Translations under genes and position numbers: made by a program
IMG/VR virus record: IMGVR_UViG_3300049489_001336
Coordinates: 1 to 64,000 of that record
Length of the DNA stretch: 64,000 nt
Origin: a virus
Strand: one strand, 5' to 3'
Shown: piece by piece, positions 1 through 64,000 of the stretch
How positions within the stretch are numbered: the stretch's first letter is position 1
Layout of the letters: every line of letters starts with the position of its first letter
The notes under the pieces: model-generated
The model's input: the letters and a program-made list of their open reading frames with translations, nothing else
Database searches by the model: none
Told to the model about the DNA's origin: nothing

Positions 1-140
1 CCGGTTTCACCAACCAAACAAACAGTGAGCTTCCGAGGCATGCGCCACGCAATGCTCAAAATCTTAGGGATTTGACCAATGCCCGTGGGCTGAATCCCTA
101 GTTTTTCCCAAGCCTCGACAATGTCTTTCTTATCTGCCAT
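1..140 (-). CDS. N-terminus of a P-loop ATPase (partial)
   Basis: Reading the minus strand from an ATG at 140 gives an open frame of 46 codons that runs off the left edge. It begins MADKKDIVEAWEKLG and reaches LTVCLVGETG at the edge, which looks like the start of a Walker A loop (GxxxxGK). A short N-terminal helix followed by a P-loop preceded by hydrophobic strand residues fits an AAA+ ATPase of MoxR/dynein-like type, but the catalytic part lies outside. It is divergent from terL with only 27 nt between the two start codons, so the promoters must overlap. The reading frame is convincing; the family is a guess from one motif. Confidence 0.55.
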   Translation of the reverse strand, partial: MADKKDIVEAWEKLGIQPTGIGQIPKILSIAWRMPRKLTVCLVGET

Positions 141-167
141 GATTTCTCACTATATTTTTACAGGTCA

Positions 168-1856
168 ATGAACATAAATAAGCCAGCACACGAGTCCCAA
201 GAATCGCTCTCCATTAGGAGATCTGATTGGGTCACTACTTTATTATACCTCGATGGGAAGTCATTTTCGCTTGACCATTTCCCCTTCTATAAACACATAT
301 ACGACAACATTTATCCAGCGCTCCTGCTAAAGACAGCGCGACAGGTTGCGAAGAGTACGACGCTCGCGAACTTCCTGATTATGGAAGCTTGTAGCACGCC
401 GCACTGGAAAAGCTTTTTTATCGCACCGAGCCAAGAGCAGACAACTAAGTTCTCACAAACGCGTGTCGGTAAAACGATCTTCTACTCCCCAGAAATCCGA
501 AAACGTTGGGTTTCTAAAGAGCTGTCCAGTCGTGTTTATCAGAAAATGTTCACGAACGGTTCTGAACTCGCCTTCTCGTACGCCAGCGACGACCCCGACC
601 GTGCTCGTGGTGTTTCTGCAGATCGCGTCGCGTATGACGAGGTGCAGGACATCCTTTACGACGAAGTTATTCCCGTTGTCAACGAGTGCATGGCGAACTC
701 AGACTTCGCCTATGAGACCTACTGCGGCACGCCCAAGTCAATGGAGAATACCATTGAACAACTTTGGCAGTGGAGCACGCAAACAGAATGGGCCATTAAA
801 TGCACAGGCTGCAACACCTGGCAGTTCTTTGTAGACGACCGTTGCATCGGTAAAAATGGGCCTATTTGCCTAAAATGTGGCAAATACATCAATGTACGCA
901 ATGGTGAATGGGTAGATACGCATATTTACCCAAAGGATCATACTGGTAAACGTATCAAAGGGTTTCACGTCCCGCAGGTCATTCTACCCAAGAACGTACC
1001 TGCGTCGATGCCCTCTGACTACAAAAACCAAGAAGTAGCAATTAACCGTTGGCGACGCATTTTAGAGAAACATGCGGTGTACCCACCCTCGAAATTTAAG
1101 AACGAGGTAATGGGAGTATCCGATGCCATCGGTACACGCCTTATATCAAAAGAAGAATTAGAGTCTTTCTGCAAAGACTACGTAATTACCGAGTATCCGC
1201 CACAAAATATGATGCTCTCGGATATTCGAGGCATTGTCGCAGGCGTGGACTGGTCCGGTGGGGGTATGAACGGTAATTCCCGAACCGTTTTTTGGATTTG
1301 GGGCATTGTCGCAGGAACTACCGAACACAACTTCAAACTCAAAACCCTTTACTTCAAGATTTACCCTGAGACTAACCCGATTTCGGGCGGTGTTATTGAC
1401 CATATTTGCGATATGTGCGAACGCTATAACGTGTCGCTCGTTATTGGCGACGCTGGCGAAGGCGCCTTGGCTAACTCTAATTTGCGCGAACGGTTAGGAC
1501 CACACCGCGCCATGCAAGTGCAGTATCGCGGTGGCGTAGGCGGCGGTGCAGGTGGAGGCAATTCCCGCCCATTTTACTGGAATCGTGTAGACCGCTTTTT
1601 AGCGGACCGCACTACGATGATTGACCACTTCTTTATGTACGTAAAAAGAGGTGGCGTCGTGTACCCCAACGTTCGTCAGATGCAAATTCCTATCAAGGAT
1701 ATGCTGAACGAATTTGAAGAGGTTACAAATCAAGGCCGTAAGGTTTGGCGGCACGCTCCATCACAACCTGATGACTGTTTACATGCGCAGATCTTCGGTT
1801 GGATGGCTGCTAAATTTATGACGCTGGACCCGATGTTTACGTATAACGGAAGCTAA
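168..1856 (+). CDS. terL: Terminase large subunit (TerL)
   Basis: 562 aa. This is the packaging motor: an ATPase that drives DNA into the prohead and a nuclease that cuts the concatemer. The ATPase domain shows a terminase-type Walker A at residues 55-65 (KTARQVAKSTT) and Walker B at 153-161 (RVAYDEVQD, D157/E158). A four-cysteine zinc knuckle (C212, C215, C234, C237) sits between the domains, and the RNase H-like nuclease follows with D361 (VAGVDWSG), D428 (LVIGDAG) and a C-terminal QPDD. The length is normal for the family. The start has only a weak SD (CAGG). Unusually, portal and the other head genes are 15 kb away beyond the replication block. Confidence 0.95.
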   Translation: MNINKPAHESQESLSIRRSDWVTTLLYLDGKSFSLDHFPFYKHIYDNIYPALLLKTARQVAKSTTLANFLIMEACSTPHWKSFFIAPSQEQTTKFSQTRVGKTIFYSPEIRKRWVSKELSSRVYQKMFTNGSELAFSYASDDPDRARGVSADRVAYDEVQDILYDEVIPVVNECMANSDFAYETYCGTPKSMENTIEQLWQWSTQTEWAIKCTGCNTWQFFVDDRCIGKNGPICLKCGKYINVRNGEWVDTHIYPKDHTGKRIKGFHVPQVILPKNVPASMPSDYKNQEVAINRWRRILEKHAVYPPSKFKNEVMGVSDAIGTRLISKEELESFCKDYVITEYPPQNMMLSDIRGIVAGVDWSGGGMNGNSRTVFWIWGIVAGTTEHNFKLKTLYFKIYPETNPISGGVIDHICDMCERYNVSLVIGDAGEGALANSNLRERLGPHRAMQVQYRGGVGGGAGGGNSRPFYWNRVDRFLADRTTMIDHFFMYVKRGGVVYPNVRQMQIPIKDMLNEFEEVTNQGRKVWRHAPSQPDDCLHAQIFGWMAAKFMTLDPMFTYNGS

Positions 1857-1861
1857 AAAAA

Positions 1862-1947
1862 GAGCAGCACCTTAGTACCGGGACATCCCGTTACCGCAGG
1901 ATGAACACAGAAGAGACTCTAACAAGGAGAAACCTAAGGTGCTGCTC
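1862..1947 (-). terminator. Long inverted repeat, minus-strand terminator
   Basis: A perfect 14-bp inverted repeat lies between the convergent ends of terL and the minus-strand replication genes: GAGCAGCACCTTAG at 1862-1875 and its complement at 1934-1947. The 58-nt loop contains a smaller hairpin (CGGGA/TCCCG, near 1879-1890). On the minus strand the stem is followed at once by a run of Ts (complement of 1855-1861), so it fits an intrinsic terminator for the replication operon. The loop is much longer than usual, so a structured RNA is also possible. Confidence 0.6.
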
Positions 1948-1975
1948 AATTGCTTATACCACAAACAGCTACTTT

Positions 1976-2536
1976 TTATGCAATGTCAACTTCTTGCATT
2001 GCGACTTTGCCTTTGAGCTGAAACTTAAACATGCGGTGCTGAATCACAAAACCCGGATACGCCGCTAGAATAATCTCTGCGGGCGCTTGTTGAGCTCTGA
2101 TGGCGCTTTTCTTAAGTACAAGCGTGCGTCCGACATTGAAAATAGGCATGAAGTTCAAGGTCTTCTGCATTTGAAGAACACAAGGGTCAAGAAGCACCAC
2201 GTCTTCGTCCGTCGTGTTCAAAATAATTCCAAGCATCGGGCCCTCTGCCGTCGAAAGCAGCTCCACACGACAGGGCTTTTGGCACAGGTCATCGTCTTGT
2301 ACGTACACATGGTCTACGTACGAGTTCGTCGTCATGGCGCCTGACAATTCCCACTCGGCTATTTTCCGTGGAGTCTCGTCAGGGACATTCGACGAAAGGA
2401 CTTCTTTAGTTACATATTTCCACTCAGGAATTGTCTCATGCACAACCCCGTACGTGAATTTCATTCCGTACTTTTCGAAGGACTTTGTTTCAAGCCGCCT
2501 CGAAGGCGTGGTTTCTAAGCTCTGTGAGAAGCTCAT
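1976..2536 (-). CDS. Hypothetical protein downstream of DNA polymerase
   Basis: I do not recognise this protein. It is last in the minus-strand replication operon and overlaps the polymerase 3-prime end. Start choice is open: the ATG at 2536 (186 aa) has AAGGAG 12 nt upstream, while the ATG at 2464 (162 aa, MKFTYGVVHE) avoids the overlap with the polymerase but has no SD. The body is mixed alpha/beta with many short hydrophobic strands (LGIILNTTDEDVVLLDP, TLVLKKSAIRA) and no membrane segment or metal motif. Its position suggests a replication accessory or late-expressed cytoplasmic protein, without proof. Confidence 0.7.
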   Translation of the reverse strand: MSFSQSLETTPSRRLETKSFEKYGMKFTYGVVHETIPEWKYVTKEVLSSNVPDETPRKIAEWELSGAMTTNSYVDHVYVQDDDLCQKPCRVELLSTAEGPMLGIILNTTDEDVVLLDPCVLQMQKTLNFMPIFNVGRTLVLKKSAIRAQQAPAEIILAAYPGFVIQHRMFKFQLKGKVAMQEVDIA

Positions 2537-5500
2537 GTTCTTCAATGACTCCTTCTTCTTCAATTTGAATAGGGTACTTGGCAAGGTACTTCGGAATAGC
2601 CTGACACTCGCCGTAATTAGGCCCTATCTCAATATCAGCTTTGAAGGGTACAGGCAACCAATTGTATTTCTCACTCACGCGCTTTTCTGCATGATATGTG
2701 ACGAAATCTTCTAATTGGTGAACGTATTTCTTCGGAAACTGGAAGACCAAAGAATCGTGCACTGTAAGAAGCATTCTGCCACCAAAGGCATGGCGCAGTG
2801 GCGCATCCATTTCTACAAGCTGCCCAATCACGATATCAGAGCTTGTAGACTGAATCTTGAAATTACGGGCTTGGCGTTTGGCGCGTCCTGCATAGCGAGA
2901 AATACGCGCCAAGGGGAAGCGTCGGCGACGACCAAAGTGAGTTTCGACCCAACCGTTGAGTTCGACTTCGCGCTCAACACGTTGTGCGTACAATTTGATT
3001 TCAGGGAACATCGCGTACAAGAGGTCAATGAGCTCTTGGGCTTTTTCTAGGCTTACGCCGATAGTCTCAGAGATTTTCTCGGGACCCGCGCCGTACAAAA
3101 TACCGAATACGACGCGTTTGATTTGAGAGCGCTCAACGTCGAGCAATGTACGGAAATTCTTGTCTGGGAACATTTCCGCATTATCGCGATTTGCATAGAC
3201 TTCGTAGGGCCGCTGAAAGACCTTGGAAGCGAAGAAGCTATGCATATCCAAGCCGTCATTAAGAGCTTGGATAAGGTCCTTGTCGCGCGCGTACGCAGTG
3301 AAAACACGAACCTCAGCGCCTTTGTAGTCGACGTTGGCAAATACGAAAGAGTCGTCGTCCGGCACGAACAACTTTTTGAGATTCCAACCTGCCAACATTT
3401 TGGGCAAGTTCTGCATGTTCATGTCACTACTGGACAACCGTCCAGTACCGGTCCCGTTTAAGTGAAACTGTGTATGTAAAAACCCATCGCGCTTCGAAAG
3501 GGCGCGTATGTTCACCAAAAACGTATCGCGTGCTTTGAGCGCTTTGCGGTACCGCAACAAACGCTCAACAAAGTAGGCTTCAGGCGCGGGTATTTTTCTG
3601 TCGTTGTCTTCGTACTTAAGGAACTGCCGCAATGTTTTTTCTGCGGTGCTCTCTTTCCCTTTCTTAGTGGTCTCTAAGACAGGGTAAGCGGGCATGCGCG
3701 TACCGTTAGGGTGCGTCCAACCTGTTTGGTAGAGCACCTCAATAATACCAGGGCCTGCCAGCTTTAGGGGTTTACCATTAGCTGTGGCATACCCCGCCAT
3801 CGAATAAAGCTCAGCCTCGGTGCTGTTAATTATCTTTGTCAGCGCGTCTTCGAGCACATCAATGTAGGGTTGATCAACGCGGGTACCGTAGTACTCCATG
3901 CGCCCAAGCACGCGAGAGGCAGGAATCGCATGCGTCTTCATCAAGGGCGCTACGCGTGACGACTCTTGCCTGATGCGCTGCATCTGGTTGCTTGAGAGCT
4001 GTCGCGTAACGTCGCCATCTACAGCGCCGTATACTTGAAGGTCATGGATCGGGATGTTTTCGAAACCCGCATCCTTGCTGATTTCCTGTTCTTTCTTGGA
4101 ACGCGGGTCTTTAGGTTTCTTGGGTTCTTTAACAGCGGTCGGCTTCTCAGGCTTTTTGTCAAACCACTTGGTGGGCTTTTTAGGCTTACCCTTCTTGCCC
4201 TTAGGCCAGTCGGCTACTTCGACTTGCCAAGCCGCTACAAGCCCTTCCAAGTGCGATTTCATGAACTCGTAATCGTCCAAAGCCATTTTATACTTGGCTT
4301 GGGCTTCTTCAAAAACGACGCGTTCACGTTCATAGACCACAAGCTGTTCTTTGTACTCTTTGAGCGCCTGAATAAACTCAGGATGTTCTTCAGCAACGTC
4401 TTTAAGGTCTTCGATTTCTTTTTCAGTTTCGTCAACCTTAGAAACTGTCTCGTCGTCCTGAAGCAAGTCATAGAGTTTGTCCTCGTACCCGCAATATTCC
4501 GGAAGCAGATTTGCGGTGAGAACCTTCAAACCATAATTGCCCTTTTTATCCTCATCAAGGAGGTGCTCTCCTAACAAGGTGTCCCACACCACTTTGTTTA
4601 CTGGGGTTTGATAACGCAGCTCAATGAATTTGAGATCGAATTTTGCGTTATGAAAAATCTTTGGTTTGGTACTCTGAAGAATTAGCTTTATCCACTCCCA
4701 AAGCTCCGGCAAACGGCGGAGGTACTCTTCACCGGCATGAGGGTGGTCATAAAGAATCGTCGTGGCTAGGCCCGTACCCCAGCCAAAACAAAACGCAATA
4801 ATCTTGGAGCTCTCTTTTTCAGGATGCAGCGTATTTGTTTCGGTATCGACCGAAATCATCCAATCATCCGGAGAGAGCTTCGAATCGGGGCCTTTGTACT
4901 CCAAGATCTCTTTGCAAACAGCAATGGCTTCATCAATTGTCTTTGGCGTGCGATAGTTCTTTGCGATGTCGTCGAGTGCTCGTTTTTCTTTGGACTCGAA
5001 AAGAACACGGTCATACACGTTTTTCAGATTGAATTTAAACGTCTCGAAAATCCCCGGCGCAGCCATCAATGCCTTCTCGCTGAAGGTGACAAAGATAGGC
5101 GCTTCGTACTGGATACTGGTCAAAAACTTGTTACGGACTTCACTGTACTGCTGCTTAAAACCAAGCTGTTTAAGCGCAGTAGCGCCCATCGCAACTATGA
5201 CCTTCGGCTGAAGGCTCTTAATAGAACCCGCCAAATAAGGTTGGCACTGCAACATCACTGTTTTAGGTGGTGCAGTGTCGTCAGGGCTTACGCATTGAAC
5301 CGCGTACGTCGTTGCATATCGCAGCGAAGCGTAGCGTTTATCTTTAGTCCGCAACCCCTCAACCGCTGTCTTTAAAATACGACCACTATGCCCCGACAAA
5401 GGCACATTCGCAGTTGCAGACACGTTGTCTGGCTGTTCCGCGATAAACAGAATGTCTACACTGCCTGGTAATTTATGGAATCCACAGCGAGCATTTTCAA

Positions 5501-5552
5501 AACGAGGACAACCATTACACATCTGTCCTTTTGTACCTTCTGACATGCTCAA
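2490..5552 (-). CDS. polA: Family A DNA polymerase with N-terminal UDG-like domain
   Basis: 1020 aa replicative polymerase. Residues 1-185 resemble family 4 uracil-DNA glycosylase: the four Fe-S cysteines are visible (C12, C15, C87, C103), as is the PLSGHSGRIL loop. The 3-5 exonuclease follows, with ExoI D236/E238 (VDTET), ExoII near 301-306 (HNAKFD) and ExoIII Y508-D512. Between ExoII and ExoIII lies an insertion of about 130 residues (370-498): first helical and charged, then a Lys/Pro-rich tract. The polymerase domain has motif A D742 (NVDYKGAEVR), motif B K812 to YG821 and motif C H932-D933. Motif C reads VHDS instead of the usual VHDE. It overlaps the primase gene by 4 nt (ATGA), so the two are translationally coupled. 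Confidence 0.95.
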   Translation of the reverse strand: MSMSEGTKGQMCNGCPRFENARCGFHKLPGSVDILFIAEQPDNVSATANVPLSGHSGRILKTAVEGLRTKDKRYASLRYATTYAVQCVSPDDTAPPKTVMLQCQPYLAGSIKSLQPKVIVAMGATALKQLGFKQQYSEVRNKFLTSIQYEAPIFVTFSEKALMAAPGIFETFKFNLKNVYDRVLFESKEKRALDDIAKNYRTPKTIDEAIAVCKEILEYKGPDSKLSPDDWMISVDTETNTLHPEKESSKIIAFCFGWGTGLATTILYDHPHAGEEYLRRLPELWEWIKLILQSTKPKIFHNAKFDLKFIELRYQTPVNKVVWDTLLGEHLLDEDKKGNYGLKVLTANLLPEYCGYEDKLYDLLQDDETVSKVDETEKEIEDLKDVAEEHPEFIQALKEYKEQLVVYERERVVFEEAQAKYKMALDDYEFMKSHLEGLVAAWQVEVADWPKGKKGKPKKPTKWFDKKPEKPTAVKEPKKPKDPRSKKEQEISKDAGFENIPIHDLQVYGAVDGDVTRQLSSNQMQRIRQESSRVAPLMKTHAIPASRVLGRMEYYGTRVDQPYIDVLEDALTKIINSTEAELYSMAGYATANGKPLKLAGPGIIEVLYQTGWTHPNGTRMPAYPVLETTKKGKESTAEKTLRQFLKYEDNDRKIPAPEAYFVERLLRYRKALKARDTFLVNIRALSKRDGFLHTQFHLNGTGTGRLSSSDMNMQNLPKMLAGWNLKKLFVPDDDSFVFANVDYKGAEVRVFTAYARDKDLIQALNDGLDMHSFFASKVFQRPYEVYANRDNAEMFPDKNFRTLLDVERSQIKRVVFGILYGAGPEKISETIGVSLEKAQELIDLLYAMFPEIKLYAQRVEREVELNGWVETHFGRRRRFPLARISRYAGRAKRQARNFKIQSTSSDIVIGQLVEMDAPLRHAFGGRMLLTVHDSLVFQFPKKYVHQLEDFVTYHAEKRVSEKYNWLPVPFKADIEIGPNYGECQAIPKYLAKYPIQIEEEGVIEEHELLTELRNHAFEAA

Positions 5553-8500
5553 TCTCCAAGAAGGTCAGGTTCTTCATAATACGTGTTATGTTGTTTTTTG
5601 CTAGCAGCGGCTTGTTCAGCAGCCACTTCACGCACAATACTCTCATGAAGCGCAATAAGGTTATTGGTAGTGATGACGGTATAAATATCGTTAGTGCCCG
5701 TCATACCATTCGCGAGTAGGCGTTTAACAATGCCCATTTTCTCAGCACTTTGACGTTCTAAAACCCAGTCAGAAGCCGTCTCAGCTTCGCTCTTTAGCGC
5801 GAATGCCGTTTTATTTCTGTGTACAGAACTACGTAAAAGATTTTGTTTTACTTCTGACCAAGCGATGCCAATGCACTGAGACACTTCGTCATAGTACACG
5901 CCGGTATGCGTCTGATTAATTTTCTCACGTTGCTGGGCCATAAGCAACATGCTCTTAATGTTCGTAACCTGGCTGTCTTCTTCTTTTGACGTAAAGTTGG
6001 TTGTCAAGATCGCATCGATAAGAGCATGTCCCGTAGTGGACTTACTCCGCTCACGTACGGCCTGTGCCCGAGAGTCTCGGTAATCATCGATGAATTTCTG
6101 GCCATTTATGCCAAATACGCTGAGAATTGCCGCCATCGGCATGAGGTTCTCAGTGAAACGATCTACGTTTTGTATGTGCGTTTTACCGCCGGCGTCATTC
6201 TCGCGGCGATTACCGTAGTAATCGTACAAGAACTGGTATTCTTTGGCGATGCGCGGTGCAAGATGCAAGCTGTGTTTTAACACGCTTATGCGCATGTTCT
6301 GAATCGTCTCGACAGGGAATTTATTTGCCAACAAGAGCTTGACGTTTCCGCGACTCGTGTTTTTACGCAAACAAATCGTATTAAAGCGCGACTCATCCAT
6401 GGGATGGTGAATGACGGTACCTGCTGCCGTAATCACTGAGTTGCGAATGACGTAGCGACGGCCCGTGCCGTCTTGCGTACCTTGGTTGAGCTGTGCTGCA
6501 CCTGAAGTCGCCAAAGCGCGACAGCGCGCATAAAAATCTTTCTTTTTATGCGATTCGTTGCTGCCGTCATCGTTGTCATTCATCTCGTCAAGGGCTGCTA
6601 CAAGACGCGAATTCGAGAACATCTGGTAGAACGCCGCTTGCGTAAACGTCTCCATTGCCAACGCATGGTCGCACAGAGAAAAGCGACGCATTTGCGAGTG
6701 GTTCGCCATAATCGACAAAAGCGACGTTTTGCCGGATTCGAATTGCGCGTAAAGGTGCGTGAGCATTCGACGCCCCGGCATTACGTCGAACAAATAATTG
6801 TAGAATACGAGCCCCGCGCAGTACAAAGAGTCTACGTCTTGATTCACGAATTCAAAACCCGTCTGAATCAAGTCATGGACCATTTTAAAGGTTTGCGGCG
6901 CCGTATATGGAGGCGGTGTGAGCAAATCCTTGGGATCCGAAATAAGACGGGTCCAGCCTACGGACATGTCATCGAATAGCGCAATTCGGTGCTCTAAATC
7001 GAAAACAACAGGGCCGTCTGCAGGCCCCCCTAATTCCGCTGCAGCAGACAACCCCGAGTGGTCTGGCTGCCACTCCAAGCGATAAACACGATTGCCATTG
7101 ACGATATATCCGCGTTCGCCGTTCTCGACACCCGCAAGGTGAATTCCTTGGCCCTTTAAGCTAGATACGTCATGCGTGGCTTCAGCAGCAAGGATACGCA
7201 ATGCACGCTGAATATCCTTGTCGATCATTGACTCTACTTTGTCAATGAGCGTGGACGTCACTTCCTCTTCAGCGTCCAAATCAGGGTAATACGCAGGCAG
7301 TCCTACGTCTTTAGCCCAGTAATACTTATTGCCTACTTTGCAGTCAGCGATAAAAGTCGTAATCGCAGTCGGATGGTCGACGCTCAAATGTAAGTAGTGC
7401 TTCTTCTCTTTATTCCAAAGCTTCAAAAGACAATCGCGACTATCCCAAGTGGTGACCTGGTATTTGCCGCGAATCCATTCAGCGATGGCTTCCATAAAGT
7501 CTAGAGCAGAACCTTGAAGACGTGCTGCTCCCTTAACAATTTCCCCAACACTGGCTTTAGGAAAGGCTTTTGAGAATTCTTCTGCAAAGGCTTTGCGCTC
7601 AGCTTCATTTCGAAGCAACGCACCCCACTCTGCGGCAATATCGTTGGTAGCAACGACATTGTCAGAGTGAACACCTTGCATTTGTTCTTTGGCACGCTCA
7701 AAACACCAACGAGGGGCGTATGTGTAGTTACGTGCGTGGCACAGCTCTGTAATAACGGTATCAAACCCGTGCAGCTTTACAGCTTCATCAGGGTCAATTT
7801 TCCCCTCTTTTGTGTTCTTAATTGAGAGGGGCCATTTGAATACCTGAAACGTAATTTTACGCGTTTTAGACAACAAATCTATAGGGTACTTACCCCCTGC
7901 TTCGTCGTCGTCGCCCACAACACGGCATTCAGAAAAACCAAGCTCCGCCATGAAGTCAACGCCGTCATGGCCACTACCGCCCAGCGCGATGATGGGCTCA
8001 ACGATTTGTCCTGAATTTTCCTGTCCCAGAAAGAGCGCGATTTGATCGTGTTCACCCTCAACGGCGATAAATCGCGTGACCTTTTCATGTCCATAAAACG
8101 GGTAAAAAGAAGGCGTTAATACGCCAAAGCCTCCTAAGGCTTCTTCGCTATCAGGACGCACAAAACGAATAAGGTCTTTATCAGGAGATGGAGGCCTAAG
8201 CTTAAACGCGCTGAGCACATCAGGAGAAAGCGCGTACGTATAAACAACACAATCTACGTAAGCATTATTGAGGTAATCTCCCAATAAACGCTTACACCAA
8301 CTGATGTCCTCATCGGTTGCTTTATTTAGCCGTGCAAGGCGTTCAAGCGCAGGTAGCCGTGGTAGGGCTCCGATAGATGGAATTGCCTGGATGTCCTGTA
8401 TTCCACGGATACGTAGCCAATTGACTGTTTTGCGCGCAGTCTCCGGCATTTGATCTGCGACCCAAATCTCGCAGAGGTACGTGTGGAAAATCTCATTCAG

Positions 8501-8890
8501 AAGCCGCATACGCCGCTGCGTAAGCTCTGCCTCTGTGATGTTCTTTATATCGACAGTCTTCGAAAGACCAAAATGCTGGCGGAATTGTGCAAAAGCTTCA
8601 TTATATCCGCCGCCAGGAAAATAGCGCGCTACGACTTTGATCGGGTCTTGGACATACGTATTACACGCATGACATTTGAAATAACCCTTGACTAAATGAA
8701 TCGTACCCGAAGGATTTTTATCAGCATGAAAGGGGCAGCAAAGTTTGATCGTATCGCCCGCTTCTCGAACGTGTTGTGCACCTAGTAAGTTAAGAAGGTC
8801 TGTCCATTTTTGTACTGGCTGTTTCCACAGTTTTCGCAGCTCAGCGTGATCAAATTTTACGCGCTCAGCTGTCTTCTCCTGCTTCGACAT
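5549..8890 (-). CDS. Primase-helicase (CHC2 zinc finger, TOPRIM, P-loop ATPase)
   Basis: 1113 aa. It is expected to unwind DNA and lay down primers at the fork. N-terminal CHC2 zinc finger: C51/C52, H55, C73, C76 (CCPFHADKNPSG then FKCHAC). A TOPRIM-like region follows, with the glutamate in FIAVEGEHDQ and the acidic VVGDDDEAGG. The C-terminal third has a helicase-type ATPase: P-loop AQFESGKTSLL, Walker B-like LVAALDEMND, then an Arg-rich sensor region. The single-chain layout recalls T7 gp4, but the ATPase looks more like the D5/SF3 primase-helicases than DnaB. It overlaps the polymerase by 4 nt and the upstream nuclease gene by 26 nt. An isolated EKTAE near the N-terminus is one of few K-T-A tripeptides in this module. 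Confidence 0.88.
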   Translation of the reverse strand: MSKQEKTAERVKFDHAELRKLWKQPVQKWTDLLNLLGAQHVREAGDTIKLCCPFHADKNPSGTIHLVKGYFKCHACNTYVQDPIKVVARYFPGGGYNEAFAQFRQHFGLSKTVDIKNITEAELTQRRMRLLNEIFHTYLCEIWVADQMPETARKTVNWLRIRGIQDIQAIPSIGALPRLPALERLARLNKATDEDISWCKRLLGDYLNNAYVDCVVYTYALSPDVLSAFKLRPPSPDKDLIRFVRPDSEEALGGFGVLTPSFYPFYGHEKVTRFIAVEGEHDQIALFLGQENSGQIVEPIIALGGSGHDGVDFMAELGFSECRVVGDDDEAGGKYPIDLLSKTRKITFQVFKWPLSIKNTKEGKIDPDEAVKLHGFDTVITELCHARNYTYAPRWCFERAKEQMQGVHSDNVVATNDIAAEWGALLRNEAERKAFAEEFSKAFPKASVGEIVKGAARLQGSALDFMEAIAEWIRGKYQVTTWDSRDCLLKLWNKEKKHYLHLSVDHPTAITTFIADCKVGNKYYWAKDVGLPAYYPDLDAEEEVTSTLIDKVESMIDKDIQRALRILAAEATHDVSSLKGQGIHLAGVENGERGYIVNGNRVYRLEWQPDHSGLSAAAELGGPADGPVVFDLEHRIALFDDMSVGWTRLISDPKDLLTPPPYTAPQTFKMVHDLIQTGFEFVNQDVDSLYCAGLVFYNYLFDVMPGRRMLTHLYAQFESGKTSLLSIMANHSQMRRFSLCDHALAMETFTQAAFYQMFSNSRLVAALDEMNDNDDGSNESHKKKDFYARCRALATSGAAQLNQGTQDGTGRRYVIRNSVITAAGTVIHHPMDESRFNTICLRKNTSRGNVKLLLANKFPVETIQNMRISVLKHSLHLAPRIAKEYQFLYDYYGNRRENDAGGKTHIQNVDRFTENLMPMAAILSVFGINGQKFIDDYRDSRAQAVRERSKSTTGHALIDAILTTNFTSKEEDSQVTNIKSMLLMAQQREKINQTHTGVYYDEVSQCIGIAWSEVKQNLLRSSVHRNKTAFALKSEAETASDWVLERQSAEKMGIVKRLLANGMTGTNDIYTVITTNNLIALHESIVREVAAEQAAASKKQHNTYYEEPDLLGD

Positions 8891-9659
8891 TATTCCCTCT
8901 AACAGTGCATATTTTGCGGAAATCGCACCAATTGCAGTGCCAACCAGGATTTGCGTCTGGCTGTCTTACACGTTCGGCACGAGCGTTAAGGTAGTTCACC
9001 AACCACGGCTGAAGCACTTCACGAATACGCGCAGGCTTAACGGGGTTGGACCACTCTAACTTGCTGTGTGCTACGTAGTGTAGGGCGCATTGTGTCCCTT
9101 TTAAATCAGGGTAATGCGCCAACGCCATGACCGTATAAATGTCAAGTTGTGGCTGGTAGTAATTGGTGGGACGTACGCGGCCGGTTTTGTGGTCGACGAT
9201 GATAACATGACCGCTGTCTAAGATTAAGCCTAAATCGAGTACCCCACGAATCATGCTGTTCTCATCAGAGAACTCTGTCGGAGTAAAAGAAGGAGTAATT
9301 GCCCATTTTCTTTCTAAAAGAATTTCTCGTACTTTGAAGTTCGTTTTAAACTTCTTTATACGTATATCGAAATCAACAAGCGCTTTCGCAAAAGTCTTGA
9401 CTTGTTCTTTGTCAGAATGCGTCAAGTCATTTTCATTCTCCGAAAGCGCTTGGGAGATCGCGTCATCGACGTGAACACCCGATAAAACTAATTCTTGGGC
9501 CCGGTGAACTGTGACACCTATAACTGCAGCTTTTGACTTAGGCCCTGTAGGTACTCTATGCACGTACCTATAATTAAAAGCTAGTGCGCATGTCGTAGCT
9601 AAGCCCGCTTTAGAGGGAGACCAGGGGGCTTGTTCTAAGAGCGGAAGTAGTTTCGACAT
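8865..9659 (-). CDS. RecB/Cas4-like PD-(D/E)XK nuclease
   Basis: 264 aa. The order of motifs is that of the PDDEXK_1 family: an N-terminal Cys (TTCALAFNYRY), GVTVHRAQE (the motif with His), GVLDLGLIL...VIIVDHKTG (catalytic D and D-x-K), the helix QPQLDIYTVMA, and a C-terminal cysteine cluster CNWCDFRKIC. One upstream plus three downstream cysteines is the 4Fe-4S arrangement of Cas4 and AddB nucleases. A role in recombination or end processing is likely. The gene starts just downstream of a strong minus-strand terminator, with AGG about 6 nt before the ATG. A second nuclease of the same family is at 13819-14682. Confidence 0.85.
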   Translation of the reverse strand: MSKLLPLLEQAPWSPSKAGLATTCALAFNYRYVHRVPTGPKSKAAVIGVTVHRAQELVLSGVHVDDAISQALSENENDLTHSDKEQVKTFAKALVDFDIRIKKFKTNFKVREILLERKWAITPSFTPTEFSDENSMIRGVLDLGLILDSGHVIIVDHKTGRVRPTNYYQPQLDIYTVMALAHYPDLKGTQCALHYVAHSKLEWSNPVKPARIREVLQPWLVNYLNARAERVRQPDANPGWHCNWCDFRKICTVRGNNVEAGEDS

Positions 9660-9674
9660 GCGTTACCTAAATAA

Positions 9675-9703
9675 AAAACGGAGACCAAGGGCGTCTCCGT
9701 TTT
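9675..9703 (-). terminator. Intrinsic terminator after the ssDNA-binding-like gene
   Basis: An 11-bp perfect stem (AAAACGGAGAC at 9675-9685 with 9693-9703, loop CAAGGGC) lies just beyond the stop of the 9712-10599 gene. On the minus strand it is followed by TTTTTTATTT. The T tract continues into the leader of the nuclease gene starting at 9659, so that operon must be transcribed by read-through or from a promoter overlapping this hairpin. Confidence 0.8.
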
Positions 9704-9711
9704 ATGACACA

Positions 9712-10599
9712 TCACATCGCTTCGTTGAAATTAATTTCGTCCGTAGACTCTGCGATAGTGTCAATTGCACCCGCGTCGCCAGCGCTTGTACCACCGCCCG
9801 TTCCACGGCTCTTACGGTACTCTTCCTGCTGAAGGACGTACCGCTTGTGCTGAGCAGACGCGAACTCGTACAAAATGTGGCAAATCTTCGAAACGTTTTC
9901 CGGTGTACGCTTGGACTGCGGCGTAACCTTCATCGTGAAATACGTCGCGTTTTTCTGGCCTTGCTGCTTTTCCGAAGCAAGCGTAAACGCGCGACTCCAC
10001 AAGTACGGAGGACGCGCCAGCTGCTGTATAATCTTGCCAGCAGGCGCACTTGATTTGATAAATTCGATGCGATAAATCGCCGACAAGTCTTCGGCTACGA
10101 TGACGTAATTAGTCCCAGGGCTGCATTCAGGACGAACGCCAGGCGTGAATTGTCCGTAGGGACAGCTCTTGCAGTCGCCATATACGGAACCTGTCTTGCC
10201 GTCAAGCGACTGGCATTCAATCTTATCGTCAGCCCATTTACGCCGAATCCTATTCATATACAGCGGAATGAAACTCAAGGTATCGCCAATGAGATCTCCC
10301 GTTGACGTGTATAGCTGCCCCGGTTTACAATCCTCCGGGACGCGTTGCGAGTTAGAACTGTTCTGGCGCAGCATTACTTGGGGTAGCGCTTTTCGCTGCC
10401 CCTCATCCATGCCGATGATTTTAGGGCTCGTCTGTGCTGCCAGAGACAAGATCTTATTCGCAAGCTCTTCGTCGTTCTGCAGAGAATCGGCCAAGTCACT
10501 GAGAGTCGTCGGAACTGTGTTCAACGTATCGTCGAACAACTGGATAGCAGCTTCGGGGCTCATGTCTTTGCTTATGTCTTTGCTCATGTCTTTGCTCAT
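9712..10599 (-). CDS. Putative ssDNA-binding protein with zinc ribbon
   Basis: 295 aa. It sits alone with its own terminator between nuclease and sigma genes. The N-terminal 110 residues are helical; a cysteine group follows (ECQSLDGKTG, YGDCKSCPYG, RPECSPG), then a beta-rich stretch (NYVIVAEDLSAIYRIEF; ATYFTMKVTPQ) that could be an OB fold. The tail after a Gly-rich linker is acidic (DTIAESTDEINFNEAM), as in many phage and bacterial SSBs that recruit partners by their C-terminus. Its place in the replication module and separate expression fit an abundant SSB, but no diagnostic motif proves it. The start lies in 12-bp tandem repeats that offer several in-frame ATGs and no clear SD. Confidence 0.5.
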   Translation of the reverse strand: MSKDMSKDISKDMSPEAAIQLFDDTLNTVPTTLSDLADSLQNDEELANKILSLAAQTSPKIIGMDEGQRKALPQVMLRQNSSNSQRVPEDCKPGQLYTSTGDLIGDTLSFIPLYMNRIRRKWADDKIECQSLDGKTGSVYGDCKSCPYGQFTPGVRPECSPGTNYVIVAEDLSAIYRIEFIKSSAPAGKIIQQLARPPYLWSRAFTLASEKQQGQKNATYFTMKVTPQSKRTPENVSKICHILYEFASAQHKRYVLQQEEYRKSRGTGGGTSAGDAGAIDTIAESTDEINFNEAM

Positions 10600-10604
10600 G
10601 TCTT
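10561..10604 (-). repeat. 12-bp tandem repeat at the start of the ssDNA-binding-like gene
   Basis: On the minus strand the unit ATGAGCAAAGAC occurs three times in a row (one copy with ATA for ATG) plus a partial fourth. It encodes MSKDMSKDISKDMS and provides ATGs at 10599, 10587 and 10563. Copy-number change would alter only the protein N-terminus. It lies beside the divergent sigma-factor gene, so it could also be a protein-binding array. Confidence 0.75.
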
Positions 10605-10689
10605 AGTTTGGGTCTTTGTTTTTTAAGGACTACAAGACCGACGAGACTACTTCAAAGCTTCTCGCACTACAAACAAATTCGAGGAATAC

Positions 10690-11403
10690 ATGAGCTCCAA
10701 CGCATCTTCAGGTTCGCTTTCACGGTATTACAAAGAAGTGGAAGCAACCCGTATGCTGGGTGCTGAAGAAGAGCGAGAGCTAATCCTGTTGTACAAGAAG
10801 ACAAAGGATCCGCGCGCCAAAGACAAAATACTCAAGGGGGCCTTGCGCTACGTTATTTCTGAAGCGCGCAAACACCCTAGAAGCCTGATGGAGCGCACCA
10901 TCCTTGAGGACTTGATCGCTGCAGGTAACATAGGTTTACTTCGTGCTTTAAATAAGTTCGATACCAATGCAGGCACACGGTTTTTAACCTATGCAAGTTG
11001 GTGGGTCCGTCATGAGATGCGAGAAGAAGGACGCAGGCTCGGCTTAGTACACGTACCCGCGCATGCGATGGCTAAAGGAGCTAAATCTCCTAATACGACT
11101 GAGTTCAACGAAGCAGTCACTTCTGAGATGGACATTCTCGTAGAAGACTGCGCTATAGACATCGACATGCAGCAGAGTATGCTTAAGCTTTTTACTCTGA
11201 CAAATTTATCTGTAAGAGAAGTGTTTATCGTCAAAGCGTCTTTCGGGATTCACACAGCCCCCAAAACGCTAAAGCAAATCGGACGTATTCTTGAGATTAC
11301 AGGAGAGCGCGTGCGGCAACTACGTGAGTCGGCCGTAGCCAAATTACGTAGCACCGCAGCGCGCATGCGTGACGAATCAGATGACGCAGACGCCTGTTTT
11401 TAG
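10690..11403 (+). CDS. Sigma70-family RNA polymerase sigma factor
   Basis: 237 aa. Regions 1.2/2.1 are seen at the N-terminus (LSRYYKEVEATRMLG, EEERELILLYKK), regions 2.2-2.4 in the segment from LIAAGNIGLLRALNKFD to RFLTYASWWVRHEM, and region 4 as a helix-turn-helix (TLKQIGRILEITGERVRQLR). Region 1.1 is absent and region 3 is short, so it resembles the alternative RpoH/RpoS class. It has an SD (GAGG, 6 nt before ATG). It is the only + strand gene in the replication module, divergent from the SSB-like gene and overlapping the convergent ParB gene by 4 nt. It could direct host or phage RNA polymerase to phage promoters; the phage encodes beta and beta-prime in this same window. Confidence 0.93.
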   Translation: MSSNASSGSLSRYYKEVEATRMLGAEEERELILLYKKTKDPRAKDKILKGALRYVISEARKHPRSLMERTILEDLIAAGNIGLLRALNKFDTNAGTRFLTYASWWVRHEMREEGRRLGLVHVPAHAMAKGAKSPNTTEFNEAVTSEMDILVEDCAIDIDMQQSMLKLFTLTNLSVREVFIVKASFGIHTAPKTLKQIGRILEITGERVRQLRESAVAKLRSTAARMRDESDDADACF

Positions 11404-12386
11404 CGGGCGTTCTCGACAGGGTTTTTACGCGGACGTCCTCTGCGTTTTACAGGTGTTTCGACTATACCTGTCACAGGGGTTTCGTCAGCGGCTTTTGTGT
11501 CTTCACCGTCTTCTGCGTCATCGACTTTGTTGTCTTTGCTGTGATAATTCGTGTCGGAGTACTTTACGCTGGGCTTAATTTCCTTAATCTCCGTGTCTCC
11601 CAACGCAATGCGCAAACCTGCTGCTACTCCGTTAAAAAATGCTTTTTCGTCTTTGGCATTGATTTTGGACTCGGCCTCATACGAGACGTCGCTCACATAC
11701 TGAACGAGGTTCTTCGCGGAAGGCCGGCCTTTGTTGGAGTACTTTCGGCGTTTACCGCTCTCGCTCGCGGCGTCTTTGAGGAGCTGTTTTGCCTCAGCAC
11801 GCGAGTCTGAGTTCAACACCTGGCCGACAAGTTCCTTTTGCTCTTCTTCAGGAACGTCAGCAATATACAATGCCTGGTCCAGCGTAATCGCGCCCGTGCG
11901 TAGCGCGGTCTGTGCCTCTGGAGCGAGCTGCGTTGCCACCTTGTAGTGGTAACTAACCCACGACTGGTTTCGCCCTAGCTTGGCTCCAATTTCACGCTGA
12001 TCCATTCCCGCTTGCACCATCCGGCGCACTTGCTGGGAAATCTCATATGTCGAAAGCTGTTTACGGTCGATGTTTTCACGCAGATTCCGAACGCGCATGT
12101 CTTCGAGGTTGCCCTCGTTGATCACAACATCGAGTACCGCATAAAAATCGGGCCCGTGCTCTTCACGAAGCTTCTTCAACGCATAATAACGTCTGAAACC
12201 GTACACTAGGAAATAACGGTCGGTGTCATTACCCCGTACCGTTACGCCTACTGGTTGCAGCAGTCCCTGGTCATAGATGGACTGCTTGAGCTCTTCGATT
12301 TCAATATAATCTTTACGACAATTGAAATCCGCATCAGCAACAATCGATTCAAACGGTACCTGGATGATGCGCTTCTTGACGGGCAT
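11400..12386 (-). CDS. parB: ParB-like DNA-binding protein
   Basis: 328 aa from the chosen start. The N-terminal ParB/Srx-like domain carries VYGFRRYYALKKL (box II, GxRR) and LRENIDRKQLSTYEI (ENxxR motif), the CTP-binding region of ParB. A helix-turn-helix follows (DQREIGAKLGRNQSWVSYHY). After residue 215 the protein is Lys/Asp-rich and ends in an AT-hook-like KRRGRPRKNP. The ATG at 12386 is preferred over 12395 because the SD AGGGG abuts the upstream ATG but is 9-10 nt from this one. No ParA is in the window, so it may be a regulator or nucleoid-organising protein rather than a partition system. Confidence 0.88.
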   Translation of the reverse strand: MPVKKRIIQVPFESIVADADFNCRKDYIEIEELKQSIYDQGLLQPVGVTVRGNDTDRYFLVYGFRRYYALKKLREEHGPDFYAVLDVVINEGNLEDMRVRNLRENIDRKQLSTYEISQQVRRMVQAGMDQREIGAKLGRNQSWVSYHYKVATQLAPEAQTALRTGAITLDQALYIADVPEEEQKELVGQVLNSDSRAEAKQLLKDAASESGKRRKYSNKGRPSAKNLVQYVSDVSYEAESKINAKDEKAFFNGVAAGLRIALGDTEIKEIKPSVKYSDTNYHSKDNKVDDAEDGEDTKAADETPVTGIVETPVKRRGRPRKNPVENAR

Positions 12387-12636
12387 TTCCGACATTCCCC
12401 TTTACCAGTTTCTGAATCAGGGCTAAAAAGTCCACTAAGGCTTTGCCTGTTTCACCCAGGGTCAAAGACTCGCAGATATGAAGAATTACTTCTAGTAAAA
12501 TTGCTAGAACTTTTCCCCAATTCATCGAAGCAGTTTGCGTAGACTGACTTTCGCCTCTCGGTTCTTTTCCATACCGAGACCCCGACTTAAAGTAGTATCG
12601 TGTCGTTATCGTTACTCTCTGCGTTCCCGTAACCAA
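12349..12636 (-). CDS. Small hypothetical protein, TTG start
   Basis: 95 aa if it starts at TTG 12636, which has a very strong SD (GGAGG) 4 nt upstream inside the preceding gene. The C-terminal half contains a hydrophobic helix (WGKVLAILLEVILHICESL) and a second amphipathic helix, so membrane association is possible. It overlaps the gene upstream by 25 nt and the ParB start by about 40 nt. An internal ATG at 12525 would give 58 aa without an SD. No family recognised; it could be an overprinted shadow. Confidence 0.4.
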   Translation of the reverse strand: MVTGTQRVTITTRYYFKSGSRYGKEPRGESQSTQTASMNWGKVLAILLEVILHICESLTLGETGKALVDFLALIQKLVKGNVGNARQEAHHPGTV

Positions 12637-12860
12637 GCAGCCTCCTCCCTTACCTTATCTTTGTTGATATAGGTAAGGTTGAGATTGGGTAACGCCACCC
12701 CCTCAAGTACGTCTCCCACAGCCTGGTGAAATTCCGAGAGAATTTCGTCTCTCGGACCATTCGCAGCGACACTCACAATATACAGAGCTCTGATAATGCT
12801 TGCGCGCTGCGTAATGAGCTCATTTATCGCACGAACAATATCACTTCGCTTCGTTTGCAT
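12612..12860 (-). CDS. Small hypothetical protein
   Basis: 82 aa from ATG 12860 (MQTKRSDIVRAINELITQR). The longer upstream reading only mirrors the zinc-finger gene in another frame, so the internal ATG is chosen; it overlaps that gene by 20 nt. Mostly helical, with a charged C-terminus (KVREEAAWLRERRE). No motif recognised. Confidence 0.6.
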   Translation of the reverse strand: MQTKRSDIVRAINELITQRASIIRALYIVSVAANGPRDEILSEFHQAVGDVLEGVALPNLNLTYINKDKVREEAAWLRERRE

Positions 12861-13410
12861 TCGACGTGTTCTCGAACGGCTTAGACCCGTGTTCAGGGCA
12901 TAAAACAACGCGCCCGTGCCGTTGGCACGTTGCCCCACAAAGGGGGCACTCGTCAATAGACTGGCCAAGTTTTTCACTTGGTCGGGGGGATTCATCTACG
13001 CCAAACTTCTCCATAAGACTGCTCTCTTCGGTAACCACGGCAGGAGAAGCGTACTCTCTTTTACCGCGTTTTGAGTTGGGTTTAGCTCTAGCACGCGGTT
13101 CCCTTTTTGGGAATAGCGTAGAACGCGTCAATTCTTGGAGAAGGCGAAACATGCCCCGTTCGGCACGAGGCACTACGGTATTCAAAATACTGAGTTTATT
13201 GCGATAAAGGACGGCTAGGTCTGGAAGAGGTCCTTCTAGCGTCCGAATAAACGCATTTATCTTAGACGCGTTCTCTTGCTTCTGTAAGAGTTCGCGCTGG
13301 CGTTTTTTAGCTTCTTCGAGGGAAAGCTTTAAGGTATACATGCGTCCGGTACGGTCACATTGGACGGGTAGCTCGACACGAATGTCACTCGTCAGACCGC
13401 TCTTCGGCAT
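12841..13410 (-). CDS. Hypothetical protein with C-terminal zinc finger
   Basis: 189 aa. The first half is a charged helical region (SLEEAKKRQRELLQKQE), the middle is Lys/Arg-rich and probably disordered, and the C-terminus has a compact metal site CPLCGATCQRHGRVVLCPEHG-like (C-x2-C, then C-x2-H). Its overlap with both neighbours places it in the replication operon between ParB and a RecB-like nuclease. It may be a nucleic-acid-binding accessory protein. Confidence 0.7.
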   Translation of the reverse strand: MPKSGLTSDIRVELPVQCDRTGRMYTLKLSLEEAKKRQRELLQKQENASKINAFIRTLEGPLPDLAVLYRNKLSILNTVVPRAERGMFRLLQELTRSTLFPKREPRARAKPNSKRGKREYASPAVVTEESSLMEKFGVDESPRPSEKLGQSIDECPLCGATCQRHGRVVLCPEHGSKPFENTSNANEAK

Positions 13411-13819
13411 AAATGACGCTTGCCTCGGTGTACACGTCTCGCTTAGAAGCAGCGATTACGTCTTCGACGTTACCGCCCATTTGCGTGTAGACCCGCAACA
13501 TACTCGAAAGTGTTTTTTCAAGCACGTCTTTTCCTAAGACCACGGTAGCCAAAGGAATGCGCCCTGTGTAATCTGCAAAGTCCAGCTGCGCACCAATAGG
13601 TACGTTCACCAACGCGTTTTCCTCGTTGCGATACAATGAGGCATTACAGCGCGCATTCGGGTGGTTTAACGCAGGTGTGCGCTGAAACAAAATAACCGTT
13701 GCGTAACCTTCTTCAGGTCGCAATGGCGTAGGGGCAGATAGATTCTCGCGTATCTCCCGCGGCAGCCTCGATAAATCTGGACGGAAATTAGAATTATCCC
13801 AATAATTGCTGCCAGCCAT
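13385..13819 (-). CDS. Hypothetical protein
   Basis: 144 aa starting at ATG 13819 (MAGSNYWDNSNFRPD), with SD AAGGA 8 nt upstream; the start overlaps the stop of the nuclease gene (TAATG), indicating translational coupling. The N-terminal extension of the longest ORF is rejected because it only reads through the nuclease 3-prime end. Residues 40-110 contain beta strands (GYATVILFQRTPAL, IPLATVVLGKDVLEK) and the C-terminus is helical and acidic. No family recognised. Confidence 0.75.
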   Translation of the reverse strand: MAGSNYWDNSNFRPDLSRLPREIRENLSAPTPLRPEEGYATVILFQRTPALNHPNARCNASLYRNEENALVNVPIGAQLDFADYTGRIPLATVVLGKDVLEKTLSSMLRVYTQMGGNVEDVIAASKRDVYTEASVIYAEERSDE

Positions 13820-14682
13820 TAGCGTTTCCTTCCGCGACAGTCGCCCCAGTACGGACACCACTTAGCCGAGCACCACCAGTTCTCTGGATTGGTCTTTCTG
13901 AAGCGGCCTCCAGCAATGTCCTCAGCCACTTGACCTACTACGTCCAAAGCATGTAACACTTCTTGCCGAGAACGAACAGCCTCTGTTCTCACAAAACGAA
14001 TAGGCAAGGTTTTGGTGGGCTTAACTAGCTGGTCAAGGCGTACGGCAGGCTTACCTGTCACGTGAGCGTATAGGCTCAACTGCAAGCTGTTGTCGGCCTC
14101 GGCTTGGGCTGCTGCTTTTTTCTTTGTCTTCAGGTCGGCGATCGCGTCCTCTTCTTCGAGGTCGATAACCCCAAGGAACGGTAGCGCCTGGCCTTCATTC
14201 GTAATGAGATTTACACGGATAATACGCTCAGCCGCCACAGGCTTGATAGGCGCGTATGTGCCGCCTTTCTCCTTAGGCTCATGCCCTAATGCAACTTTTC
14301 GATACTTCTTTGTGAGGTTAATACCGATATCTTTCAACTTAGAAGAATCGTCTTCCTCATCCAATAACGCGTCTTTTATTTCTTTATCGTGCAGCTCTGA
14401 GTACGTTTCGAGCATCTCTTCTTCGGAAAAAGGCTCGTTCGCAATCATAGCAAGGTGCAGTTTTTCTGCTGCCTTGTGCACCCCTCTGCCTTGGACCTGA
14501 AATCCCGTAGAAGGGACTTGGCGTTCCATGACATAACGAAAGTAATAAGCTTCGCCGCATTTCATGTACTGCGTAACTTGCGAAATGGACAAATATCCGC
14601 GCGGTAAGCGGTCCTTGTAATAGTCATCTTCAGCGGTCGTAGGAATAGAAACCATGTCCTCGCTGTCAATGGAATCAAACAT
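13819..14682 (-). CDS. RecB/Cas4-like PD-(D/E)XK nuclease (second copy)
   Basis: 287 aa. It shows LSISQVTQYMKCGEAYYFRY (N-terminal Fe-S cysteine in context), GRGVHKAAE, FLGVIDLEEEDAIADLKTKKK (catalytic D and D-x-K), QLSLYAHVTG and the terminal cluster WWCSAKWCPYWGDC. This is the complete motif order of Cas4/AddB-type exonucleases. It differs too much from the 8865-9659 nuclease to be a recent duplicate, so two nucleases with separate jobs (for example host DNA degradation and recombination) are likely. It overlaps the upstream small gene by 8 nt. Confidence 0.85.
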   Translation of the reverse strand: MFDSIDSEDMVSIPTTAEDDYYKDRLPRGYLSISQVTQYMKCGEAYYFRYVMERQVPSTGFQVQGRGVHKAAEKLHLAMIANEPFSEEEMLETYSELHDKEIKDALLDEEDDSSKLKDIGINLTKKYRKVALGHEPKEKGGTYAPIKPVAAERIIRVNLITNEGQALPFLGVIDLEEEDAIADLKTKKKAAAQAEADNSLQLSLYAHVTGKPAVRLDQLVKPTKTLPIRFVRTEAVRSRQEVLHALDVVGQVAEDIAGGRFRKTNPENWWCSAKWCPYWGDCRGRKR

Positions 14683-15076
14683 TGCGCGGCCCCCTCTGCT
14701 CCAGTTCTCGGCTTCGTCGAATTACGTCTTGAATATCAGATCCGTCGACATCCCTATTGATGACAGCCTCCATCCGCCCCGTACGCCTAGACGGCGTCGG
14801 GTCTAGGAGCTGTGTGAACCCCAAAGGCGGATTGTCGTCCGTAGCTACAGGCTCGTCCTCATCATCCTCTACAGGCTGTGCACGCGCGCTGTGTCTAGGG
14901 GTTTCTGCCGGTTTATCCGGCAAAATATTAGCGTGTACTTTGATGCCGTCCGGGAATGCCCCCTTAAAGAGCTCGCAGAGTTCGTCAATGTTTTTGACCT
15001 CGAAACCTTCGCGTTCGAAGTAGTCAATGATCATTTTCCGGAGGTCTTCGTCTTCGAATTCTAGCTGGATTTTCAT
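14675..15076 (-). CDS. Hypothetical acidic protein
   Basis: 133 aa. N-terminal 45 residues form a small charged alpha/beta unit (MKIQLEFEDEDLRKMIIDYF), followed by a Pro/Asp/Glu-rich linker and a C-terminal helix with many Arg. It lies between the SNF2 helicase (4-nt overlap) and the nuclease (8-nt overlap), so it may be a partner of either. No family recognised. Confidence 0.7.
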   Translation of the reverse strand: MKIQLEFEDEDLRKMIIDYFEREGFEVKNIDELCELFKGAFPDGIKVHANILPDKPAETPRHSARAQPVEDDEDEPVATDDNPPLGFTQLLDPTPSRRTGRMEAVINRDVDGSDIQDVIRRSRELEQRGPRNV

Positions 15077-16983
15077 GGGATAGGCCTCACCGAAGAAATA
15101 TGCCGGAGCATTGTACGGTCATATTTACAATCAGGGTCATACAACTTTATGTTGTATTTCTGACAGCGTTTGTAGAAGTCAGGACACGTAGCACACAACG
15201 GATTCGTAGTTGTGACTAGTTTGCTGAAATCCATTTTTAAGTCAACGGCTTTAACTTTGGCCTCATCCAAAGTATGCCGTGCGACCAAACGATAAACGGT
15301 CACTTTTCTTTTCTGACCAATTCGGTAATTACGATCAAGAGACTGTAGATAATGATCCAAGCTCCAAGGCAAGTTATAATAAATTGTATAATTTGCGGCA
15401 TTGAGGGTAACGCCGATCCCTGTTGAAACTTGGCCAATGTAAACTCTACAATCTGGGTCATTATTGAGCTTGTGCATACACTGCTGGAGTTTCTCTCGTG
15501 TGAAACCTCCGTGTACGCGCACGTAGCCGTAGCCTAGCCCAGAAACAGCCTTTTCCAAGTCGTCTAATTCAGGATGATAATTAGCCCAAATAATTACTTT
15601 ATTTTCAGGCTCTTCCAAAATGGTTTCTAACAGACCCGTGCAATGTTCCAAGCGCGAATTATGCTTGAACCTATGTGTAACGACAGGCGCCCTGTTTTTT
15701 ACGATGTGACAAAACTGCGTATACGGCTTAATTTCTTTTGCGACACAATCATGTACATGGGGACACTTCGTGCAAAGAGCAGGGTTATCCGTCGTTAAAT
15801 TGATGAAGCCACTGCTTATTTGGTCTACTTTGCCGAGAACTACGATGGGCTCATCCGCCAACACATGCGGTGCAACCGTGGTGCCTTGCTCGAAAGACAG
15901 AGATCCCTCTAGGATGTTTTCACGCAGGGCAAGCCCTGCCCCATAAGCCTTATCTCGTACAACATCATTGTACGCTATTTTCTGTTCATGGCTAATAGGG
16001 AAGACTTCATCAATGATTTGTTGATCAGGTAAATCGAGACATTCTTCTTTTGTTTTACGTAGGCAGATGAGGCGTACGCGATCATTCATGATGTCAAGGT
16101 TTTTGAAACCCAAGAGCATCTTAGGAACTGCTTCATCCTTCTCATGATCGGGAAAAACCCCAAACATCTTACGAAACTTCCACCAGTCCTCAGGACAGAA
16201 ATACGTGCCTAAAAAGCGAAGTTGTCCGTACATATCAAAAGGGGACCCCAGAGAAGGTGTCCCTGAAAGCAAAACACGACGGTATGCGCGTGCAGCCAAT
16301 GCCGTAGCCGCTTTAGTTCGGTTAGAGAACCGCGTTTTCAATTGATGCGATTCGTCTGCAAAAATGGCGTTGTAGCCTATTTTCAACAGATCGTCTGTAT
16401 ATAACGAAGCGACCGTATACGTAACAATCGTTGCTGTAGGTGCCTGGGCTTGTGCCTTTGCAATCCGCGCGAGTTTCTCTTTCTTAGAGCCATCGATGAT
16501 TAAAACATCACGTATATTCCCGTGCTTTTCAAATTCCTCAGCCCAAGTACCAAGCATCACAAGAGGACAAAGAATGAGCAGTTTGTCCCCGGTAAGACGT
16601 TGCAAATCAACAGTGATTTTGCATTTACCCAAGCCTGGTGAATAAAATAGGCCTGCGCGAATATACCGATACAAATGCAACAAACCGTCTCTTTGGTGTT
16701 GGTAAGGCGGCGTAATGAAACTAAAATCATCAGGTAAACTGCGCAACTGCTCTAATCGTTGTACGTGTGCGTTAACTTCCGGAGACAGCACTAAGGATGG
16801 AAGTGCCTTCTTAAGGTCGCCTAGTACAATCTGATGGACAGGATAGAACGCAGGGAAGCGCCAGGATTTCGTGGGACCGTTAAAAATAGCCCCATAGACA
16901 CTTTTCACTGTAGGCGGAGCGCCTTGCAGTGTAAAGATTGGGGTACCGTAAACATCGTCTAGTTTTAGCGTGGGGTTCAGCAT
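15073..16983 (-). CDS. SNF2/SWI2-family DNA helicase (translocase)
   Basis: 636 aa from ATG 16983 (MLNPTLKLDDVYG). Superfamily 2 motifs: a Q-like motif PPYQHQRDGLLHL, Walker A FYSPGLGKCKITV, motif II FADESHQL, motif III LLSGTPSLGS and motif VI QSLDRNYRIGQKRKVTVYR, which is typical of SNF2 proteins. Two cysteine clusters are unusual: CTKCPHVHDC...FCH inserted in the second RecA domain and CATCPDFYKRC...DPDC near the C-terminus; either could bind zinc or an Fe-S cluster. An ATG at 17055 would add 24 residues but would overlap the divergent portal start, so the shorter form is preferred. Confidence 0.85.
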   Translation of the reverse strand: MLNPTLKLDDVYGTPIFTLQGAPPTVKSVYGAIFNGPTKSWRFPAFYPVHQIVLGDLKKALPSLVLSPEVNAHVQRLEQLRSLPDDFSFITPPYQHQRDGLLHLYRYIRAGLFYSPGLGKCKITVDLQRLTGDKLLILCPLVMLGTWAEEFEKHGNIRDVLIIDGSKKEKLARIAKAQAQAPTATIVTYTVASLYTDDLLKIGYNAIFADESHQLKTRFSNRTKAATALAARAYRRVLLSGTPSLGSPFDMYGQLRFLGTYFCPEDWWKFRKMFGVFPDHEKDEAVPKMLLGFKNLDIMNDRVRLICLRKTKEECLDLPDQQIIDEVFPISHEQKIAYNDVVRDKAYGAGLALRENILEGSLSFEQGTTVAPHVLADEPIVVLGKVDQISSGFINLTTDNPALCTKCPHVHDCVAKEIKPYTQFCHIVKNRAPVVTHRFKHNSRLEHCTGLLETILEEPENKVIIWANYHPELDDLEKAVSGLGYGYVRVHGGFTREKLQQCMHKLNNDPDCRVYIGQVSTGIGVTLNAANYTIYYNLPWSLDHYLQSLDRNYRIGQKRKVTVYRLVARHTLDEAKVKAVDLKMDFSKLVTTTNPLCATCPDFYKRCQKYNIKLYDPDCKYDRTMLRHISSVRPIP

Positions 16984-17053
16984 GTCGGGCTTAGGGGAAC
17001 CAGGAATTTTGGATCTTGCAGGGTCAAGGGGCCGTGGCAGCCATCCTAACCCC

Positions 17054-18709
17054 ATGTTCGACTTTCTTACAGGGTTTGCACCTCGTAAGTTAAAAGACCT
17101 ATTCCGTTGGGTCGAGTACCTTTACTACAATTCCGCCCACATCTTCGCCGCGATGAAAAAATTCGCGGAATATCCCGTCACTACCGTTTCTATCAACTCA
17201 AACGATGAAGCGTTAAAAACAAATTGGGAACGTGTCCTTAAGAAGCGCATCAAAATAAAGAGCGTAGGTATCTCATCGGGTTTGGATCTGCAGTTATACG
17301 GAAATTCTTTTACCTCCGTATACCACCCTTTTAACAGATTTTTAATCTGCAATCAATGCAATAGCCGCACGGGCATTCGCAAAGTTAAGTACAATTTCCA
17401 TCTAAAGTCCCTTAGCTTTAATTACCACTGTCCGGCTTGTCATAAGCCCACGACAGGCGTCATTCATGACGAAAAAGCTTCGGACGAAAACCGAATCACG
17501 GTGATTCGGTGGGATCCGAAGTTGATGGACATTAACCACAACCCCATCACAAATGAATCCAAGTATTACTACACAATCCCGCAAGAACTAAAGCACAAAG
17601 TAGAAAAAGGGGATGCGCACATCATCAACAGCACCCCTATCGAGTTCTTGAAGGCAATCAAAGACGATAAAGTCTTTGAATTTGCCGATGGTCAAATCTA
17701 CCATATGAAACTAGGAGCCCCTGCGGGTATTTCTTCGCAGTGGGGCTTTCCGCCATTAACAGCGACTATCAAGCTGTTCTTTTATACAGCGGTACTCCGT
17801 AAAGCGAACGAAGCTATCGCTTTTGAGCACATCGTACCGTTCCGGGTATTGCATCCGGCACCCACAAGCGGTGCAGCTGACCCTGCCCAAGTCATGAACA
17901 TGATGAAGTGGCGCCAAGAACTGGCGAGCAACATCAAGCGATGGCGGCGTGACCCCTTGCACATCATGTTTGCTCCCGCTGCACTTGGCGTCACCATGAT
18001 GGGTGGCCAAGGCCGTGCGCTCCTCACATTAGGGGAGATTAAAGAGGCCGAAGAAGAAATCATCGCAGGTATGGGTATTCCCAAAGAATTCCTTTACGGC
18101 GGGCTGTCCTTTACAGGTTCTTCTATTACGTTGCGCATGTTGGAGAACCAACTAGAGACGCACACCGAACAGCTCAATGAGCAGCTGGGTTGGATTATGC
18201 AACAGACTGCCAAAATCCTGGGTTGGAAGTCTGTTGAAGCCGAATACTTGCCGTTCAAACTCATCGATGACGCTCAACAGAAACAAGCGATGTTGCAGCT
18301 TCATCAGCTCACAGGCGGCCAAATTTCGACGAGTACGTTGTTCGAAAACAACGATCTCGACATCAATGATGAGCGTAAAAAACGGCTTCAGGAATCCCTG
18401 GACGAAGCGCGCTTTCAAATGGACCTGCAAAAGAAAATGCAGCAACTCCAGAACTCGCTTACAGAACAAGCGCGTCAAGAGGCCCAATCAGGGACTGGGC
18501 TCAGTTACGACATCCAGGCTGTTTTGTCTGCGGCTGAACAAATGGTCATGCAAATCAGCCAAGCGGATCCTGGTACACAAAAGTCCATGTTGGCGCAGCT
18601 CTCTCAAGAAGATCCGGTCATGTACGCTGTCGTAAAAGACCGTTGGCAAACCATGCAAAGTATGGAAAAACAGCAAATGACTGCTTCCATGCAACCCGGA
18701 CAAGCGTGA
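17054..18709 (+). CDS. Portal protein
   Basis: 551 aa from ATG 17054 (MFDFLTGFAPRKL); the 28-residue extension upstream is antisense to the helicase 5-prime end and is not used. It forms the dodecameric ring at the capsid vertex. Evidence: the AGMGIPKEFLYGGLSFTGSS segment followed by long helices, typical of myovirus portals, the FEHIVPFRVLHP region, and a Gln-rich helical C-terminus. A zinc ribbon (CNQCNSRTG ... YHCPACHKP) is inserted in the N-terminal half, as in portals of some large phages. It is divergent from the replication operon; the roughly 70 nt between must hold promoters for both, but I see no convincing boxes. Confidence 0.85.
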   Translation: MFDFLTGFAPRKLKDLFRWVEYLYYNSAHIFAAMKKFAEYPVTTVSINSNDEALKTNWERVLKKRIKIKSVGISSGLDLQLYGNSFTSVYHPFNRFLICNQCNSRTGIRKVKYNFHLKSLSFNYHCPACHKPTTGVIHDEKASDENRITVIRWDPKLMDINHNPITNESKYYYTIPQELKHKVEKGDAHIINSTPIEFLKAIKDDKVFEFADGQIYHMKLGAPAGISSQWGFPPLTATIKLFFYTAVLRKANEAIAFEHIVPFRVLHPAPTSGAADPAQVMNMMKWRQELASNIKRWRRDPLHIMFAPAALGVTMMGGQGRALLTLGEIKEAEEEIIAGMGIPKEFLYGGLSFTGSSITLRMLENQLETHTEQLNEQLGWIMQQTAKILGWKSVEAEYLPFKLIDDAQQKQAMLQLHQLTGGQISTSTLFENNDLDINDERKKRLQESLDEARFQMDLQKKMQQLQNSLTEQARQEAQSGTGLSYDIQAVLSAAEQMVMQISQADPGTQKSMLAQLSQEDPVMYAVVKDRWQTMQSMEKQQMTASMQPGQA

Positions 18710-18716
18710 TTAAGCA

Positions 18717-19229
18717 ATGTTTGACGATTTCGTAAAAGCACTAGAAAGCGCACAGACGCTTCCCGAGGCTTCCGATAACGCGAGCCCTATTCCTGACTTA
18801 TTACAGGGCAACGTTGTAAATAACTTGGTGCGCACAGTCACTAGTAGCGACTCCGACAAAATTCCAGGAACATCCGAATATAACCTAAATTTTCATTGTG
18901 CTCGCCTTACGATAGGTAAAATCCAAGTAGATTTCCAACAGGGGCAAGCTATCTACGAAGATATCGATGATAGCGAGCGTTTGAAGGAAATCATGGACAA
19001 GTCCCTAAGTGGGGCAGCTATCGTTAGTAAGAAAATAGAAACCTTTCTTAAGGACGGGACAATTGTAATCTGGCTTGAGTGGCTTGAACGAAACGCTAAA
19101 CCAATTGTACCTAAAAAAGAGCGAGATTACATGATGACAGACGAGCTCCTTACGCCGGAACACTCGTCTGTCATTAATGATGGTACTGCGGAACAAACAG
19201 ATGCTTACGGCAATGATTATGACGAATGA
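18717..19229 (+). CDS. Hypothetical protein downstream of portal
   Basis: 170 aa, starting 7 nt after the portal stop and so in the same transcript. A beta-strand-containing core (NLNFHCARLTIGKIQVDFQ) is followed by helices and an acidic tail (EQTDAYGNDYDE). It is likely virion-related by position. The frame stays open for another 43 codons beyond the TGA stop. Confidence 0.75.
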   Translation: MFDDFVKALESAQTLPEASDNASPIPDLLQGNVVNNLVRTVTSSDSDKIPGTSEYNLNFHCARLTIGKIQVDFQQGQAIYEDIDDSERLKEIMDKSLSGAAIVSKKIETFLKDGTIVIWLEWLERNAKPIVPKKERDYMMTDELLTPEHSSVINDGTAEQTDAYGNDYDE

Positions 19230-19309
19230 CCACATCCCCTGATTAAATATGCCTCTTGCAGAGGATGTCACTTCTCAGGACAGTGGGATGGGTCGTACTT
19301 CCATGACGC

Positions 19310-20035
19310 TCAACTCTCAGCCGTAGGCAATCCTACCGAAATTGCCCGAAGTTGATTATCGGTCAGGTCGTTTGGTTTAGATGTTTGTTGTTTGTTATGG
19401 GAAACTCCCATGCTCGGAACTGGTGAGTTTTTCGGAATCACAGGCGTACGCACCTGAGTCCTCGGCGGCGGCACCGTCGAGGGCTTACTGTATGCGCGGT
19501 TCTTGTAACACCGATGGCATAGTTTGGGCGTTACCCATGCAACGCCTTGCTTGACTTTCGAGAACACGACCCCTGCATTGACCTCGGCGATCTCTTTGCA
19601 TGCCGGATTTTTGCACTGATAGACTTCCGCTTGGACGTCTGCCCAGTTTTGGGGAAATGCTACCTGTAGCCGTTCAAGGCCATGCAGAGAGCAGTCGATT
19701 TTCCTCCCGATTTCAATCTCTCGGAAGCACCTGCAAAGATACTCCTCCTGACGCGGAAGCGTATCTCGGCACAATACACACGTGCTGCGCTCCGTGCGAG
19801 GTGCATCGAGCTGCCACAACAACCTGTACAAGGCCGCCCACGCGTAGAGCTCATCGTAGGACCAGTGACGTCCTCGATCTGCGGCCAACAGGATTGCTTG
19901 GTCTAGTTTGGAGTTGTGAACCCCCCATACTGCGATTTTACCCAGCTGGTTGTCCATCTCCAGAAAGATTTCATCCGATAGGATGCTCAATCTGTCGACA
20001 GCCTCCAACAAAGTATCTACTCGTGATTTTGTCAC
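19310..20035 (-). CDS. Cysteine-rich multi-zinc-ribbon protein
   Basis: 241 aa, GTG start at 20035 with strong SD AGGAGG. The N-terminal 85 residues are helical. Then come three metal-site pairs: CVLCRDTLPRQEEYLCRCF, QCKNPACKEI and LCHRCYKN. The C-terminus is Pro/Thr-rich and disordered. It is the only minus-strand gene inside the head module, divergent from the RNA polymerase gene, so it may be a DNA- or RNA-binding regulator expressed at another time. No family recognised. Confidence 0.7.
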   Translation of the reverse strand: MTKSRVDTLLEAVDRLSILSDEIFLEMDNQLGKIAVWGVHNSKLDQAILLAADRGRHWSYDELYAWAALYRLLWQLDAPRTERSTCVLCRDTLPRQEEYLCRCFREIEIGRKIDCSLHGLERLQVAFPQNWADVQAEVYQCKNPACKEIAEVNAGVVFSKVKQGVAWVTPKLCHRCYKNRAYSKPSTVPPPRTQVRTPVIPKNSPVPSMGVSHNKQQTSKPNDLTDNQLRAISVGLPTAES

Positions 20036-20066
20036 GTTCCCTCCTAGGGGTTTTGGTGCAGCGAAA

Positions 20067-20085
20067 ACACCCGCCAGGTGTTTCC
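20067..20085. terminator. Hairpin upstream of the RNA polymerase gene
   Basis: A 7-bp stem AAACACC/GGTGTTT with loop CGCCA lies in the 109-nt divergent intergenic region. On the + strand it is followed by a T/C-rich stretch. It could be a weak terminator that insulates the polymerase gene, or a regulatory structure in the leader of the minus-strand zinc-ribbon gene. Confidence 0.4.
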
Positions 20086-20106
20086 ATATCCTTTTACCAG
20101 TAACGG

Positions 20107-20136
20107 TTGTGTAATTAGGAGGGGGGCGTGTATACT
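20107..20136 (+). promoter_or_regulatory. Promoter-like sequence abutting the RNA polymerase start
   Basis: TTGTGT (20107-20112), an 18-bp spacer and TATACT (20131-20136). The -10 box ends 8 nt before the ATG at 20145, so transcription would start at about the start codon and give a leaderless mRNA. The same geometry occurs before 55312 and 58454. The -35 match is only partial. Confidence 0.45.
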
Positions 20137-20154
20137 AAGGCGCCATGGCCTTAA
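20128..20154 (+). other. Possible minicistron overlapping the RNA polymerase start
   Basis: A GTG at 20128 follows an unusually strong SD (AGGAGG, 20117-20122, within AGGAGGGGGG) at normal distance and opens an 8-codon frame (VYTKAPWP) ending at TAA 20152-20154. It overlaps the polymerase ATG at 20145 in another frame. The same SD is 22 nt from the polymerase ATG, too far to serve it directly. Coupling or repression through this short frame is possible, but if transcription starts at the TATACT box the minicistron would not be in the mRNA. Confidence 0.35.
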
Positions 20155-23100
20155 ATTTGCAACCTGCGATGCTCAGTGCGTCTGAACGGCGCGAACAAAT
20201 TCGTCAAAAGACCATCACAGGGCTGAAAGACCTATTTCCGCTCATTGGTAAGAATTCAACGCTTGATATTCGTAATATCGCTATCAAGCGAAAAGAATAT
20301 TCTACGAACGAGCAAAAAGACGCGCTCATGAGTGGGCGTACGTTGCACGAGCCTATCCAAGCAACGCTTGTTCTTAAGGATAACAAGACAGGCAAAGTGC
20401 TTGATGAAAAGCAACGCACGTTGCTTCACCTTCCTTATTTCACACAACGCTACACGTTTATCGTAGGCGGCAACGAGTACGACATTCCTAGCCAGCTCCG
20501 TTTGAAGCCCGGTGTCTATACGCGCGAGCGCAACAACGGTGAATTTGAAGCCGCTTTCAACTTGAGCAAAGGCGATAACTTCCGTATCGCCATGGAGCCC
20601 GAGTCCGGCAAAATACACATGGAGCTGGACGCTTCAAAAATCCCGCTTTATCCCCTTTTACGTTCTCTCGGGGCGACTGACACAGAGATTAAGAACTACT
20701 GGGGCGCAGAACTGAAAGACGTAAATGCGACTCTCGGTAAAGACAAAGAAGAAGTCGTATTAAACAAAATTATTAACAAGATCAAGCGCGCAGGAGACGC
20801 CGTTCCAGGTACCCTTGAAGGCAAGCGGGATTTTGTACGCAATTATTTTGAAAACACTGCGATGGACGGGGAGGTAAATGAGCGTACGCTAGGTAAGCCT
20901 GTAACTAAAGCAAACGCCTTAGCGCTGCTCACAGCTTCTAAAAAGCTTATCGACGTACACCGGGGTCACGCAAAAGGCGATGATCGTGACAGTCTTGAGT
21001 TTAAGACGATGCACGGTGTTGAAGACTTTTTCCGTGAGCGCTTAGACAAAGAAGCACGCCGCACGATCTCCAAAAAGATTGTCGCACGGCTAAACCAGTC
21101 AAAGACAAACGATATTGGTACTATCGTACCGAATTCTGCGTTTTCTAAGTCGATTAACATGTTTTTGACAAATGCGGCGCTATCGTCCCAGCCCGCACAA
21201 ATTAACCCCGTAGAGATTATCGATTACGCGTCTAAAGTCACTTCGCTTGGCGAAGGCGGCATGAGCAGCGAACGTCAAGTAACCAACGAATCTCGTAAAA
21301 TTCACAATACCCATTTCGGTATTTTAGATCCAGTACGTACCCCTGAAACAGGGCGTGCTGGAATTGACGTACGCAGTAGTTTAGCCGCATTTAAAGACGA
21401 AAAGGGAAACCTTTACTCTTTAATGCAAGACGCGAAAACAGGGAAAATGACCCACGTGCCGGTCATGACCCTGGCGAAAAGTGTTGTTGCGTTTCCTCGG
21501 CAAGATCATCGTAAGCTATTAGACGCGTTCAAAAACGGAGATATACATTCCGTTCAACGTAAAGACGTTGATTATATCCTGCCTGATCCCACGTACATGC
21601 TTAGCCCTGCTACCGCATTAGTGCCTCTGCTAAACGGAATGCAAGGTAACCGCTCTATGATGGGCGCCAAGTTTCAGACACAAGCGTTGCCTTTAGTAGA
21701 TCGCGAAGCGCCTTTCGTACAAGCCGCAGCTCCAAGAAAAGGGCAAAGCATGGAGCGTGAAGTCGCGCGCCTCGTAGTGCCCACATCCCCTGTCGACGGA
21801 ACCATTGATAAGATTGACGACGACTATATCTACATTCGTCCCTCTGCCAAAACAGCGGCAGCGGCCAGTGATCTCGTTAAGCTGCCTTACGACAGCTATT
21901 TTCCTTTGGCGTCTAAAACGTATCTACACAATGAAATAAAAGTAAAACCAGGGCACGTGGTCAAACAAGACCAGATGCTAGCAGAGTCTAACTTCACAAA
22001 AGACGGAACACTAGCATTAGGTAAAAACCTTTCTGTCGCATACCTCGCTTACTACGGTAAAAACTCCAACGACGCAGTCGTGATTAGCGAAGACGCAGCT
22101 AAAAAGCTGACGTCTGAGCACATGTACAAAGAGTCTTTGCCGAAGACGAGTGATGTCGTCACAGGTAAAGATAAATACCGCGCGTACTACGGAATGCGTT
22201 TTACGCAAGCGCAATTAGATAAACTGGATGAAAACGGCGTTGCCAAAAAAGGGGCAATTCTCGCTAAAGGCGACCCCCTCATTCTTGCGTTACGCAAGGC
22301 GGCGCCCACGCCAGAAGCAACACTGTTGGGTAATTTTCATAAGTCCCTTGTTAAGCCGTATCGTGATGCCACGATTACCTGGGACAAAGTAACTCCTTGC
22401 GTAGTGCAAGACGCCGTAAACGCGGCACGACAAATCATGGTTACTGTGCGTACGCAAGAGCCTATGAAAATCGGCGACAAACTCTCTAACCGCTTTGGCG
22501 GTAAAGGCGTTGTCTCTGAGATTATTCCCACGAACCGCATGGTTCGTGACGAGAGCGGTAAACCTATTGACGTACTCTTTACGTCTGCAGGTATCGTCAG
22601 TCGTATCAATCCGGCACAGGTCGTGGAAGCTGCTTTAGGCAAAGTAGCAGAAAAGACAGGCAAGCCTATCATCTTGCCCCAGTTTCACTCAGACGACAAT
22701 GTGCAGTTTGCAAAAAAGCTCTTAAAAGAGCACGGTGTTAAAGACAAAGAAACAGTTTACGACCCAATCTCTGACCGGGAAATCAAAGATATTTTCGTAG
22801 GACGTTCCTACATTCACAAATTATTTAAGTCTACAGAGACTAACTATGCAGCCCGTGGCGTTTCTGATTATGACATTAATCAGCAACCTACCCGTGGCGG
22901 TGAAGAAGGTGCAAAAGGGTTGGGCAAGATGGAGATTAACGCTCTTCTTGCGCATAACGCTCGCAATGTCCTCAAAGAGGCTTTAACCCTCAAAAGTGAG
23001 AAAAGCGATGCCTTCTGGCGTGCGTACGAATTTGGCTTGCCGACTCCGCCGCCTAAAACGCCTTTTGTATCTGAAAAATTGGTATCAATGCTCCAAGGTG

Positions 23101-24536
23101 CAGGCATTAACGTCAATAAACAAGGGACGTTAGTAAGCCTCGCCCCCATGACCGACACGGAAGTAACGAAGATCTCAGCAGGAGGACTTTCGGTTCCCAG
23201 CTTAGAAAAAAGTAAGTCGTTCATGGTCAACGCCAAGAACATGGCTCCCGAGACAGGTGGATTATTCGATCCTAACCTTACCGGGGGTATGTCGGGCACT
23301 AAATGGGCTCATATTGACTTGACCGAGCCTATTGTTAATCCCGTGTTTGAGGACAGCGTACGCCGTCTTCTCGACTTGAGCAAAAAGAAGCTCAAAGACG
23401 AAATAAATACGATTGGTGGCGAAGGCATCAAGAACAAACTCAATGCCTTAAACCTTGACCAATTAGAAAAAGACCTTTTGGCTAAATCTAAAACAGCCAG
23501 AGGGCCTGAACTCGATAACGTCGTAAAGAAAATAAAGTATATCAGAGCGCTAAAAGCGGCAGGGCATACTAAAGCAGGTGACGCCTACACGCTGTCCAAG
23601 CTTCCGGTAATCCCTCCGGTAATGCGGCCTATTTTGCCTTCGGCACGGGGTAATGAGCTACAGGTATCAGACATAAACTATTTGTATCGCGATGCTGCGT
23701 TAGCCAGTGTGGCGTTGGCTAATGCAAAAGAAACCGAAGTGCCCACGTTAGTGCAAAACGCACGTGCGCATCTTCACGACACGACGAGTGCTCTGTTTGG
23801 CCTTACTACACCCACGAGTCCACAATTACAGGGACGTGATGTAAAAGGCTTTATCGAACAAATCGCAGGTTCGGGGTCCCCTAAGAGTGGTTTCTTGCAC
23901 AAGAAAGTACTCAAGCGCCAGCAAGATCTTACCGGACGTGCAACGGCTACGCCCGATAATACTTTGGATATTGATCAAATAGGTATTCCAGAGGATATGC
24001 TTTGGACGACCTATTCTAAGTTCATTATGCGGGGCCTCATCAGTCAAGGGTACAAGCCTTTGGACGCACAAAAAATGATCGAGGAGCGTCACCCTGCAGC
24101 AAAAACGGTGCTTGACCAAGAAACAAAACAACGTCCGGTTTTCGTAAACCGTGCACCGTCACTACATAAGCACAATTTCGTTGCAGCGTACCCTGTGCCT
24201 GTATCGGGTAAATCTCTGCGTGTAAACCCGTTTATGGAGCGTGGTCAAAACCTTGACTACGACGGCGACGCCATGCAGATCCACGTACCTGTCACAACTA
24301 AGGCGGTGGAAGAGGCCCGAAAGCTAACGCTTTCTAATCTGTTGTTTACGGATAGTCACGCCGATGACTTGGTTATTTTCCCACAGCACGAAGCTCTTTT
24401 AGGTACGTATTTGGCGACAAAACCACAGGTGACGAGTGCGGTTCGTAAATTCAAAACCAAAAAAGAAGCTATGGACGCGTATCATCGCGGGGAGATCACT
24501 ATGAATACTCCCGTCGAGATACTAGAATTGACATAA
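20145..24536 (+). CDS. RNA polymerase beta subunit fused to N-terminal beta-prime
   Basis: 1463 aa. Residues 1 to about 1050 match beta: the DAVVISEDAAKKL region (cf. FEDSILVSE), IGDKLSNRFGGKGVVSEI (cf. GDKMAGRHGNKGVIS) and GIVSRINPAQVVEAALG. The rest matches the N-terminal part of beta-prime: KKVLKRQQDLTGRATATPD, RPVFVNRAPSLHKHN, and the catalytic loop N-L-D-Y-D-G-D at 1369-1375 with all three Mg-binding aspartates (D1371, D1373, D1375). The usual N-terminal beta-prime zinc ribbon cysteines are absent. The protein ends about 80 residues after the catalytic loop; the remaining beta-prime is encoded at 25385-27190. Expression with virion genes suggests a late or packaged enzyme. Confidence 0.93.
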   Translation: MALNLQPAMLSASERREQIRQKTITGLKDLFPLIGKNSTLDIRNIAIKRKEYSTNEQKDALMSGRTLHEPIQATLVLKDNKTGKVLDEKQRTLLHLPYFTQRYTFIVGGNEYDIPSQLRLKPGVYTRERNNGEFEAAFNLSKGDNFRIAMEPESGKIHMELDASKIPLYPLLRSLGATDTEIKNYWGAELKDVNATLGKDKEEVVLNKIINKIKRAGDAVPGTLEGKRDFVRNYFENTAMDGEVNERTLGKPVTKANALALLTASKKLIDVHRGHAKGDDRDSLEFKTMHGVEDFFRERLDKEARRTISKKIVARLNQSKTNDIGTIVPNSAFSKSINMFLTNAALSSQPAQINPVEIIDYASKVTSLGEGGMSSERQVTNESRKIHNTHFGILDPVRTPETGRAGIDVRSSLAAFKDEKGNLYSLMQDAKTGKMTHVPVMTLAKSVVAFPRQDHRKLLDAFKNGDIHSVQRKDVDYILPDPTYMLSPATALVPLLNGMQGNRSMMGAKFQTQALPLVDREAPFVQAAAPRKGQSMEREVARLVVPTSPVDGTIDKIDDDYIYIRPSAKTAAAASDLVKLPYDSYFPLASKTYLHNEIKVKPGHVVKQDQMLAESNFTKDGTLALGKNLSVAYLAYYGKNSNDAVVISEDAAKKLTSEHMYKESLPKTSDVVTGKDKYRAYYGMRFTQAQLDKLDENGVAKKGAILAKGDPLILALRKAAPTPEATLLGNFHKSLVKPYRDATITWDKVTPCVVQDAVNAARQIMVTVRTQEPMKIGDKLSNRFGGKGVVSEIIPTNRMVRDESGKPIDVLFTSAGIVSRINPAQVVEAALGKVAEKTGKPIILPQFHSDDNVQFAKKLLKEHGVKDKETVYDPISDREIKDIFVGRSYIHKLFKSTETNYAARGVSDYDINQQPTRGGEEGAKGLGKMEINALLAHNARNVLKEALTLKSEKSDAFWRAYEFGLPTPPPKTPFVSEKLVSMLQGAGINVNKQGTLVSLAPMTDTEVTKISAGGLSVPSLEKSKSFMVNAKNMAPETGGLFDPNLTGGMSGTKWAHIDLTEPIVNPVFEDSVRRLLDLSKKKLKDEINTIGGEGIKNKLNALNLDQLEKDLLAKSKTARGPELDNVVKKIKYIRALKAAGHTKAGDAYTLSKLPVIPPVMRPILPSARGNELQVSDINYLYRDAALASVALANAKETEVPTLVQNARAHLHDTTSALFGLTTPTSPQLQGRDVKGFIEQIAGSGSPKSGFLHKKVLKRQQDLTGRATATPDNTLDIDQIGIPEDMLWTTYSKFIMRGLISQGYKPLDAQKMIEERHPAAKTVLDQETKQRPVFVNRAPSLHKHNFVAAYPVPVSGKSLRVNPFMERGQNLDYDGDAMQIHVPVTTKAVEEARKLTLSNLLFTDSHADDLVIFPQHEALLGTYLATKPQVTSAVRKFKTKKEAMDAYHRGEITMNTPVEILELT

Positions 24537-24537
24537 C

Positions 24538-24738
24538 ATGGCTGACTTTTATAAACGGGGTAGAACGCTAGCCCTGGCTAAACTAGGGTTTCTTAGTTCG
24601 ATTGACCCGGAAGATCTCCCCGAGTTTTTAGCTGTCTCCAAACGGCGGCAGTTACAAAAACTTTATGAAGCGAATGCGGCAACAGGACTACCTGCAGGTG
24701 GTCTCATCGAAACTCCTAATTACCCCACAACGTTCTGA
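24538..24738 (+). CDS. Small protein with N-terminal KLG motif
   Basis: 66 aa, starting 2 nt after the fused polymerase gene. It begins MADFYKRGRTLALAKLGF, the clearest example of a G-x3-AL-x-KLG(F) element also found at 25143, 41451 and, less exactly, 28515 and 53676. The C-terminal half is polar. It is one of three small genes separating the two beta-prime halves. No function recognised. Confidence 0.7.
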   Translation: MADFYKRGRTLALAKLGFLSSIDPEDLPEFLAVSKRRQLQKLYEANAATGLPAGGLIETPNYPTTF

Positions 24739-24750
24739 ACAGAGGTAAGT

Positions 24751-25146
24751 ATGGCAACGCCAGGACAAGCATTTTGGCAAACGGCGGTCACCCAATTACT
24801 TGACTTGGTGTTTGTTATCGCCACACCTATTGCGATTACCTTGACACGGCGTCTTATTGCTGTGCTCGAAACCAAGACAGGCGTGGACGTTGCCGAACGT
24901 CACGAACGGTTGATTGACAGTGCCATAGAAAAAGGCATTGCATACGCGCACGAGCAGTCACGCAAAGCCTTAAAAGCCTCCGAAAAACCCATCCCCGGTG
25001 ATGAAAAGAAACGCGCGGCCTTAGCTTTCGCCACAGGGCTGTTAGAAGAGGCGGGAGGCGTAACCTATGTCAAAGACACGTTAGAACGTCTTATCGAAGC
25101 CAAACTCAACATGAGCCGTCCTGCTGACAAACGAGATACGTTATGA
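24751..25146 (+). CDS. Holin-like protein (LLH-type)
   Basis: 131 aa with SD AGAGG upstream. One N-terminal membrane helix (about residues 15-40, LLDLVFVIATPIAITLTRRL) is followed by a cytoplasmic helical domain (ERLIDSAIEKGIAYAHEQS) and a basic C-terminus. This layout and the AIEKGI-type repeat resemble the phage holin LLH family, whose members form lysis pores. No endolysin is next to it, and its place between RNA polymerase halves is odd, so another membrane role is possible. Confidence 0.5.
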   Translation: MATPGQAFWQTAVTQLLDLVFVIATPIAITLTRRLIAVLETKTGVDVAERHERLIDSAIEKGIAYAHEQSRKALKASEKPIPGDEKKRAALAFATGLLEEAGGVTYVKDTLERLIEAKLNMSRPADKRDTL

Positions 25147-25385
25147 ATAATTACCAGGCAGGGTGTTTGTCTGCGTTAACCAAACTCGGATTTTCCGCAG
25201 ACGAATTTGCTGAGCTTGTACAGCAAGACGATACAGACGAGTTTGTGAATCAAACGAGCACAAACCCAGAGATTCTTAAAAAGCTAAACACAACGCCTGC
25301 GTGGTCTGATAAGTCTACGCTAGACGCAGGTGACGTAGGCACGCGGGTCCATGAAATGGGCTTACCTCGGTTTGGTGGTGTCTAA
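25143..25385 (+). CDS. Small protein with N-terminal KLG motif
   Basis: 80 aa. It starts MNNYQAGCLSALTKLGF, the same N-terminal element as the 24538 gene. It overlaps the holin-like gene by 4 nt (ATGA) and its stop overlaps the ATG of the beta-prime C-terminal gene (TAATG), so translation of the polymerase half is coupled to it. The remainder is acidic and polar. Function unknown. Confidence 0.7.
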   Translation: MNNYQAGCLSALTKLGFSADEFAELVQQDDTDEFVNQTSTNPEILKKLNTTPAWSDKSTLDAGDVGTRVHEMGLPRFGGV

Positions 25386-27190
25386 TGGCAAAAACGCTGG
25401 GTCAGTATCTTTTAGATGAAGTTATTCCTGCGCCCTATCGCCCTAAAGACGGCGTTTACGGTACCAAAGAGCTCAAGAAGAGCATGGTGCAACTCGCCAA
25501 GGATGACCCAGCGAAATACGTAAAAACAATCACGCAAGTAAAACGACTAGGCGATGAGTTTGCCACCAGCATGGGTATCTCGGTTGGCCTAGACGACATC
25601 GCGCCGCAGTACAAGGAGCGCGACGCCATCACTAAGCCAGCGCTTGCTCAAGTTAAAAAAGCAAAGACACCCGAAGACCGTCAAAAGATAATCGCAGAGA
25701 CCCAAGAAAAGCTTTTGCAGTATGCGATTAACCACCCAGGAACCATGGGTGAAATGGCGCGTTCGGGCGCTCGCGGTTCTGCTTTGCAGTTAATGCGTGC
25801 AGTAGGCGCCCCTGCAGCAAGTAACGACGAACATGACCAGTTGCAGCCCTGGCTCACTACGAGAAGTTATTCTGAAGGGTTACGGCCTTCAGAATGGTGG
25901 GCGAATGGGCGTGAAGCCCGTATGTCTGCGGTTAAATCAAACATTGAGGTAACCGAGCCAGGAGATCTCTCAAAAATCCTCGTTAACAACACGAGCGATC
26001 AAGTTGTAACTACCGCTGACTGTGGCACACGAAATGGCCTTTTATTTAAGACTACAGAATCAGCGCCTATCGATAGATTTACTGCGCGTGATGAGCATGG
26101 AATTACACGCAATACGTTAGTTACGCCGCGCATACTCGGAGATTTAAATAAAAAGGGAATTGCCAAAATAATGGTTAGGTCCCCGATGACCTGCGAGTCC
26201 ATGCAGGGCGTATGCCAGAAGTGTATTGGCCTTAACTCGGTAGGGGCATTGAATCGCATCGGCGATAACGTCGGAATTCGCGCGAGTCAGGCCTTGAGTG
26301 AGCCTCTTACACAGCTTGCGCTAAATGCGAAGCACGGCGTGCGTATGTCAGGCCAGAATCCGCTGGACGTGTCGGGTTTGGCAGGATTTCGCATGTTGCT
26401 AGAATCCCCGTCTGCCTTCAAAAACAAGGCTACGCTCGCACCTGAGAACGGAAAAATAACTGATATAAAAAAGGCACCGCAAGGTGGTCACTTTATTACC
26501 CTTAATAGTAATAAAGTATATGTCATGGCAGGGCTTAACCCCGTAGTCTCTGTAGGAGACACGGTTCACGCGGGAGACGTGCTGTCTGAAGGCGTCCCTA
26601 AGCCCGACGAAGTTGTTAAGTACAAAGGGCTCGGTGCAGGACGCGAATATCTCGTAGATAAATTGACGGGTATCTACCAAAACAAAACGGATAGGCGTCA
26701 CTTAGAGGTTTTGGCCAAGTCCCTACTAAATCACGTACAAATAGAAGAAGTCGATGATGATGACTCTGCAGAGCACGGGTTAGTGCGTGGAGATATCATT
26801 GACTACAACCGTTTTAGAAATATTGCGTCAACCAAAGCAGTGGAAACGCCCTTAAATCAAGCAGAGGGGTTGTATTTAGGGGAAGGAATTCTACATCATC
26901 TTGTAGGTACGCGAATTACCGCGCCCCTTATTAATGAGTTGCGCCAGGCAGGCATCACCAAGGTCAAAACCGCAATCAAGGCGCCTGTCGTTTCTCCTGT
27001 AATGGAACCCGCGACGAGAAACCCTTTACTCAACCCTGATTGGCTCGTACGCTTGGGCCACCGCTACTTAAAGAAGTCCATACTGGATGGTGCCCAGCAT
27101 GGTCAAGCTTCAAACGTTCACGGGACGCACCCCCTACCCGGTTTAGTTTTTAGCACTGAGTTCGGTGACGGCGAAGATGGCCGTTACTAA
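25385..27190 (+). CDS. RNA polymerase beta-prime, C-terminal part
   Basis: 601 aa. It continues beta-prime where the 20145-24536 protein stops. Bridge helix: residues 127-142 (SGARGSALQLMRAVGA). Trigger-loop region: about 155-185 (TTRSYSEGLRPSEWWANG). Second zinc site complete: C213 (ADCGT), C270, C277, C280 (TCESMQGVCQKC). Then GIRASQALSEPLTQLALNAKHG, matching the [21 protein letters not shown] region of bacterial beta-prime. Together the two genes give a complete catalytic core without alpha or omega. Translation is coupled to the small gene upstream. Confidence 0.92.
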   Translation: MAKTLGQYLLDEVIPAPYRPKDGVYGTKELKKSMVQLAKDDPAKYVKTITQVKRLGDEFATSMGISVGLDDIAPQYKERDAITKPALAQVKKAKTPEDRQKIIAETQEKLLQYAINHPGTMGEMARSGARGSALQLMRAVGAPAASNDEHDQLQPWLTTRSYSEGLRPSEWWANGREARMSAVKSNIEVTEPGDLSKILVNNTSDQVVTTADCGTRNGLLFKTTESAPIDRFTARDEHGITRNTLVTPRILGDLNKKGIAKIMVRSPMTCESMQGVCQKCIGLNSVGALNRIGDNVGIRASQALSEPLTQLALNAKHGVRMSGQNPLDVSGLAGFRMLLESPSAFKNKATLAPENGKITDIKKAPQGGHFITLNSNKVYVMAGLNPVVSVGDTVHAGDVLSEGVPKPDEVVKYKGLGAGREYLVDKLTGIYQNKTDRRHLEVLAKSLLNHVQIEEVDDDDSAEHGLVRGDIIDYNRFRNIASTKAVETPLNQAEGLYLGEGILHHLVGTRITAPLINELRQAGITKVKTAIKAPVVSPVMEPATRNPLLNPDWLVRLGHRYLKKSILDGAQHGQASNVHGTHPLPGLVFSTEFGDGEDGRY

Positions 27191-27205
27191 ATCGGTAGTA
27201 AAGAC

Positions 27206-27234
27206 TTGGGCTAAACAATAAACCGGACTATGAT
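27206..27234 (+). promoter_or_regulatory. Sigma70-like promoter for the capsid-associated genes
   Basis: TTGGGC (27206-27211), 17-bp spacer, TATGAT (27229-27234), followed by TAAC. It lies in the 75-nt gap after the beta-prime gene. Spacer and downstream bases resemble the promoter at 36806-36834 (both have AAACAA after the -35 box and GATTAAC at the -10 box). Confidence 0.65.
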
Positions 27235-27265
27235 TAACGCGTTACCTCTAGAGGAGCAGGTACAA

Positions 27266-28507
27266 ATGTCGAATTCACCGCTGTTCAAGCGCGCCTTCGT
27301 TCGTGGATTAAATGCTGAGCTGATTCGTCAAGGTGTTGTTGTTTATCCGTCGAAGGAAGCCGCGGATGCGACAGCCGATTTCGTCGCGGACGAATCGGGA
27401 ATGCCTGATCCCTACCTGGAAAACGATAAGCTCAACCTTAAAGTCGCGAGCGTACTCGTCGAACACCTGACGAAAGGTGCTGAATACCAGTGCCAGCAGG
27501 CCGGTAATAAGTTCAACCCCGCCGTAACCAAGACAGCACAGGCCGAAACGGCTGTTAGCCTCGCCAATAGCGACGCTTGGGCCATCATGGAAAAGTGCGC
27601 AGCCGAGACGGGTTCTCTGGTCGAAGGCGGCGACAACAAGAATGACATGCCCGCCGCTGCGTCGAATAACGCAGAAGCCGCACTCGAAAACAAGCAGCGC
27701 CCCGAAAACTACGCCAACCTGGGCGAAAAGGGCGTCGGCAATTACGAGGGCAAGGGCGAAGGCACCGTCGGCACTGAGCAGAAACACCCTGAAGCGCCTA
27801 AGAGCACTGACAGCGGTTCCAACTCAGTAACGGAACAGAGCAGCAAGTCAGCTTCTCTGGCTTCGATTATTCGCCGAATCGGCAAGACTGCCGAGAGCAC
27901 CGGTAGCCTTATCACCGGCGGCGGTAACCCCAATGACCTGCCCGCTGCCGCAGCCAGCAACGCGGAAGCCGCACTTGAACAGAGCATGCGCCCCGAAGGT
28001 TACGCCAACCTGGGCGAACGCGGCGTAGGTCAGACCGAGATGCAAGTTCCTGGCAACGCGGTCGTAGGCACCGAGCAGCCGCACAGCCTTGCCCCTGGCG
28101 CCACGGACTCCGGATCCAACTCTATCATCGAGCACTCAAAGAACGCGTTTGATCAACTCTTTGAGAATACAGCTAAGCAGGTAGTTCCTTACCTGCCTGA
28201 GAACATGCAGGATGAGCAGAAGGTTGCACACGTTCGAGCCATGATGGGCCTCGAAACGTCTGACCGCGCTGGTTACCTGCAGAACTTGTACACAGGCCTC
28301 GGCGCCAAGAAGGAAGCCGCCGCTGCAGTGCGCAACCACTTTATCAAGGCCGCCGAAGAGTCCTGTGATTCTTCTGAAGAAAAGAAGGAGGAGGGCCCTG
28401 GCCTCCCCGCCTTCATGAAGAAAGAAGAAAAATCTGAGGAGAAGAAGGAAGAAAAGTCCGCTTCTCTCAGCGCGCTCCGCAGTCGCCTTAAGACCGTCAA
28501 TGCCTGA
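27266..28507 (+). CDS. Putative virion protein with an 82-residue tandem duplication
   Basis: 413 aa from ATG 27266 (MSNSPLFKRAFVRG), which has AGGAG 9 nt upstream; the ATG at 27230 lies in the promoter region and has no SD. The middle contains two copies of a segment (TGSL..GG.N.ND.PAAA ... YANLGE(K/R)GVG ... TDSGSNS), separated by a short linker. The C-terminus is extremely Glu/Lys-rich. KTA/KSA tripeptides mark the repeat borders (VTKTAQ, IGKTAE, EKSASL). Codon use is rich in C-ending codons, like the capsid gene, suggesting high expression. I recognise no family; a scaffold or internal head protein is plausible. Confidence 0.7.
   Translation: MSNSPLFKRAFVRGLNAELIRQGVVVYPSKEAADATADFVADESGMPDPYLENDKLNLKVASVLVEHLTKGAEYQCQQAGNKFNPAVTKTAQAETAVSLANSDAWAIMEKCAAETGSLVEGGDNKNDMPAAASNNAEAALENKQRPENYANLGEKGVGNYEGKGEGTVGTEQKHPEAPKSTDSGSNSVTEQSSKSASLASIIRRIGKTAESTGSLITGGGNPNDLPAAAASNAEAALEQSMRPEGYANLGERGVGQTEMQVPGNAVVGTEQPHSLAPGATDSGSNSIIEHSKNAFDQLFENTAKQVVPYLPENMQDEQKVAHVRAMMGLETSDRAGYLQNLYTGLGAKKEAAAAVRNHFIKAAEESCDSSEEKKEEGPGLPAFMKKEEKSEEKKEEKSASLSALRSRLKTVNA
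27605..28147 (+). repeat. Two-copy coding repeat in the 27266 gene
   Basis: Copies at about 27605-27850 and 27896-28147. The protein repeats align over roughly 82 residues with identities such as TGSL, AEAALE, YANLGE, GTEQ and TDSGSNS. DNA identity is lower, so it is an old internal duplication. Confidence 0.75.
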
Positions 28508-28514
28508 TTAAAAC

Positions 28515-28703
28515 ATGGCGCTTACGCGAGCAGCACTCAAGCTCGGGCTCCAGCTTGTCCAAACGAAGCTTGGGCAAGTCATGGGGGACCCGAGTTTTTC
28601 TATTCTACCTCAGCAACCCGTAGCGTTTGAGCACGCTTTAGCTCGCCCAAAACGCACAGGTACTGCTAACATCAAACCGCCCAAAATCGTAAACACCCGG
28701 TAG
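28515..28703 (+). CDS. Small basic protein with KLG motifs
   Basis: 62 aa. It begins MALTRAALKLGLQLVQTKLGQ, two KLG elements within 20 residues, and ends in a basic Pro/Lys-rich tail (RPKRTGTANIKPPKIVNTR). It lies between two large virion-type genes, 8 nt from each. Function unknown; probably co-expressed structural or packaged protein. Confidence 0.65.
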   Translation: MALTRAALKLGLQLVQTKLGQVMGDPSFSILPQQPVAFEHALARPKRTGTANIKPPKIVNTR

Positions 28704-28710
28704 AGAACCC

Positions 28711-31700
28711 ATGGCCACTGTCAAGCACGCTCTTCTTTCACCGGCGATCAATGCTCAGCCGGGTATTCCCAACGCTGAGGATGAAAAGCAGCTGTTCGAA
28801 GAGAAGTTCGGACAGATGGCTTATCAAGCGTTCTCTTCAAAATTTCCGGACTTGGTTCCCAATATCGTTACGTTCAAGATTTTGGATTCTGATCTTGAAA
28901 ACGGGACAGGTATTGGCGCGTTCATTATTGAACAAGAAGGGGACTACGTTTATGTCCCCGCTATTGTATCCGAAAATGAATTAAAGCCCTTTGATTTGAT
29001 GTACGTAAAGTCAAAAGACATCTTTTTGCCACTCTCCAACGAGTGGTTAGAAGAAGTCGCAAAGGGCACCATTAACTCCCTCGGGGAGGGCGTTAAGTTG
29101 CCCGATACCGTTGCGACCGACGTCGATATTCGCAATATCGTAGTTCCTCCAACTACGGGTCGTTATAGCTACGCAAGCTTTGAAGTGTCCCCGCGTGCAC
29201 GTATGCACGCTACCGCTTCGGAACCTCTTGGCCGTAGACTGACCAAGCTCGCGGAACTGGGTCCATTTCCGGGTGGCGGTGGCACGGGTGCCGGCGGTGG
29301 TGAAAATACGTTTGACCCTGAGCTTTGGGCCACGTTTGTGGAGCAGTTTCAGCGCATCCAACAGATGACGCCTGGACAGGCGCTCGACAGCAACATGGCA
29401 GATGTTGAGACGCTCTCCAAGATGTACAAGTCCCACCAAAAAACGTGGGAATTGATGAATACATCGGGACCTGCAGGCGCTGCCGTACAGCAACAAGCGG
29501 TACAGCAAGGGCAACCCATGCAGGCTCCCGCAAGCCCCCAAGGTATGCCTCCGGCACAACAAGGCATGCAGGTTACGGCATCTGCGAAAACGGCTAATGC
29601 ACCGCGCACCGTAGGCAGTAAACTCGACTCGCTTTTAGTAAATATCGCCAAAGGAGGCGCCTTAGGTGGTGGTGTTGGCGGCATAGCAGCGGCTGCCGAT
29701 GGCGACTCCTCCGACGTACCCAGCGGCATCGTGCATGGCGCTATAGGCGGTTTGTTAGCTGCCCCTCTAGGGGCTATAGCAGGAGAAGATATCGCAGCGC
29801 GCCATTTCCCCCACACCGGAGCTGTAAAAAGTAGAGCATTGGGTGCCGGCCTTGGCGTAGCTGCAGGCGGTTATTTAGGAGGTACTTCTGAACCTCCTGA
29901 AGTCGTCAATAACTACAACACATTCTCACTTGGAGATGCGGCGCGCTCGCTCATTCCTGGGCTGGGAATGTTGCGCACAGGCGCAGACCATGCCCAAGGT
30001 CTGCGTGACATGATTCGACATGCTCAAAAGAGCACCAAGCACGCGTCGTGTCTTCCTGAGTTTTTGACGCGTGCACCTAATACGGTAAAGCGCGCCTTTA
30101 CTAAGGTACTCGACAAAAATCCCCGGTTACTTAAGCACGCGGTTGATCAATACGGTGAAGACGCGTTGGTTGCTGCGCTCCGCGACACAAAGACTGCGGG
30201 CATGAGTAATACGGGTGGCGCTCTCCTTGTTGCTGACAAGGGAACTGACGCCAAGGCGTACTCAGACTTTTTCGGCGAAGCCGCACCCGAGGCTTTTACA
30301 GGAGTTCTTACGCGCGGCTATTACTTCAAAGATACGCGTAAATCTTTGAATTTAGCTGCGCAAGTTCAGGAATACCATGATTTCCAGGATACGCTGGATT
30401 CTGGTGTTTATAACCTGTACACTGAAGAAGGTGCTCCCAAAGCCGCGCTCGTTTTCGTAGAGCCTTTTGACCTCTTGTCGGCAGATCGCTTTACGTTCCC
30501 GCGCGACGAAAACCGCGTTAAACCCATCAAAAGTAGGGTCCCGGTAGACGCGCATCGCCGCGAGCCCCACAATCTTGGGCCTATTGAGCGTGACCTTCCC
30601 GACGCTCCCGACGTTGAACGGTCCCATAAATACAGCAGAATGGCCATTCTCGGAAATGGCGATTACGTGCTCACACACAAGCTTTTCGGCGAAAAAACAA
30701 CGGAAAGCCTGCTTAAGGGCACCGCTCTCTATTCTGCAATTTTGACAGAAAAGAAAGCACAGGTTTCTCGTGGCGTAGGTTGTTTCGTGGCCAAAAGAGG
30801 CGCGTCCTATTTAGGTACGCTGCCTGTCGAAGTCACAGAGATGACAACCGGCTCTGACGGCGTTATTCGCGGCAAACTTGGCGCTGTTGGTGGTTGGGAC
30901 GTACAGAGCTTCGTAATTGATCCAAAGGCGAACCTGAATCGCCCTATGAAACTCCGTGACCAGCGGTTGGTCCTTATCCCCGCAAGCTGGAAATGGGTTT
31001 CACTCAAAGACAGTAAAGAAGACAGCGACTTCTTGCGTACCGCCGACGCGCTGCACCGCATGGTTCTTAACACTCTGAAAAATGACGGAGTGAAAGAAGC
31101 CGCGGTGAAGAACGCGGGTCACAACATGTTTGCGGTGGACGGTGAGCGTGCACTGGGCAAAAAAGATGCGCTCGTAAAGATCGCACAGAAATACCACGTG
31201 CACGCATCTGCTGCAGAAGCAATGTTGAAAATTGCTTCACACGAAGGCGTATGCCGTGCCTACGTGATGTCTCCTACACGGTATCAGGCTTTAACTGAAC
31301 GCGTGAAAATTGCGCAGGGGCAAGCAGTCCCGCAAACGCCAATGGGCGCTCCTCCTGCAATGCAACAGGCACCTCAGATGCCTATGCAAGCAGCCCCTGC
31401 CCCGATGCCGCAAGAGCCTGCGGCACCTCCGGCACCTTCTCCAGTGGATCAAGCCTTTGGGGAATCTATGGGAATGCTGCAGCAACAAATGCAGCAACTC
31501 CAAGCACAGCTTGATGTGCTGATGATGGTACAACAGCGCGCTCAGCAAATTGAGTCTGGCGAAGCTGGCCAAATGGATCCTTCCCAAAGTATGCAAGGTA
31601 TGCCGCAAGGCATGGACCCTTCTATGGGCATGGACCCGGCTGCTATGGGCGGTCAAATGGACCCCTCAATGATGGGTATGGACCCTGCGGCACAACAGCA

Positions 31701-32082
31701 GCCTCCCATGCCGATCATGAATACGGAAGAGCCTTCTGCGGATGAAATTGCGCAGCAAATTAACCCCGCGTTTTTAGAAAACGCAGCGCAGTTGCACGAA
31801 ACAGGGGCTTTTGACGCGGGCACCATGGCCTCCCTCGCACAGAACTCGACATTAAAGTCGATCACGTCGCAGTTTGCTGCGAATTTTGAAAGCAGCATTG
31901 ACGACTTGGGGCGTTCCCTGTTGACGCTTTACATGCAAGAGCCGCAGCTCAAAGAGCAGTTAGGCGACCAAACATTTATTGATCTTGAGACACAGTTGCG
32001 TGATACATTTCATGGGCTTGGAAAACTGGTACTTTCTATGACCCACAACGCAACGATGTTAGATCCCAATGCGGTCGCCTAA
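28711..32082 (+). CDS. Large putative virion protein with Gly-zipper and Met/Gln-rich regions
   Basis: 1123 aa. Residues 1-200 are a folded alpha/beta domain. A Gln/Pro/Met linker follows, then a glycine-zipper region (GGALGGGVGGIAAAADG, IGGLLAAPLGAIAG, LGAGLGVAAGGYLGG) able to form membrane helices. A large folded region of about 500 residues is next, then a low-complexity segment built from MDPSMGMDPAAMGG-like units, and a final helical domain. Five K-(T/I)-A tripeptides are scattered through it. The combination suggests an internal or ejected capsid protein that may interact with the host membrane. No enzymatic motif recognised. Confidence 0.7.
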   Translation: MATVKHALLSPAINAQPGIPNAEDEKQLFEEKFGQMAYQAFSSKFPDLVPNIVTFKILDSDLENGTGIGAFIIEQEGDYVYVPAIVSENELKPFDLMYVKSKDIFLPLSNEWLEEVAKGTINSLGEGVKLPDTVATDVDIRNIVVPPTTGRYSYASFEVSPRARMHATASEPLGRRLTKLAELGPFPGGGGTGAGGGENTFDPELWATFVEQFQRIQQMTPGQALDSNMADVETLSKMYKSHQKTWELMNTSGPAGAAVQQQAVQQGQPMQAPASPQGMPPAQQGMQVTASAKTANAPRTVGSKLDSLLVNIAKGGALGGGVGGIAAAADGDSSDVPSGIVHGAIGGLLAAPLGAIAGEDIAARHFPHTGAVKSRALGAGLGVAAGGYLGGTSEPPEVVNNYNTFSLGDAARSLIPGLGMLRTGADHAQGLRDMIRHAQKSTKHASCLPEFLTRAPNTVKRAFTKVLDKNPRLLKHAVDQYGEDALVAALRDTKTAGMSNTGGALLVADKGTDAKAYSDFFGEAAPEAFTGVLTRGYYFKDTRKSLNLAAQVQEYHDFQDTLDSGVYNLYTEEGAPKAALVFVEPFDLLSADRFTFPRDENRVKPIKSRVPVDAHRREPHNLGPIERDLPDAPDVERSHKYSRMAILGNGDYVLTHKLFGEKTTESLLKGTALYSAILTEKKAQVSRGVGCFVAKRGASYLGTLPVEVTEMTTGSDGVIRGKLGAVGGWDVQSFVIDPKANLNRPMKLRDQRLVLIPASWKWVSLKDSKEDSDFLRTADALHRMVLNTLKNDGVKEAAVKNAGHNMFAVDGERALGKKDALVKIAQKYHVHASAAEAMLKIASHEGVCRAYVMSPTRYQALTERVKIAQGQAVPQTPMGAPPAMQQAPQMPMQAAPAPMPQEPAAPPAPSPVDQAFGESMGMLQQQMQQLQAQLDVLMMVQQRAQQIESGEAGQMDPSQSMQGMPQGMDPSMGMDPAAMGGQMDPSMMGMDPAAQQQPPMPIMNTEEPSADEIAQQINPAFLENAAQLHETGAFDAGTMASLAQNSTLKSITSQFAANFESSIDDLGRSLLTLYMQEPQLKEQLGDQTFIDLETQLRDTFHGLGKLVLSMTHNATMLDPNAVA

Positions 32083-32800
32083 TCCACGGCATCGATTCGA
32101 GGCGCTCAGCCTTAAACGCGCTGCCCCGGAAACAGAACACGAACGCTCCTTGTTCGTGCTGCTTCATGGGGCAGCCGCGTTAAACACGCTTTGTCCGTTA
32201 CGGCCATGGTCGAAGGACGCTGTAATCGACCCCAGCGTTGAATACCCTTACTTAGTTTTTAGGACAGGCTCTATTCGCGCTGTGCTTGAGTCTTTTTTAC
32301 TCGCTTCTTCTAACGACGCAGAAGTTGCAGATTCTGTGTCTATGCCTCCTGAAGAGGTAGATATTTATCGTAATTTATTTTTTGATACGACCGTATTTAG
32401 AACTGAATTAGAGATTATAGTCTTCATGCAGTCTATTCCTGAAGACGATCCTTACAAGAACTTCTACCGAATTGCTTACCATCAGGGGTTGGGAGCCCTT
32501 CGCTGGCATTTCTGTCGTAACAAAGGCCAGATACCCGCTGAAGACGTGGTGCGAACTATCATGACGGATGCCTACTTCCGTTCTTTAGAGCACCGCGGGC
32601 AAGTTATTACGGGTAAATTGGCCAAAGAGGCTGCCAAATACGCTAAACTCTCTCTGGAGTGTGCGCGTGCCATTCTACAAAAGAATGACCTCCCTGAGGG
32701 AAGCACCGAGGATCTCCGGATTAAGTTCGAGGAAGCCCGCCAGAATCGAACAATCGCAGATCTACAGCGTGAAGTAGGTCCTGAGAAGGTGGTGCACTGA
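32069..32800 (+). CDS. Hypothetical virion-module protein
   Basis: 243 aa, overlapping the previous gene by 14 nt and the next by 1 nt. Mostly helical, ending in a charged helix (ARQNRTIADLQREVGPEKVVH). Unlike its neighbours it has no K-(T/I)-A tripeptide or glycine zipper. The region HQGLGALRWHFCRNKGQ is the most distinctive; I know no family with it. It may be a chaperone or structural assembly factor. Confidence 0.7.
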   Translation: MRSPNPRHRFEALSLKRAAPETEHERSLFVLLHGAAALNTLCPLRPWSKDAVIDPSVEYPYLVFRTGSIRAVLESFLLASSNDAEVADSVSMPPEEVDIYRNLFFDTTVFRTELEIIVFMQSIPEDDPYKNFYRIAYHQGLGALRWHFCRNKGQIPAEDVVRTIMTDAYFRSLEHRGQVITGKLAKEAAKYAKLSLECARAILQKNDLPEGSTEDLRIKFEEARQNRTIADLQREVGPEKVVH

Positions 32801-33582
32801 TGGCTTACGTCACTGAAAATGACTACAAGAAGATGGCGGAGGCTATCGCGGACGATCTCGTTAATAACGGGATTTCGCTCAATGATAGCGTTTCCAAGCT
32901 GGCTTCTTCGATGGACATGAACCACGAGCAAATTCGTCGCCTTTGCGAAACGACGAACAACGTGACGTTCAATAAAATGTTCCAATCAAAAGATAAAACA
33001 GCGTCTGATCGAATGATTGAATTCGATGTAGCAGATGCTGATAAAGTTCTTGGCAGCCTTATTAAGCGCGCGTCTTGGATTACTGTAGAAAGCCAAGACG
33101 TCGTATCGCTGTCAGAATACAGGTCTTTACGTGAGGACGTAGCTCCTATTCCTCTTGAAAAGACCGCCAGTACCTTTGAGTTGCGCCCCGAGGCTCGCGC
33201 GAATAAAGAGGTTGACCAGCGTACGCTGCGTAAAACACTCGACCATCTGCGGCATGAAAAAATTGCCACAGAGCTTTTACATACAGATGCTGTCAGTGAA
33301 CTGCGTAGCCAATTTCGGCGCTTGTATCGTGACATGTCTTTCGAGACGTTCGAAAAGAACGCGGTTGCGCTTTACGGCGAAAAAGCGGCGCCTGTTCTCA
33401 ACACGCTTCGCTCTCACATGCGACTTCCTGAAGTTACGTACAACTGTGCGTTGCTACAGAAAACGGCAGGTTATGTGGACGACAGCGCTATCGAATTTAA
33501 GCTTTTAGCTGAGGCGCTTTCTTCGGCAGAAAAGCTAAGAAACATCAACGCAGGCATCGCCAAGCTGGAGACTCTCGTATGA
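32800..33582 (+). CDS. Hypothetical helical protein with K-(T/I)-A motifs
   Basis: 260 aa, predicted nearly all helical and charged. It contains DKTASD, EKTAST, EKIATE and QKTAGY. It overlaps both neighbours (1 and 4 nt), so it is part of one translationally coupled string from 32069 to 34175. It is likely an internal head or core protein; function unknown. Confidence 0.7.
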   Translation: MAYVTENDYKKMAEAIADDLVNNGISLNDSVSKLASSMDMNHEQIRRLCETTNNVTFNKMFQSKDKTASDRMIEFDVADADKVLGSLIKRASWITVESQDVVSLSEYRSLREDVAPIPLEKTASTFELRPEARANKEVDQRTLRKTLDHLRHEKIATELLHTDAVSELRSQFRRLYRDMSFETFEKNAVALYGEKAAPVLNTLRSHMRLPEVTYNCALLQKTAGYVDDSAIEFKLLAEALSSAEKLRNINAGIAKLETLV

Positions 33583-34175
33583 GTTTCGAAGATACCGTTA
33601 AAAAAATTGCGGCTTCACCTCTTATGCGAGAGCTTTTTGGTGAAGTGCCGTCTTATCTTTACAAAGAAGCAACAGGACAAGGACCAGCCCCTGGTCTTTT
33701 AGGGCGTATCTTTGGTGGCGCAAAAGACTCCACCACAGGGATGCAAGACGTTTATCGCAATATTGCAGGTAATGTCGGTGCAGGCGCACTGATGGCTGGC
33801 GGCGGTTATCTCGCGGGCAAGGCCGTAGATCGTGTAGGCGAACCGGACGAACAAATTCGCGCTAAGCAGCAGTCCCTCGGGCGGCTCATGGCGGAGCAAG
33901 ATTTCCGTAACACGAGCTTACAAAAGCTCAACCCGTTGCATGAGCAAGTTTTCACGGAATTGGGGGCAGACCCAATCATCGCTAAAGCCGATCCCCAATT
34001 GATTCAATCTGCCTACAGCACCATGAAGCGTATCGCGCCTCATTTAAGTGCGGACCCCAACGCAGCACGTAGTTTCTTACGTGAACATGCGATTTACGGT
34101 ACAGGGCCCAGTTACGCGTCTTTGAAAACTCTCGCAGACGCTGAGCAAGCAGTGTCGCGCGCTGGCGGAGGCTGA
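33579..34175 (+). CDS. Hypothetical protein with glycine-rich hydrophobic segment
   Basis: 198 aa. It starts with a helix ending in KKIAAS, then a glycine-rich hydrophobic stretch (NVGAGALMAGGGYLAGKAV, about residues 65-85), then soluble helices. It overlaps the 32800 gene by 4 nt and is followed after 2 nt by the 34178 gene. It resembles the neighbouring glycine-zipper proteins in layout, suggesting a shared membrane or core function. Confidence 0.68.
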   Translation: MSFEDTVKKIAASPLMRELFGEVPSYLYKEATGQGPAPGLLGRIFGGAKDSTTGMQDVYRNIAGNVGAGALMAGGGYLAGKAVDRVGEPDEQIRAKQQSLGRLMAEQDFRNTSLQKLNPLHEQVFTELGADPIIAKADPQLIQSAYSTMKRIAPHLSADPNAARSFLREHAIYGTGPSYASLKTLADAEQAVSRAGGG

Positions 34176-34177
34176 GC

Positions 34178-34936
34178 ATGGACTTCGATAAGTTGATGGA
34201 GAAAGTCAGTTCCGCTGAGTTACACATGAGTCCTGCACTGCAGGATGTAATGGCGCGTGTTCGCACGGTGGGTCTGCATAAGGCAGCTGCTGCCGTGAAC
34301 GGCATGCCTGAGATCACTGTAAAGACAGCGGCTCAACGCTTAGGTGCGCGCCTAGTTGAGCGCCATCGGCGTTATGAAAAAATCGCGTCAGGGCTTCAGT
34401 CTTTGGTCTTTATCGAAAAGACGGCAGTGTTGCCGTTTATGGGCTTGGGAGCAGTGGGTGCGCACCGCGCTAATCCAGAAGACCCCGCTTACATGGAGGG
34501 CGCAATGCTTGGTGCTCCAGGAGCCCTTTTGGGCGCTATACCTGCTACGCTAGCCGGGCACGCCATTGATAAATTGACAAAAACAGAAGGCGCAACACTC
34601 CCCGCAGGGGTACTAGGCGCGCTGTACGGCTCTTATAAACTTCCCGAAGTTTTGCTAAGGCCTAAGCAGAATAAAGAAGCGAGCGTACTGCCTCGCCCCA
34701 CAGCAGCTGTACCCAATCCTTCGCGTGTTGAAGGCCTTAAGCGCCTGTTAAAAGAGATGCAGGAAACCCCTCCCCAAATGCCGCAAGCGATGGGTGGCGC
34801 TATTGGCAGTGGTGGATCTTCCGGCATGTTTTCGGCATTTGATAATGCTGCCGAAGGCGTGAATCCCAAGGCAACACTGCGGGGTTCCATGCTGCCGCAT
34901 GAACTTCCTGCGATTCGCGCACTTCCTGGCCGCTGA
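34178..34936 (+). CDS. Hypothetical glycine-zipper protein with K-(T/I)-A motifs
   Basis: 252 aa. The N-terminal 85 residues carry four tripeptides at about 15-residue spacing or more: KAA 35-37, KTA 49-51, KIA 68-70 and KTA 81-83. Directly after the last come two hydrophobic Gly/Ala stretches (MLGAPGALLGAIPATLAG; GVLGALYGSYKLPEVLL). The C-terminus is Pro/Met-rich and disordered. It lies immediately upstream of the protease gene, so it is a good candidate for proteolytic processing. Confidence 0.68.
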   Translation: MDFDKLMEKVSSAELHMSPALQDVMARVRTVGLHKAAAAVNGMPEITVKTAAQRLGARLVERHRRYEKIASGLQSLVFIEKTAVLPFMGLGAVGAHRANPEDPAYMEGAMLGAPGALLGAIPATLAGHAIDKLTKTEGATLPAGVLGALYGSYKLPEVLLRPKQNKEASVLPRPTAAVPNPSRVEGLKRLLKEMQETPPQMPQAMGGAIGSGGSSGMFSAFDNAAEGVNPKATLRGSMLPHELPAIRALPGR

Positions 34937-34942
34937 GGATTT

Positions 34943-36802
34943 ATGAGCTATTCGAAAATCATTACGCTTGATGAGCACTTCGCTACGGGTGAACCGACCG
35001 TCCAGTTGGTTTCTACGTGGGGGCGTAATGGTAAGCTTTTGCGTGAAGCAACGTCGCTTCACAAGATCGCTAGTACGAATAGCCCCGCGCTTGATTACAT
35101 CCGTAATGTGGCACCTGAACCCGGCAAGAGCATCGTGCTTGTCGTTGGTTTAGGTGACCACGAAACGTATGGCCCGAATCGCAATGGTGACGGATTTCCT
35201 TCTCAACCAATGCGCGGGAAAATTGCAGCGGATGAAGTGCTAACAAAGCACTATCAAACGTACGATAACGCGCACGTATTTGAGCATCACGTAAATAACG
35301 ATCCCAGTAAAGCCATCGGTAAAGTTAAAAAGGCTTTCTGGAATCCTGCAATGCGGCGCGTTGAGCTCATCGAGGATTTCGATCACGAAAAGGCGCCGCA
35401 TCTTTTAGAGAAAATCGCAAGCGGTGAGTATCCAGCTAAGAGCATGGGGGCGCGCATCAAATACGATGTATGTTCCAATTGCGCCAATAAAGCCCGCACA
35501 CGCTCGGAATACTGTGACCATCTAAAATTCGCAATGAGTCGTATTGACCCCGAAACCGGGATTCAAAATGCTGCGCTTAACCCCAGTCCTCATTTTTTCG
35601 ATAGTTCTTGGGTTATTCGGCCTGCAGATCGTACTGGCTACATGCTTAAAAAGGTAGCTAAAGAGCACCCCTACGAGATTCGCTTGGGTGGCTTTGAATT
35701 CGGTGAAATCGTCAATGATTTATCTCAGAAAGCAGCTGAGATCGGTAAAGCTGCGGATATTGAGAAAATCATTCAAGGTGAACCCGCCGCGAGTGTGTCT
35801 AATTTAGACCCCGCCGACGCACGTCTTGTCGAGCGTTATATGCAGGAGTGCGCTTGTTCTGACGAGCCGAAAGACAATTCCGGCGTCGTCAATATCATGA
35901 TTTCTTACAAGCCCAATGAGGCGATGGACACTGCCGAAGCTGCAGGCCTTCCATTAGGTTTGAAAGAAATCATGCAAATGTTCTTGGGCAAATTGGATCC
36001 TGAACAAGGTCCAAGTTGTGCTTCACCTGAATTACTGAAGTCTGCGAATGACCATTTAGGTCTTATTTTCTCGGTATTTAATGCGTACCCGCGCTTTTAT
36101 TCAGACTTAATCAAAGAGGCGAATTTAGATCAACCTTTCGCGGTAAATGAAGACTTACTGCAAAAAATCGCGATTTGGGATAGTCCGACAGGAGACTACG
36201 TAAAGCGCACGGTGTTGCCGTCTAGCCTATATAGCGGGCGCCCCAAAACGGACGTACTTACGTGGACTGACCCTAATTCGGGCGTTCAGTACAAAACTAA
36301 CTACAATCACGTTCAACAAACCCAAGACGCGCTCATCCGTAAAGGTCTTAAAGACAAAGCAACCGTCAGTGGTGCTTTGTTAGGGACAGGCGCTTTACTA
36401 GGTGGCGCCGCTTACGGTCTTCGTCGTACGCGTGTACCGACGAACTTGCGCCGCGGAATGGGGCTTGTCGGTGCAGGTCTTGGTTTAGTTGGCGGCAAAA
36501 AGTTGATCGACCCTACACCTATTGCCGGACCAAAAATCGTAACTGATCAAGGCGAAACTATTTCTGGTTGGACGCCGATGGTTCAAAACAAAGCCGCCGG
36601 CTACAACCCCGACTTCGCTTACGTCGTAAAGCGCGCGTCAGAGAAACCCTCCAAGATGGATTCTCAGTACATTAAGGGATTCATATCTGGATTGAAGCAG
36701 GCTGAAATCCATGATGCTATGAGCCCCTTTATTGGACCGAACTTAGACTTCGACAAAGTTGCGCAAGCCCTTGGTACGTCGATATTAAAGCGTTCCGAGT
36801 AA
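34943..36802 (+). CDS. Prohead maturation serine protease (fused to a long C-terminal region)
   Basis: 619 aa. The N-terminal domain matches phage prohead proteases: GLGDHETYGPNRNGDGFP, then YDNAHVFEHHVNNDPSKAIG (catalytic His about 115/116) and PAKSMGARIKY (catalytic Ser 167). A cysteine group follows at once (C177, C180, C191, H193), as in some large-phage proteases. The rest, about 400 residues, is far longer than a minimal protease: a middle region with QKIAIW, then a glycine zipper (GALLGTGALLGGAAYG; GLVGAGLGLVGG). It contains four K-I-A tripeptides. It would cleave scaffold and core proteins during head maturation; the C-terminal part may itself be a core component. Confidence 0.82.
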   Translation: MSYSKIITLDEHFATGEPTVQLVSTWGRNGKLLREATSLHKIASTNSPALDYIRNVAPEPGKSIVLVVGLGDHETYGPNRNGDGFPSQPMRGKIAADEVLTKHYQTYDNAHVFEHHVNNDPSKAIGKVKKAFWNPAMRRVELIEDFDHEKAPHLLEKIASGEYPAKSMGARIKYDVCSNCANKARTRSEYCDHLKFAMSRIDPETGIQNAALNPSPHFFDSSWVIRPADRTGYMLKKVAKEHPYEIRLGGFEFGEIVNDLSQKAAEIGKAADIEKIIQGEPAASVSNLDPADARLVERYMQECACSDEPKDNSGVVNIMISYKPNEAMDTAEAAGLPLGLKEIMQMFLGKLDPEQGPSCASPELLKSANDHLGLIFSVFNAYPRFYSDLIKEANLDQPFAVNEDLLQKIAIWDSPTGDYVKRTVLPSSLYSGRPKTDVLTWTDPNSGVQYKTNYNHVQQTQDALIRKGLKDKATVSGALLGTGALLGGAAYGLRRTRVPTNLRRGMGLVGAGLGLVGGKKLIDPTPIAGPKIVTDQGETISGWTPMVQNKAAGYNPDFAYVVKRASEKPSKMDSQYIKGFISGLKQAEIHDAMSPFIGPNLDFDKVAQALGTSILKRSE

Positions 36803-36805
36803 AGC

Positions 36806-36834
36806 TTGTACAAACAAAGACTACGCCCTAAGAT
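36806..36834 (+). promoter_or_regulatory. Sigma70-like promoter for the scaffold/capsid operon
   Basis: TTGTAC (36806-36811), 17-bp spacer, TAAGAT (36829-36834), followed by TAAC. It lies in the 59-nt gap before the 36862 gene and is the closest match to the promoter at 27206-27234. The downstream genes run to the terminator at 40361-40396. Confidence 0.65.
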
Positions 36835-36861
36835 TAACCACGAAACCCTTGAGAGGGACAC

Positions 36862-37413
36862 ATGGCTGAAGAGAGCGCATTTACCCGTATTTTGAACAGC
36901 CTCAACGCTGCTGATACCGGGGTATCCGAAAAAACCGCGTCTGCTAACACAACGCCAAACGCGGCCACACGTCTTGTGGAAACCGTGCGTTCTGTCGCAG
37001 CCTCCACAAATAAGACAGCTTCCGCTAAGGCAGCTCCCGTGACGCCCGCTGCTTCGTTGGAGCAGATGGCCAAGCAGGCGCAAGCTGCTGAGCAGGAGCA
37101 GTTGGTCAAAGAGGCCCATCTCATGGGCGCCGCGATGGCTGACGGTTTTATGGAGCGCTTTGCACAGTATGACGTTGCGCTTTCTGGCGTAAAGACAGCA
37201 TCGCCGGCTGTACTTCCAGAAGCTCAGATTCAGAAAATTGCGGAAGCCGCTTACAGCCGCGCCGTCCAGGACATGGAAAAACACGCTGAAGCGGAGTTCG
37301 AGCGGGGTTATCAAGACCAGCTCCAAGAGATTCACAAGATCGCGGCTGACATGCATTTCATTGGTCAGACCGCCGCCAGCACGCTCATTAACGAGGCGCG
37401 TAAGGCCCAATGA
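36862..37413 (+). CDS. Scaffold-like helical protein rich in K-(T/I)-A motifs
   Basis: 183 aa, Ala/Glu/Gln-rich and probably elongated coiled coil after residue 65. It holds five copies of the tripeptide: KTA at 24-26, 51-53 and 111-113, KIA at 125-127 and 159-161. First gene after the promoter at 36806, with SD GAGAGGG. Position between protease and capsid and the composition fit a scaffold or prohead core protein that is degraded by the protease. It overlaps the next gene by 4 nt (ATGA). Confidence 0.7.
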   Translation: MAEESAFTRILNSLNAADTGVSEKTASANTTPNAATRLVETVRSVAASTNKTASAKAAPVTPAASLEQMAKQAQAAEQEQLVKEAHLMGAAMADGFMERFAQYDVALSGVKTASPAVLPEAQIQKIAEAAYSRAVQDMEKHAEAEFERGYQDQLQEIHKIAADMHFIGQTAASTLINEARKAQ

Positions 37414-38039
37414 GCCGCTACGTAAACATCAGCGAGCTTGCAGACCAGGTACTTGCGTCAGTAGCTACTGAAGCGAGTACAAAGGTAGCGTCTGCACCTG
37501 CTCCAGCTAAGGCTTCGGTTCCGGTAGCGCGTGACATCAAAAAGCTTGCTGATGATTTACGTGCAATGCCCGAACAAGATGAAGTAGGCGACGAAGACCT
37601 CCAAGCGGTTCTCAATGACCCTGAGGTTTTAGAGCTTCTTCAAGCATTAGAAAATGACCCTGAGCTCCTCCAGGCTCTTCTCAGCGAAGAGGACTTTGGG
37701 GAAGCTGAGCCTGGCATGGAAGAAATGCAAGGCATGGAGGGCATGCAAGGCATGGAGGGGCTCGATCCTTCCGCCGACCCCCTTTCTGCGCAACAAGGTC
37801 CTTCGGAAAAATCCGAAGGTAAGCGCGAAAAAGACAAAGGTGAATCTGATTCACCCGAAGGTAAGGATAAACCTGCGCCTTTTGGTCAAAAATCAGGGTC
37901 TCTCAGCGCAGACCTCCGTAAAATCGCCGCGTATTTACGCCAACAAGAAACACAAGCCAAGCGAGTACGCTTGGTAAAGGCAGCGGCAATGTTAAATGCC
38001 GCGACTGGCCTTCAGCACCTCATTGGGGGTTCAAAGTGA
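37410..38039 (+). CDS. Acidic scaffold-like protein
   Basis: 209 aa. The N-terminus resembles the preceding gene (Ala-rich, TKVASAPAPAKAS), a strongly acidic centre follows (EDLQAVLNDPEVLELLQALE) and a repeated Gln-Gly-Met-Glu-Gly-Met tract, then a charged linker and a C-terminal helix with RKIAAY and VKAAAM. High acidity and low complexity are usual for phage scaffolds. Overlaps both neighbours by 4 nt. Confidence 0.65.
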   Translation: MSRYVNISELADQVLASVATEASTKVASAPAPAKASVPVARDIKKLADDLRAMPEQDEVGDEDLQAVLNDPEVLELLQALENDPELLQALLSEEDFGEAEPGMEEMQGMEGMQGMEGLDPSADPLSAQQGPSEKSEGKREKDKGESDSPEGKDKPAPFGQKSGSLSADLRKIAAYLRQQETQAKRVRLVKAAAMLNAATGLQHLIGGSK

Positions 38040-38395
38040 GCAAGGTAAGTAGAACAAAGCTTGCTGGTGTGCTCGAAGCCGTCGCTGATTATATCGACGA
38101 AAACGAGAGCCAAAAGCTGGCTTCTGAAAAAGTTGCGCGTGAAGAGCGCATTCAAAAGCTCGCCAAGAGCTACGAAACCTCCACGGGTGAAACCTTGGCG
38201 CCTGCTTTTAAAGAAAAGCTGGCGAACCTTGATCCCGAAACCCTTGATCATTTACTCAAGGTTGCCAAAAATAACGATGAGTCTCCGGTCTCCTTAGGCG
38301 GGCCGGCGGATACAAGCGATACCCCGGCTCCCCGCACAGTCAAGGAAGCCGCGGCTCAAGCAGAAAACCGATTCCTTGACTGGCTCATTAGCTGA
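38036..38395 (+). CDS. Small scaffold-like helical protein
   Basis: 119 aa, GTG start overlapping the previous stop (GTGA). It contains KLA tripeptides at regular intervals (TKLAGV, QKLASE, QKLAKS, EKLANL) and KVA, a variant of the K-(T/I)-A pattern, on a predicted continuous helix. Third of three similar helical genes between protease and capsid; likely core or scaffold. Confidence 0.65.
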   Translation: MSKVSRTKLAGVLEAVADYIDENESQKLASEKVAREERIQKLAKSYETSTGETLAPAFKEKLANLDPETLDHLLKVAKNNDESPVSLGGPADTSDTPAPRTVKEAAAQAENRFLDWLIS

Positions 38396-38420
38396 AAACA
38401 GGCTCAGGAGATAAGTTCCA

Positions 38421-38888
38421 ATGGCAAGTCTCAATGACAAGTTCGACGTACTCCGCGGCTGGGAACCTGGTGGCGACGCTGGTGTTGACCAATCGCTCCC
38501 TCCGGTGAAGGTCAGTAACGTTCCCGTTACCCTTTTGCCAGGGTATATCGTTGCTCTTAATTCCAGCGGCGAAGTTAACGTCGCTACGACTGCTGCTGAC
38601 GTCACCCTGGGTACGGCACAGCCCCAGCGTGTGTATGTCGTAGTGGAAGGCAATGGCGCCGACTATTCGACCGTATTTACGGAGAAGGTCGTGTGCCTTC
38701 GCGGCAAGCTCACCGTGAAGACTGACAAGCTTGGTGCTTCGCAGTCGTTCCCGGTTAACGGCAAGGTGTCGTTCAGCGCGGGTCTCTTGGTTGACGCCGG
38801 CGCTACAGCGACCACGCAAGTCATTGGTACGGTACTCGCGAACAACGTGTCCGCGAACGGTACCATCACAGTCGAACTCGACCTGTGA
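38421..38888 (+). CDS. Putative capsid decoration protein
   Basis: 155 aa with SD AGGAG. Beta-rich throughout (PVTLLPGYIVALNSSGEVNVA; RVYVVVEGNG; GTITVELDL) and lacking the K-(T/I)-A pattern. Directly before the major capsid gene in the same transcript, and with the same C-ending codon preference, which suggests very high expression. These features fit a head decoration or stabilising protein; sequence alone does not prove it. Confidence 0.65.
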   Translation: MASLNDKFDVLRGWEPGGDAGVDQSLPPVKVSNVPVTLLPGYIVALNSSGEVNVATTAADVTLGTAQPQRVYVVVEGNGADYSTVFTEKVVCLRGKLTVKTDKLGASQSFPVNGKVSFSAGLLVDAGATATTQVIGTVLANNVSANGTITVELDL

Positions 38889-38934
38889 TCGAACCCTAGT
38901 AATTACCCTGTAAAAAGGACACGGAGTTAAAATA

Positions 38935-39870
38935 ATGTCTTCGACCGCGTACCGCACCGAGACCGAAAAGGTTTCCGCTCAGTTCATTAACTCGAACTTT
39001 GTTCGTAAGCTTGAGCAGGGTCGAGTAAAGGAAGCTACGGAAGAGGGCTCTGCCTTTATCCGCACGAAAATGCGCCAGGAGGCGTTTGTTCGTGAGGTGC
39101 TTCCTCCGATCATGCTCGCGGACGACGAAATCGACCGCGACGAGAATACGGACCAGCCCAAGAAGATCGTCGAGAAGGAGCCTGACTCCGAGGCGACGTT
39201 CGTACCTTTCCATGGTACAGGTCCGCGCACCATTTTCCGTGGTCCCCGCTACGCGGTGTACTTCGGAAAGACCGAGTCTCAGCGCTTCCGTAAGTCGAAG
39301 TTTGAGCTGATGACCTATCAGAACGACATCCGCAAAATCCTTTCGGATAACTCCGTGAAGGACATGGCGGACCAGGAAGACCTGAAGTTCATCACCACGA
39401 TCAACACCATCCTCGCGGGTGCTGCTCCGCAGGTGAAGACGAACGCTGGCTTTACCTCGGCGGCCTTCAAGAAGGGCTTCCAGAACCTGGTCTCGCGTCG
39501 CCTGCCTATCGGCAAGGTGCTTATGACGAAGACCTGCTACTACGAGGCCCTCGACCTGCCGGCGACCTCGGTTGGTGACGACATTGCGTCGGGTCACTAC
39601 CGTGACGGTATCGAGAAGGAAGAGCGCCTTTGGGGCATTCCGGTCGTGACCACGATCAAGAATGACATCCTCACGGCCCAGGGCGGCGCCACCCACTCGG
39701 TGTATTTCTTCGCTCCGGAGAATTACCTGGGTAACTTCTTCCTTCTCCAGGATGCTACGTTGTTCATCAAGCAGGAAGCGGATATGATCTTCTTCCACAG
39801 CTACGCAGCGCCTGGCATCGGTATCGGTAACACCGCCGCGATGGCCCGCGTAGATATCACTATCGCGTGA
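38935..39870 (+). CDS. Major capsid protein
   Basis: 311 aa, SD GGAG 8 nt upstream. Called from its position after protease, scaffold and decoration genes, its strong codon bias, and a profile like HK97-fold capsids: a helical N-arm (residues 15-55), a beta/alpha middle (DQEDLKFITTINTIL), then FIKQEADMIFFHSYAAPGIGI near the C-terminus. No K-(T/I)-A tripeptide, unlike the adjacent scaffold genes. No long cleavable delta domain is evident, so scaffolding is probably supplied by the three upstream genes. Confidence 0.85.
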   Translation: MSSTAYRTETEKVSAQFINSNFVRKLEQGRVKEATEEGSAFIRTKMRQEAFVREVLPPIMLADDEIDRDENTDQPKKIVEKEPDSEATFVPFHGTGPRTIFRGPRYAVYFGKTESQRFRKSKFELMTYQNDIRKILSDNSVKDMADQEDLKFITTINTILAGAAPQVKTNAGFTSAAFKKGFQNLVSRRLPIGKVLMTKTCYYEALDLPATSVGDDIASGHYRDGIEKEERLWGIPVVTTIKNDILTAQGGATHSVYFFAPENYLGNFFLLQDATLFIKQEADMIFFHSYAAPGIGIGNTAAMARVDITIA

Positions 39871-40337
39871 GGCTCATGAAACTGCATTGGCTACAACTTA
39901 ATCGTTCTGGAGTAGTGCTTGAGATTTCGCATCTCAAGGATTACGGCGGTCAACCTCTGGTGTTTCGGCCCCCGAGCTTGACTCGACGTTGTGTAACAGA
40001 TGAGGTTTTTAATAACCCGCTTGTTGCCGACTACAGAACGCAAAGGCTACTCATTGAAGTAGACAGTAGCGGTGCAGTTTCGCCTCCGCCTGCGGCTCCT
40101 ACCCCACCTAAAGCGGTAGAGCCGCCGGCAGAGCTATCGGTTGTGCAAACGACGACGGTGCCGCCCACGGTTACCGAACCTGCTTCTACGGAACCAGTTT
40201 CTGAGCCTGCTGTTGAGGAACCTAAGGCCAATGCAGCAGAGCCTACGTCTTCTGAGCCTACTCCGGACTCCTCCGTGTCCAACGATGAGGCTGCTCCCAA
40301 AAGTGGGTTCGAGCTCAAGCGTCGCAACAAGCGCTAA
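39867..40337 (+). CDS. Head-associated protein with disordered C-terminus
   Basis: 156 aa from GTG 39867, or 153 aa from ATG 39876 (MKLHWLQLNRSG); the 4-nt GTGA overlap with the capsid stop favours coupling either way. Residues 1-55 are a small beta domain; the rest is a Pro/Glu/Thr-rich disordered region ending in a basic cap (FELKRRNKR). Last gene before the 40361 terminator. Function unknown; a head completion or capsid-binding role is possible by position. Confidence 0.65.
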   Translation: MRLMKLHWLQLNRSGVVLEISHLKDYGGQPLVFRPPSLTRRCVTDEVFNNPLVADYRTQRLLIEVDSSGAVSPPPAAPTPPKAVEPPAELSVVQTTTVPPTVTEPASTEPVSEPAVEEPKANAAEPTSSEPTPDSSVSNDEAAPKSGFELKRRNKR

Positions 40338-40360
40338 CACAACCTCTAGTTCTTGAGAGG

Positions 40361-40396
40361 AGCGCGCACATCTTAGATGTGACGCGCTTTTTCTTT
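40361..40396 (+). terminator. Intrinsic terminator of the capsid operon, inside the next gene leader
   Basis: Stem AGCGCG-CACATC (40361-40372) pairs with GATGTG-A-CGCGCT (40376-40388) with a 3-nt loop and one bulge, followed by TTTTTCTTT. It would stop most transcription after the capsid genes. The next ATG (40397) directly follows the T tract, and an SD-like GAGAGGAG lies just before the stem. Confidence 0.85.
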
Positions 40397-40960
40397 ATGG
40401 GCACACAAACAATCAAATGGTTTCCAGCAACGTCTCCCAACGTTATCGCTTATGAAGTATTAAAAAGCGATACAGGTATCGACGGTCCCTACACGTTGCT
40501 GACACAGGTATTGCACCAAATTCCTGGCGTAAATTGGGACAACACAGGTAGTTATTTCTTCTTTAATGATGAAGAAATAAGTTACCGCTACTACCGCTTA
40601 CGCGTTTTAGACCGCTACGGCAACGTAGCTGAAGACGAAGCGCCAACGCCGTTCAAAGCAGGAAATGACCCTGTCATTGCCCCTACGCTTTACGTAGTAG
40701 CGCTGACCGAAAATACGGGGGGCGCCAACGCACTTCAGTACATCACGAACGGAGGTACTCCTGTTGCAGGGGCTGCGATTCGCGTGTACCGAAAAATAGA
40801 TTACGACACAAATAACCTTAGCCGCGTAGTGGGCACGTCAGTCACCACTGCCACCGGCGGTTGGGCGGTTCCTGTATTTGTTGAGCCTGGAGACACTTAC
40901 ACGATCGTTTATCATAAGGTAAACGAGTACGGACCTGATAAAACCGAAGTCACGGTGTGA
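40397..40960 (+). CDS. Putative connector/neck-region protein with Ig/FnIII-like domain
   Basis: 187 aa from ATG 40397; the GTG at 40379 lies inside the terminator stem and is not used. The first 90 residues read like a fibronectin III fold (IKWFPATSPNVIAYEVLKS, YRYYRLRVLDRYGNVAED), and the C-terminal half like a second beta-sandwich (TGGWAVPVFVEPGDTYTIVYH). Such domains decorate phage virions. Translation must initiate right after a terminator hairpin; the SD lies on the other side of it. Confidence 0.65.
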   Translation: MGTQTIKWFPATSPNVIAYEVLKSDTGIDGPYTLLTQVLHQIPGVNWDNTGSYFFFNDEEISYRYYRLRVLDRYGNVAEDEAPTPFKAGNDPVIAPTLYVVALTENTGGANALQYITNGGTPVAGAAIRVYRKIDYDTNNLSRVVGTSVTTATGGWAVPVFVEPGDTYTIVYHKVNEYGPDKTEVTV

Positions 40961-40966
40961 GGTTCC

Positions 40967-41446
40967 ATGCCTATCGTAGCGACTCCTACCACTCCTGTTA
41001 TTTTGACCGTTGATCAAATTCGACGGTTTATGCGGGACTATCCAAATCAAAACATTTTACTGGATGCAGTCGAGTACTCTCAGGACGACGTAAATCAGGG
41101 CGTTGAAATGGTTACCTCGCGTTATAACGCGATTACGCCCCAAACTAATCTGATAGCGTCCTCCTGGCCTTCTCACCTTCAATACATTCTTCTACTCGGT
41201 GTCGCGGCGTATTTGCTTAAAAGCAACGCAATTCTTCAATTAAGAAATCAAGCCACTTACCAAGACGGCGACGTCGCTCCCATCGGTATCGATGACAAGT
41301 ACGCGCAGCATTTACAGCTTGCGCAAGTGCTTGATGCAGAGTGGCTCGACATGGTTACAAAAATCAAAATTCAAAATAACCTTGAAGAAGGTTATGGCAG
41401 CCTGAGTTCAGGCTACGTTAACGTCAGTCGTTACCACCACCGGTGA
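40967..41446 (+). CDS. Putative head-tail connector (adaptor)
   Basis: 159 aa. Starts with a Pro/Thr strand, then helices (VDQIRRFMRDYPNQN, LQYILLLGVAAYLLKSNAIL) and a polar C-terminus. Helical proteins of this size after the capsid gene are often gp6-type adaptors that bind the portal ring. The assignment is by size, fold impression and gene order only. Confidence 0.5.
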   Translation: MPIVATPTTPVILTVDQIRRFMRDYPNQNILLDAVEYSQDDVNQGVEMVTSRYNAITPQTNLIASSWPSHLQYILLLGVAAYLLKSNAILQLRNQATYQDGDVAPIGIDDKYAQHLQLAQVLDAEWLDMVTKIKIQNNLEEGYGSLSSGYVNVSRYHHR

Positions 41447-41450
41447 ACCC

Positions 41451-42074
41451 ATGTACTACGAATACGGACAGCGCGCAGCCTTACAAAAGCTTGGCATGGG
41501 TGCCGCACCTATCCCTTACGCAGGTGCGTCTACACCGACTAACGACATGTTCTCCGCAAACAAACGGCAGGACATTTGGAGCGAAGTGGACAGCACGCCT
41601 ATCGCAATGAGTGGCGAAGAGTCTGCACAAGGAATGCCGAGTGCTCCAAAAAGCGCGAGCTACACAGGCGTAGTCGCTCAGGGCAGTGGCGACGGATTTC
41701 GCGGAGATCCTGAACGTAAAAACAAGTTTGAAGATGGGGTGCGGCGAGCGTTTCAAAGCAACGCCGATATCGATAACAGCACCACCTCTGAACCCGGATT
41801 TGCGTCTCCTAAATTAGCCAATAGCTTTTTCAACATCGGCAAAGGCCTACGTCCGAGCAGCTTAGGTCCGCGCAGTACTTCTTCATTAATGGGTAAGACG
41901 TCACCCAGCATGCCAAAACCTGGCGGCAATTTAAATGCGTCTTTGAACCCCATGAAGTCCCCGGTGATTAAACCCCCGACACCCATGCAGCCTAATTTAG
42001 CGCGGGGAGCTCACATGTCCCTTATGGGATCAAGCGTCAACTCTCCAATGCATCGGTTTACGAGTCCTTTATGA
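41451..42074 (+). CDS. Putative virion protein with N-terminal KLG motif
   Basis: 207 aa. It begins MYYEYGQRAALQKLGMG, matching the N-terminal element of the small genes beside the RNA polymerase. The rest is Ser/Pro/Met-rich and probably disordered, with KPGGNLNASLNPMKSP-like stretches. It overlaps the next gene by 4 nt. The ordered N-terminus with a disordered body suggests a protein that is attached to a partner through the KLG segment. Confidence 0.65.
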   Translation: MYYEYGQRAALQKLGMGAAPIPYAGASTPTNDMFSANKRQDIWSEVDSTPIAMSGEESAQGMPSAPKSASYTGVVAQGSGDGFRGDPERKNKFEDGVRRAFQSNADIDNSTTSEPGFASPKLANSFFNIGKGLRPSSLGPRSTSSLMGKTSPSMPKPGGNLNASLNPMKSPVIKPPTPMQPNLARGAHMSLMGSSVNSPMHRFTSPL

Positions 42075-43453
42075 GCTTCGCTTATTACTGTAAGTACGCG
42101 ATGAGCACGCAATTTCAAACCATGGTTAGTGCCACTGGTGAGGATGGGCGCGTGCATTCTCGCACTACAGATAATCCTCGTAATCAGGTATCCAGCGCTT
42201 TTGAACAACAAGCGCTACAAATGGCGAATGAGCCTAGTGAGTCCAATCAATTTTCTGTGGGATCAGATCAAAGTAAAACTGCCATTGATTTAGAGACACT
42301 GAAACAACACAGTAAAACACCTGTGCGCGTAGACTCTCGTGCAGATTTTACAGGTGGCGGTTTTTACCATCCTAAAGAGGATTTTATAGGGATCAGCGAA
42401 GGCGTCGACCCTAACATTTTGGCACATGAAATAGGCCACACTAAATTCCAAAACAGTCTCCTAGGAAAAATTACACAGAGTGCCCCCGCACGTCTGATGC
42501 ATAACTTATCCCCTCTTGGGATGTTAGCTTTGGGTGGTAAACTGCAGGGTGATTTCAAAAAGCGTTTATTAAAATCGATGGGACTAAGCTTTGGAATGAG
42601 TGCCCCTACCCTGATTTCCGAAGGCGGGGCCGACTATCACGGCTATCAGACCTTAAAAGAATTAGGCGCGGACGACGCTCGATTAAAAGAATTTAGAAAT
42701 AAAATGATACTACCGGCTGCATCGTATTTAGCAGCCCCTATTGCAAATACTGCATTTGGCATGCATCTTAGTCGCCCCACGAAACCTGCGAATACTAAGA
42801 CGGCAGGCCGTGCCCTGGCACGCACCCTGAAATTCCGTGATCTCGACGTTTCAATCGAGACCGATAAAGGCAGCTACCGCCGTTGGTATGACCCGCATAC
42901 CAAGCAAGAAGGCAAAACACTAATGCAGTACCCGTACGGGTATATCCGCCGTACGCAAGGCATGGACGGCGATCACATCGATTGTTTTGTTGGACCCAAC
43001 GAAAAGTCTGACAAGATATTTGTTATTTTAACGAATAAAGCACCTAATTTTGACAGAATCGATGAAGAAAAGTGCATGTTAGGTTTTGACTCGGCCGAAC
43101 AAGCCAAGAAGGTATTCTTGGACCATTATTCGGACCGCAAATTCTTTAATTCCATGAAGATCATGTCTTACAACGACTTCAAGGACAAAGCGTTAGCAAC
43201 GCTTAATGGCGGTGTAAAGAAACTCAGCGCTGCGCAAGACGCGTCTTCGCTAGCTGGATTTGACAGTCAAAATTCAGACTTTTTAGAGACACCTAGGGGC
43301 CGGGCTTTTATTGCATGGAACGGGTTTCAACCGGGTACTTTTATGAGTCCGTCAACGCGTGTTGACCGGATGTTCCGTGCGCATGACAATGCGCCTTCTA
43401 CGGATGCTGTAGAAGGTAACACCAACGCACATCCTGCAGAGCCGAGTCTCTAA
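42071..43453 (+). CDS. HExxH metallopeptidase-like domain fused to phage InPase-like domain
   Basis: 460 aa. The N-terminal half has a zinc-protease signature H119-E-I-G-H123 (ILAHEIGHTKF) and a downstream acidic SEGGADYHGY that could give the third ligand. The C-terminal half (about 255-380) matches the InPase (inorganic pyrophosphatase-like) domain known from MuF-type and polymorphic-toxin proteins: YGYIRRTQGMDGDHIDCFVG, FVILTNKAPNFDRIDEEKCM, LGFDSAEQAKKVFLDHY. KTA occurs twice (SKTAID, TKTAGR). It could be packaged with the head or act at the neck. Substrates are unknown. Confidence 0.7.
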   Translation: MSFAYYCKYAMSTQFQTMVSATGEDGRVHSRTTDNPRNQVSSAFEQQALQMANEPSESNQFSVGSDQSKTAIDLETLKQHSKTPVRVDSRADFTGGGFYHPKEDFIGISEGVDPNILAHEIGHTKFQNSLLGKITQSAPARLMHNLSPLGMLALGGKLQGDFKKRLLKSMGLSFGMSAPTLISEGGADYHGYQTLKELGADDARLKEFRNKMILPAASYLAAPIANTAFGMHLSRPTKPANTKTAGRALARTLKFRDLDVSIETDKGSYRRWYDPHTKQEGKTLMQYPYGYIRRTQGMDGDHIDCFVGPNEKSDKIFVILTNKAPNFDRIDEEKCMLGFDSAEQAKKVFLDHYSDRKFFNSMKIMSYNDFKDKALATLNGGVKKLSAAQDASSLAGFDSQNSDFLETPRGRAFIAWNGFQPGTFMSPSTRVDRMFRAHDNAPSTDAVEGNTNAHPAEPSL

Positions 43454-44283
43454 TGCAAATCACCCTTACAAAAACGACGCCAATCTACAGGTCTCCTGCA
43501 GACATGGGCGTATTTTTGCAGTGGGTAGTTACCAACGCACCCTCTGCGGATTTATCATTTAAGGTAGAACGTGCAGGAAGTCCTGAAGGCCCTTTTGAGC
43601 TTGTCTTAGACAAAGTAAAAGGATTCCATTTCATGGATTCTTTCAGACATACACCAACACCTGGCGTTGGTGAGACCAGAGAGAATCTCAACTTTTTATC
43701 CTTGACGCGCGAAGTTTATTACCGCGTAACTGCCTACGCGGGTTCTGATGAAGCTTCAGTAGTAGATGAAGTCGGTAATAAATTACCGAAACGCCAAGCT
43801 TTATTATTGCGTAAAATACAAAGAGACTTGGGTCTTTCGTTTAAGTTCAACGGTACCGACCTTGCAGTGGTAAAGAGAAAACACTGGGGTATTCGCTGTA
43901 CCAAATGTTTTGATAAACTCACGAAAAAAGTAACGAATAGTAAGTGCCCTGTTTGTTACGGGACAGGTATTGTAGACGGTTACTGGAACCCTGTGCGTAT
44001 CAAAGCTCGGCTTGGTGCGCCTAGCTCTGATACACAAACAACCCCACAAGGTAAATCCGACATAACACAATTACGGGTTACATGTTTGCCGTATCCGAAT
44101 ATTGAGCCTGACGATATCCTTGTCGATATCGCGCTTAACCAGCGGTTCATCGTAAAGAATCAGGCACAGACTGAGATAAAGCGAGAAACGGCGCACCAAA
44201 TACTCGTTATATCCGAGTTAAGCCGTGACTCTATCGAATATCAAATACCCGTCAACAAAGACCACAGTCCGGTGATTTACTAA
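43453..44283 (+). CDS. Neck/virion protein with FnIII-like and zinc-ribbon domains
   Basis: 276 aa. Residues 1-95 look like a fibronectin III-type beta sandwich (FLQWVVTNAPSADLSFKVER; VYYRVTAYAGSDEAS). The middle has a zinc ribbon (RCTKCFDK ... KCPVCYGTG), and the C-terminal domain is beta-rich. Its size and place between the connector gene and tail genes fit a head-closure (stopper) protein with an added zinc ribbon, as seen in some large myoviruses; this is an inference from gene order. Overlaps neighbours by 1 nt. Confidence 0.55.
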   Translation: MQITLTKTTPIYRSPADMGVFLQWVVTNAPSADLSFKVERAGSPEGPFELVLDKVKGFHFMDSFRHTPTPGVGETRENLNFLSLTREVYYRVTAYAGSDEASVVDEVGNKLPKRQALLLRKIQRDLGLSFKFNGTDLAVVKRKHWGIRCTKCFDKLTKKVTNSKCPVCYGTGIVDGYWNPVRIKARLGAPSSDTQTTPQGKSDITQLRVTCLPYPNIEPDDILVDIALNQRFIVKNQAQTEIKRETAHQILVISELSRDSIEYQIPVNKDHSPVIY

Positions 44284-44960
44284 TGGCTGGTCATGAAACC
44301 CGTGCAGTGCGCCCTAAAGGGGAACAAGACAAGCTGCGTATTGCAGCGGGGTCTCCGTTGGCTATTCAGGGTCTGTTTTTAGAAATTATTCGAGAACGAT
44401 TTAACGCAAATGCGAGATTGGACTGGGTGTGGGACGCAGACCCGACACTTACTAAGATTTTAATTGAGACCAGTTACAACGAACACACAGAAGCGCGTGA
44501 CGTATCTCCGGCAGTCTATGTAACCCGACTACAGTCCGCGCCGGTTAAAATGGCGGTAGGTGATCGTGCAGGTGTGCACCTTCCAGATCACAAGGAAGGT
44601 TTTAAAGCCCTCATGGACATCGCCATGGTGGTTGAGTGCATGAGCAACGACGAAGGTGAGAGCGCGATTGTCGGGGATATCGTGCAGTTCATGCTTCTCG
44701 CATCTCAAGACATTATTCAACGTGAATTCGGATTCCACGATTTTACACACCCAATACTTGGCCAAACACAGCCCGTTGAACGCGGGCAACTAAAATGGTC
44801 AACTCCGATCAACTTCAATGTTCAGTTTTGGCTTCACTGGAGCAGTGTGCCGATAGCGCCACTGCTACAACAGTTAGTGCAGAAAATCACCACAAAAGGC
44901 AGTGACCTATTCAAAGAGAGTGTACTAAACTCTATGCGTAGGGGCTCTTCCTCGGAGTAA
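44283..44960 (+). CDS. Virion protein, first of two tandem paralogues
   Basis: 225 aa. It aligns with the first 220 residues of the next gene along its whole length (IAAGSPLAIQG.FLEI.RERF; VGDR.GVHLPDHKE; SNDEGESAI.GDIVQ; VPIAPLLQQ). Gene order before the tail sheath suggests a tail-terminator or neck role. It lacks the collagen-like extension of its partner, so it may be the ancestral copy. Confidence 0.65.
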   Translation: MAGHETRAVRPKGEQDKLRIAAGSPLAIQGLFLEIIRERFNANARLDWVWDADPTLTKILIETSYNEHTEARDVSPAVYVTRLQSAPVKMAVGDRAGVHLPDHKEGFKALMDIAMVVECMSNDEGESAIVGDIVQFMLLASQDIIQREFGFHDFTHPILGQTQPVERGQLKWSTPINFNVQFWLHWSSVPIAPLLQQLVQKITTKGSDLFKESVLNSMRRGSSSE

Positions 44961-44961
44961 C

Positions 44962-46026
44962 GTGCCTAAGCCAAAAAACACCTTGGTTCGTCCGAAGCAA
45001 TTCGTGCAGGACCCTTTGAAAATCGCGGCGGGCTCCCCGCTAGCGATACAAGGTGTTTTTCTGGAAATTTTGCGTGAAAGATTCCGTGAGGATTCGGGTC
45101 TTGGTATTGTTTGGCGTCCCGATATTACACAAACAGACCTCCTCATTGAGACGGGCTTCAACGAAGAGCTCGAAAGCCGTAATAAGGTTCCTGCAATTTA
45201 CGTAAATAGATTGCAAACAGTTCCCGGCAAAATGATTGTCGGTGATCGCGTTGGCGTCCATTTACCGGACCATAAAGAAGCATTTGGCGCATTAAATACC
45301 GTCGTTATTTCTATTGAATGTGTATCCAATGACGAGGGCGAAAGCGCCATTTTAGGCGATATCGTCCAATATATGCTGTTGGCTTCTCAAGACATTATCC
45401 AAAGTGAGTTTGGATTCAATGATATGTCGCATCCGTCGTTAGGGCAGACAGCGCCTTACGAACGGGATCAAACAAAATGGGCAACGACAATCGATTTCCA
45501 GGTACAATTCTGGATTCGGTGGAGTCAGGTACCCATCGCTCCTTTGTTGCAGCAAATTGCACAACGCATCTCGCACAAAGGTGTGGACGCGGGCGGACAT
45601 TTTGTAGACATAGCTATCAATTCTTTAAAGCGTGGCGAGGTACTAGACCCAAGTACGATTACTCCGGGCACGGAACCCCCGCCTAGTCGTGTAAGTATCG
45701 TTGGACCGCAAGGGCCTCAGGGCCCGCAAGGAATTCCTGGCCCTGCAGGGCCCCCCGGTCAAACGGTCTATTTAAAAACAGAAACTACGACACTTACAGG
45801 CACAATAAACGGTGTCAACAGTACGTTTGTAAGCCCCGTCCCATTTATCCATAATTTACAAATCAAAGAACGAGTTTATCTAAACGGCATACGGCTGCGA
45901 GAAGGCGCAGGCAATGATTATACAGTCGCGCAAAGTGTCCCCTTGGGGGGTTACGACACTATCGTATTCGCAGTCGCCCCACGGCCTGGGGATTTAGTCG
46001 AACTCGAATACTATGAGGATACGTAA
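44962..46026 (+). CDS. Virion protein, second paralogue, with collagen-like stalk and C-terminal beta domain
   Basis: 354 aa, GTG start 2 nt after the first paralogue. Residues 1-220 repeat the first gene. Then come seven Gly-X-Y triplets (GPQGPQGPQGIPGPAGPPG), a short trimeric collagen-like stalk, and a 90-residue beta domain (ERVYLNGIRLREGAGNDY, GDLVELEYYE) resembling phage fibre tip domains. The C-terminal part resembles the end of the 46115 gene. Likely a neck whisker or appendage. Its duplication followed by gain of a fibre domain is visible directly. Confidence 0.72.
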   Translation: MPKPKNTLVRPKQFVQDPLKIAAGSPLAIQGVFLEILRERFREDSGLGIVWRPDITQTDLLIETGFNEELESRNKVPAIYVNRLQTVPGKMIVGDRVGVHLPDHKEAFGALNTVVISIECVSNDEGESAILGDIVQYMLLASQDIIQSEFGFNDMSHPSLGQTAPYERDQTKWATTIDFQVQFWIRWSQVPIAPLLQQIAQRISHKGVDAGGHFVDIAINSLKRGEVLDPSTITPGTEPPPSRVSIVGPQGPQGPQGIPGPAGPPGQTVYLKTETTTLTGTINGVNSTFVSPVPFIHNLQIKERVYLNGIRLREGAGNDYTVAQSVPLGGYDTIVFAVAPRPGDLVELEYYEDT

Positions 46027-46062
46027 GTAATTGTATTCCTAACATATATTACGCCACTGTAA

Positions 46063-46091
46063 TTGTTAAACTGAGACAGGGCTCCTATCAT
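46063..46091 (+). promoter_or_regulatory. Sigma70-like promoter for the 46115 appendage gene
   Basis: TTGTTA (46063-46068), 17-bp spacer, TATCAT (46086-46091), followed by TCAAC. It lies in the 88-nt gap after the collagen-like gene. Confidence 0.6.
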
Positions 46092-46110
46092 TCAACTGAC
46101 AAGGAGCCCT
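46078..46110 (+). promoter_or_regulatory. Inverted repeat spanning the -10 box and SD of the 46115 gene
   Basis: AGGGCTCC (46078-46085) and GGAGCCCT (46103-46110) are perfect 8-bp complements 17 nt apart. The left arm is in the promoter spacer; the right arm contains most of the SD (AAGGAG, 46101-46106). Transcripts from upstream would form the hairpin and hide the SD; transcripts from the local promoter would lack the left arm. Confidence 0.6.
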
Positions 46111-46114
46111 CGCG

Positions 46115-47668
46115 ATGGCTAGAACTTTAATTCGTCAAGAGACTCAGATCCGCAACAGCGAGAATTACACCGACAACCTCGCGGCGGGCAGTACCCTCGA
46201 ATCCGGCGCCGTTAGCATCGAAGACGACCTTAACGGGTTGCGCTCGCAGATTGCGCGCATCCTTAATGACGCCGGGGGCAATAATTGGTATGATGATATT
46301 TCTACGGTAAATGGCAAAAAGCGCAGCCTTTTTGACCTTAATACCGACCTCAATGATATTGAGGAAAAGAAGGTTCTTGGGCGCGCGCAGATCTTAACTG
46401 ACGTTACGGTTACAGCTGCGCAAAACTGGGAAATCCTCTCTGTATCCGGGTCTGAAGCACCTACCCTCGTAGCCGCCGTGGCTACCACCCAAAACGGTGC
46501 AGTAGTCGCGCAATCGGCGCTTCAAGACGCTGCCTTCAACGTACACGAATTGATCGAAATCGCGGGTGCTAACGCAATTAGCCCTAAGAACCTAGTTGTC
46601 GTTCGTGACGCGACTACAGGTCAACCCATCCAATCGTCGGGTCGAGATGTATTCGGCCTTCTTCAGTACGAAGCTACCGGTGTTGACGGCGCGGCCTTTA
46701 ACGATACCGCTGAGGGTAATCGCGTAAAAATCAGCTTCGTACGTATGAATGCAGGCCTTGATGACCTTGAAGCGTGCCCCGTCGGCGATATTGCGGGTAA
46801 AACGATTAATTACAATTACGTCCTGCGTACAAACCTCGATGCGATTACCGAGGAGGCGTTCCTCAGTAACCTCATCTTTACAGATCTCACCGCTGCCGTT
46901 GACGTCACGCTCGACAACGCTATCGACAACCAAGGGTCCACGCCCGCGACGTCGACTACGAACATCCGCATCCAGTTAACGGATGGCACGTCTTGGCAAT
47001 TTGAAGACCCAAGCGGCGCTACGGACATTGTTCGTATTGAAGCCAGCGGAGGTGGGGATAGCTTCCAATTCAACGGCACAACCTTTGACATCAACAATTC
47101 GTCGGATGCCGATTTCCTCAACGGCGCCATCTTTGATTCTGGCGGCACGCCTGTTCGCGTTGGCGTCACTGCAGGTTATATCGACACCGCTTCTGCAGAC
47201 CTGGGTATTCGCGCTGGCGGCGAATTGTACCTTGATGACAGTAATCAAACAGGGTCTACATGGTCTCAGACAGCAGGTATTAAGCTCTCTGAAACCACTG
47301 CTGAATGGGATCAATTCGAGACCAAATTCGGCGAAGTGTCGTTGCTTCAAGCCATTTATACGGCAGCGACAACAGGTGCACGCGGTACCAAGGTTTACGC
47401 GAACGTAACAGCCAACGTCGCAGAAGACGTAGATGTCGGCGGCGTTGCAGGCGGCGCCAACCTGGATGCACAGCTTCCAGACATGAGCACAGGCACATTC
47501 ACCGCTGACTACGACGTATACGTGAACGGTGAGTTGCAGCGCCCTGGCGCCAACGCAGGCGCGAACAACGACTACTACCCCGGCACCAGCCTCGCGAATG
47601 GTCAATTAAAGTTTGAGTACAAGCTCCGGATTGGTGACGTGGTTTGCGTCGTACCGTATAGTGCCTGA
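46115..47668 (+). CDS. Virion appendage (fibre-like) protein
   Basis: 517 aa, with SD AAGGAG. Starts with helices (SGAVSIEDDLNGLRSQIARI), continues as repetitive beta structure rich in Asn, Asp, Gly and Thr, and ends with YDVYVNGELQRPG ... NDYYPG ... RIGDVVCVVPY, a domain also seen at the end of the 44962 protein. Composition and C-terminal domain fit a trimeric appendage or fibre. It has its own promoter and no enzymatic motif. Confidence 0.65.
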   Translation: MARTLIRQETQIRNSENYTDNLAAGSTLESGAVSIEDDLNGLRSQIARILNDAGGNNWYDDISTVNGKKRSLFDLNTDLNDIEEKKVLGRAQILTDVTVTAAQNWEILSVSGSEAPTLVAAVATTQNGAVVAQSALQDAAFNVHELIEIAGANAISPKNLVVVRDATTGQPIQSSGRDVFGLLQYEATGVDGAAFNDTAEGNRVKISFVRMNAGLDDLEACPVGDIAGKTINYNYVLRTNLDAITEEAFLSNLIFTDLTAAVDVTLDNAIDNQGSTPATSTTNIRIQLTDGTSWQFEDPSGATDIVRIEASGGGDSFQFNGTTFDINNSSDADFLNGAIFDSGGTPVRVGVTAGYIDTASADLGIRAGGELYLDDSNQTGSTWSQTAGIKLSETTAEWDQFETKFGEVSLLQAIYTAATTGARGTKVYANVTANVAEDVDVGGVAGGANLDAQLPDMSTGTFTADYDVYVNGELQRPGANAGANNDYYPGTSLANGQLKFEYKLRIGDVVCVVPYSA

Positions 47669-47680
47669 TAGAGGTGACTA

Positions 47681-48262
47681 ATGACGGTAGAGAAATCAGT
47701 TCTTCGCGCGCAGTTGTTTGAAGAAGTGGGTTCAAGTATTAGAAGTACATTAGATGCGTATCAGCGGGAACTGAAAGAGCACGAGGGGGCCCTCAACGGA
47801 CTTCATAACGCCGTTCAAAGCGTTGAGGGCCTCCTCGCACACATTTCAAAAGATATCGATGAAAATAAGCTCGATATCGAGGTTGCAAAAATTGTAAAAC
47901 TTTGGATGCAGCGTGCCGTTACTGTTGTCGGCAATTTAAAACAAGCCTCCGCAAACCGTATTCTCATTTCTAAAGGTAAAATCGAAGCTGTTGAAAAACA
48001 GCTCGATACCATTAAAAAGGCCTTTGATGTAGAAAAAGGCCGTCTTCGCCTTTATACGCAACAGCCGGACAGTCCCGTAGTTACAGCCGATAATGTCGTT
48101 GACATAACTTCTGCGGAACGTGAAGCGCCTCGTTCGCTTAAAGAGCGGCGCATACAGGAAGAGATCTCGCAAAAGGACGTGCCTGCGGTGCCTACCGCGC
48201 CACCAGCCAACGCTCCTATTCAACTTAAACGCCGTGGACGTAAACCCAAAAACGCGAGTTAA
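47681..48262 (+). CDS. Hypothetical coiled-coil protein
   Basis: 193 aa. Residues 5-125 are heptad-like helices (RSTLDAYQRELKEHEGALNG; KGKIEAVEKQLDTIKKAFDV). The C-terminus is Pro-rich and ends in RRGRKPKNAS, an AT-hook-like basic end similar to that of ParB. Lies 13 nt after the appendage gene. It may be a chaperone or structural protein; function unknown. Confidence 0.65.
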   Translation: MTVEKSVLRAQLFEEVGSSIRSTLDAYQRELKEHEGALNGLHNAVQSVEGLLAHISKDIDENKLDIEVAKIVKLWMQRAVTVVGNLKQASANRILISKGKIEAVEKQLDTIKKAFDVEKGRLRLYTQQPDSPVVTADNVVDITSAEREAPRSLKERRIQEEISQKDVPAVPTAPPANAPIQLKRRGRKPKNAS

Positions 48263-48265
48263 CGC

Positions 48266-49138
48266 ATGCGCGCCTTGGTTATTAGCGGAGGGGGCTCTCG
48301 GGGCCAATATCACGTAGGTGCCTTAAAATATCTGTATTTAGATAAAGGCTACCAACATCAAATCCTCTGCGGTAACAGCGTAGGCGCCCTCATCGCAGCG
48401 TTTATTGCACAATACCCGTACGGAAAAGAAGCAGATGCTATTAACACCCTAGCCAATCTGTTTCTACACATCCGTACGGAAAACGTTAAAAAGCCGTGGC
48501 GCCCTTTTGGCCTTTTCACAGGATTTAGGTCCAAGAAAAGTTTGTGGAATAGTCATCCACTTCAAGAGCTTATTTCGACGCATATAGACGTTCATAAAAT
48601 ACAAAGCACAGGCCGGGCGGTGCGCGTAGGCATGACCCGTATTTCTCCTAGAGATAGGAGTAATTACGAAGTCGCCACAGAAAACCACCCTGAGCTTATC
48701 CAAGCTATTCAAGCGTCTGCGGCGCTTGTACCTTTTTTTGAACCCGTACGAGTTGATCAAGACTGGGCCATTGACGGGGGCGTACAGCAAATAACGCCTA
48801 TTCGCTCCGCGATAGACGCAGGGGCTACCGTCATTGACGTCTTAATGTGTTATCCGCCCATGCTCAAGTTTCCGGCTACCCGTGAGATGTCTGTACTGAA
48901 TCTAGGTTTCTTTACCTTTGATCTTCTCTTGCACAATCTCGCTTGGACCGATGTGCGGCGCACACAGTTTATTAACCGCATGGTCACCGACTACAATATC
49001 GCGGATAAACGCCGCGTAGAGCTCAACCTTATTTATCCCAGCAAGGATCTGGGCGTAAACGCGCTTGAGTTCAATTACGTGGACGCCTTACGCCTACAAA
49101 ACCAAGGGTACGTAGACGCGCGAGAAACTCACAGATAA
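48266..49138 (+). CDS. Patatin-like phospholipase
   Basis: 290 aa. All patatin landmarks are present: oxyanion loop SGGGSRG (7-13), nucleophile elbow G36-N-S38-V-G40, and the dyad aspartate in D170-G-G. The catalytic Ser38-Asp170 pair is therefore complete and an acyl-hydrolase acting on phospholipids is expected. No signal peptide. It lies between a coiled-coil gene and the tail sheath, so it may be carried in the virion to act on host membranes at infection, or act in lysis. Confidence 0.85.
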   Translation: MRALVISGGGSRGQYHVGALKYLYLDKGYQHQILCGNSVGALIAAFIAQYPYGKEADAINTLANLFLHIRTENVKKPWRPFGLFTGFRSKKSLWNSHPLQELISTHIDVHKIQSTGRAVRVGMTRISPRDRSNYEVATENHPELIQAIQASAALVPFFEPVRVDQDWAIDGGVQQITPIRSAIDAGATVIDVLMCYPPMLKFPATREMSVLNLGFFTFDLLLHNLAWTDVRRTQFINRMVTDYNIADKRRVELNLIYPSKDLGVNALEFNYVDALRLQNQGYVDARETHR

Positions 49139-49153
49139 TAAAAGCGCCGTTCC

Positions 49154-49182
49154 TTGTAGCGAAAGAACTCGCTACCTATAAT
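49154..49182 (+). promoter_or_regulatory. Strong sigma70-like promoter for the sheath gene, with inverted repeat in spacer
   Basis: TTGTAG (49154-49159), 17-bp spacer, perfect TATAAT (49177-49182). The spacer region holds GTAGCG (49156-49161) and CGCTAC (49170-49175), a 6-bp inverted repeat placed where a repressor or activator would overlap the polymerase. It is the best consensus match in the window. Confidence 0.72.
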
Positions 49183-49228
49183 CTGACACAAATACGCTGC
49201 TTTATTGAAGGCAAGCCGGAGCAAAACG

Positions 49229-51958
49229 ATGGTACGACCGATTGTTCTACTTTTCCAGGAGTTTGCGACCACGACGGCGACTCCTTCTACGCCTGACCTC
49301 AATTGTTTGATTGTCGGGCCGGCGTACCAAATTAAAGACTACCCGGATGACAAGGAAAGCATCCAGGTCTCTGATTATGGCGACTTAAACCTCGACAACC
49401 CGTACACGCCCCCGGTGGCGAATACAGCTGCTATCACGTTAGCGGCGCCTCCGGACATCGAGGCAGGTAGTTGGGTTGTTCCGTCGTCCATCAAGGTTTA
49501 CTTCGACGAAGCGCGCGTAATTTTGGCGTCGGGTACAAACGGCGTAACGGTAACGTCTTCGCCTAATGAAAACACCCTGACTTCGTCAGGTGCGACTTTC
49601 GTTACGGCAGGTGTTCAAGCGGGCGATACGCTTATCGTCGACAACCCCGCAGGTCCCGCGACGCCCAACCTCGTATTAACTGTGTTGAGCGTCGACAGTG
49701 AAACTGTCCTGCGGGTATCTTCAAATTTCTCCGCAGCTGACACCGGTCTCAACTACCGCGTTGAGCGCAAGCTATCTAATCAGTTGGTTGATAGTTCTTT
49801 CGTTGTAGCGCCCACGTACACGCAGTCTAATCAAATAGAAATTCTGGGCGGCGTGACACTTACTGTGGGCGCTACTCCGCGCACAGTTTCGTATGCGAAG
49901 GTCTATGTCGAATATCGAGCCTTCCGTACAGACCTCCAAACCCTGGACTCTGTAAACAGCACCTCGGATATTGAAACTAAGGTTGGACGCATTGACAGTC
50001 GCAATCCGCTTGCGGGTGCATTGTTTGTCGCAAAGCAGAACTCGGGCCAGGCCCCTGTTCAGTTTTATGGCATCGCGTCTAATGACCTCGAAGGCTATGT
50101 AAAAGCCAAAGAGGCGGTCTCAAACGATGAAAGCATTTATGCCATCGTCGTTTGTACGACCGACCTTGCGGTCGTGGCTGCGTTCAATGCAGACAACGTG
50201 ACTCTTGCAGATCCTACTGAGGCTCTAGATAGCGGTGTCCCCCAGAAATTCCGCGTTGTTATTGGTGCGGGTGAGTTGACAACCACGACCGATATCGTGG
50301 ATGAAAACACCGACGCGACAACAGAAGCCTTGACCGGCGCGATTCCGCCGGGAGTCAAGACGATCAACATCGCGTCGTTGGACGCTCTGGGCGACAATTT
50401 AAAGCCTGGAGATAAATTGGTGCTGTCAGCCAGTGAAAACGTTGCGACGTTGGACGGTACTTACACCATCGCGCATATCAACAGCGCAACACAGTTGGAG
50501 CTCGATGAAGCTCTTCCAGCTACGGTGAGCAGCGCCGAAGGCATTAACTACACGGTTACGCGTCCGTCCACAGGGGCTACGATTGTTTCGCTAGTTGACA
50601 ATCGCGCATACCTTACGACGGAAGCTGTTACCTACAAATCCCGTGTCGCAGGCGTAACCCCTGGCGCTCGTACCATTGCTAAGGTACAAAATGGTACCAC
50701 TGCAAACGGCATTTACAGCATCGTAGAAGTCGCAGGGGTATCAACTGTCATTAACGGTGATTTCTCTTCTAACAATATCTCCGCACAGGAGATAGTGGAT
50801 GCGATCAATACAGGGTCTGGCGTTACTTTAACGTTCACAGGTTCTGTAAATCTAGTGGCGTCCACAAGCGCGGGTACAACAGTACAAACGGCGGCTGCCG
50901 CTGCGGCGCTTTCCACGGGTACTGCAGGTGTAGACGACCTGACATCAACTGCGGCACTCAACGCCGCGTTTATCCGCCTTTTCGATTCGAACGCTACGTT
51001 CATTACTGACGGAGTGCTCGCAGGGGATATCATTGAAATTCCCGCGAATCCAAATGGCGTATTCGGTGCAAGCACCAAGCGGTTTGTGGTGGATCAAGTT
51101 GTCAGCGAGCAACGGCTACAGATCGAAAACATCGCGTCGGGGGCCTATCAAAACAACACCTCGACCGTTGAAAACGAGCTGCCCCACACGGACAACCGCC
51201 TTGGAACAGGTACTACTGTTTCTCAAGGATCTATCCGCTACCGCGTTATCCGCGAATTAAGCAAAGATCAACAAGTCGCTGAATTGGTGTCTCAAGCACA
51301 GAGCATCAATTCACGGCGTGCGATTTTGGCTTGGCCAGATCTCGTAACAGTGTCGGGTCTTGTTGATGGGTCTAAGCCTGCCAACGCGGACGGCACCGCT
51401 GCCGCAGCTGACCCGCAGCCGGGTTGGTATCTGTCTGCGGCTATCGGCGGTATGACCGCGGGCTTGCCCAGCCATCAGGGCTTTAGCCGATTGGGTATTG
51501 CTGGCGTCAGTCGCGTTGAACACTCCAGCGAATACTTCACCGCTCGACAGCTTTCGGACTTGTCGGATGGTGGCTGGTACGTGTTCCAGCAGAACACGCC
51601 GTCGTCACTGCCGTATAGCATTCACCAACTCACGACAGACCCCAGCACGCTGGAGTCCGGTGAGTACTCCATTGTTAAAAACTTTGACTTCGTGTCGTTG
51701 TTCTTCCTTGGAGTGCTTGAGCCCTTCCTTGGTGTTTGGAACGTCAATAACGACACCCTTGGCTTTATGCGCCAAGCTATGAGCACCGGCATTGAGCAGC
51801 TTAAACTGCGCCGCGTCGCTAAGATCGGTGCGCCTTTGAATGGCGCTACGATTACTTCGTTGGAAGTATCCCCTGCCTCCGCAGACCGTGTAGAGATTTA
51901 CGTCGAGGTTGATTTGCCCAAGCCCTTGAACGTAATTGGTCTCCACCTTGTTGCGTGA
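49229..51958 (+). CDS. Tail sheath protein
   Basis: 909 aa from ATG 49229 (MVRPIVLLFQEF), with CGGAG 7 nt upstream; the TTG at 49205 is rejected. It forms the contractile sheath around the tail tube. The C-terminal 350 residues carry the sheath signature: LAWPDLVTVSGLVDG, WYLSAAIGGMTAGLPSHQG, then IVKNFDFVSLFFLGVLEP and the final DLPKPLNVIGLHL strand. The long middle (about 100-700) holds repeated beta domains, making it longer than the usual 400-700 residues of sheath proteins. Confidence 0.88.
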   Translation: MVRPIVLLFQEFATTTATPSTPDLNCLIVGPAYQIKDYPDDKESIQVSDYGDLNLDNPYTPPVANTAAITLAAPPDIEAGSWVVPSSIKVYFDEARVILASGTNGVTVTSSPNENTLTSSGATFVTAGVQAGDTLIVDNPAGPATPNLVLTVLSVDSETVLRVSSNFSAADTGLNYRVERKLSNQLVDSSFVVAPTYTQSNQIEILGGVTLTVGATPRTVSYAKVYVEYRAFRTDLQTLDSVNSTSDIETKVGRIDSRNPLAGALFVAKQNSGQAPVQFYGIASNDLEGYVKAKEAVSNDESIYAIVVCTTDLAVVAAFNADNVTLADPTEALDSGVPQKFRVVIGAGELTTTTDIVDENTDATTEALTGAIPPGVKTINIASLDALGDNLKPGDKLVLSASENVATLDGTYTIAHINSATQLELDEALPATVSSAEGINYTVTRPSTGATIVSLVDNRAYLTTEAVTYKSRVAGVTPGARTIAKVQNGTTANGIYSIVEVAGVSTVINGDFSSNNISAQEIVDAINTGSGVTLTFTGSVNLVASTSAGTTVQTAAAAAALSTGTAGVDDLTSTAALNAAFIRLFDSNATFITDGVLAGDIIEIPANPNGVFGASTKRFVVDQVVSEQRLQIENIASGAYQNNTSTVENELPHTDNRLGTGTTVSQGSIRYRVIRELSKDQQVAELVSQAQSINSRRAILAWPDLVTVSGLVDGSKPANADGTAAAADPQPGWYLSAAIGGMTAGLPSHQGFSRLGIAGVSRVEHSSEYFTARQLSDLSDGGWYVFQQNTPSSLPYSIHQLTTDPSTLESGEYSIVKNFDFVSLFFLGVLEPFLGVWNVNNDTLGFMRQAMSTGIEQLKLRRVAKIGAPLNGATITSLEVSPASADRVEIYVEVDLPKPLNVIGLHLVA

Positions 51959-52902
51959 TAGGGTCAGTTGTGGCCTTTACTCCTGACGAACAAATCCCCC
52001 CAGATTTTGTCGCTTCTTTCGAAAAGGCGGCATTCTGGGGTGCTTTAAGCGGCCTTGCGCAAAAGGCTATGCCTTTTCTGCGTAAATACGGACCAGGAGT
52101 AGGAAGCGCAGCAGCGCGCGCGGGTGCTCGTGGTGCTCAGCGTTTTACGCCTGAATTCCTACGTCCGACCGTAAACGCGCTTAAAATGGTCGGCGGTAAA
52201 TACGGTCCTAACGCAGTGGGCCAGGCGTTTGCGCCTTATGGCAAACAACTTGAGCGAGGCATTGTAAACGCGTCAGGTAGCTTGTTTGGACAAAATGCTA
52301 AGCCGCTTACGCACCGACTCATTCGAGGATTACCTCAAGAGATGGTGCGGCAGAGCGCAGGCGGCGCTATCGCAGGCGGCCTTCTTGAAGGTGGCTTAGG
52401 TGCTGCCTTTGCGGAAGACGGTGAGGGTTTATCCGCTTTCGCGAAGGGGTTAGGTAGTGGCGCGCTGTCTGGTGCTGCGTTTGGTGCGGTGTCTGGTGGA
52501 ATCGGCAAAGGCATTACAAATGCCCGTTCTGAAGCTACGCGGCGCATGGCATTGAACCAGGGTGTCGCACCTAAAAACCTAAATAAGGTTCTAAAAGAAC
52601 AAAACGAGCGTGGCTTCTTTGGAAGTATCAAAGACGTTTATACAGGCAAAGGTTCTTTAGGGCGCGCAGGGGCAGGTCTAGGGGCTACGGGAGCTCTTGC
52701 TCAGTTTGGCGGTGAGTGGTTTTTGCCTAGCATGATTCTACCTGGCGGAGATACAGAACCACCAACACCGCCACCGCCTCAGCCTTATCAAGCACCGCCA
52801 TCCCTACAACAAGCACAACAACCACAACCTAAGCTTGGGGCTTATGGTCTGAGGCCTATCGATTTTACAAGGCTTCCAGGCTATTATACTAAGCGAAATT
52901 AA
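51955..52902 (+). CDS. Putative glycine-zipper virion protein
   Basis: 315 aa, GTG start overlapping the sheath stop by 4 nt; GTG 51970 is an alternative. Begins with a helix containing FEKAAFWGALSGLAQKA. The centre is a long Gly/Ala hydrophobic region (GGAIAGGLLEGGLGAAFA; GALSGAAFGAVSGGIGKG), and the C-terminus is Pro/Gln-rich. Similar to the glycine-zipper proteins near the protease. It may be a tape-measure-adjacent or ejected membrane-interacting protein, though it is far too short for the tape measure itself. Confidence 0.65.
   Translation: MIGSVVAFTPDEQIPPDFVASFEKAAFWGALSGLAQKAMPFLRKYGPGVGSAAARAGARGAQRFTPEFLRPTVNALKMVGGKYGPNAVGQAFAPYGKQLERGIVNASGSLFGQNAKPLTHRLIRGLPQEMVRQSAGGAIAGGLLEGGLGAAFAEDGEGLSAFAKGLGSGALSGAAFGAVSGGIGKGITNARSEATRRMALNQGVAPKNLNKVLKEQNERGFFGSIKDVYTGKGSLGRAGAGLGATGALAQFGGEWFLPSMILPGGDTEPPTPPPPQPYQAPPSLQQAQQPQPKLGAYGLRPIDFTRLPGYYTKRN
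52864..52890 (+). promoter_or_regulatory. Weak promoter-like sequence before the tube-like gene
   Basis: TTTACA (52864-52869), 15-bp spacer, TATACT (52885-52890), inside the end of the 51955 gene. The -10 box and following AAG match those of the RNA polymerase promoter. A small hairpin (near 52900-52920) sits between it and the SD TAGGAG. The spacer is short, so this is tentative. Confidence 0.35.
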
Positions 52903-52932
52903 GTTTGAGCTACTCAACTTTAGGAGTCAGCG

Positions 52933-53676
52933 ATGTCGCTCGGTATTACCCGCAATTTGACGACTTGGCGTTTCCAAGATCAGTACGTAGAACGAGTCAT
53001 GGATAACGCTGCGTATACGTCGGCTCATCCCGACGATACGCTCGTCCTGGCGGGACCCGCGCGTTCGCACCAGGCTTCCCCTTCGGCCACGGACACTATC
53101 GGGTCGTTGTTGGCTATCGGCATGATGCAGAATTTGTCGATTAACCAAGTTAAATCTACGACACCTGTTATGGCCATCGGTTCTGGCCGTTCGTTCTTCG
53201 TGAGCGGCAAAGCGCAAGGCAGTGGATCTATCGCTCGTCTTTTTGTGAATGGGCGCAATTTACTTCGCGTTCTGTATCACAATGCGCGTACGCAAAATCT
53301 CGCAGTAAATGAGCTAGACGATCCTGCTGCGCTGTCGGGCACGAGTAAATTTTACATCAATTTAGACTCTGAGTTGTACCTAATTCCTTTTGGGTTAGGG
53401 ACTATTTTCAGAACTAAATCACGCGATTTTATCGGCGGCATGTACGCAGAACTTACGATGATTCAGTCGTATAACATCAGTGTACAAGCAGGTTCTAACA
53501 TGATTGCCGAGCAAGTCGGCTTCATGTTTGATCGCTTGATGCCCTTTTCAGACCCGACCAACATGACCGGTGTACCCCGCGCCACCTTAGACGAGGTAGT
53601 TGGGTTCCTCGACAAGACAGATGAGGAAGTTGCTAACGAGTCCTTAGGCTCCGCAACTGTGGCTGCAGTGGTCTAA
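52933..53676 (+). CDS. Putative tail tube protein
   Basis: 247 aa with SD AGGAG. Beta-rich core (SINQVKSTTPVMAIGSGRSF; AELTMIQSYNISVQAGSNM) with helices at both ends. It follows the sheath gene after one gene, has its own SD-rich leader and possibly its own promoter, and C-ending codons in the first half suggest high expression. In contractile-tailed phages the tube gene sits in this position; the identification rests mainly on that. Confidence 0.6.
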   Translation: MSLGITRNLTTWRFQDQYVERVMDNAAYTSAHPDDTLVLAGPARSHQASPSATDTIGSLLAIGMMQNLSINQVKSTTPVMAIGSGRSFFVSGKAQGSGSIARLFVNGRNLLRVLYHNARTQNLAVNELDDPAALSGTSKFYINLDSELYLIPFGLGTIFRTKSRDFIGGMYAELTMIQSYNISVQAGSNMIAEQVGFMFDRLMPFSDPTNMTGVPRATLDEVVGFLDKTDEEVANESLGSATVAAVV

Positions 53677-54086
53677 TGCGTTTGTCTGCACGTACTGCAG
53701 GAGCCTATGCCGCAGCGGCTCGACTTGGGCTTATCAAGTTGAGCGCTGCGGGCTCTTCTGCGCTTGTGCATGTACCTCGAAGTGCACCTTCATTTACGCC
53801 CGCGCGACTACTCGGGGGCGCAGCGGTAGGCGCTCTTACAGGGGGCTATTTAGCTCCAGAGGACCGTACAGGAACAGGCACCCTGTATGGCGCAGCGCTT
53901 GGCGCTTTGGGCGCGGGCACAGGCCACGCACTCAGTCCATTACTGCAAGACGCCCGCAGTATTCGTAAAAGCAACGCAATTCCTGCGATGGGCACCGCGT
54001 TAGGAACTCTCTCAGGAATCGGGGCTACGCAGGCCTTGATTAATAAAGATGTAGCGGATACTTCAGAGAACCCATACCGCTACTAG
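53676..54086 (+). CDS. Small glycine-zipper protein with KLG-like N-terminus
   Basis: 136 aa, overlapping the tube-like gene by 1 nt. The N-terminus (RTAGAYAAAARLGLIKLS) is a loose version of the KLG element. Two glycine-rich hydrophobic stretches follow (LLGGAAVGALTGGYLA; TLYGAALGALGAGTGHAL). Possibly a small internal or membrane-active virion protein. Last gene before the TnpB element. Confidence 0.65.
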   Translation: MRLSARTAGAYAAAARLGLIKLSAAGSSALVHVPRSAPSFTPARLLGGAAVGALTGGYLAPEDRTGTGTLYGAALGALGAGTGHALSPLLQDARSIRKSNAIPAMGTALGTLSGIGATQALINKDVADTSENPYRY

Positions 54087-54108
54087 TCGAAATCCTCTAA
54101 AGGGCTTT

Positions 54109-54141
54109 GCTTGTAAATTAGTTATTCACCAATTCACAAGC
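54109..54141 (-). ncRNA. Right-end hairpin / possible reRNA 3-prime scaffold of the TnpB element
   Basis: An 11-bp stem (54109-54119 with 54131-54141, one G-T pair) with an 11-nt loop lies just downstream of the tnpB stop, where the right end and the guide-carrying omega/reRNA of IS200/IS605 elements are found. A second small hairpin (ACTCTT/AAGAGT) overlaps the tnpB 3-prime end. The exact RNA ends and guide cannot be read from one sequence. It could also simply be a bidirectional terminator. Confidence 0.4.
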
Positions 54142-54146
54142 TTCTA

Positions 54147-55253
54147 TCAAGCACTCTTTTGCAAGAGTTCTCTCATTGCGCTCCAGCCGAGCGCGTGAAT
54201 ATTAATCGCAGCATTGAGATCTCTGTGCATGCGTAAGCCACAGAAAGAGCAAATATGCTCTCGCATGTCTAAAGTCTTTTTAGTTACTTTTTGACATTGC
54301 GAACAACGTTGCGTTGTGCCTTTTGGGTCCACTGCAATGGCGTATTTCCCAGCTTCTTCCGCTTTGGAAATTAAACATTGCGTGAATTTGCCCCAAGCGG
54401 CGTCATAGATCGATTTCGAGAAACGGCTTTGAGCCATTCCTTTGATATTCAGTTTCTCGTAAGCGACAAAGTCGTATTTAGTGACTAGCGCCTTTGCTAG
54501 CTTACGGACAAAGTCTAGCCGTTGATTTCTGATTTTTTCGTGTGCTTTAACGACCAAAAGCTTTGCCCGCTTGCGAGAATTGGACCCTTTCTTTTTCCGA
54601 CTGAGCGCTTGCTGTCGTTTGGCAAGGACGTCTTCAGACTTATGGTAGAATCGAGGATTCTCGATTACGTCAGCGTTAGAAAGAGTCGCAAAGTCTGTTA
54701 GACCAACATCAATGCCAATAGAATTCTTGATTTGGCTGACTTTGGTAGGAGCTTCTCCAAGGTCACATACGATAGAGACAGCCCAGCCTTTGGATGTTCG
54801 CATGACTTGTGCGTGCTTCGGGATGCCTTGGAGCGGCCGATACTTTTTGAATTTTACAGAGCCTAGTTTAGGAACAATAATAGTATTACCAGAGATCCTT
54901 GGCACAGAAAATTCAAATGAATCGTAGCGATCAAGGCTGCGAAACCGCGGGTAACCTGGCGTTTGTCCTGCTTTGATTCTTCTAAAGAACGCTTTAAAAG
55001 ACCTATCTAATCTAATCAAAGTCTGTTGTAGAACAACAGCAGATACCTTACGGAAGTCTTCGTTATCGTGCCTAAGTTGGGTGAGCTCTTTGTGTTGATC
55101 GTAAACGTTAATAGCCTTTTTTTGTTTACGATAAGCGTCTCTACGTTGCTCCAACCCTGCGTTGTATAATTGCTGACACGCTTTCAATATAAACATTAGC
55201 TCAATTTCTTGAGCTTGAGTTGGTTGTAGAGGGTATCGGAAAGCGCGTATCAC
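54147..55253 (-). CDS. tnpB: TnpB RNA-guided nuclease (IS200/IS605 OrfB)
   Basis: 368 aa, GTG start at 55253 (VIRAFRYPLQPT). The RuvC triad is complete: D182 (GIDVGLTDFA), E266 (YEKLNI) and D345 (HRDLNAAI). The zinc finger is intact (C317, C320, C335, C338). TnpB proteins cut DNA guided by an RNA made from the element right end. No TnpA gene is present, so mobility would depend on another element. It lies between two plus-strand tail genes, opposite in orientation, and disrupts neither. It may act as a homing-like nuclease protecting its own insertion, a role known for some stand-alone TnpBs. Confidence 0.93.
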   Translation of the reverse strand: MIRAFRYPLQPTQAQEIELMFILKACQQLYNAGLEQRRDAYRKQKKAINVYDQHKELTQLRHDNEDFRKVSAVVLQQTLIRLDRSFKAFFRRIKAGQTPGYPRFRSLDRYDSFEFSVPRISGNTIIVPKLGSVKFKKYRPLQGIPKHAQVMRTSKGWAVSIVCDLGEAPTKVSQIKNSIGIDVGLTDFATLSNADVIENPRFYHKSEDVLAKRQQALSRKKKGSNSRKRAKLLVVKAHEKIRNQRLDFVRKLAKALVTKYDFVAYEKLNIKGMAQSRFSKSIYDAAWGKFTQCLISKAEEAGKYAIAVDPKGTTQRCSQCQKVTKKTLDMREHICSFCGLRMHRDLNAAINIHALGWSAMRELLQKSA

Positions 55254-55275
55254 TTGACTGGTTTGGTAACATAAG

Positions 55276-55305
55276 TTGATTTTACAGGCAAGGCCCGTCT
55301 AAAGT
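55276..55305 (+). promoter_or_regulatory. Promoter-like sequence abutting the spike gene start
   Basis: TTGATT (55276-55281), 18-bp spacer, TAAAGT (55300-55305); the ATG is at 55312 and no SD is present. This has the same geometry as the RNA polymerase and 58454 promoters and would give a leaderless mRNA. Confidence 0.45.
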
Positions 55306-55311
55306 AACGGC

Positions 55312-56832
55312 ATGTCGCGAACACATGCCACGCCCTCTGATATGAACGCTCCAAACCGTGGCAATAGACACGGTGGTGTGGGCGATCGTTTTCGTAGAGG
55401 CGAATTTGCTACCGTTATTTCTTATCAGGCTGATACGTATACCGCAAACGTGCGTACTGAGAACGGACGTCCTTTAACGGGCGTTCCGCGGTTACGAACT
55501 TCGCCAGGCGATGTCACTGCGTTAGAGCCTGGAACTGAAGTGCTTATTACGCATGAATACGGCGAACCCCTTATTTTAGGAATTGTGTCCATTCCCGGTA
55601 AAACGGTGAGTGCAGCTCGATTTTCTGCGACGGATGTACAAGGATTTGGTGGCCAAGGGCTAAATAAAAGCCAGACCCTTACCGAGGGTAATTACAGACA
55701 ACCCGCAGAGCCTGACGACATTGCCCCTGGTGATTGGGCTCACGTAGGCTCTGATGGAAACTTGGTCGCCGTATTAGGTGGCGGTGTTAACGTCCTAAAA
55801 TCGAGTGCTTTGGCGCAAATAAGAACGCACCTCATCAATGACCTCGTCGAAGTAATCTCCAGGAACTATCGCCATGTCTCTGATATGGGAGAGTTCACGA
55901 TTCAAAACAATGATGGCCGCATTAATATGCGATTTCGAGGCGGCACCGATCAACGCTCCGAAGCAGGTCCTGACGAAGAAAATTGGACTGTGAAATTCGA
56001 TTTAGGCTCCGAAGGAGATATGCTCAATTTAGAGCTGTGCACACCTCTTGGGCAGACGTTATTTAAATTTCACGTAAATGCCGATGGACAGTGCGAAATC
56101 TACGGGATTAACGGAGTCTCCATTAATTCGGGATCTCAAAGCGGAACTCCCAGCGTTGAACAGAGTACAGGGAGTAAACGCAGAGAAATTGGCGGCGACC
56201 AAACCGTAGTCATCCAAGGAGACAAACGTACTACCGTAGGTGGTAACGAAAGTACCGAAACGTCTGCCGATCATACCGTTAGCGCAGGCAACGATTTGCG
56301 CAACCAAGCATTACGTGACCTAGCCCTTGGCTGCGGACGTAATATGTACGTGCAAGCAACTGGCGATGGTCTTAACGACGCGCTCACGTTTGATATTGAA
56401 CACGGCAGTTGGGTCGTTGATATCGGAGGGCCTACGTCGTTGAACCCATTAAGCGGTTTTTCAATGAAAACCTTTTCTGGAGATATGACTTTTGAGTCTA
56501 CGTTAGGGGGTAATTTCAAGGTTACTACCTTGTTAGGTAACCTTGAAACCTCTACGCTCAAAACTATTATAAATACCAATTTTATGCCTGATTCGGTCAT
56601 CCTAGGCGGGAATGTACTGGCAAGTCATATCGTCAAATATGAACAATTAGAGCAGCATCTTCGTCTTCTTTATCAGCTACTAGATACACATATTCACATC
56701 GAATCAGGAACAAGTGTAGCTGCAGGTATCCCTGTGACAGGAACAAGTGGGCCGCCCGTCCTTCCCATCAGTCCTATCCTTAGTCCCACGCTGCTTACCT
56801 TTAAGAGTTTAACTACAGGGGTGTCACTTTGA
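55312..56832 (+). CDS. Baseplate central spike protein (gpV/gp5-like)
   Basis: 506 aa. After a polar N-terminus there is an OB-fold-like domain (ATVISYQADTYTANVRTENG; GTEVLITHEYGEPLILGIV), then a region of repeated short strands (RREIGGDQTVVIQGDKRTTV; ESTETSADHTVSAG) typical of the triple-stranded beta-helix of gpV, gp5 and VgrG spikes. It would tip the tail tube and pierce the outer envelope layer. No lysozyme motif is seen. The 3-prime end overlaps the convergent zinc-ribbon gene by 20 nt. Confidence 0.82.
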   Translation: MSRTHATPSDMNAPNRGNRHGGVGDRFRRGEFATVISYQADTYTANVRTENGRPLTGVPRLRTSPGDVTALEPGTEVLITHEYGEPLILGIVSIPGKTVSAARFSATDVQGFGGQGLNKSQTLTEGNYRQPAEPDDIAPGDWAHVGSDGNLVAVLGGGVNVLKSSALAQIRTHLINDLVEVISRNYRHVSDMGEFTIQNNDGRINMRFRGGTDQRSEAGPDEENWTVKFDLGSEGDMLNLELCTPLGQTLFKFHVNADGQCEIYGINGVSINSGSQSGTPSVEQSTGSKRREIGGDQTVVIQGDKRTTVGGNESTETSADHTVSAGNDLRNQALRDLALGCGRNMYVQATGDGLNDALTFDIEHGSWVVDIGGPTSLNPLSGFSMKTFSGDMTFESTLGGNFKVTTLLGNLETSTLKTIINTNFMPDSVILGGNVLASHIVKYEQLEQHLRLLYQLLDTHIHIESGTSVAAGIPVTGTSGPPVLPISPILSPTLLTFKSLTTGVSL

Positions 56833-57295
56833 ACGTGTCTTCGTTAACAGTGATAACACCTTTGCAGCCCTCAACGGCACAGCGATAGCAAAGCGTCACA
56901 GTATCACGTTCCTCGGTATTGAGTGTGTCCTGTTCTATGCTGTTACCCTGGGAGGTAATCTCTACATTTTGAATTTGCGCCACTAGGGCTAGTCGCTCTT
57001 TTACAAAAAACTGTGCGTTCTTGCATTCGGGACAAATAATAGGTTTTCTACGACCGTTTACTGCGCGTTCCCACAAAACGGCTTTATCTACGTACGCGGT
57101 GGCTTCAGCTTCACGCAATGGAAAATGGTGCTGGCATACTTCACAGCGCATTAATTGCTGAGACGCAAATGTAGAAGGGCTTTCAAGATCTAAAAAAGAA
57201 AATTGTTGAGAATAAGGAACACCTGTTTCCATATAAATAAAACAACCGACGATGCGCACAGCTTGCTCATGACATTTCGGGCAACGTATAGACAT
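56813..57295 (-). CDS. Multi-zinc-ribbon protein
   Basis: 160 aa from ATG 57295 (MSIRCPKCHEQAV); an ATG at 57310 would add 5 residues, and neither has a well-spaced SD. The longer ORF upstream is a shadow of the 57345 gene. Cysteine pairs: RCPKC, RCEVC, ICPEC and LCYRC...GCKG, giving two or more zinc ribbons. No enzymatic residues recognised. Might bind nucleic acid or another protein. On the opposite strand to the spike gene. Confidence 0.68.
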   Translation of the reverse strand: MSIRCPKCHEQAVRIVGCFIYMETGVPYSQQFSFLDLESPSTFASQQLMRCEVCQHHFPLREAEATAYVDKAVLWERAVNGRRKPIICPECKNAQFFVKERLALVAQIQNVEITSQGNSIEQDTLNTEERDTVTLCYRCAVEGCKGVITVNEDTFKVTPL

Positions 57296-57344
57296 TGTCC
57301 TTACGTACATGATCTTTTGACAAAAAGCAACGTCAGGTGTTTCT

Positions 57345-57725
57345 TCATTTGAAGCAATATTGCTTCTTATATGTTTTTGCAGTCCACAGACGGATCGCTG
57401 TGACTTTCTCAAAGGGCAATTCCTCGACCGTGAAAGGATCCACTTTCGGAGGTGAAAATACGCCCTTTTCAGGGGTATAACGCGGACGCAACGGAGCCAA
57501 CAGCACAACAGAACCGCGAACCCCAACAAGGTATCCGCGTTTCTCTCGATCTCCCAAGGAGAGATATACAAACGCAGGAGCGACGCGCTGAAGCTCCTTG
57601 TAAAGCGCTTCGCGCACTGCATTTGCGTATGCATGTTGCGCATCTACTTCTTTCACGCCTTGGTGTACAACTAGGCCCGTTACGGTAACCAGCGACGCTG
57701 CTGCAGCCACGCCGAGCCACAGCAT
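57345..57725 (-). CDS. Small membrane-anchored protein
   Basis: 126 aa. N-terminal membrane helix (WLGVAAAASLVTVTGLVV, residues 3-20) and a soluble domain with beta strands (AFVYLSLGDREKRGYLVG; GSVVLLAPLRPRY). Start immediately follows the stop of the 57726 gene. It might be a spanin- or exclusion-type protein, but there is no lipobox and no recognised family. Confidence 0.65.
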   Translation of the reverse strand: MLWLGVAAAASLVTVTGLVVHQGVKEVDAQHAYANAVREALYKELQRVAPAFVYLSLGDREKRGYLVGVRGSVVLLAPLRPRYTPEKGVFSPPKVDPFTVEELPFEKVTAIRLWTAKTYKKQYCFK

Positions 57726-58109
57726 TTACGCGTCTTCCTGGTCGTTGTGTGCTTGCCTTCGTGCTAGCTCAGGCAAGAACACGTGTTGGATGATGTACTG
57801 GCCGTGGTGCCAGTCTTTAGCAACGCCGTTGTCGATCAGGTGGGCGTATACACCTAATTCGCCGGCGTCCCTGTATAAGCGCTCCAGCTCCTCGAAATCG
57901 AGGGCTATGGCATTCACAGCCGGGTCGGGTTTTGCAGTTTCTGCCGCGTTGACAACGGCCTCTACGACCGTCTTAGCAGCCTTGGCTGCGTCGTCTGCCG
58001 TTGTGTGGGGTCGCGTTAAATCCAATACAATGCGCGCGCACCCATAAATAGCTAACCCTAGAAGAACGGGGTTGGTAGCAGTAGCCCCTATCAACAATAA
58101 AGGGAACAT
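57726..58109 (-). CDS. Small membrane protein
   Basis: 127 aa. Hydrophobic N-terminus (LLLIGATATNPVLLGLAIYG), then an Ala/Val-rich helix and a charged helical domain (LDFEELERLYRDAGELGVYA). SD AGGAGG precedes the ATG. Middle gene of a three-gene minus-strand group of small membrane proteins; role unknown. Confidence 0.68.
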   Translation of the reverse strand: MFPLLLIGATATNPVLLGLAIYGCARIVLDLTRPHTTADDAAKAAKTVVEAVVNAAETAKPDPAVNAIALDFEELERLYRDAGELGVYAHLIDNGVAKDWHHGQYIIQHVFLPELARRQAHNDQEDA

Positions 58110-58173
58110 GAAAACCTCCTAAAAAAGGACGCACACGGCGCCCTTCTATGACGTTAGACGAGCAGCGCGCCGC

Positions 58174-58347
58174 TCAGCTTTTCGCCGGAGCAGGCTGGGC
58201 CTTCACAGCGTTGTAGACGCGGTTTCCGATGTGGTAGACGCCCACTGCGGCCACCGTGCCGCCGGCGATAACCGCCCACTGCGGCAGCGTCATCGCTGCG
58301 CCCGCTGTCACCAGAACCGGAGCCATTGCTTTGAAAAGATTACCCAT
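58174..58347 (-). CDS. Very small membrane protein
   Basis: 57 aa from ATG 58347 (MGNLFKAMAPVLVT), with SD AAGGAG 7-8 nt upstream; the longer frame to 58419 reads through the promoter. It has a hydrophobic centre (about residues 8-41, VLVTAGAAMTL and WAVIAGGTVAAVGVY) and a short Ala/Pro/Lys tail. First gene after the minus-strand promoter at 58402-58410. A holin-like or phage-exclusion role is possible. Confidence 0.7.
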   Translation of the reverse strand: MGNLFKAMAPVLVTAGAAMTLPQWAVIAGGTVAAVGVYHIGNRVYNAVKAQPAPAKS

Positions 58348-58401
58348 GGAAGTTCTCCTTGTTAGAGAGTTCAAAAAGTGAGAGGCATTTCTCACTACTA
58401 T

Positions 58402-58410
58402 ATTATACCA
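58402..58410 (-). promoter_or_regulatory. Extended -10 promoter for the membrane-protein genes
   Basis: On the minus strand the sequence is TGGTATAAT, a perfect -10 box with the extended TGn element; no good -35 is seen. It is followed by AAGGAG and the ATG at 58347. Confidence 0.6.
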
Positions 58411-58418
58411 AATAATCA

Positions 58419-58448
58419 TTGGTTTTTATGACACCCGCTAAGTACAAT
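58419..58448 (+). promoter_or_regulatory. Promoter-like sequence abutting the 58454 start
   Basis: TTGGTT (58419-58424), 18-bp spacer, TACAAT (58443-58448); ATG at 58454 only 5 nt downstream, with no SD. Third example of the leaderless-type geometry. It is divergent from and adjacent to the minus-strand promoter at 58402. Confidence 0.5.
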
Positions 58449-58453
58449 ACGGG

Positions 58454-58618
58454 ATGCCCAAGGCTAAGTGGAACAGACCGCCTGTACTTGATTTGCTCCT
58501 AAAAATGAGGCTTCTAATCGAGCGTAAACGTAAAGAAGACATTGAACAAAAACTGAGCAGTGCGCACCGATTACTCAATTTACAGATTAAGACTTTGAAG
58601 AGGTCCTCTAATGGCTAA
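58454..58618 (+). CDS. Small basic helical protein
   Basis: 54 aa (MPKAKWNRPPVLDLLLKM then a Lys/Arg/Glu-rich helix ending LKRSSNG). The gene overlaps the start of the 58611 gene by 8 nt, so the two are coupled. The region from 58420 to 58610 would otherwise be unexplained. No family recognised. Confidence 0.6.
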   Translation: MPKAKWNRPPVLDLLLKMRLLIERKRKEDIEQKLSSAHRLLNLQIKTLKRSSNG

Positions 58619-60371
58619 ATGGCATAAATACGACGCAGGGCGCGCAGTACCCGAACCCCTGCGCCAGGCCGCGAGTACCGTAAAAGAAATAAATGATACG
58701 CTTGAGACTGTTTTTGGAACAATAAAAGAAGCGCTGGAAATTGCGCGGCTACTGGCGTCAAACCTAGCAAACAATCCTGTAGAAGCGGCGTTACGAGAAG
58801 CCCTTGAACAGATTCAGCAATACATAGACGATTTGATCGGGGGGACCACTGCCCACGCCATCATGATCCCCATCCAAAAACAGCATTACGGGATCGGGGA
58901 ACCTATCCCCGCAGACGCCACAGATCGTCTATCCCTTACGCCATCTTTCGATCAATTGGCTCAAGACGGAAGTTACTCTCAACGGGTAATTAAGGATATC
59001 ACCCCAGAGACTATTTCTTTTATCAACACCTCCGTCACATCATTAGGAGGTAACCGTGGATATTGGCGCGCTCTCGTGCTCTCTCTTTACGATGAAGGTG
59101 ACTTTGCAAGGCCCGACTTTCCCAACAACTTTGCTGTTACGGGTGCTTGTGTAATTTTTGGCTCTAAACAGTTAGCGGATTTGTATAAAATCATCGCGCT
59201 TCTTACCAAATGGATTCGTCTTGGCTTTAGAGCCGATATGGGAGCGCGCAGTCAGCCTATTCCCAGCACGCTTAAGGCTACGACAATACCCATTCCAACG
59301 GAAGGGCGCATAGGTGTCCAACTTGATTGGACCCCCATCCCACCCGTAATAACCAAAGCACTATTTAGCTCCGAACGGATGTTCGTTCGTGAGATTTTCA
59401 TAGTCAGATCGACAGACCCTCTGTTACGCGAACGTTTTGGTTGGGGTCAAGTTTTCACAGAAGAACCCGAAGCCAGCGGCCTGCCCGTTAGCGCTGACGG
59501 ACGCACCCGCGTAATCGCGCGACTTCCCAATGATGGATTAATCGCACGTTACGTAGATAAAGATACAAGTCTAAAAGTTGACACGTCGTACTACTACGCA
59601 CTAGCGCTGCGTTACGGCATCGGCTCCGACATTAAAACGCTGCTCATCCAACCTATGACGGAGTTTTCCAACGTAGTTTGGGTTCACTACATGGCGCGTC
59701 CAAACACGACACGTTTGAGCGAGCCACCTGACTGGTTTGCTACACCTTCGTTAATTCAGTTATTTCCCATCATCCAAAGCTTTGTAAATATCATAAAACT
59801 CTACGTAAACGGCGCAATAAACCGCACTCTATCTAACAACGGAATTGTTGCGCTCATCACGCAAACAATAAACCAAATTGAATCCCTTATAGCACAAGCC
59901 GCTGAAGTTAAAAAAGACCTCGATGCTTTAGAACAAATTTTACGTTCATTGTCAGGCTTAGATGGGCTAGGTATTTACGCAACGACGTTCGACGTAACCA
60001 CAGGGGGCATGCAAGCGTGGGTGGGTAAGCTTGCTCAACAGTTTTCTGATAGCACGGATACGTCGCGACCTCCGTTTGACCGTGGGGATGAATTCACTGC
60101 GGGATTTGTTATTGTGGCGGGGGCTCCTAGGCTTCCCGATCTCGCTAAAATTAGAGCGTTACTTAAACTTCTGTTCGGCGATGGCAGTGACGAAGAAACT
60201 ATCAAACTGCGAACTGCTTTAGACGTATTTACAGACCCTGAAGGTCCTTCGAAATTTACCTTCGATAATCAAATGCAAGCAACGCGTGTCTCTGATGATG
60301 CCGCCGGAGAAGGTAAACCCGTAGTTTTCGATGAAACCATGACGCCAGCGGAGCGCGACGCAAACTGTTAA
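58611..60371 (+). CDS. Large tail/baseplate structural protein
   Basis: 586 aa, with GAGG about 8 nt before the ATG. Helical N-terminus (residues 15-85), then beta-rich domains (LKATTIPIPTEGRIGVQLDW; MFVREIFIVRSTDPLLRERF; SYYYALALRYGIGSD) that look like Ig/FnIII folds, a long coiled helix (NQIESLIAQAAEVKKDLDAL) and a final mixed domain. Between spike and other tail genes, so a baseplate or tail-fibre-attachment protein is likely. No enzymatic motif. Confidence 0.65.
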   Translation: MAKWHKYDAGRAVPEPLRQAASTVKEINDTLETVFGTIKEALEIARLLASNLANNPVEAALREALEQIQQYIDDLIGGTTAHAIMIPIQKQHYGIGEPIPADATDRLSLTPSFDQLAQDGSYSQRVIKDITPETISFINTSVTSLGGNRGYWRALVLSLYDEGDFARPDFPNNFAVTGACVIFGSKQLADLYKIIALLTKWIRLGFRADMGARSQPIPSTLKATTIPIPTEGRIGVQLDWTPIPPVITKALFSSERMFVREIFIVRSTDPLLRERFGWGQVFTEEPEASGLPVSADGRTRVIARLPNDGLIARYVDKDTSLKVDTSYYYALALRYGIGSDIKTLLIQPMTEFSNVVWVHYMARPNTTRLSEPPDWFATPSLIQLFPIIQSFVNIIKLYVNGAINRTLSNNGIVALITQTINQIESLIAQAAEVKKDLDALEQILRSLSGLDGLGIYATTFDVTTGGMQAWVGKLAQQFSDSTDTSRPPFDRGDEFTAGFVIVAGAPRLPDLAKIRALLKLLFGDGSDEETIKLRTALDVFTDPEGPSKFTFDNQMQATRVSDDAAGEGKPVVFDETMTPAERDANC

Positions 60372-60394
60372 CAGAAAACAAAATGAACTAAAAT
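60365..60394 (+). promoter_or_regulatory. Promoter-like sequence before the 60413 gene
   Basis: CTGTTA (60365-60370), 18-bp spacer, TAAAAT (60389-60394), followed by SD AAGGAG and the ATG at 60413. The -35 overlaps the stop codon of the upstream gene. Confidence 0.45.
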
Positions 60395-60412
60395 ACGACT
60401 CAAGGAGAACCA

Positions 60413-60802
60413 ATGGCTACTCTCACGGTTTCGGCAACACTTACGTACGGTGACACAACCCCTGATGGCGCTGTGCCCTCTCGTGAGCCGTTGACTTTCT
60501 CTCTTTCTTACACAGAGAGCTCTTGTAAGACGGTCCAAATTCCGGCCAACACTACCGACTTTTCTATTGAGCTCGATACAGTAAGCGCGCCGAAATTCCT
60601 TTTCGCCAAAGCGCTTGACACCGATGTCACCGTAAAATTATCCGATGGGGTAGTCGTAACACCAACGCCTACGTCTTTGGCCGCTGCGAGTGGTTGGATC
60701 ATGCTGGCGAACCCCAATGGTCAAGCCATTAAAGAGTTGCTTGTAACTACGCCAGTATCTCCCGCTTCAGGCGCGCGCGTCAAAGTGTTAGCCTTCGAGT
60801 GA
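60413..60802 (+). CDS. Small beta-rich virion protein
   Basis: 129 aa, SD AAGGAG 6 nt upstream. All-beta pattern (TLTVSATLTYGDTTPDG; FSIELDTVSAPKFLFAKAL; PASGARVKVLAFE). Probably a small tail or decoration protein. Overlaps the next start (TGATG). Confidence 0.65.
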   Translation: MATLTVSATLTYGDTTPDGAVPSREPLTFSLSYTESSCKTVQIPANTTDFSIELDTVSAPKFLFAKALDTDVTVKLSDGVVVTPTPTSLAAASGWIMLANPNGQAIKELLVTTPVSPASGARVKVLAFE

Positions 60803-61098
60803 TGGAGAACATCCTACCAGTACTGCTGCAGCAGGGCTCGCTCGGTATCGTTGCGAGCATATTTATTTACTTATACTTAAATGAACGTAACAAAAATCAA
60901 GAGCTGCAGAACAAAATAAGTACTACGTACGAACATCATTACCGTAAGCTAGATGAAGTCCGCCAAGCCCAAATCGAGCGTGAGCAAGAAGTAGCGCAAA
61001 CGCTCGAAGCCTACGGTAAAGGGGTAGTTGAAGCCGTTCGGCACACTACGGCGGTCGCTGACGAGTTGCGGAGGCTGCACCATGAGCAACGACCATAA
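60802..61098 (+). CDS. Small membrane/coiled-coil protein (inner-spanin- or holin-like)
   Basis: 98 aa from ATG 60802; the GTG at 60799 is an alternative. One membrane helix (GIVASIFIYLYLN, residues 14-26) then a long coiled coil (ERNKNQELQNKISTTYEHHY ... QIEREQEVAQTLEAYG). This layout matches i-spanins and some holins of Gram-negative phages, but no outer-membrane partner with a lipobox is seen next to it, so the role remains open. Confidence 0.6.
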   Translation: MENILPVLLQQGSLGIVASIFIYLYLNERNKNQELQNKISTTYEHHYRKLDEVRQAQIEREQEVAQTLEAYGKGVVEAVRHTTAVADELRRLHHEQRP

Positions 61099-61399
61099 CG
61101 ACCAAGCAGGACGTTCTTCGTCCTCTCTTGAGCTCACCAATAAAAAGCTTGCAGCTACGCAAGTGCGTATGATCAACAAAGAACTCACAGAGCTCAAGAA
61201 GCGTACGTCCACTGCAGAAGAAAAGCCACAGTGTGCCCCGATGGAATCGGACAAAACGGGGCAATTTGTATTGCTGCCTCTCAAAGCCTGTAAGAATGAA
61301 AAAATTGAAGAAGCGTACAAAGAGGCAAAAGAAGTGAGTGACAGTTCTCCGCCTGCTCAAGAATCTAAAAAAAGAAAAAAATGGTATTTGTTTAGCTGA
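61082..61399 (+). CDS. Small charged hypothetical protein
   Basis: 105 aa from ATG 61082 (MSNDHNDQAGRSSSS); the frame open upstream is a shadow of the membrane-protein gene. Overlaps that gene by 17 nt, which is where an o-spanin would be, but it has no signal peptide or lipobox. Polar and helical with a basic end (ESKKRKKWYLFS). Function unknown. Confidence 0.6.
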   Translation: MSNDHNDQAGRSSSSLELTNKKLAATQVRMINKELTELKKRTSTAEEKPQCAPMESDKTGQFVLLPLKACKNEKIEEAYKEAKEVSDSSPPAQESKKRKKWYLFS

Positions 61400-61691
61400 T
61401 TGTCCCTGTGCCCGTTCCTGTGCCTCCTAACGTCTTGTTCGCGGTAGGCGCTAGGGTTGCTGTAAAAGGCGTAACGGGGTCTCGCTGAAGCCCTGCATCC
61501 GACGTAGTGACTGTCGTTGTAGTTGTGACATTTACTGCGACTTCGGCATTCGCTTTGAAATAAGTAACCACAGCCTCAGCTAGAGCATCTGTAAATTTAC
61601 GCAAATCAGGGCGTGCCGCTTTTCCGGGCTTAAACGTCTCCTTTAATTGCTCGTAAATCGCATCAGATAAGCCCTCAGTAGATAAAGCCAT
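61392..61691 (-). CDS. Small hypothetical protein, Thr/Gly-rich C-terminus
   Basis: 99 aa. N-terminal 55 residues are helical (LSDAIYEQLKETFKPGK; FTDALAEAVVTYFKANA), followed by a Thr-rich strand region and TLGGTGTGTGTIS. Such proteins often accompany phage tail or head genes. Convergent with and overlapping the previous gene by 8 nt. Confidence 0.65.
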   Translation of the reverse strand: MALSTEGLSDAIYEQLKETFKPGKAARPDLRKFTDALAEAVVTYFKANAEVAVNVTTTTTVTTSDAGLQRDPVTPFTATLAPTANKTLGGTGTGTGTIS

Positions 61692-61700
61692 GGTTGCTAC

Positions 61701-61970
61701 TCACTTACTTTTGGGATTATACATCGATACTTGCGAATCTTTTTTCTCAGCCGGCCGATTATGCGTGTGCACATACCCTGCTTTAAGACGCTTAGAGCCA
61801 GGGTAGTCCACGACTATGGTAGTCGGGAAAGACCACGTACTAGGTAACTTTTTAAAGGCATCCGAAGCGCCACATGCAGGACATTGCTCGGGCTTGCCTT
61901 CCACACCCTCTACGTAATCGTCAAACGTATGCGCACATGCGGCACATTCAAAATCGTAGTGTTTGAGCAT
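61701..61970 (-). CDS. FmdB-like zinc ribbon protein
   Basis: 89 aa from ATG 61970 (MLKHYDFECAACAHTFDD), with AGGTG 6 nt upstream; the GTG at 61979 is rejected. Zinc ribbon ECAAC ... QCPAC followed by GASDAFKKLPS is the signature of small FmdB-type regulatory zinc ribbons, common in phages. The C-terminal half is basic and disordered. Possibly a regulator. Confidence 0.75.
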   Translation of the reverse strand: MLKHYDFECAACAHTFDDYVEGVEGKPEQCPACGASDAFKKLPSTWSFPTTIVVDYPGSKRLKAGYVHTHNRPAEKKDSQVSMYNPKSK

Positions 61971-62014
61971 CGCTAACACCTAAAAAAGAAGCCCTCCATA
62001 GAGGGCTCGTTATT

Positions 62015-62407
62015 TCACTTGTTACGTCGCATTGACACGTCAGGGCCGTCGTTATCGTCCATCGGCGACTCATCGTCAAACCGATCCTCGCGAGAATCAA
62101 AATCTCTTTGACGTTCTTCGCGAACAGCGAGGTACTTGTCTCCAATTTCCCGCAACAACTCCGCAGCGTCGCTGACGTTGTAAATGTTGAGGTACGGGTT
62201 TACCTCAATGATTTGACCATTTTCATCAAATTTCACGGTGCCCAATTTGAATGAGTACTTCGGCACCTGCAACGGAAGTTCATTGACTTCACAAACCACA
62301 TTTCCACGAACTTTCTTTTCGACGGGACGCCATGCCGGCGGCTTACGCGCCTGCATCGGAAACCGAGGCTTTCCAGAGAATTTATTAGGTCCACGTTTAG
62401 GGTACAT
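62015..62407 (-). CDS. Hypothetical protein downstream of tRNA-Lys
   Basis: 130 aa from ATG 62407 (MYPKRGPNKFSGK), which has GGAG 9-10 nt upstream. The ATG at 62443 lacks an SD, and reading further up enters the tRNA. Basic N-terminus, a central small domain (YSFKLGTVKFDENGQIIEVN), a helix, and a strongly charged tail. No family recognised. Confidence 0.65.
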   Translation of the reverse strand: MYPKRGPNKFSGKPRFPMQARKPPAWRPVEKKVRGNVVCEVNELPLQVPKYSFKLGTVKFDENGQIIEVNPYLNIYNVSDAAELLREIGDKYLAVREERQRDFDSREDRFDDESPMDDNDGPDVSMRRNK

Positions 62408-62466
62408 TATAGGGCGCTCCACGATTATTTTACGTTGTAACATGTTGAATAAACTTTTAAGTTGCC

Positions 62467-62541
62467 TGGTGGGTTCGACGGGAATTGAACCCGTAATGCT
62501 CCGGTTAAAAGCCGGGTGCCTTACCATTAGGCCACGAACCC
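62467..62541 (-). tRNA. tRNA-Lys (anticodon UUU)
   Basis: Cloverleaf on the minus strand: acceptor GGGTTCG/CGAACCC, D stem GCCT/AGGC, anticodon loop CTTTTAA with anticodon TTT, T arm ACGGG-TTCAATT-CCCGT, discriminator A and encoded CCA. One mismatch closes the top of the anticodon stem. Confidence 0.95.
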
Positions 62542-62551
62542 CAAGGATTCC

Positions 62552-62953
62552 ATGCAGCACGAAACCCTCAAAAAACCTGCGTGTACAGAGTATGTACTAC
62601 GACATCTCTATTACATTGAAGACGCGTTAATACGCAATCAATTTCTAGAAGCACTTAACTATACAGGAGATGCACTCGCTAAGGTGCAAAACGAAATTGA
62701 TTGGTGCTATCGCACCGATGTAACGTTGCCTTTCATCTTAGAGTACCTGTTATTGCTGTCAGACACTCTACAGAAACTACAACATCTTATGCCATCGTAC
62801 AGGAAAGAGCAAGTGCCTTTGCTGATCAATGTGATACGAGACACGCGTCATTTAGTAGAGAAAGTGACTGCAAATCAGGCGCAATACGAAGAGCCTGACA
62901 GGTATATCGATGTACTAGAAAGCGAGCACCGCGCTACCATATATCAAAAGTAG
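62552..62953 (+). CDS. Hypothetical helical protein
   Basis: 133 aa, SD AAGGA 4 nt before the ATG at 62552, starting right next to the tRNA-Lys 5-prime end on the opposite strand. All-helical pattern (RHLYYIEDALIRNQFLEAL; FILEYLLLLSDTLQKLQHLM). Its end overlaps the convergent 62934 gene by 20 nt. No family recognised. Confidence 0.7.
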   Translation: MQHETLKKPACTEYVLRHLYYIEDALIRNQFLEALNYTGDALAKVQNEIDWCYRTDVTLPFILEYLLLLSDTLQKLQHLMPSYRKEQVPLLINVIRDTRHLVEKVTANQAQYEEPDRYIDVLESEHRATIYQK

Positions 62954-63413
62954 CCGCTATTAAACAGGCAATCGGGGTATGTTTAGGCCACACGTAATTG
63001 TACTGCGGAAATGCGTGTAAATCCAACCCTAATGGACCCGTATTAAATAAGGGCCCGTAGTGTTTAGGATCTTTGTACAAAAGGGAACAGCGATGCGAGT
63101 AATGGAACATTTCGTCGCCTAACCAACTAGGAACGCTATCTTCCGTTAAAGCACGTGCTCTTAAGTCAGAATCTAAAGACATATTGTGCTTATAACCACG
63201 ACGAATCCATTCAGCACAAATCGCATCGTAATAAATAACAAGTCCATAGGCACACCCTCGCCACATAGTGACTGCAGGATGCTTTGACCAGGAGCTCTTT
63301 GTATACATCGCACGAAGAATTTGTTTACACTCGACGCGTTGTTTACCTAGGCGTTGTCTATCTAAGAGCTTTGCGGTTTCTTCGTAACTAGCGACAGGTA
63401 AAAAAGTTTGCAT
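62934..63413 (-). CDS. Pyrimidine dimer DNA glycosylase-like protein (MSMEG_6728 type)
   Basis: 159 aa. The N-terminus MQTFLPVASYEETAKLLD, then RQRLGKQRVECKQIL, W-x2-HPAVTMWRG and EWIRRGYKHN, match the MSMEG_6728-like family related to pyrimidine dimer DNA glycosylases. A role in repair of UV damage is likely by family. The ATG is only 4 nt from the discriminator base of the split tRNA on the same strand and has no SD, so initiation is unusual. Confidence 0.7.
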   Translation of the reverse strand: MQTFLPVASYEETAKLLDRQRLGKQRVECKQILRAMYTKSSWSKHPAVTMWRGCAYGLVIYYDAICAEWIRRGYKHNMSLDSDLRARALTEDSVPSWLGDEMFHYSHRCSLLYKDPKHYGPLFNTGPLGLDLHAFPQYNYVWPKHTPIACLIAATFDIW

Positions 63414-63417
63414 GCGG

Positions 63418-63457
63418 TGGGCTAGGCAGGACTCGAACCTGCAACGTTCCGGTTCCC
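63418..63457 (-). tRNA. 3-prime exon of an intron-interrupted tRNA
   Basis: Minus strand: 3-prime side of the anticodon stem CCGGA (63448-63452), variable loop ACGTT, T arm GCAGG-TTCGAGT-CCTGC (63426-63442), 3-prime acceptor strand CTAGCCC (63419-63425), discriminator A (63418); CCA is not encoded (CCG follows). No matching 5-prime half (GGGCTAG) occurs within the window upstream; instead a group I intron core follows. The amino acid cannot be read because the anticodon may lie in the missing exon. Confidence 0.7.
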
Positions 63458-64000
63458 ATTACGTACTGTTTCCAGTACTAGGTCGACTATCTCATCATCC
63501 TATTTACTAGGATGCAGGGCGCTAAATCCGGTAATTAAGAGGACTCAACCTCTCCGGTAGTCTGTGCACCTTTCCAAGGTGTACCTTGGACTTGGCTCAG
63601 GGTTCTCATAACAAATCGTACTTGCGTGCCCATCTACGTACCGCATTACACGTGACGCCATACTTACGCCCGATAGCAGCCCACGATAATGTTGCTATAT
63701 CCTGCTCTAGCGTTTGCTTAGAAGGTAACGGTACTTTCCGTTTCCCTCCTTTGATTGCATGACAAGCTTTAGAGCAAAAAGTAGTCTGCTTAGGTTTTAA
63801 TACCGCGTCACACACAGCACAGTACGTATTTCGACTTGCGTTAGAATTCCCTGAATTCACCCTGTTCACACCTAGATTTTGCAATCCAGGGGCACCATTC
63901 CTAAGCCAGTTGTGCAACTTTGTGTGTTGCGTCTTCTCAAGAACGAGCAAATTCTTGTGACTGTTATCTGCACGATCACCGTTCAAATGATGAACATCTT
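63458..64000 (-). ncRNA. Group I intron, 3-prime part
   Basis: On the minus strand, downstream of the HNH gene: a hairpin CCAAGG/CCTTGG (63574-63589), an R-like element CACAGACTACCGG (63554-63569 region), a P8-like hairpin AGAGG/CCTCT (63538-63553), another stem CATCCTA/TAGGATG (63496-63514), an S-like element AGATAGTCGACC (63481-63496 region), and a P9 hairpin GTACTG-GAAA-CAGTAC (63463-63478). P7 forms between 63558-63562 and 63485-63489. The splice site lies near 63454-63457. The 5-prime part and exon 1 lie beyond 64000. Confidence 0.72.
63606..64000 (-). CDS. HNH homing endonuclease in the intron (partial, N-terminus missing)
   Basis: Open from the right edge to the stop at 63606, 131 codons visible. 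The first residues are DVHHLNGDRADNSHKNLL and then TQHTKLHNW, an HNH motif. A cysteine pair follows (CAVCDAV ... FCSKACH), and the C-terminus has a helix-turn-helix (TLEQDIATLSWAAIGRKYG; AVRRWARKYDLL), typical of DNA-binding tails of intron endonucleases. It would cut intronless tRNA alleles and spread the intron. Confidence 0.88.
   Translation of the reverse strand, partial: DVHHLNGDRADNSHKNLLVLEKTQHTKLHNWLRNGAPGLQNLGVNRVNSGNSNASRNTYCAVCDAVLKPKQTTFCSKACHAIKGGKRKVPLPSKQTLEQDIATLSWAAIGRKYGVTCNAVRRWARKYDLL

Follow-up and report, generated by a model that had tools for sequence, protein, structure and literature searches.

Core chains of a probable virion-packaged, sigma-guided RNA polymerase without alpha in a tailed phage, with beta fused to half of beta-prime

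Background

The cellular bacterial RNA polymerase core contains an alpha dimer, omega and a beta-prime subunit with an N-terminal zinc ribbon, all of which are missing from the phage polymerase described here. Helicobacter and Wolbachia encode RpoB-RpoC fusions, in which the two subunits are arranged head-to-tail with a short joint; unlike in the phage enzyme, however, their beta-prime is full-length with its zinc ribbon, and alpha and omega are present. In RpoC1 and RpoC2 of cyanobacteria and plastids, beta-prime is cut behind the catalytic barrel and ahead of the bridge-helix half, as in the phage. The cyanobacterial break lies tens of residues further on, the gamma chain ending about 68 residues beyond the phage end, and the cyanobacterial/plastid enzyme differs in having a separate RpoB as well as alpha and omega.

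Jumbo phages such as phiKZ and AR9 encode vRNAP and nvRNAP enzymes, one of which is packaged in the virion. Like the present polymerase, these lack alpha and omega and have a beta-prime split after the catalytic barrel, and AR9 also lacks an R933-type trigger-loop residue. However, their beta is split and apart from beta-prime, giving 4-5 chains, whereas here it is whole and fused to beta-prime; moreover, no sigma homologue has been recognised in jumbo phages with their own polymerase, whereas sigma is present in the genome analysed here (PMC7598289, PMC13282480). Two other virion enzymes, gp66 of the crAss-like phage phi14:2 and gp96 of P23-45, carry both barrels in one polypeptide, in contrast to the location of the bridge helix and trigger loop on a second gene reported below. 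These two proteins have diverged so far that they can hardly be aligned with cellular enzymes, whereas the present family is readily matched to bacterial beta/beta-prime and retains both the clamp and zinc site 2. The mReC polymerases are similarly tailed-phage beta/beta-prime proteins recognisable by sequence in IMG/VR contigs (PMC7481178). The mReC study (Weinheimer and Aylward 2020) retained proteins with NADxDGD and a beta-prime match of at least 800 aa (PMC7481178), a filter by which a split enzyme with NLDYDGD would be left out; our own search for the mReC clade returned one-chain relatives only.

The closest described systems are those of Salmonella phage Arash (Gp206 and Gp216, OQ632216) and Vibrio phages D69, D148 and D181, which share with the present locus the two chains, the fusion, the break, the portal neighbourhood and an orthologous virion sigma. 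Identity to these phages is 34-37% for the fused chain and 31-32% for the C-terminal chain. Their two polymerase genes are separated by 0.6-4.7 kb of other genes, and D181 has a group I intron with a homing endonuclease within the fused gene. The Arash paper refers to them simply as beta and beta-prime, with no mention of a fusion or a split (PMC10585845).

The fused chain

The window, that is, the whole stretch of DNA analysed, comprises 64,000 nucleotides (positions 1 to 64,000 of IMG/VR virus record IMGVR_UViG_3300049489_001336) and contains the following features of the first polymerase gene:

20145..24536, + strand: fused RNA polymerase chain, 1463 aa (ORF, Pfam, Arash Gp206 orthology, model)
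23256..23400, + strand: fusion joint and beta-prime start (GGLFDPNLTGGMSGTKWAHIDLTEPIVNPVFED; RpoC and relatives compared)
24249..24269, + strand: catalytic loop NLDYDGD (from the sequence)

The gene encodes a complete beta (residues ~1-1035) followed directly by the N-terminal half of beta-prime (~1036-1463), with matches to the Pfam domains Rpb2_3, Rpb2_6, Rpb1_1 and Rpb1_2. Arash Gp206 is its orthologue (35% identity across the full length), and the top PDB matches of its predicted model (pLDDT 81.5) are beta chains. A preliminary description of the locus had correctly read beta and beta-prime as one protein continuing about 80 residues past NLDYDGD; the loop occupies residues 1369-1375 of 1463, leaving 88 residues to the chain end. 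At the fusion joint the beta-prime zinc ribbon is cleanly gone, GGLFD..TGG..G.KWAHI..EP standing in place of DGLFC...[4 Cys]...GHIELA.P; in the alignment, the ribbon is absent from the window and the displayed relatives and present in both bacterial rows.

The fused gene stops at a joint corresponding to RpoC ~551-570, just past the catalytic double-psi barrel. This break point had been taken for a non-standard one, but the same joint is already used by the beta-prime of jumbo phages and cyanobacteria (PMC7598289). What is unusual is the beta fusion combined with the known break, not the break itself.

The beta-prime C-terminal chain and catalytic residues

The remainder of beta-prime is encoded by a separate gene, as the preliminary description had proposed:

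25385..27190, + strand: beta-prime C-terminal chain, 601 aa, starting just ahead of the TTVGR-equivalent segment
25886..25993, + strand: bridge helix, residues 168-203 (36-residue helix in the model, aligned with RpoC 769-804)
26021..26224, + strand: second zinc site, Cys 213, 270, 277 and 280 (equivalents of RpoC C814, C888, C895 and C898)
26270..26341, + strand: trigger-loop helix (SEPLTQLALNAKHGV; H936 equivalent kept, R933 equivalent Asn)

This chain matches Pfam Rpb1_5, is orthologous to Arash Gp216 and carries the bridge helix, trigger loop, second zinc site and C-terminus. Its predicted model (pLDDT 87, pTM 0.75) has bacterial beta-prime chains as top PDB matches (E 2.8e-28) and places the trigger-loop helix at residues 296-316. 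The cysteines of the second zinc site are kept in all 60 relatives compared.

Domain and fold matches together identify both chains. The earlier claim that all catalytic residues are retained holds for the equivalents (E. coli numbering) of D460/D462/D464, K1065, K1073, R678, R1106, R425 and H936. It fails for R933 of the trigger loop and E813 of beta, both of which are N in the window; arginine occupies the R933 position in just 4 of 60 relatives. Equivalents of D460 and D464 occur in 80/80 relatives and that of D462 in 78/80.

Genes in the gap and upstream

Three small genes, first described as KLG, holin-like and KLG, were confirmed as ORFs between the polymerase genes, and a portal gene lies upstream:

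16970..18709, + strand: portal protein gene (33% to Arash portal Gp204, 36% to the D69 homologue; start codon per the ORF tool)
24538..24738, + strand: KLG small gene 1, 66 aa (ORF)
24751..25146, + strand: small membrane-type gene, 131 aa (ORF; holin-like by eye)
25143..25385, + strand: KLG small gene 2, 80 aa (ORF; overlaps the preceding gene by 4 nt and the following gene by 1 nt)

Homologues of KLG small gene 1 were found only in loci L032, L033, L034 and L038, those of the holin-like gene in L032, L034, L037 and L038 (weak in L097), and those of KLG small gene 2 in L032, L037 and L038, with weaker ones in a few others. The holin-like gene has no Pfam match and a weak match to PHROG 17576, which has no assigned function. 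The three genes are confined to the window's nearest relatives, its own subclade, and elsewhere the gap ranges from 1 bp to 7.7 kb and is filled by other genes. The suggestion that these inserts belong to the split design was therefore rejected; they are lineage-specific. An intron or mobile element still present at the split was likewise rejected, Rfam finding nothing in 19000-28000.

The polymerase lies in a virion module, as also proposed previously, and in 47 of 62 related loci a portal gene lies within 4 kb upstream of the polymerase. The polymerase genes stand among late, structural genes.

Relatives and origin of the split

Searching viral contigs with the C-terminal chain as a lone sequence gave nothing, and relatives were recovered with alignments that included Arash and D69. 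The same fused-gene end recurs in a 69-row clade of non-redundant related phages, including Arash, D69, D148 and D181, which puts the split far beyond chance. Beta is fused to beta-prime in all relatives sampled; most of the distant ones have a single chain of 2000-2900 aa with an uninterrupted beta-prime. Two-chain forms make up a single clade beside or within the one-chain rows (SH-aLRT 99-100), which persists with support 100 when 37 one-chain rows are added; nested within this clade is a three-chain form. A candidate unsplit phage polymerase (L005, a 'Staphylococcus phage SA 1306 Kay' contig) was rejected: the genes next to it encode ribosomal S7, EF-G and EF-Tu, indicating bacterial contamination, and it was hence used as outgroup. 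The root is not firm, because the outgroup comprises two rows only and the branches are long. Since fusion is common to all relatives sampled and the two-chain form is one clade with the three-chain form nested inside, the fusion appears to have come first and a single split later; rpoB and rpoC were probably fused into one long chain that was later split once after the barrel.

The preliminary description had held that relatives with an uninterrupted beta-prime might expose the split as an assembly or frameshift artefact. Such relatives exist, yet they show the probable ancestral state. An artefact, or decay of a one-chain gene, has practically no likelihood, because the identical break is shared by four isolate genomes and by metagenomes of independent origin, both frames stay open in relatives of 69-73% identity, and mass spectrometry detects both products in Arash (PMC10585845). 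The reverse history, an ancestral two-chain form whose genes were later joined into one, is improbable, although the one-chain rows form one group at SH-aLRT 84 and may thus be sister to the two-chain clade. Given the intact beta-prime of the bacterial outgroups, fewer changes are required from an unsplit ancestor, and the clade of split rows at 100 with 37 one-chain rows also favours fusion followed by one split.

Sigma factors, alpha and omega

The genome holds two sigma genes:

10690..11403, + strand: second phage sigma factor, of a type not detected in Arash virions (Sigma70_r2 and r4; similar to Arash gp196)
G000 162143-162820, outside the window: virion-type sigma, orthologue of Arash Gp010 (34% identity)

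The virion-type sigma is present in 36/36 large records carrying this polymerase, and among 50,697 phage records only the four phages that encode the polymerase give full-length matches. Distances for sigma and for the polymerase are correlated (r 0.91, the sole pair compared); any two core genes would be expected to co-diverge in this way, which is no proof of binding. The clamp still has its pair of helices, and the known sigma-contact residue R275 on them is not conserved.

As described before, alpha and omega are absent: omega has no match, and alpha has only a sub-threshold match (14.2 bits at 57450-57650), which was rejected because it falls below the cut-off and the protein has no Pfam match. 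None of the 36 large relatives has an alpha match above the cut-off. A search of the 189,879-bp record, which may be incomplete, gave one multisubunit polymerase match only. A search for a T7-type polymerase gave no match, its control being silent as well.

Virion packaging and probable role

In Arash virions, Gp206 has the most spectra of all proteins (3516), and Gp216 (1210), the sigma Gp010 (467) and the helicase Gp217 (1148) are also detected (PMC10585845). The corresponding spectra per residue (2.3, 2.0, 2.0 and 2.4, respectively), a rough guide to copy number only, fit similar copy numbers. The Arash paper does not mention the second sigma, gp196, as a virion protein, and its authors note that abundant enzymes in purified particles might be carry-over (PMC10585845).

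These genes likely encode the two core chains of a bacterial-type RNA polymerase, alpha-less and sigma-guided, which the phage encodes, packages in its virion and injects for early transcription. For the phage of the window itself, we infer packaging, early transcription, sigma binding to the core and replacement of alpha. The polymerase would enter the cell with the DNA and transcribe early genes. Chain 1 would supply beta and the catalytic half of beta-prime, their covalent fusion likely taking over the assembly role of alpha; chain 2 would supply the bridge helix, trigger loop, second zinc site and jaw, docking at the joint past the catalytic barrel as in the jumbo-phage and cyanobacterial enzymes. 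Promoter choice would fall to the dedicated sigma (G000 162143-162820) sharing the particle, and the second sigma (10690-11403) would probably be made after infection for later genes.

Alternatively, the polymerase might be synthesised in the infected cell to serve late transcription, as a non-virion RNA polymerase does, and its detection in Arash particles would then reflect the carry-over raised by the authors (PMC10585845). The position among late genes and the single multisubunit polymerase match in the record fit this account, which is nevertheless rather unlikely: Gp206 is the most detected protein in the particles, Gp216 and sigma have similar per-residue counts, and gp196 goes unmentioned, so that any carry-over is at least selective. 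Portal adjacency, moreover, suits a protein that is made late and packaged. It is also conceivable, with a somewhat better but still minor chance, that the sigmas serve the host RNA polymerase and that the phage core relies on a different specificity factor, as AR9 and phiKZ do. The changed R275 points that way, as do reports that jumbo phages with their own polymerase have no sigma and those with sigma no polymerase (PMC7598289, PMC13282480). However, the strict co-occurrence of the virion-type sigma with this polymerase and the retained pair of clamp helices speak against this.

Conclusions

A plausible though evenly balanced reading is that a large, mostly undescribed tailed-phage family was freed from alpha by the fusion and kept or gained a co-packaged sigma, giving a complete alpha-less sigma-dependent holoenzyme in the virion, and that one branch was re-split at a joint reached independently by cyanobacteria and jumbo phages. 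Arash grows on a laboratory Salmonella host, so these proposals are testable. According to current reviews, phages with their own multisubunit polymerase have no sigma, and those with sigma rely on the host polymerase; the present family appears to combine the two, and in the single case measured (Arash) sigma is in the particle. If this sigma works on the phage core, the enzyme would be sigma-dependent yet lack alpha, which is thought to be the universal platform for assembly. A history of fusion and later splitting would illustrate how split polymerase subunits come about, with the beta-prime joint as a repeated breaking point.

Polymerase genes

The window covers bases 1-64,000 of a 189,879-bp IMG/VR virus record. 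ORFs and Pfam searches bear out the coordinates and gene descriptions of the preliminary description: the order of the Pfam domains identifies the 1463-aa protein as beta fused to the N-terminal half of beta-prime, and the remainder of beta-prime is a separate chain.

Genes discussed (window coordinates; G000, coordinates of the whole record)
10690-11403, orthologue of Arash sigma gp196
20145-24536, fused chain, 1463 aa (Rpb2_3, Rpb2_6, Rpb1_1, Rpb1_2, in order)
24538-24738, intervening gene, KLG motif
24751-25146, intervening gene, holin-like
25143-25385, intervening gene, KLG motif
25385-27190, beta-prime C-terminal chain, 601 aa (Rpb1_5)
41451-42074, KLG-motif gene
G000 72156-73604, SNF2-type helicase resembling Arash Gp217
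G000 112740-113171, KLG-motif gene
G000 113197-114051, KLG-motif gene
G000 162143-162820, orthologue of Arash sigma Gp010

The predicted C-terminal chain (pLDDT 87, pTM 0.75) has a bridge helix (168-203, 36 residues) and a trigger helix (296-316), and its top PDB matches are bacterial beta-prime chains. For fused-chain residues 330-1463 (pLDDT 81.5, pTM 0.64) the top matches are beta chains, and two adjacent helices lie where clamp helices are expected. The last residues of the C-terminal chain form a conserved FGxGxxGRY motif (27160-27190), also found in loci L002 and L003; several one-chain relatives (beta and beta-prime on one polypeptide) likewise have an aromatic last residue.

The KLG, holin-like and KLG genes are confined to the window's closest relatives (69-73% identical); in other loci the polymerase genes are 1 bp to 7.7 kb apart, with different genes between them. 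Five genes of this genome share the motif MxxYxxGxxxALxKLG[FM] within their first approximately 18 residues, against an expectation of 0.2 in shuffled proteins; the motif may serve as a virion-targeting or membrane-facing tag.

Catalytic residues

Conservation was assessed in 80 non-redundant phage rows, 60 of them with a C-terminal part (E. coli RpoC/RpoB numbering). D460, D464, G463, R425, K1065, K1073, R678, R1106 and beta D814 are invariant in 80/80, and the zinc-2 cysteines and H936 are retained in 60/60. D462 is retained in 78/80; N replaces this middle catalytic aspartate in two relatives. The suggestion that all catalytic residues are kept is correct for most positions but not for R933 (retained in 4/60) or beta E813 (N in 41/80), both N in the window. 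The AR9 polymerase is active and likewise lacks R933; loss of this residue therefore need not imply an inactive enzyme.

Relatives and architectures

Among 50,697 phage records, both chains were mostly covered in four, Salmonella phage Arash and Vibrio phages D69, D148 and D181, which have the fusion and break seen in the window. IMG/VR scans yielded 26 loci with the C-terminal chain and 108 with the fused chain (80 kept), comprising two-chain, one-chain and three-chain architectures. A scan with a one-chain profile gave at least 523 confirmed relatives; all 80 kept were one-chain beta/beta-prime proteins, most of approximately 2000-2400 aa.

Several loci carry additional sequence. In D181 (L004, 5604-6566) the fused gene is broken up by a group I intron (RF00028, 100.7 bits) accompanied by a homing endonuclease, and so is that of D148; the related phage D69 lacks the intron. 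Fused-chain insertions of approximately 130-450 aa occur in L059, L060, L069, L081, L082, L097, L102, L106 and L107; Pfam found no intein domain in L059. The C-terminal chains of L054, L080 (1112 aa) and L105 (976 aa) continue for several hundred residues after the polymerase part. Fused-chain relatives approximately 40% identical lie within Desulfovibrio assemblies (L120, L121 and L124; two isolates, one MAG), hinting that Desulfovibrio hosts some family members. The public 'Staphylococcus phage' contig OR844998.1 (L005) is a bacterial contaminant of the phage collection, a str operon that includes rpoB and rpoC.

Fusion, break point and history

Where the two subunits are fused, beta continues from its C-terminus directly into GGLFDPNLTGGMSGTKWAHIDLTEPIVNPV. 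In bacteria a four-cysteine zinc ribbon sits between GLFC and GHIEL; it is absent from the window, as had been proposed, and from the relatives displayed in the RpoC alignment. In related two-chain phages the gene boundary aligns with RpoC 551-570, after the catalytic double-psi barrel has ended and before the TTVGR segment; the sequence of one-chain relatives is merely a short one at this position (for example, NGKK). The start of AR9 gp154 likewise precedes a TTVGR-like segment. The cyanobacterial gamma chain runs approximately 68 residues beyond the phage end and its partner begins near profile position 31, which places that break in the same connector, some tens of residues further. The break point together with its inserted genes had been considered a non-standard arrangement; according to a review, the virion and non-virion enzymes of jumbo phages and those of cyanobacteria all have a split after the barrel (PMC7598289).

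In a tree with two bacterial outgroup rows, the 80 phage rows formed one group, and the 69 other than one-chain formed one clade (SH-aLRT 99; 99 under a mixture model; 100 with 26 further one-chain rows), within which the three-chain rows nested as a single clade (SH-aLRT 99-100). In three-chain loci, beta retains the first approximately 80 residues of beta-prime (GGLFD...EPIVNPVF), indicating derivation from a fused gene broken a second time. Because beta-prime is unsplit in the outgroup, the simplest history is a single fusion followed by a single split after the barrel and finally a further one in the clamp; the small outgroup and the long one-chain branches make the root tentative.

Virion proteins and sigma factors

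Mass spectrometry of Arash particles detected the fused chain Gp206 (3516 spectra, the highest of all), the C-terminal chain Gp216 (1210), sigma Gp010 (467) and helicase Gp217 (1148); the published account does not mention the second sigma, gp196 (PMC10585845). Spectra per length were 2.3, 2.0, 2.0 and 2.4, respectively; the corresponding values of the portal and capsid proteins were 1.5 and 4.3. In 47 of 62 loci, the portal gene is found no more than 4 kb upstream of the polymerase.

A Gp010-type sigma is present in 36/36 records of at least 149 kb with this polymerase, two-chain and one-chain alike, and full-length matches among the 50,697 phage records were confined to the four phages with this polymerase. 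Sigma and polymerase distances are correlated (Mantel r 0.91, n=36), which is evidence of shared descent but not of binding. Alpha was above cut-off in none of the 36 records, nor did alpha or omega exceed it in this genome, in agreement with their reported absence.

Implications

Split phage polymerases, fused phage polymerases, and the Arash genome and virion proteome were already known. The literature searched held no description of the fused-and-split design, of its history or of its sigma partner. The covalent beta/beta-prime fusion would make alpha dispensable. Most likely, both chains and the Gp010-type sigma would be made late and packaged, then injected with the DNA, so that early genes would be transcribed without the host polymerase.

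Follow-up and report, generated by a model that had tools for sequence, protein, structure and literature searches.

The head-module proteins of this virus are densely sown with the tripeptide K-x-A (written K.A in counts and pairs), often followed by S or A, and we consider it probable (about 0.86), judging from its sequence features, that the phage's own prohead protease, the predicted product of the gene at 34943, recognises K-x-A(S/A) and cuts there. The window analysed is the opening 64 kb of a virus record 189,879 bases long (Table 1). The gene order at the protease is 34943, 36862, 37410, 38036, 38421 and 38935, the protease gene thus adjoining the scaffold and capsid genes. Named relatives in the phage collection are Arash, a phage of Salmonella, and D69, D181 and D148, phages of Vibrio, with capsid protein identity of 39-41%; closer capsid-protein relatives were found in about 125 environmental virus contig stretches, of which 80 were kept. 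For the family counts orthologues of more than 80% identity were collapsed, and the family z-scores given below overstate independence, because such a collapse leaves shared ancestry; single-genome enrichment values are free of this problem. No paper on Arash virion proteins was found in a literature search, and the naming of the predicted substrate families by PHROGs and Pfam gave no useful matches.

Table 1. Features of the window and predicted cleavage sites (K.A counts are observed vs expected).
Feature	Position	Strand	Basis
Large terminase	gene at 168		
DNA polymerase	gene at 2490		
Portal	gene at 16970		gene order matches annotated portal of Salmonella phage Arash
Split RNA polymerase beta-type proteins	genes at 20145 and 25385		
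Head module	27230 to 38395, then capsid protein at 38935		
425-aa head-module protein, predicted substrate	27230..28507	+	K.A 13 vs 4.2
1123-aa head protein, predicted substrate	28711..32082	+	K.A 15 vs 6.8; family 147 vs 80, z 8.9
260-aa head protein, predicted multi-site substrate	32800..33582	+	K.A 9 vs 1.9; family 213 vs 58, z 21.6
198-aa head protein, weak motif only	33579..34175	+	K.A 2 vs 1.3; family 86 vs 68
252-aa head protein, predicted substrate	34178..34936	+	K.A 5 vs 2.0; family K[TIV]A 24 vs 2
Prohead protease, 619 aa, long C-terminal extension	34943..36802	+	PHROG 18299; Foldseek; K.A 15 vs 4.2
Predicted self-cleavage site K41-I-A43↓S, before catalytic domain	35063..35071	+	K.A in 35/37 relatives
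Predicted self-cleavage site K237-V-A239, after catalytic domain	35651..35659	+	K.A in 42/42 relatives
183-aa scaffold-like core protein, nine K.A	36862..37413	+	family 475 vs 127, z 34
209-aa acidic core protein, predicted substrate	37410..38039	+	family K.A 50 vs 18, z 8.9
119-aa core/scaffold-like protein, chiefly KLA and KVA	38036..38395	+	K.A 7 vs 1.5; family 227 vs 56, z 26
Major capsid protein	38935..39870	+	homologue of Arash major capsid protein, 41% identity
Predicted capsid maturation site K32-E-A34	39028..39036	+	invariant in 69/69 sequences including Arash and Vibrio D69
Head-region protein, pyrophosphatase-like domain, two KTA	42071..43453	+	Pfam PF18823, 2e-32

Extent and shape of the motif

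The initial annotation had counted by eye 27 copies of K-T-A or K-I-A, and exactly 27 are present where it placed them. Per-protein shuffles of the 5,272 residues encoded in 27230-43453 give an expectation of 3.3 (z 12.9; maximum 9 among 1,000 shuffles), so that the excess survives correction for composition. The copies are distributed among the products of 28711 and 36862 (five each), 32800 and the protease gene (four each), 34178 (three), 27230 and 42071 (two each), 33579 and 37410 (one each), while the 38036 protein, which was said to use KLA instead, contains four KLA. The tail proteins, described as nearly devoid of the motif, have 0 copies. The contrast with the replication proteins, represented by the DNA polymerase and the primase-like and RNA polymerase-like proteins, which are the largest encoded outside the module, also stands, but their count was 5 in 3,596 residues (2.8 expected) rather than the 3 or so claimed. 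The flanking residues were described too strongly as usual ones, since E, Q, V or H precedes 15 of the 27 copies and A or S follows 14.

The true motif is broader than K-T/I-A, which is merely its commonest form: it is K-x-A, with a nearly free middle residue and often S or A next. The ten head-module genes contain 85 copies where shuffles predict 27, and 85 of their 223 lysines (38%) are engaged in it. A scan of all ordered residue pairs at spacings of 1-6 (2,244 combinations), which guards against selection bias by eye, ranked K.A first with a z of 10.0, the next pair reaching 4.6. K.A likewise came first in the head modules of Arash and D69, and it was the top pair within 4.5 kb of the protease gene in 75 of 82 distinct loci, the motif thereby extending to related phages, where the initial annotation had suggested that it be sought. 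As a control, the same scan of T4 gp67/68/21/22 gave first place to I.E and third to L.E, in agreement with the known T4 protease site; the known A-x-E of SPN3US appeared at rank 60 and not at the top, hence the scan can miss true motifs. Elsewhere the motif is not in excess: neither the portal and tail proteins nor the remaining genome showed K.A enrichment, and among the relatives the same is true of the capsid, decoration, RNA polymerase and most tail families. The portal was rejected as a substrate on these grounds (K.A 210 vs 234 expected).

A profile of 1,673 sites revealed residue preferences over approximately seven positions, near background beyond them. L, F, M or I is favoured two positions before K, then E, V, H or T; the middle residue is preferably T, I, V, E, Q or L, with Gly, Pro and Asp disfavoured. 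The first residue after A is preferably S, A, E or Q (Pro, Ile and Lys disfavoured) and the second V, E, D or A, Pro being strongly disfavoured at both positions. In 22 conserved motif columns of the scaffold alignments K is conserved at 83% and A at 89%, the middle residue at 50% and the others at 40-55%. In these alignments the strict K and A with a freer residue between them have the look expected if a protease site is under selection at P3 and P1. The motif, its extent, its conservation and its positions are thus established here.

The protease and its predicted substrates

The 34943 protein matches the head maturation protease family PHROG 18299 (E 2.2e-9, residues 75-197), and its AlphaFold2 model (mean pLDDT 70.7) has T4 gp21 (5jbl) as the best PDB match in Foldseek, with a modest score (probability 0.98, target TM 0.51, E 0.038); a sequence search of the protein against solved structures gave nothing relevant. 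By profile and modelled fold, the latter established in this work, it belongs to the prohead proteases, and proteolytic activity is predicted for it. Residues H115/H116, E141 and S167 are invariant, and we take H115/E141/S167 to be the candidate triad, an assignment made by order and spacing in comparison with T4 gp21. Both predicted self-cleavage sites lie in segments of the model with pLDDT below 50 (residues 40-43 and 226-252), with a compact domain between them. Over the protease family K.A reaches 356 vs 139 (z 22), and by region it is strongly enriched both ahead of the catalytic core, in the N-terminal segment (41 vs 8), and behind it, where the C-terminal extension has 289 vs 113. The catalytic core has a mild excess as well (58 vs 33), therefore not all copies can be cut sites unless self-inactivation occurs.

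Several of the relatives' proteases are 940-995 residues long, the additional part being an intein with Hint, intein-splicing and LAGLIDADG matches. In two of them (L061 and L045) it is inserted directly after the active-site S-M-G, ahead of Cys170, and in a third (L055) at the position of Cys191; these inteins end in H-N before the following Cys.

Among the putative substrates the highest density is seen in the scaffold-like proteins, with one K.A per approximately 15-25 residues. All 44 members of the 36862 family have 6-15 sites, and, as computed, cutting at all nine sites of the 36862 protein itself would leave peptides of 5-28 residues. The 28711 and 32800 proteins are homologues of Arash gp218 and gp220, respectively, both of which their depositors labelled structural. 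The 34178 family has a K.A count of 42 vs 14, and no ortholog of the 27230 protein was present among the fetched loci. The 42071 protein is a possible minor substrate (family K.A 42 vs 31; K.A[SA] 15 vs 5.4).

A weight matrix built from the relatives only was scanned across all proteins of the genome and picked out, besides the head-module genes, a single further strong outlier, the product of 187102-188094, with 8 high-scoring sites against 0.35 expected. It is conserved in 14 of the 16 relatives searched, its family K.A count is 166 vs 38 expected, and it has a sub-threshold match to Pfam DUF6582; it is probably another core protein. Arash gp199 was considered as its homologue and rejected, the sequence being unrelated.

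The capsid protein had been listed as having no copy of the motif, which is not the case: a single K-E-A occupies residues 32-34 and is invariant among the relatives, albeit in a generally conserved stretch. Outside K-E-A the capsid proteins are depleted of K.A (25 vs 108 expected, a figure from related sequences and not a significance level). The residue at P1' of this site is E, Q, T, A, S or G and not mainly S/A. Placing K-E-A on the capsid-protein fold was abandoned, as the model was too poor (pLDDT 51.5).

Proposed cleavage and its alternatives

According to the mechanism we propose, the protease would assemble into a prohead together with the capsid protein and the core proteins, the core set comprising the 36862, 37410, 38036, 32800, 34178, 28711 and 27230 products and the distant 187102 protein. 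The protease would then cut after the alanine of K-x-A, freeing its catalytic domain by cuts at K41-I-A and K237-V-A, dicing the core proteins to short peptides able to exit the shell and, at K-E-A, trimming 34 residues from the N terminus of the capsid protein. We infer here the cleavage, the enzyme responsible and the bond after A. The initial annotation had left the choice between cleavage sites and a signal for packaging into the prohead; predicted cleavage is favoured over a packaging signal by the seven-residue preference, which corresponds to the size of a protease groove, by the avoidance of Pro after A and of Gly, Pro and Asp between K and A, by the copies at the borders of the protease domain, by the density in the scaffold and by the single invariant copy in an otherwise depleted capsid protein.

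The main rival is that K-x-A serves uncut, as a docking or targeting motif binding the core proteins to the shell or to each other and drawing them into the prohead. Such a role would fit the occurrence of K-x-A mainly in proteins expected inside the prohead, and T4 does have capsid targeting sequences (PMC9026906). Yet a targeting tag is expected once per protein, whereas up to 15 copies are found in about 190 residues; copies also flank the protease domain on either side and occur in the capsid protein, which has no need of internal targeting, and the strong avoidance of Pro after A is more in keeping with a bond that is cut than with a surface for docking. We therefore regard docking as unlikely. 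Cleavage of the sites by another enzyme, be it from the host or a second protease of the phage, appears less likely still: it owes its place to the fact that cutting by the 34943 protein is itself a deduction, but it is hard to reconcile with K.A being the leading pair around the relatives of this very protein, with the K-x-A at the borders of its domain, and with the failure to identify a second protease among the module proteins searched.

A side effect of helical sequence rich in lysine and alanine is a very improbable source of the excess. Several of the proteins are indeed alanine-rich and probably helical, but composition-preserving shuffles yield one third as many K.A, the pairs E.A, R.A, K.S, K.G and A.K are at or below shuffle expectation in the head module, K..A is not enriched there either, and the middle residue prefers T/I/V. 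A DNA-level repeat or signal happening to encode K-x-A has nothing in its favour beyond the repetition itself and is close to refuted, given 70 distinct 9-mers among the 85 sites, the use of both Lys and all four Ala codons, counts of 6-17 in the other five frames against 85 in the coding frame, and no DNA consensus seen to be shared by the sites.

Relation to known prohead proteases

Cleavage by the 34943 protease at K-x-A would have precedents. T4 gp21 cuts at L/I-x-E, the phiKZ protease at S/A-x-E and that of SPN3US at A-x-E, and proteases of this type cut many head proteins in addition to processing themselves (PMC9026906, PMC5694885). In T4 the scaffold is cut at multiple sites, the N-terminus of the capsid protein is trimmed and the protease is self-processed (PMC9026906, PMC9958956). 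Our system resembles T4 in the best fold match of its protease, in the position of the protease gene between core genes and the capsid gene and in the P3-x-P1 design of recognition; it differs in the predicted Ala at P1 and Lys at P3 instead of Glu and Leu/Ile, and in the long C-terminal extension of the 34943 protease with a conserved Cys/His cluster after the active serine. The giant phages phiKZ, 201phi2-1 and SPN3US, with (S/A/G)-x-E, have several motif copies per propeptide and C-terminal self-cleavage, and SPN3US prefers Ser at P1' (PMC5694885, PMC10052503). The P3-x-P1 form of recognition, repeated motif copies, self-cleavage of the C-terminal part and Ser at P1' are likewise predicted here, whereas the cut after Glu in those phages has no counterpart, as there is no Glu at P1. 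No pair ending in E at the K.A spacing was among the leading pairs, nor did the core proteins display the x-x-Glu motif of the Glu-specific subgroup (T4, phiKZ, SPN3US), and by its predicted rule the 34943 protease lies outside the Glu-cutting proteases.

Assemblin, the maturational protease of herpesviruses, is of a homologous class (PMC5694885, PMC9026906). It forms a fusion with its scaffold, whereas here the protease gene is separate from 36862 and 38036. At the release and maturation sites of assemblin Ala-Ser bonds are cut, like the predicted A↓S, and we know of no preference for Lys at P3 across herpesviruses; the likeness to the herpesvirus Ala-Ser rule is a lead only. Among the phages, Bacillus phage G possesses a related protease, gp19 (33.5% identity), with K.A at 8 vs 2.4, KTAA/KIA before the domain and EKVAS after it, and mild K.A enrichment in gp7 and gp21; it differs in a module-wide K.A that is weakly enriched (17 vs 8.9) and in a capsid protein without K.A. 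Mycobacteriophage Nappy hints at [KR]-[TIV]-A-[AGS], a pattern picked post hoc from the data, and in phage PaBG no K.A excess was seen by eye in the regions examined, the protease not being located there. Speculatively, and with the balance against it at present, K-x-A↓(S/A) may define a separate, old class of prohead-protease specificity, shared by these environmental phages and those of Salmonella and Vibrio with Bacillus phage G and, if Arg is allowed for Lys, with the C1 mycobacteriophages, and closer to the herpesvirus Ala-Ser rule than to the Glu rule of T4 and phiKZ.

The cut rules of phage head proteases have so far come from few phages, by mass spectrometry. Here a predicted rule of this kind was read from sequence alone, with T4 as a control, and it points at once to probable substrates among the scaffold, core and capsid proteins of a large and almost unannotated phage group, one of them encoded at a great distance from the head module. 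If confirmed, the Lys/Ala rule would join the known Glu rules and would make precise predictions, namely a mature protease of approximately residues 44-239 and a mature capsid protein beginning at residue 35. It would also offer a general route to scaffold proteins, which rarely show sequence similarity.

A K-x-A-rich protein outside the head module

The motif K-x-A, read as the predicted cut site of the prohead protease, recurs in a distant protein of the phage's own genome, where 11 copies were counted against 2.7 expected in shuffled proteins. Homologues of this protein are kept in 14 relatives, and the family as a whole holds 166 copies versus 38 expected. The protein's match to DUF6582 is weak. 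It is probably a hitherto unrecognised core or scaffold protein.

In the distantly homologous gp19 of Bacillus phage G, KTAA/KIA lies upstream and EKVAS downstream of the catalytic domain, and these flanking motifs suggest that phage G may share the same predicted cut rule. Mycobacterium phage Nappy gp89 and gp99 each carry six copies of [KR][TIV]A[AGS] (about 0.5 expected), a pattern picked post hoc from the data, which is possibly related to K-x-A.

Coordinates of the features discussed
Feature	Position	Remark
K-x-A-rich protein	G000:C1:187102-188094 (L090:3102-4094)	330 aa; own genome record
Phage G gp19	L091:16840-17742	distant prohead protease homologue
Nappy gp89	L092:2449-5961	
Nappy gp99	L092:12374-16210	
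RNA polymerase beta-type genes	window 20145-24536; 25385-27190	multisubunit type; large
Intein-bearing prohead proteases	L061:4434-7418; L055:5027-7846; L078:5026-7860; L045:4956-7805	Hint/splicing/LAGLIDADG matches

Genes around the structural modules

The RNA polymerase beta-type proteins are split over two genes, which follow the portal and precede the head module, and Salmonella phage Arash shows this arrangement too. The head-region protein 42071-43453 contains an inorganic-pyrophosphatase-like domain (PF18823). The neck/tail protein 44962-46026 has collagen-like GPQGPQG repeats, its first part closely resembling the adjoining 44283-44960 protein. A patatin-like phospholipase gene (48266-49138) lies amid tail genes, and an IS605 OrfB/TnpB-type gene, whose product has a Cas12f-like domain, is inserted amid structural genes (54147-55253, minus strand).

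Inteins in the proteases of relatives

The prohead protease of some relatives holds an intein. In L061 and L045 it lies between the active-site Ser-Met-Gly and Cys170, immediately after Gly, and in L055 at the Cys191 position. The active site of a head protease seems an unusual place for an intein.
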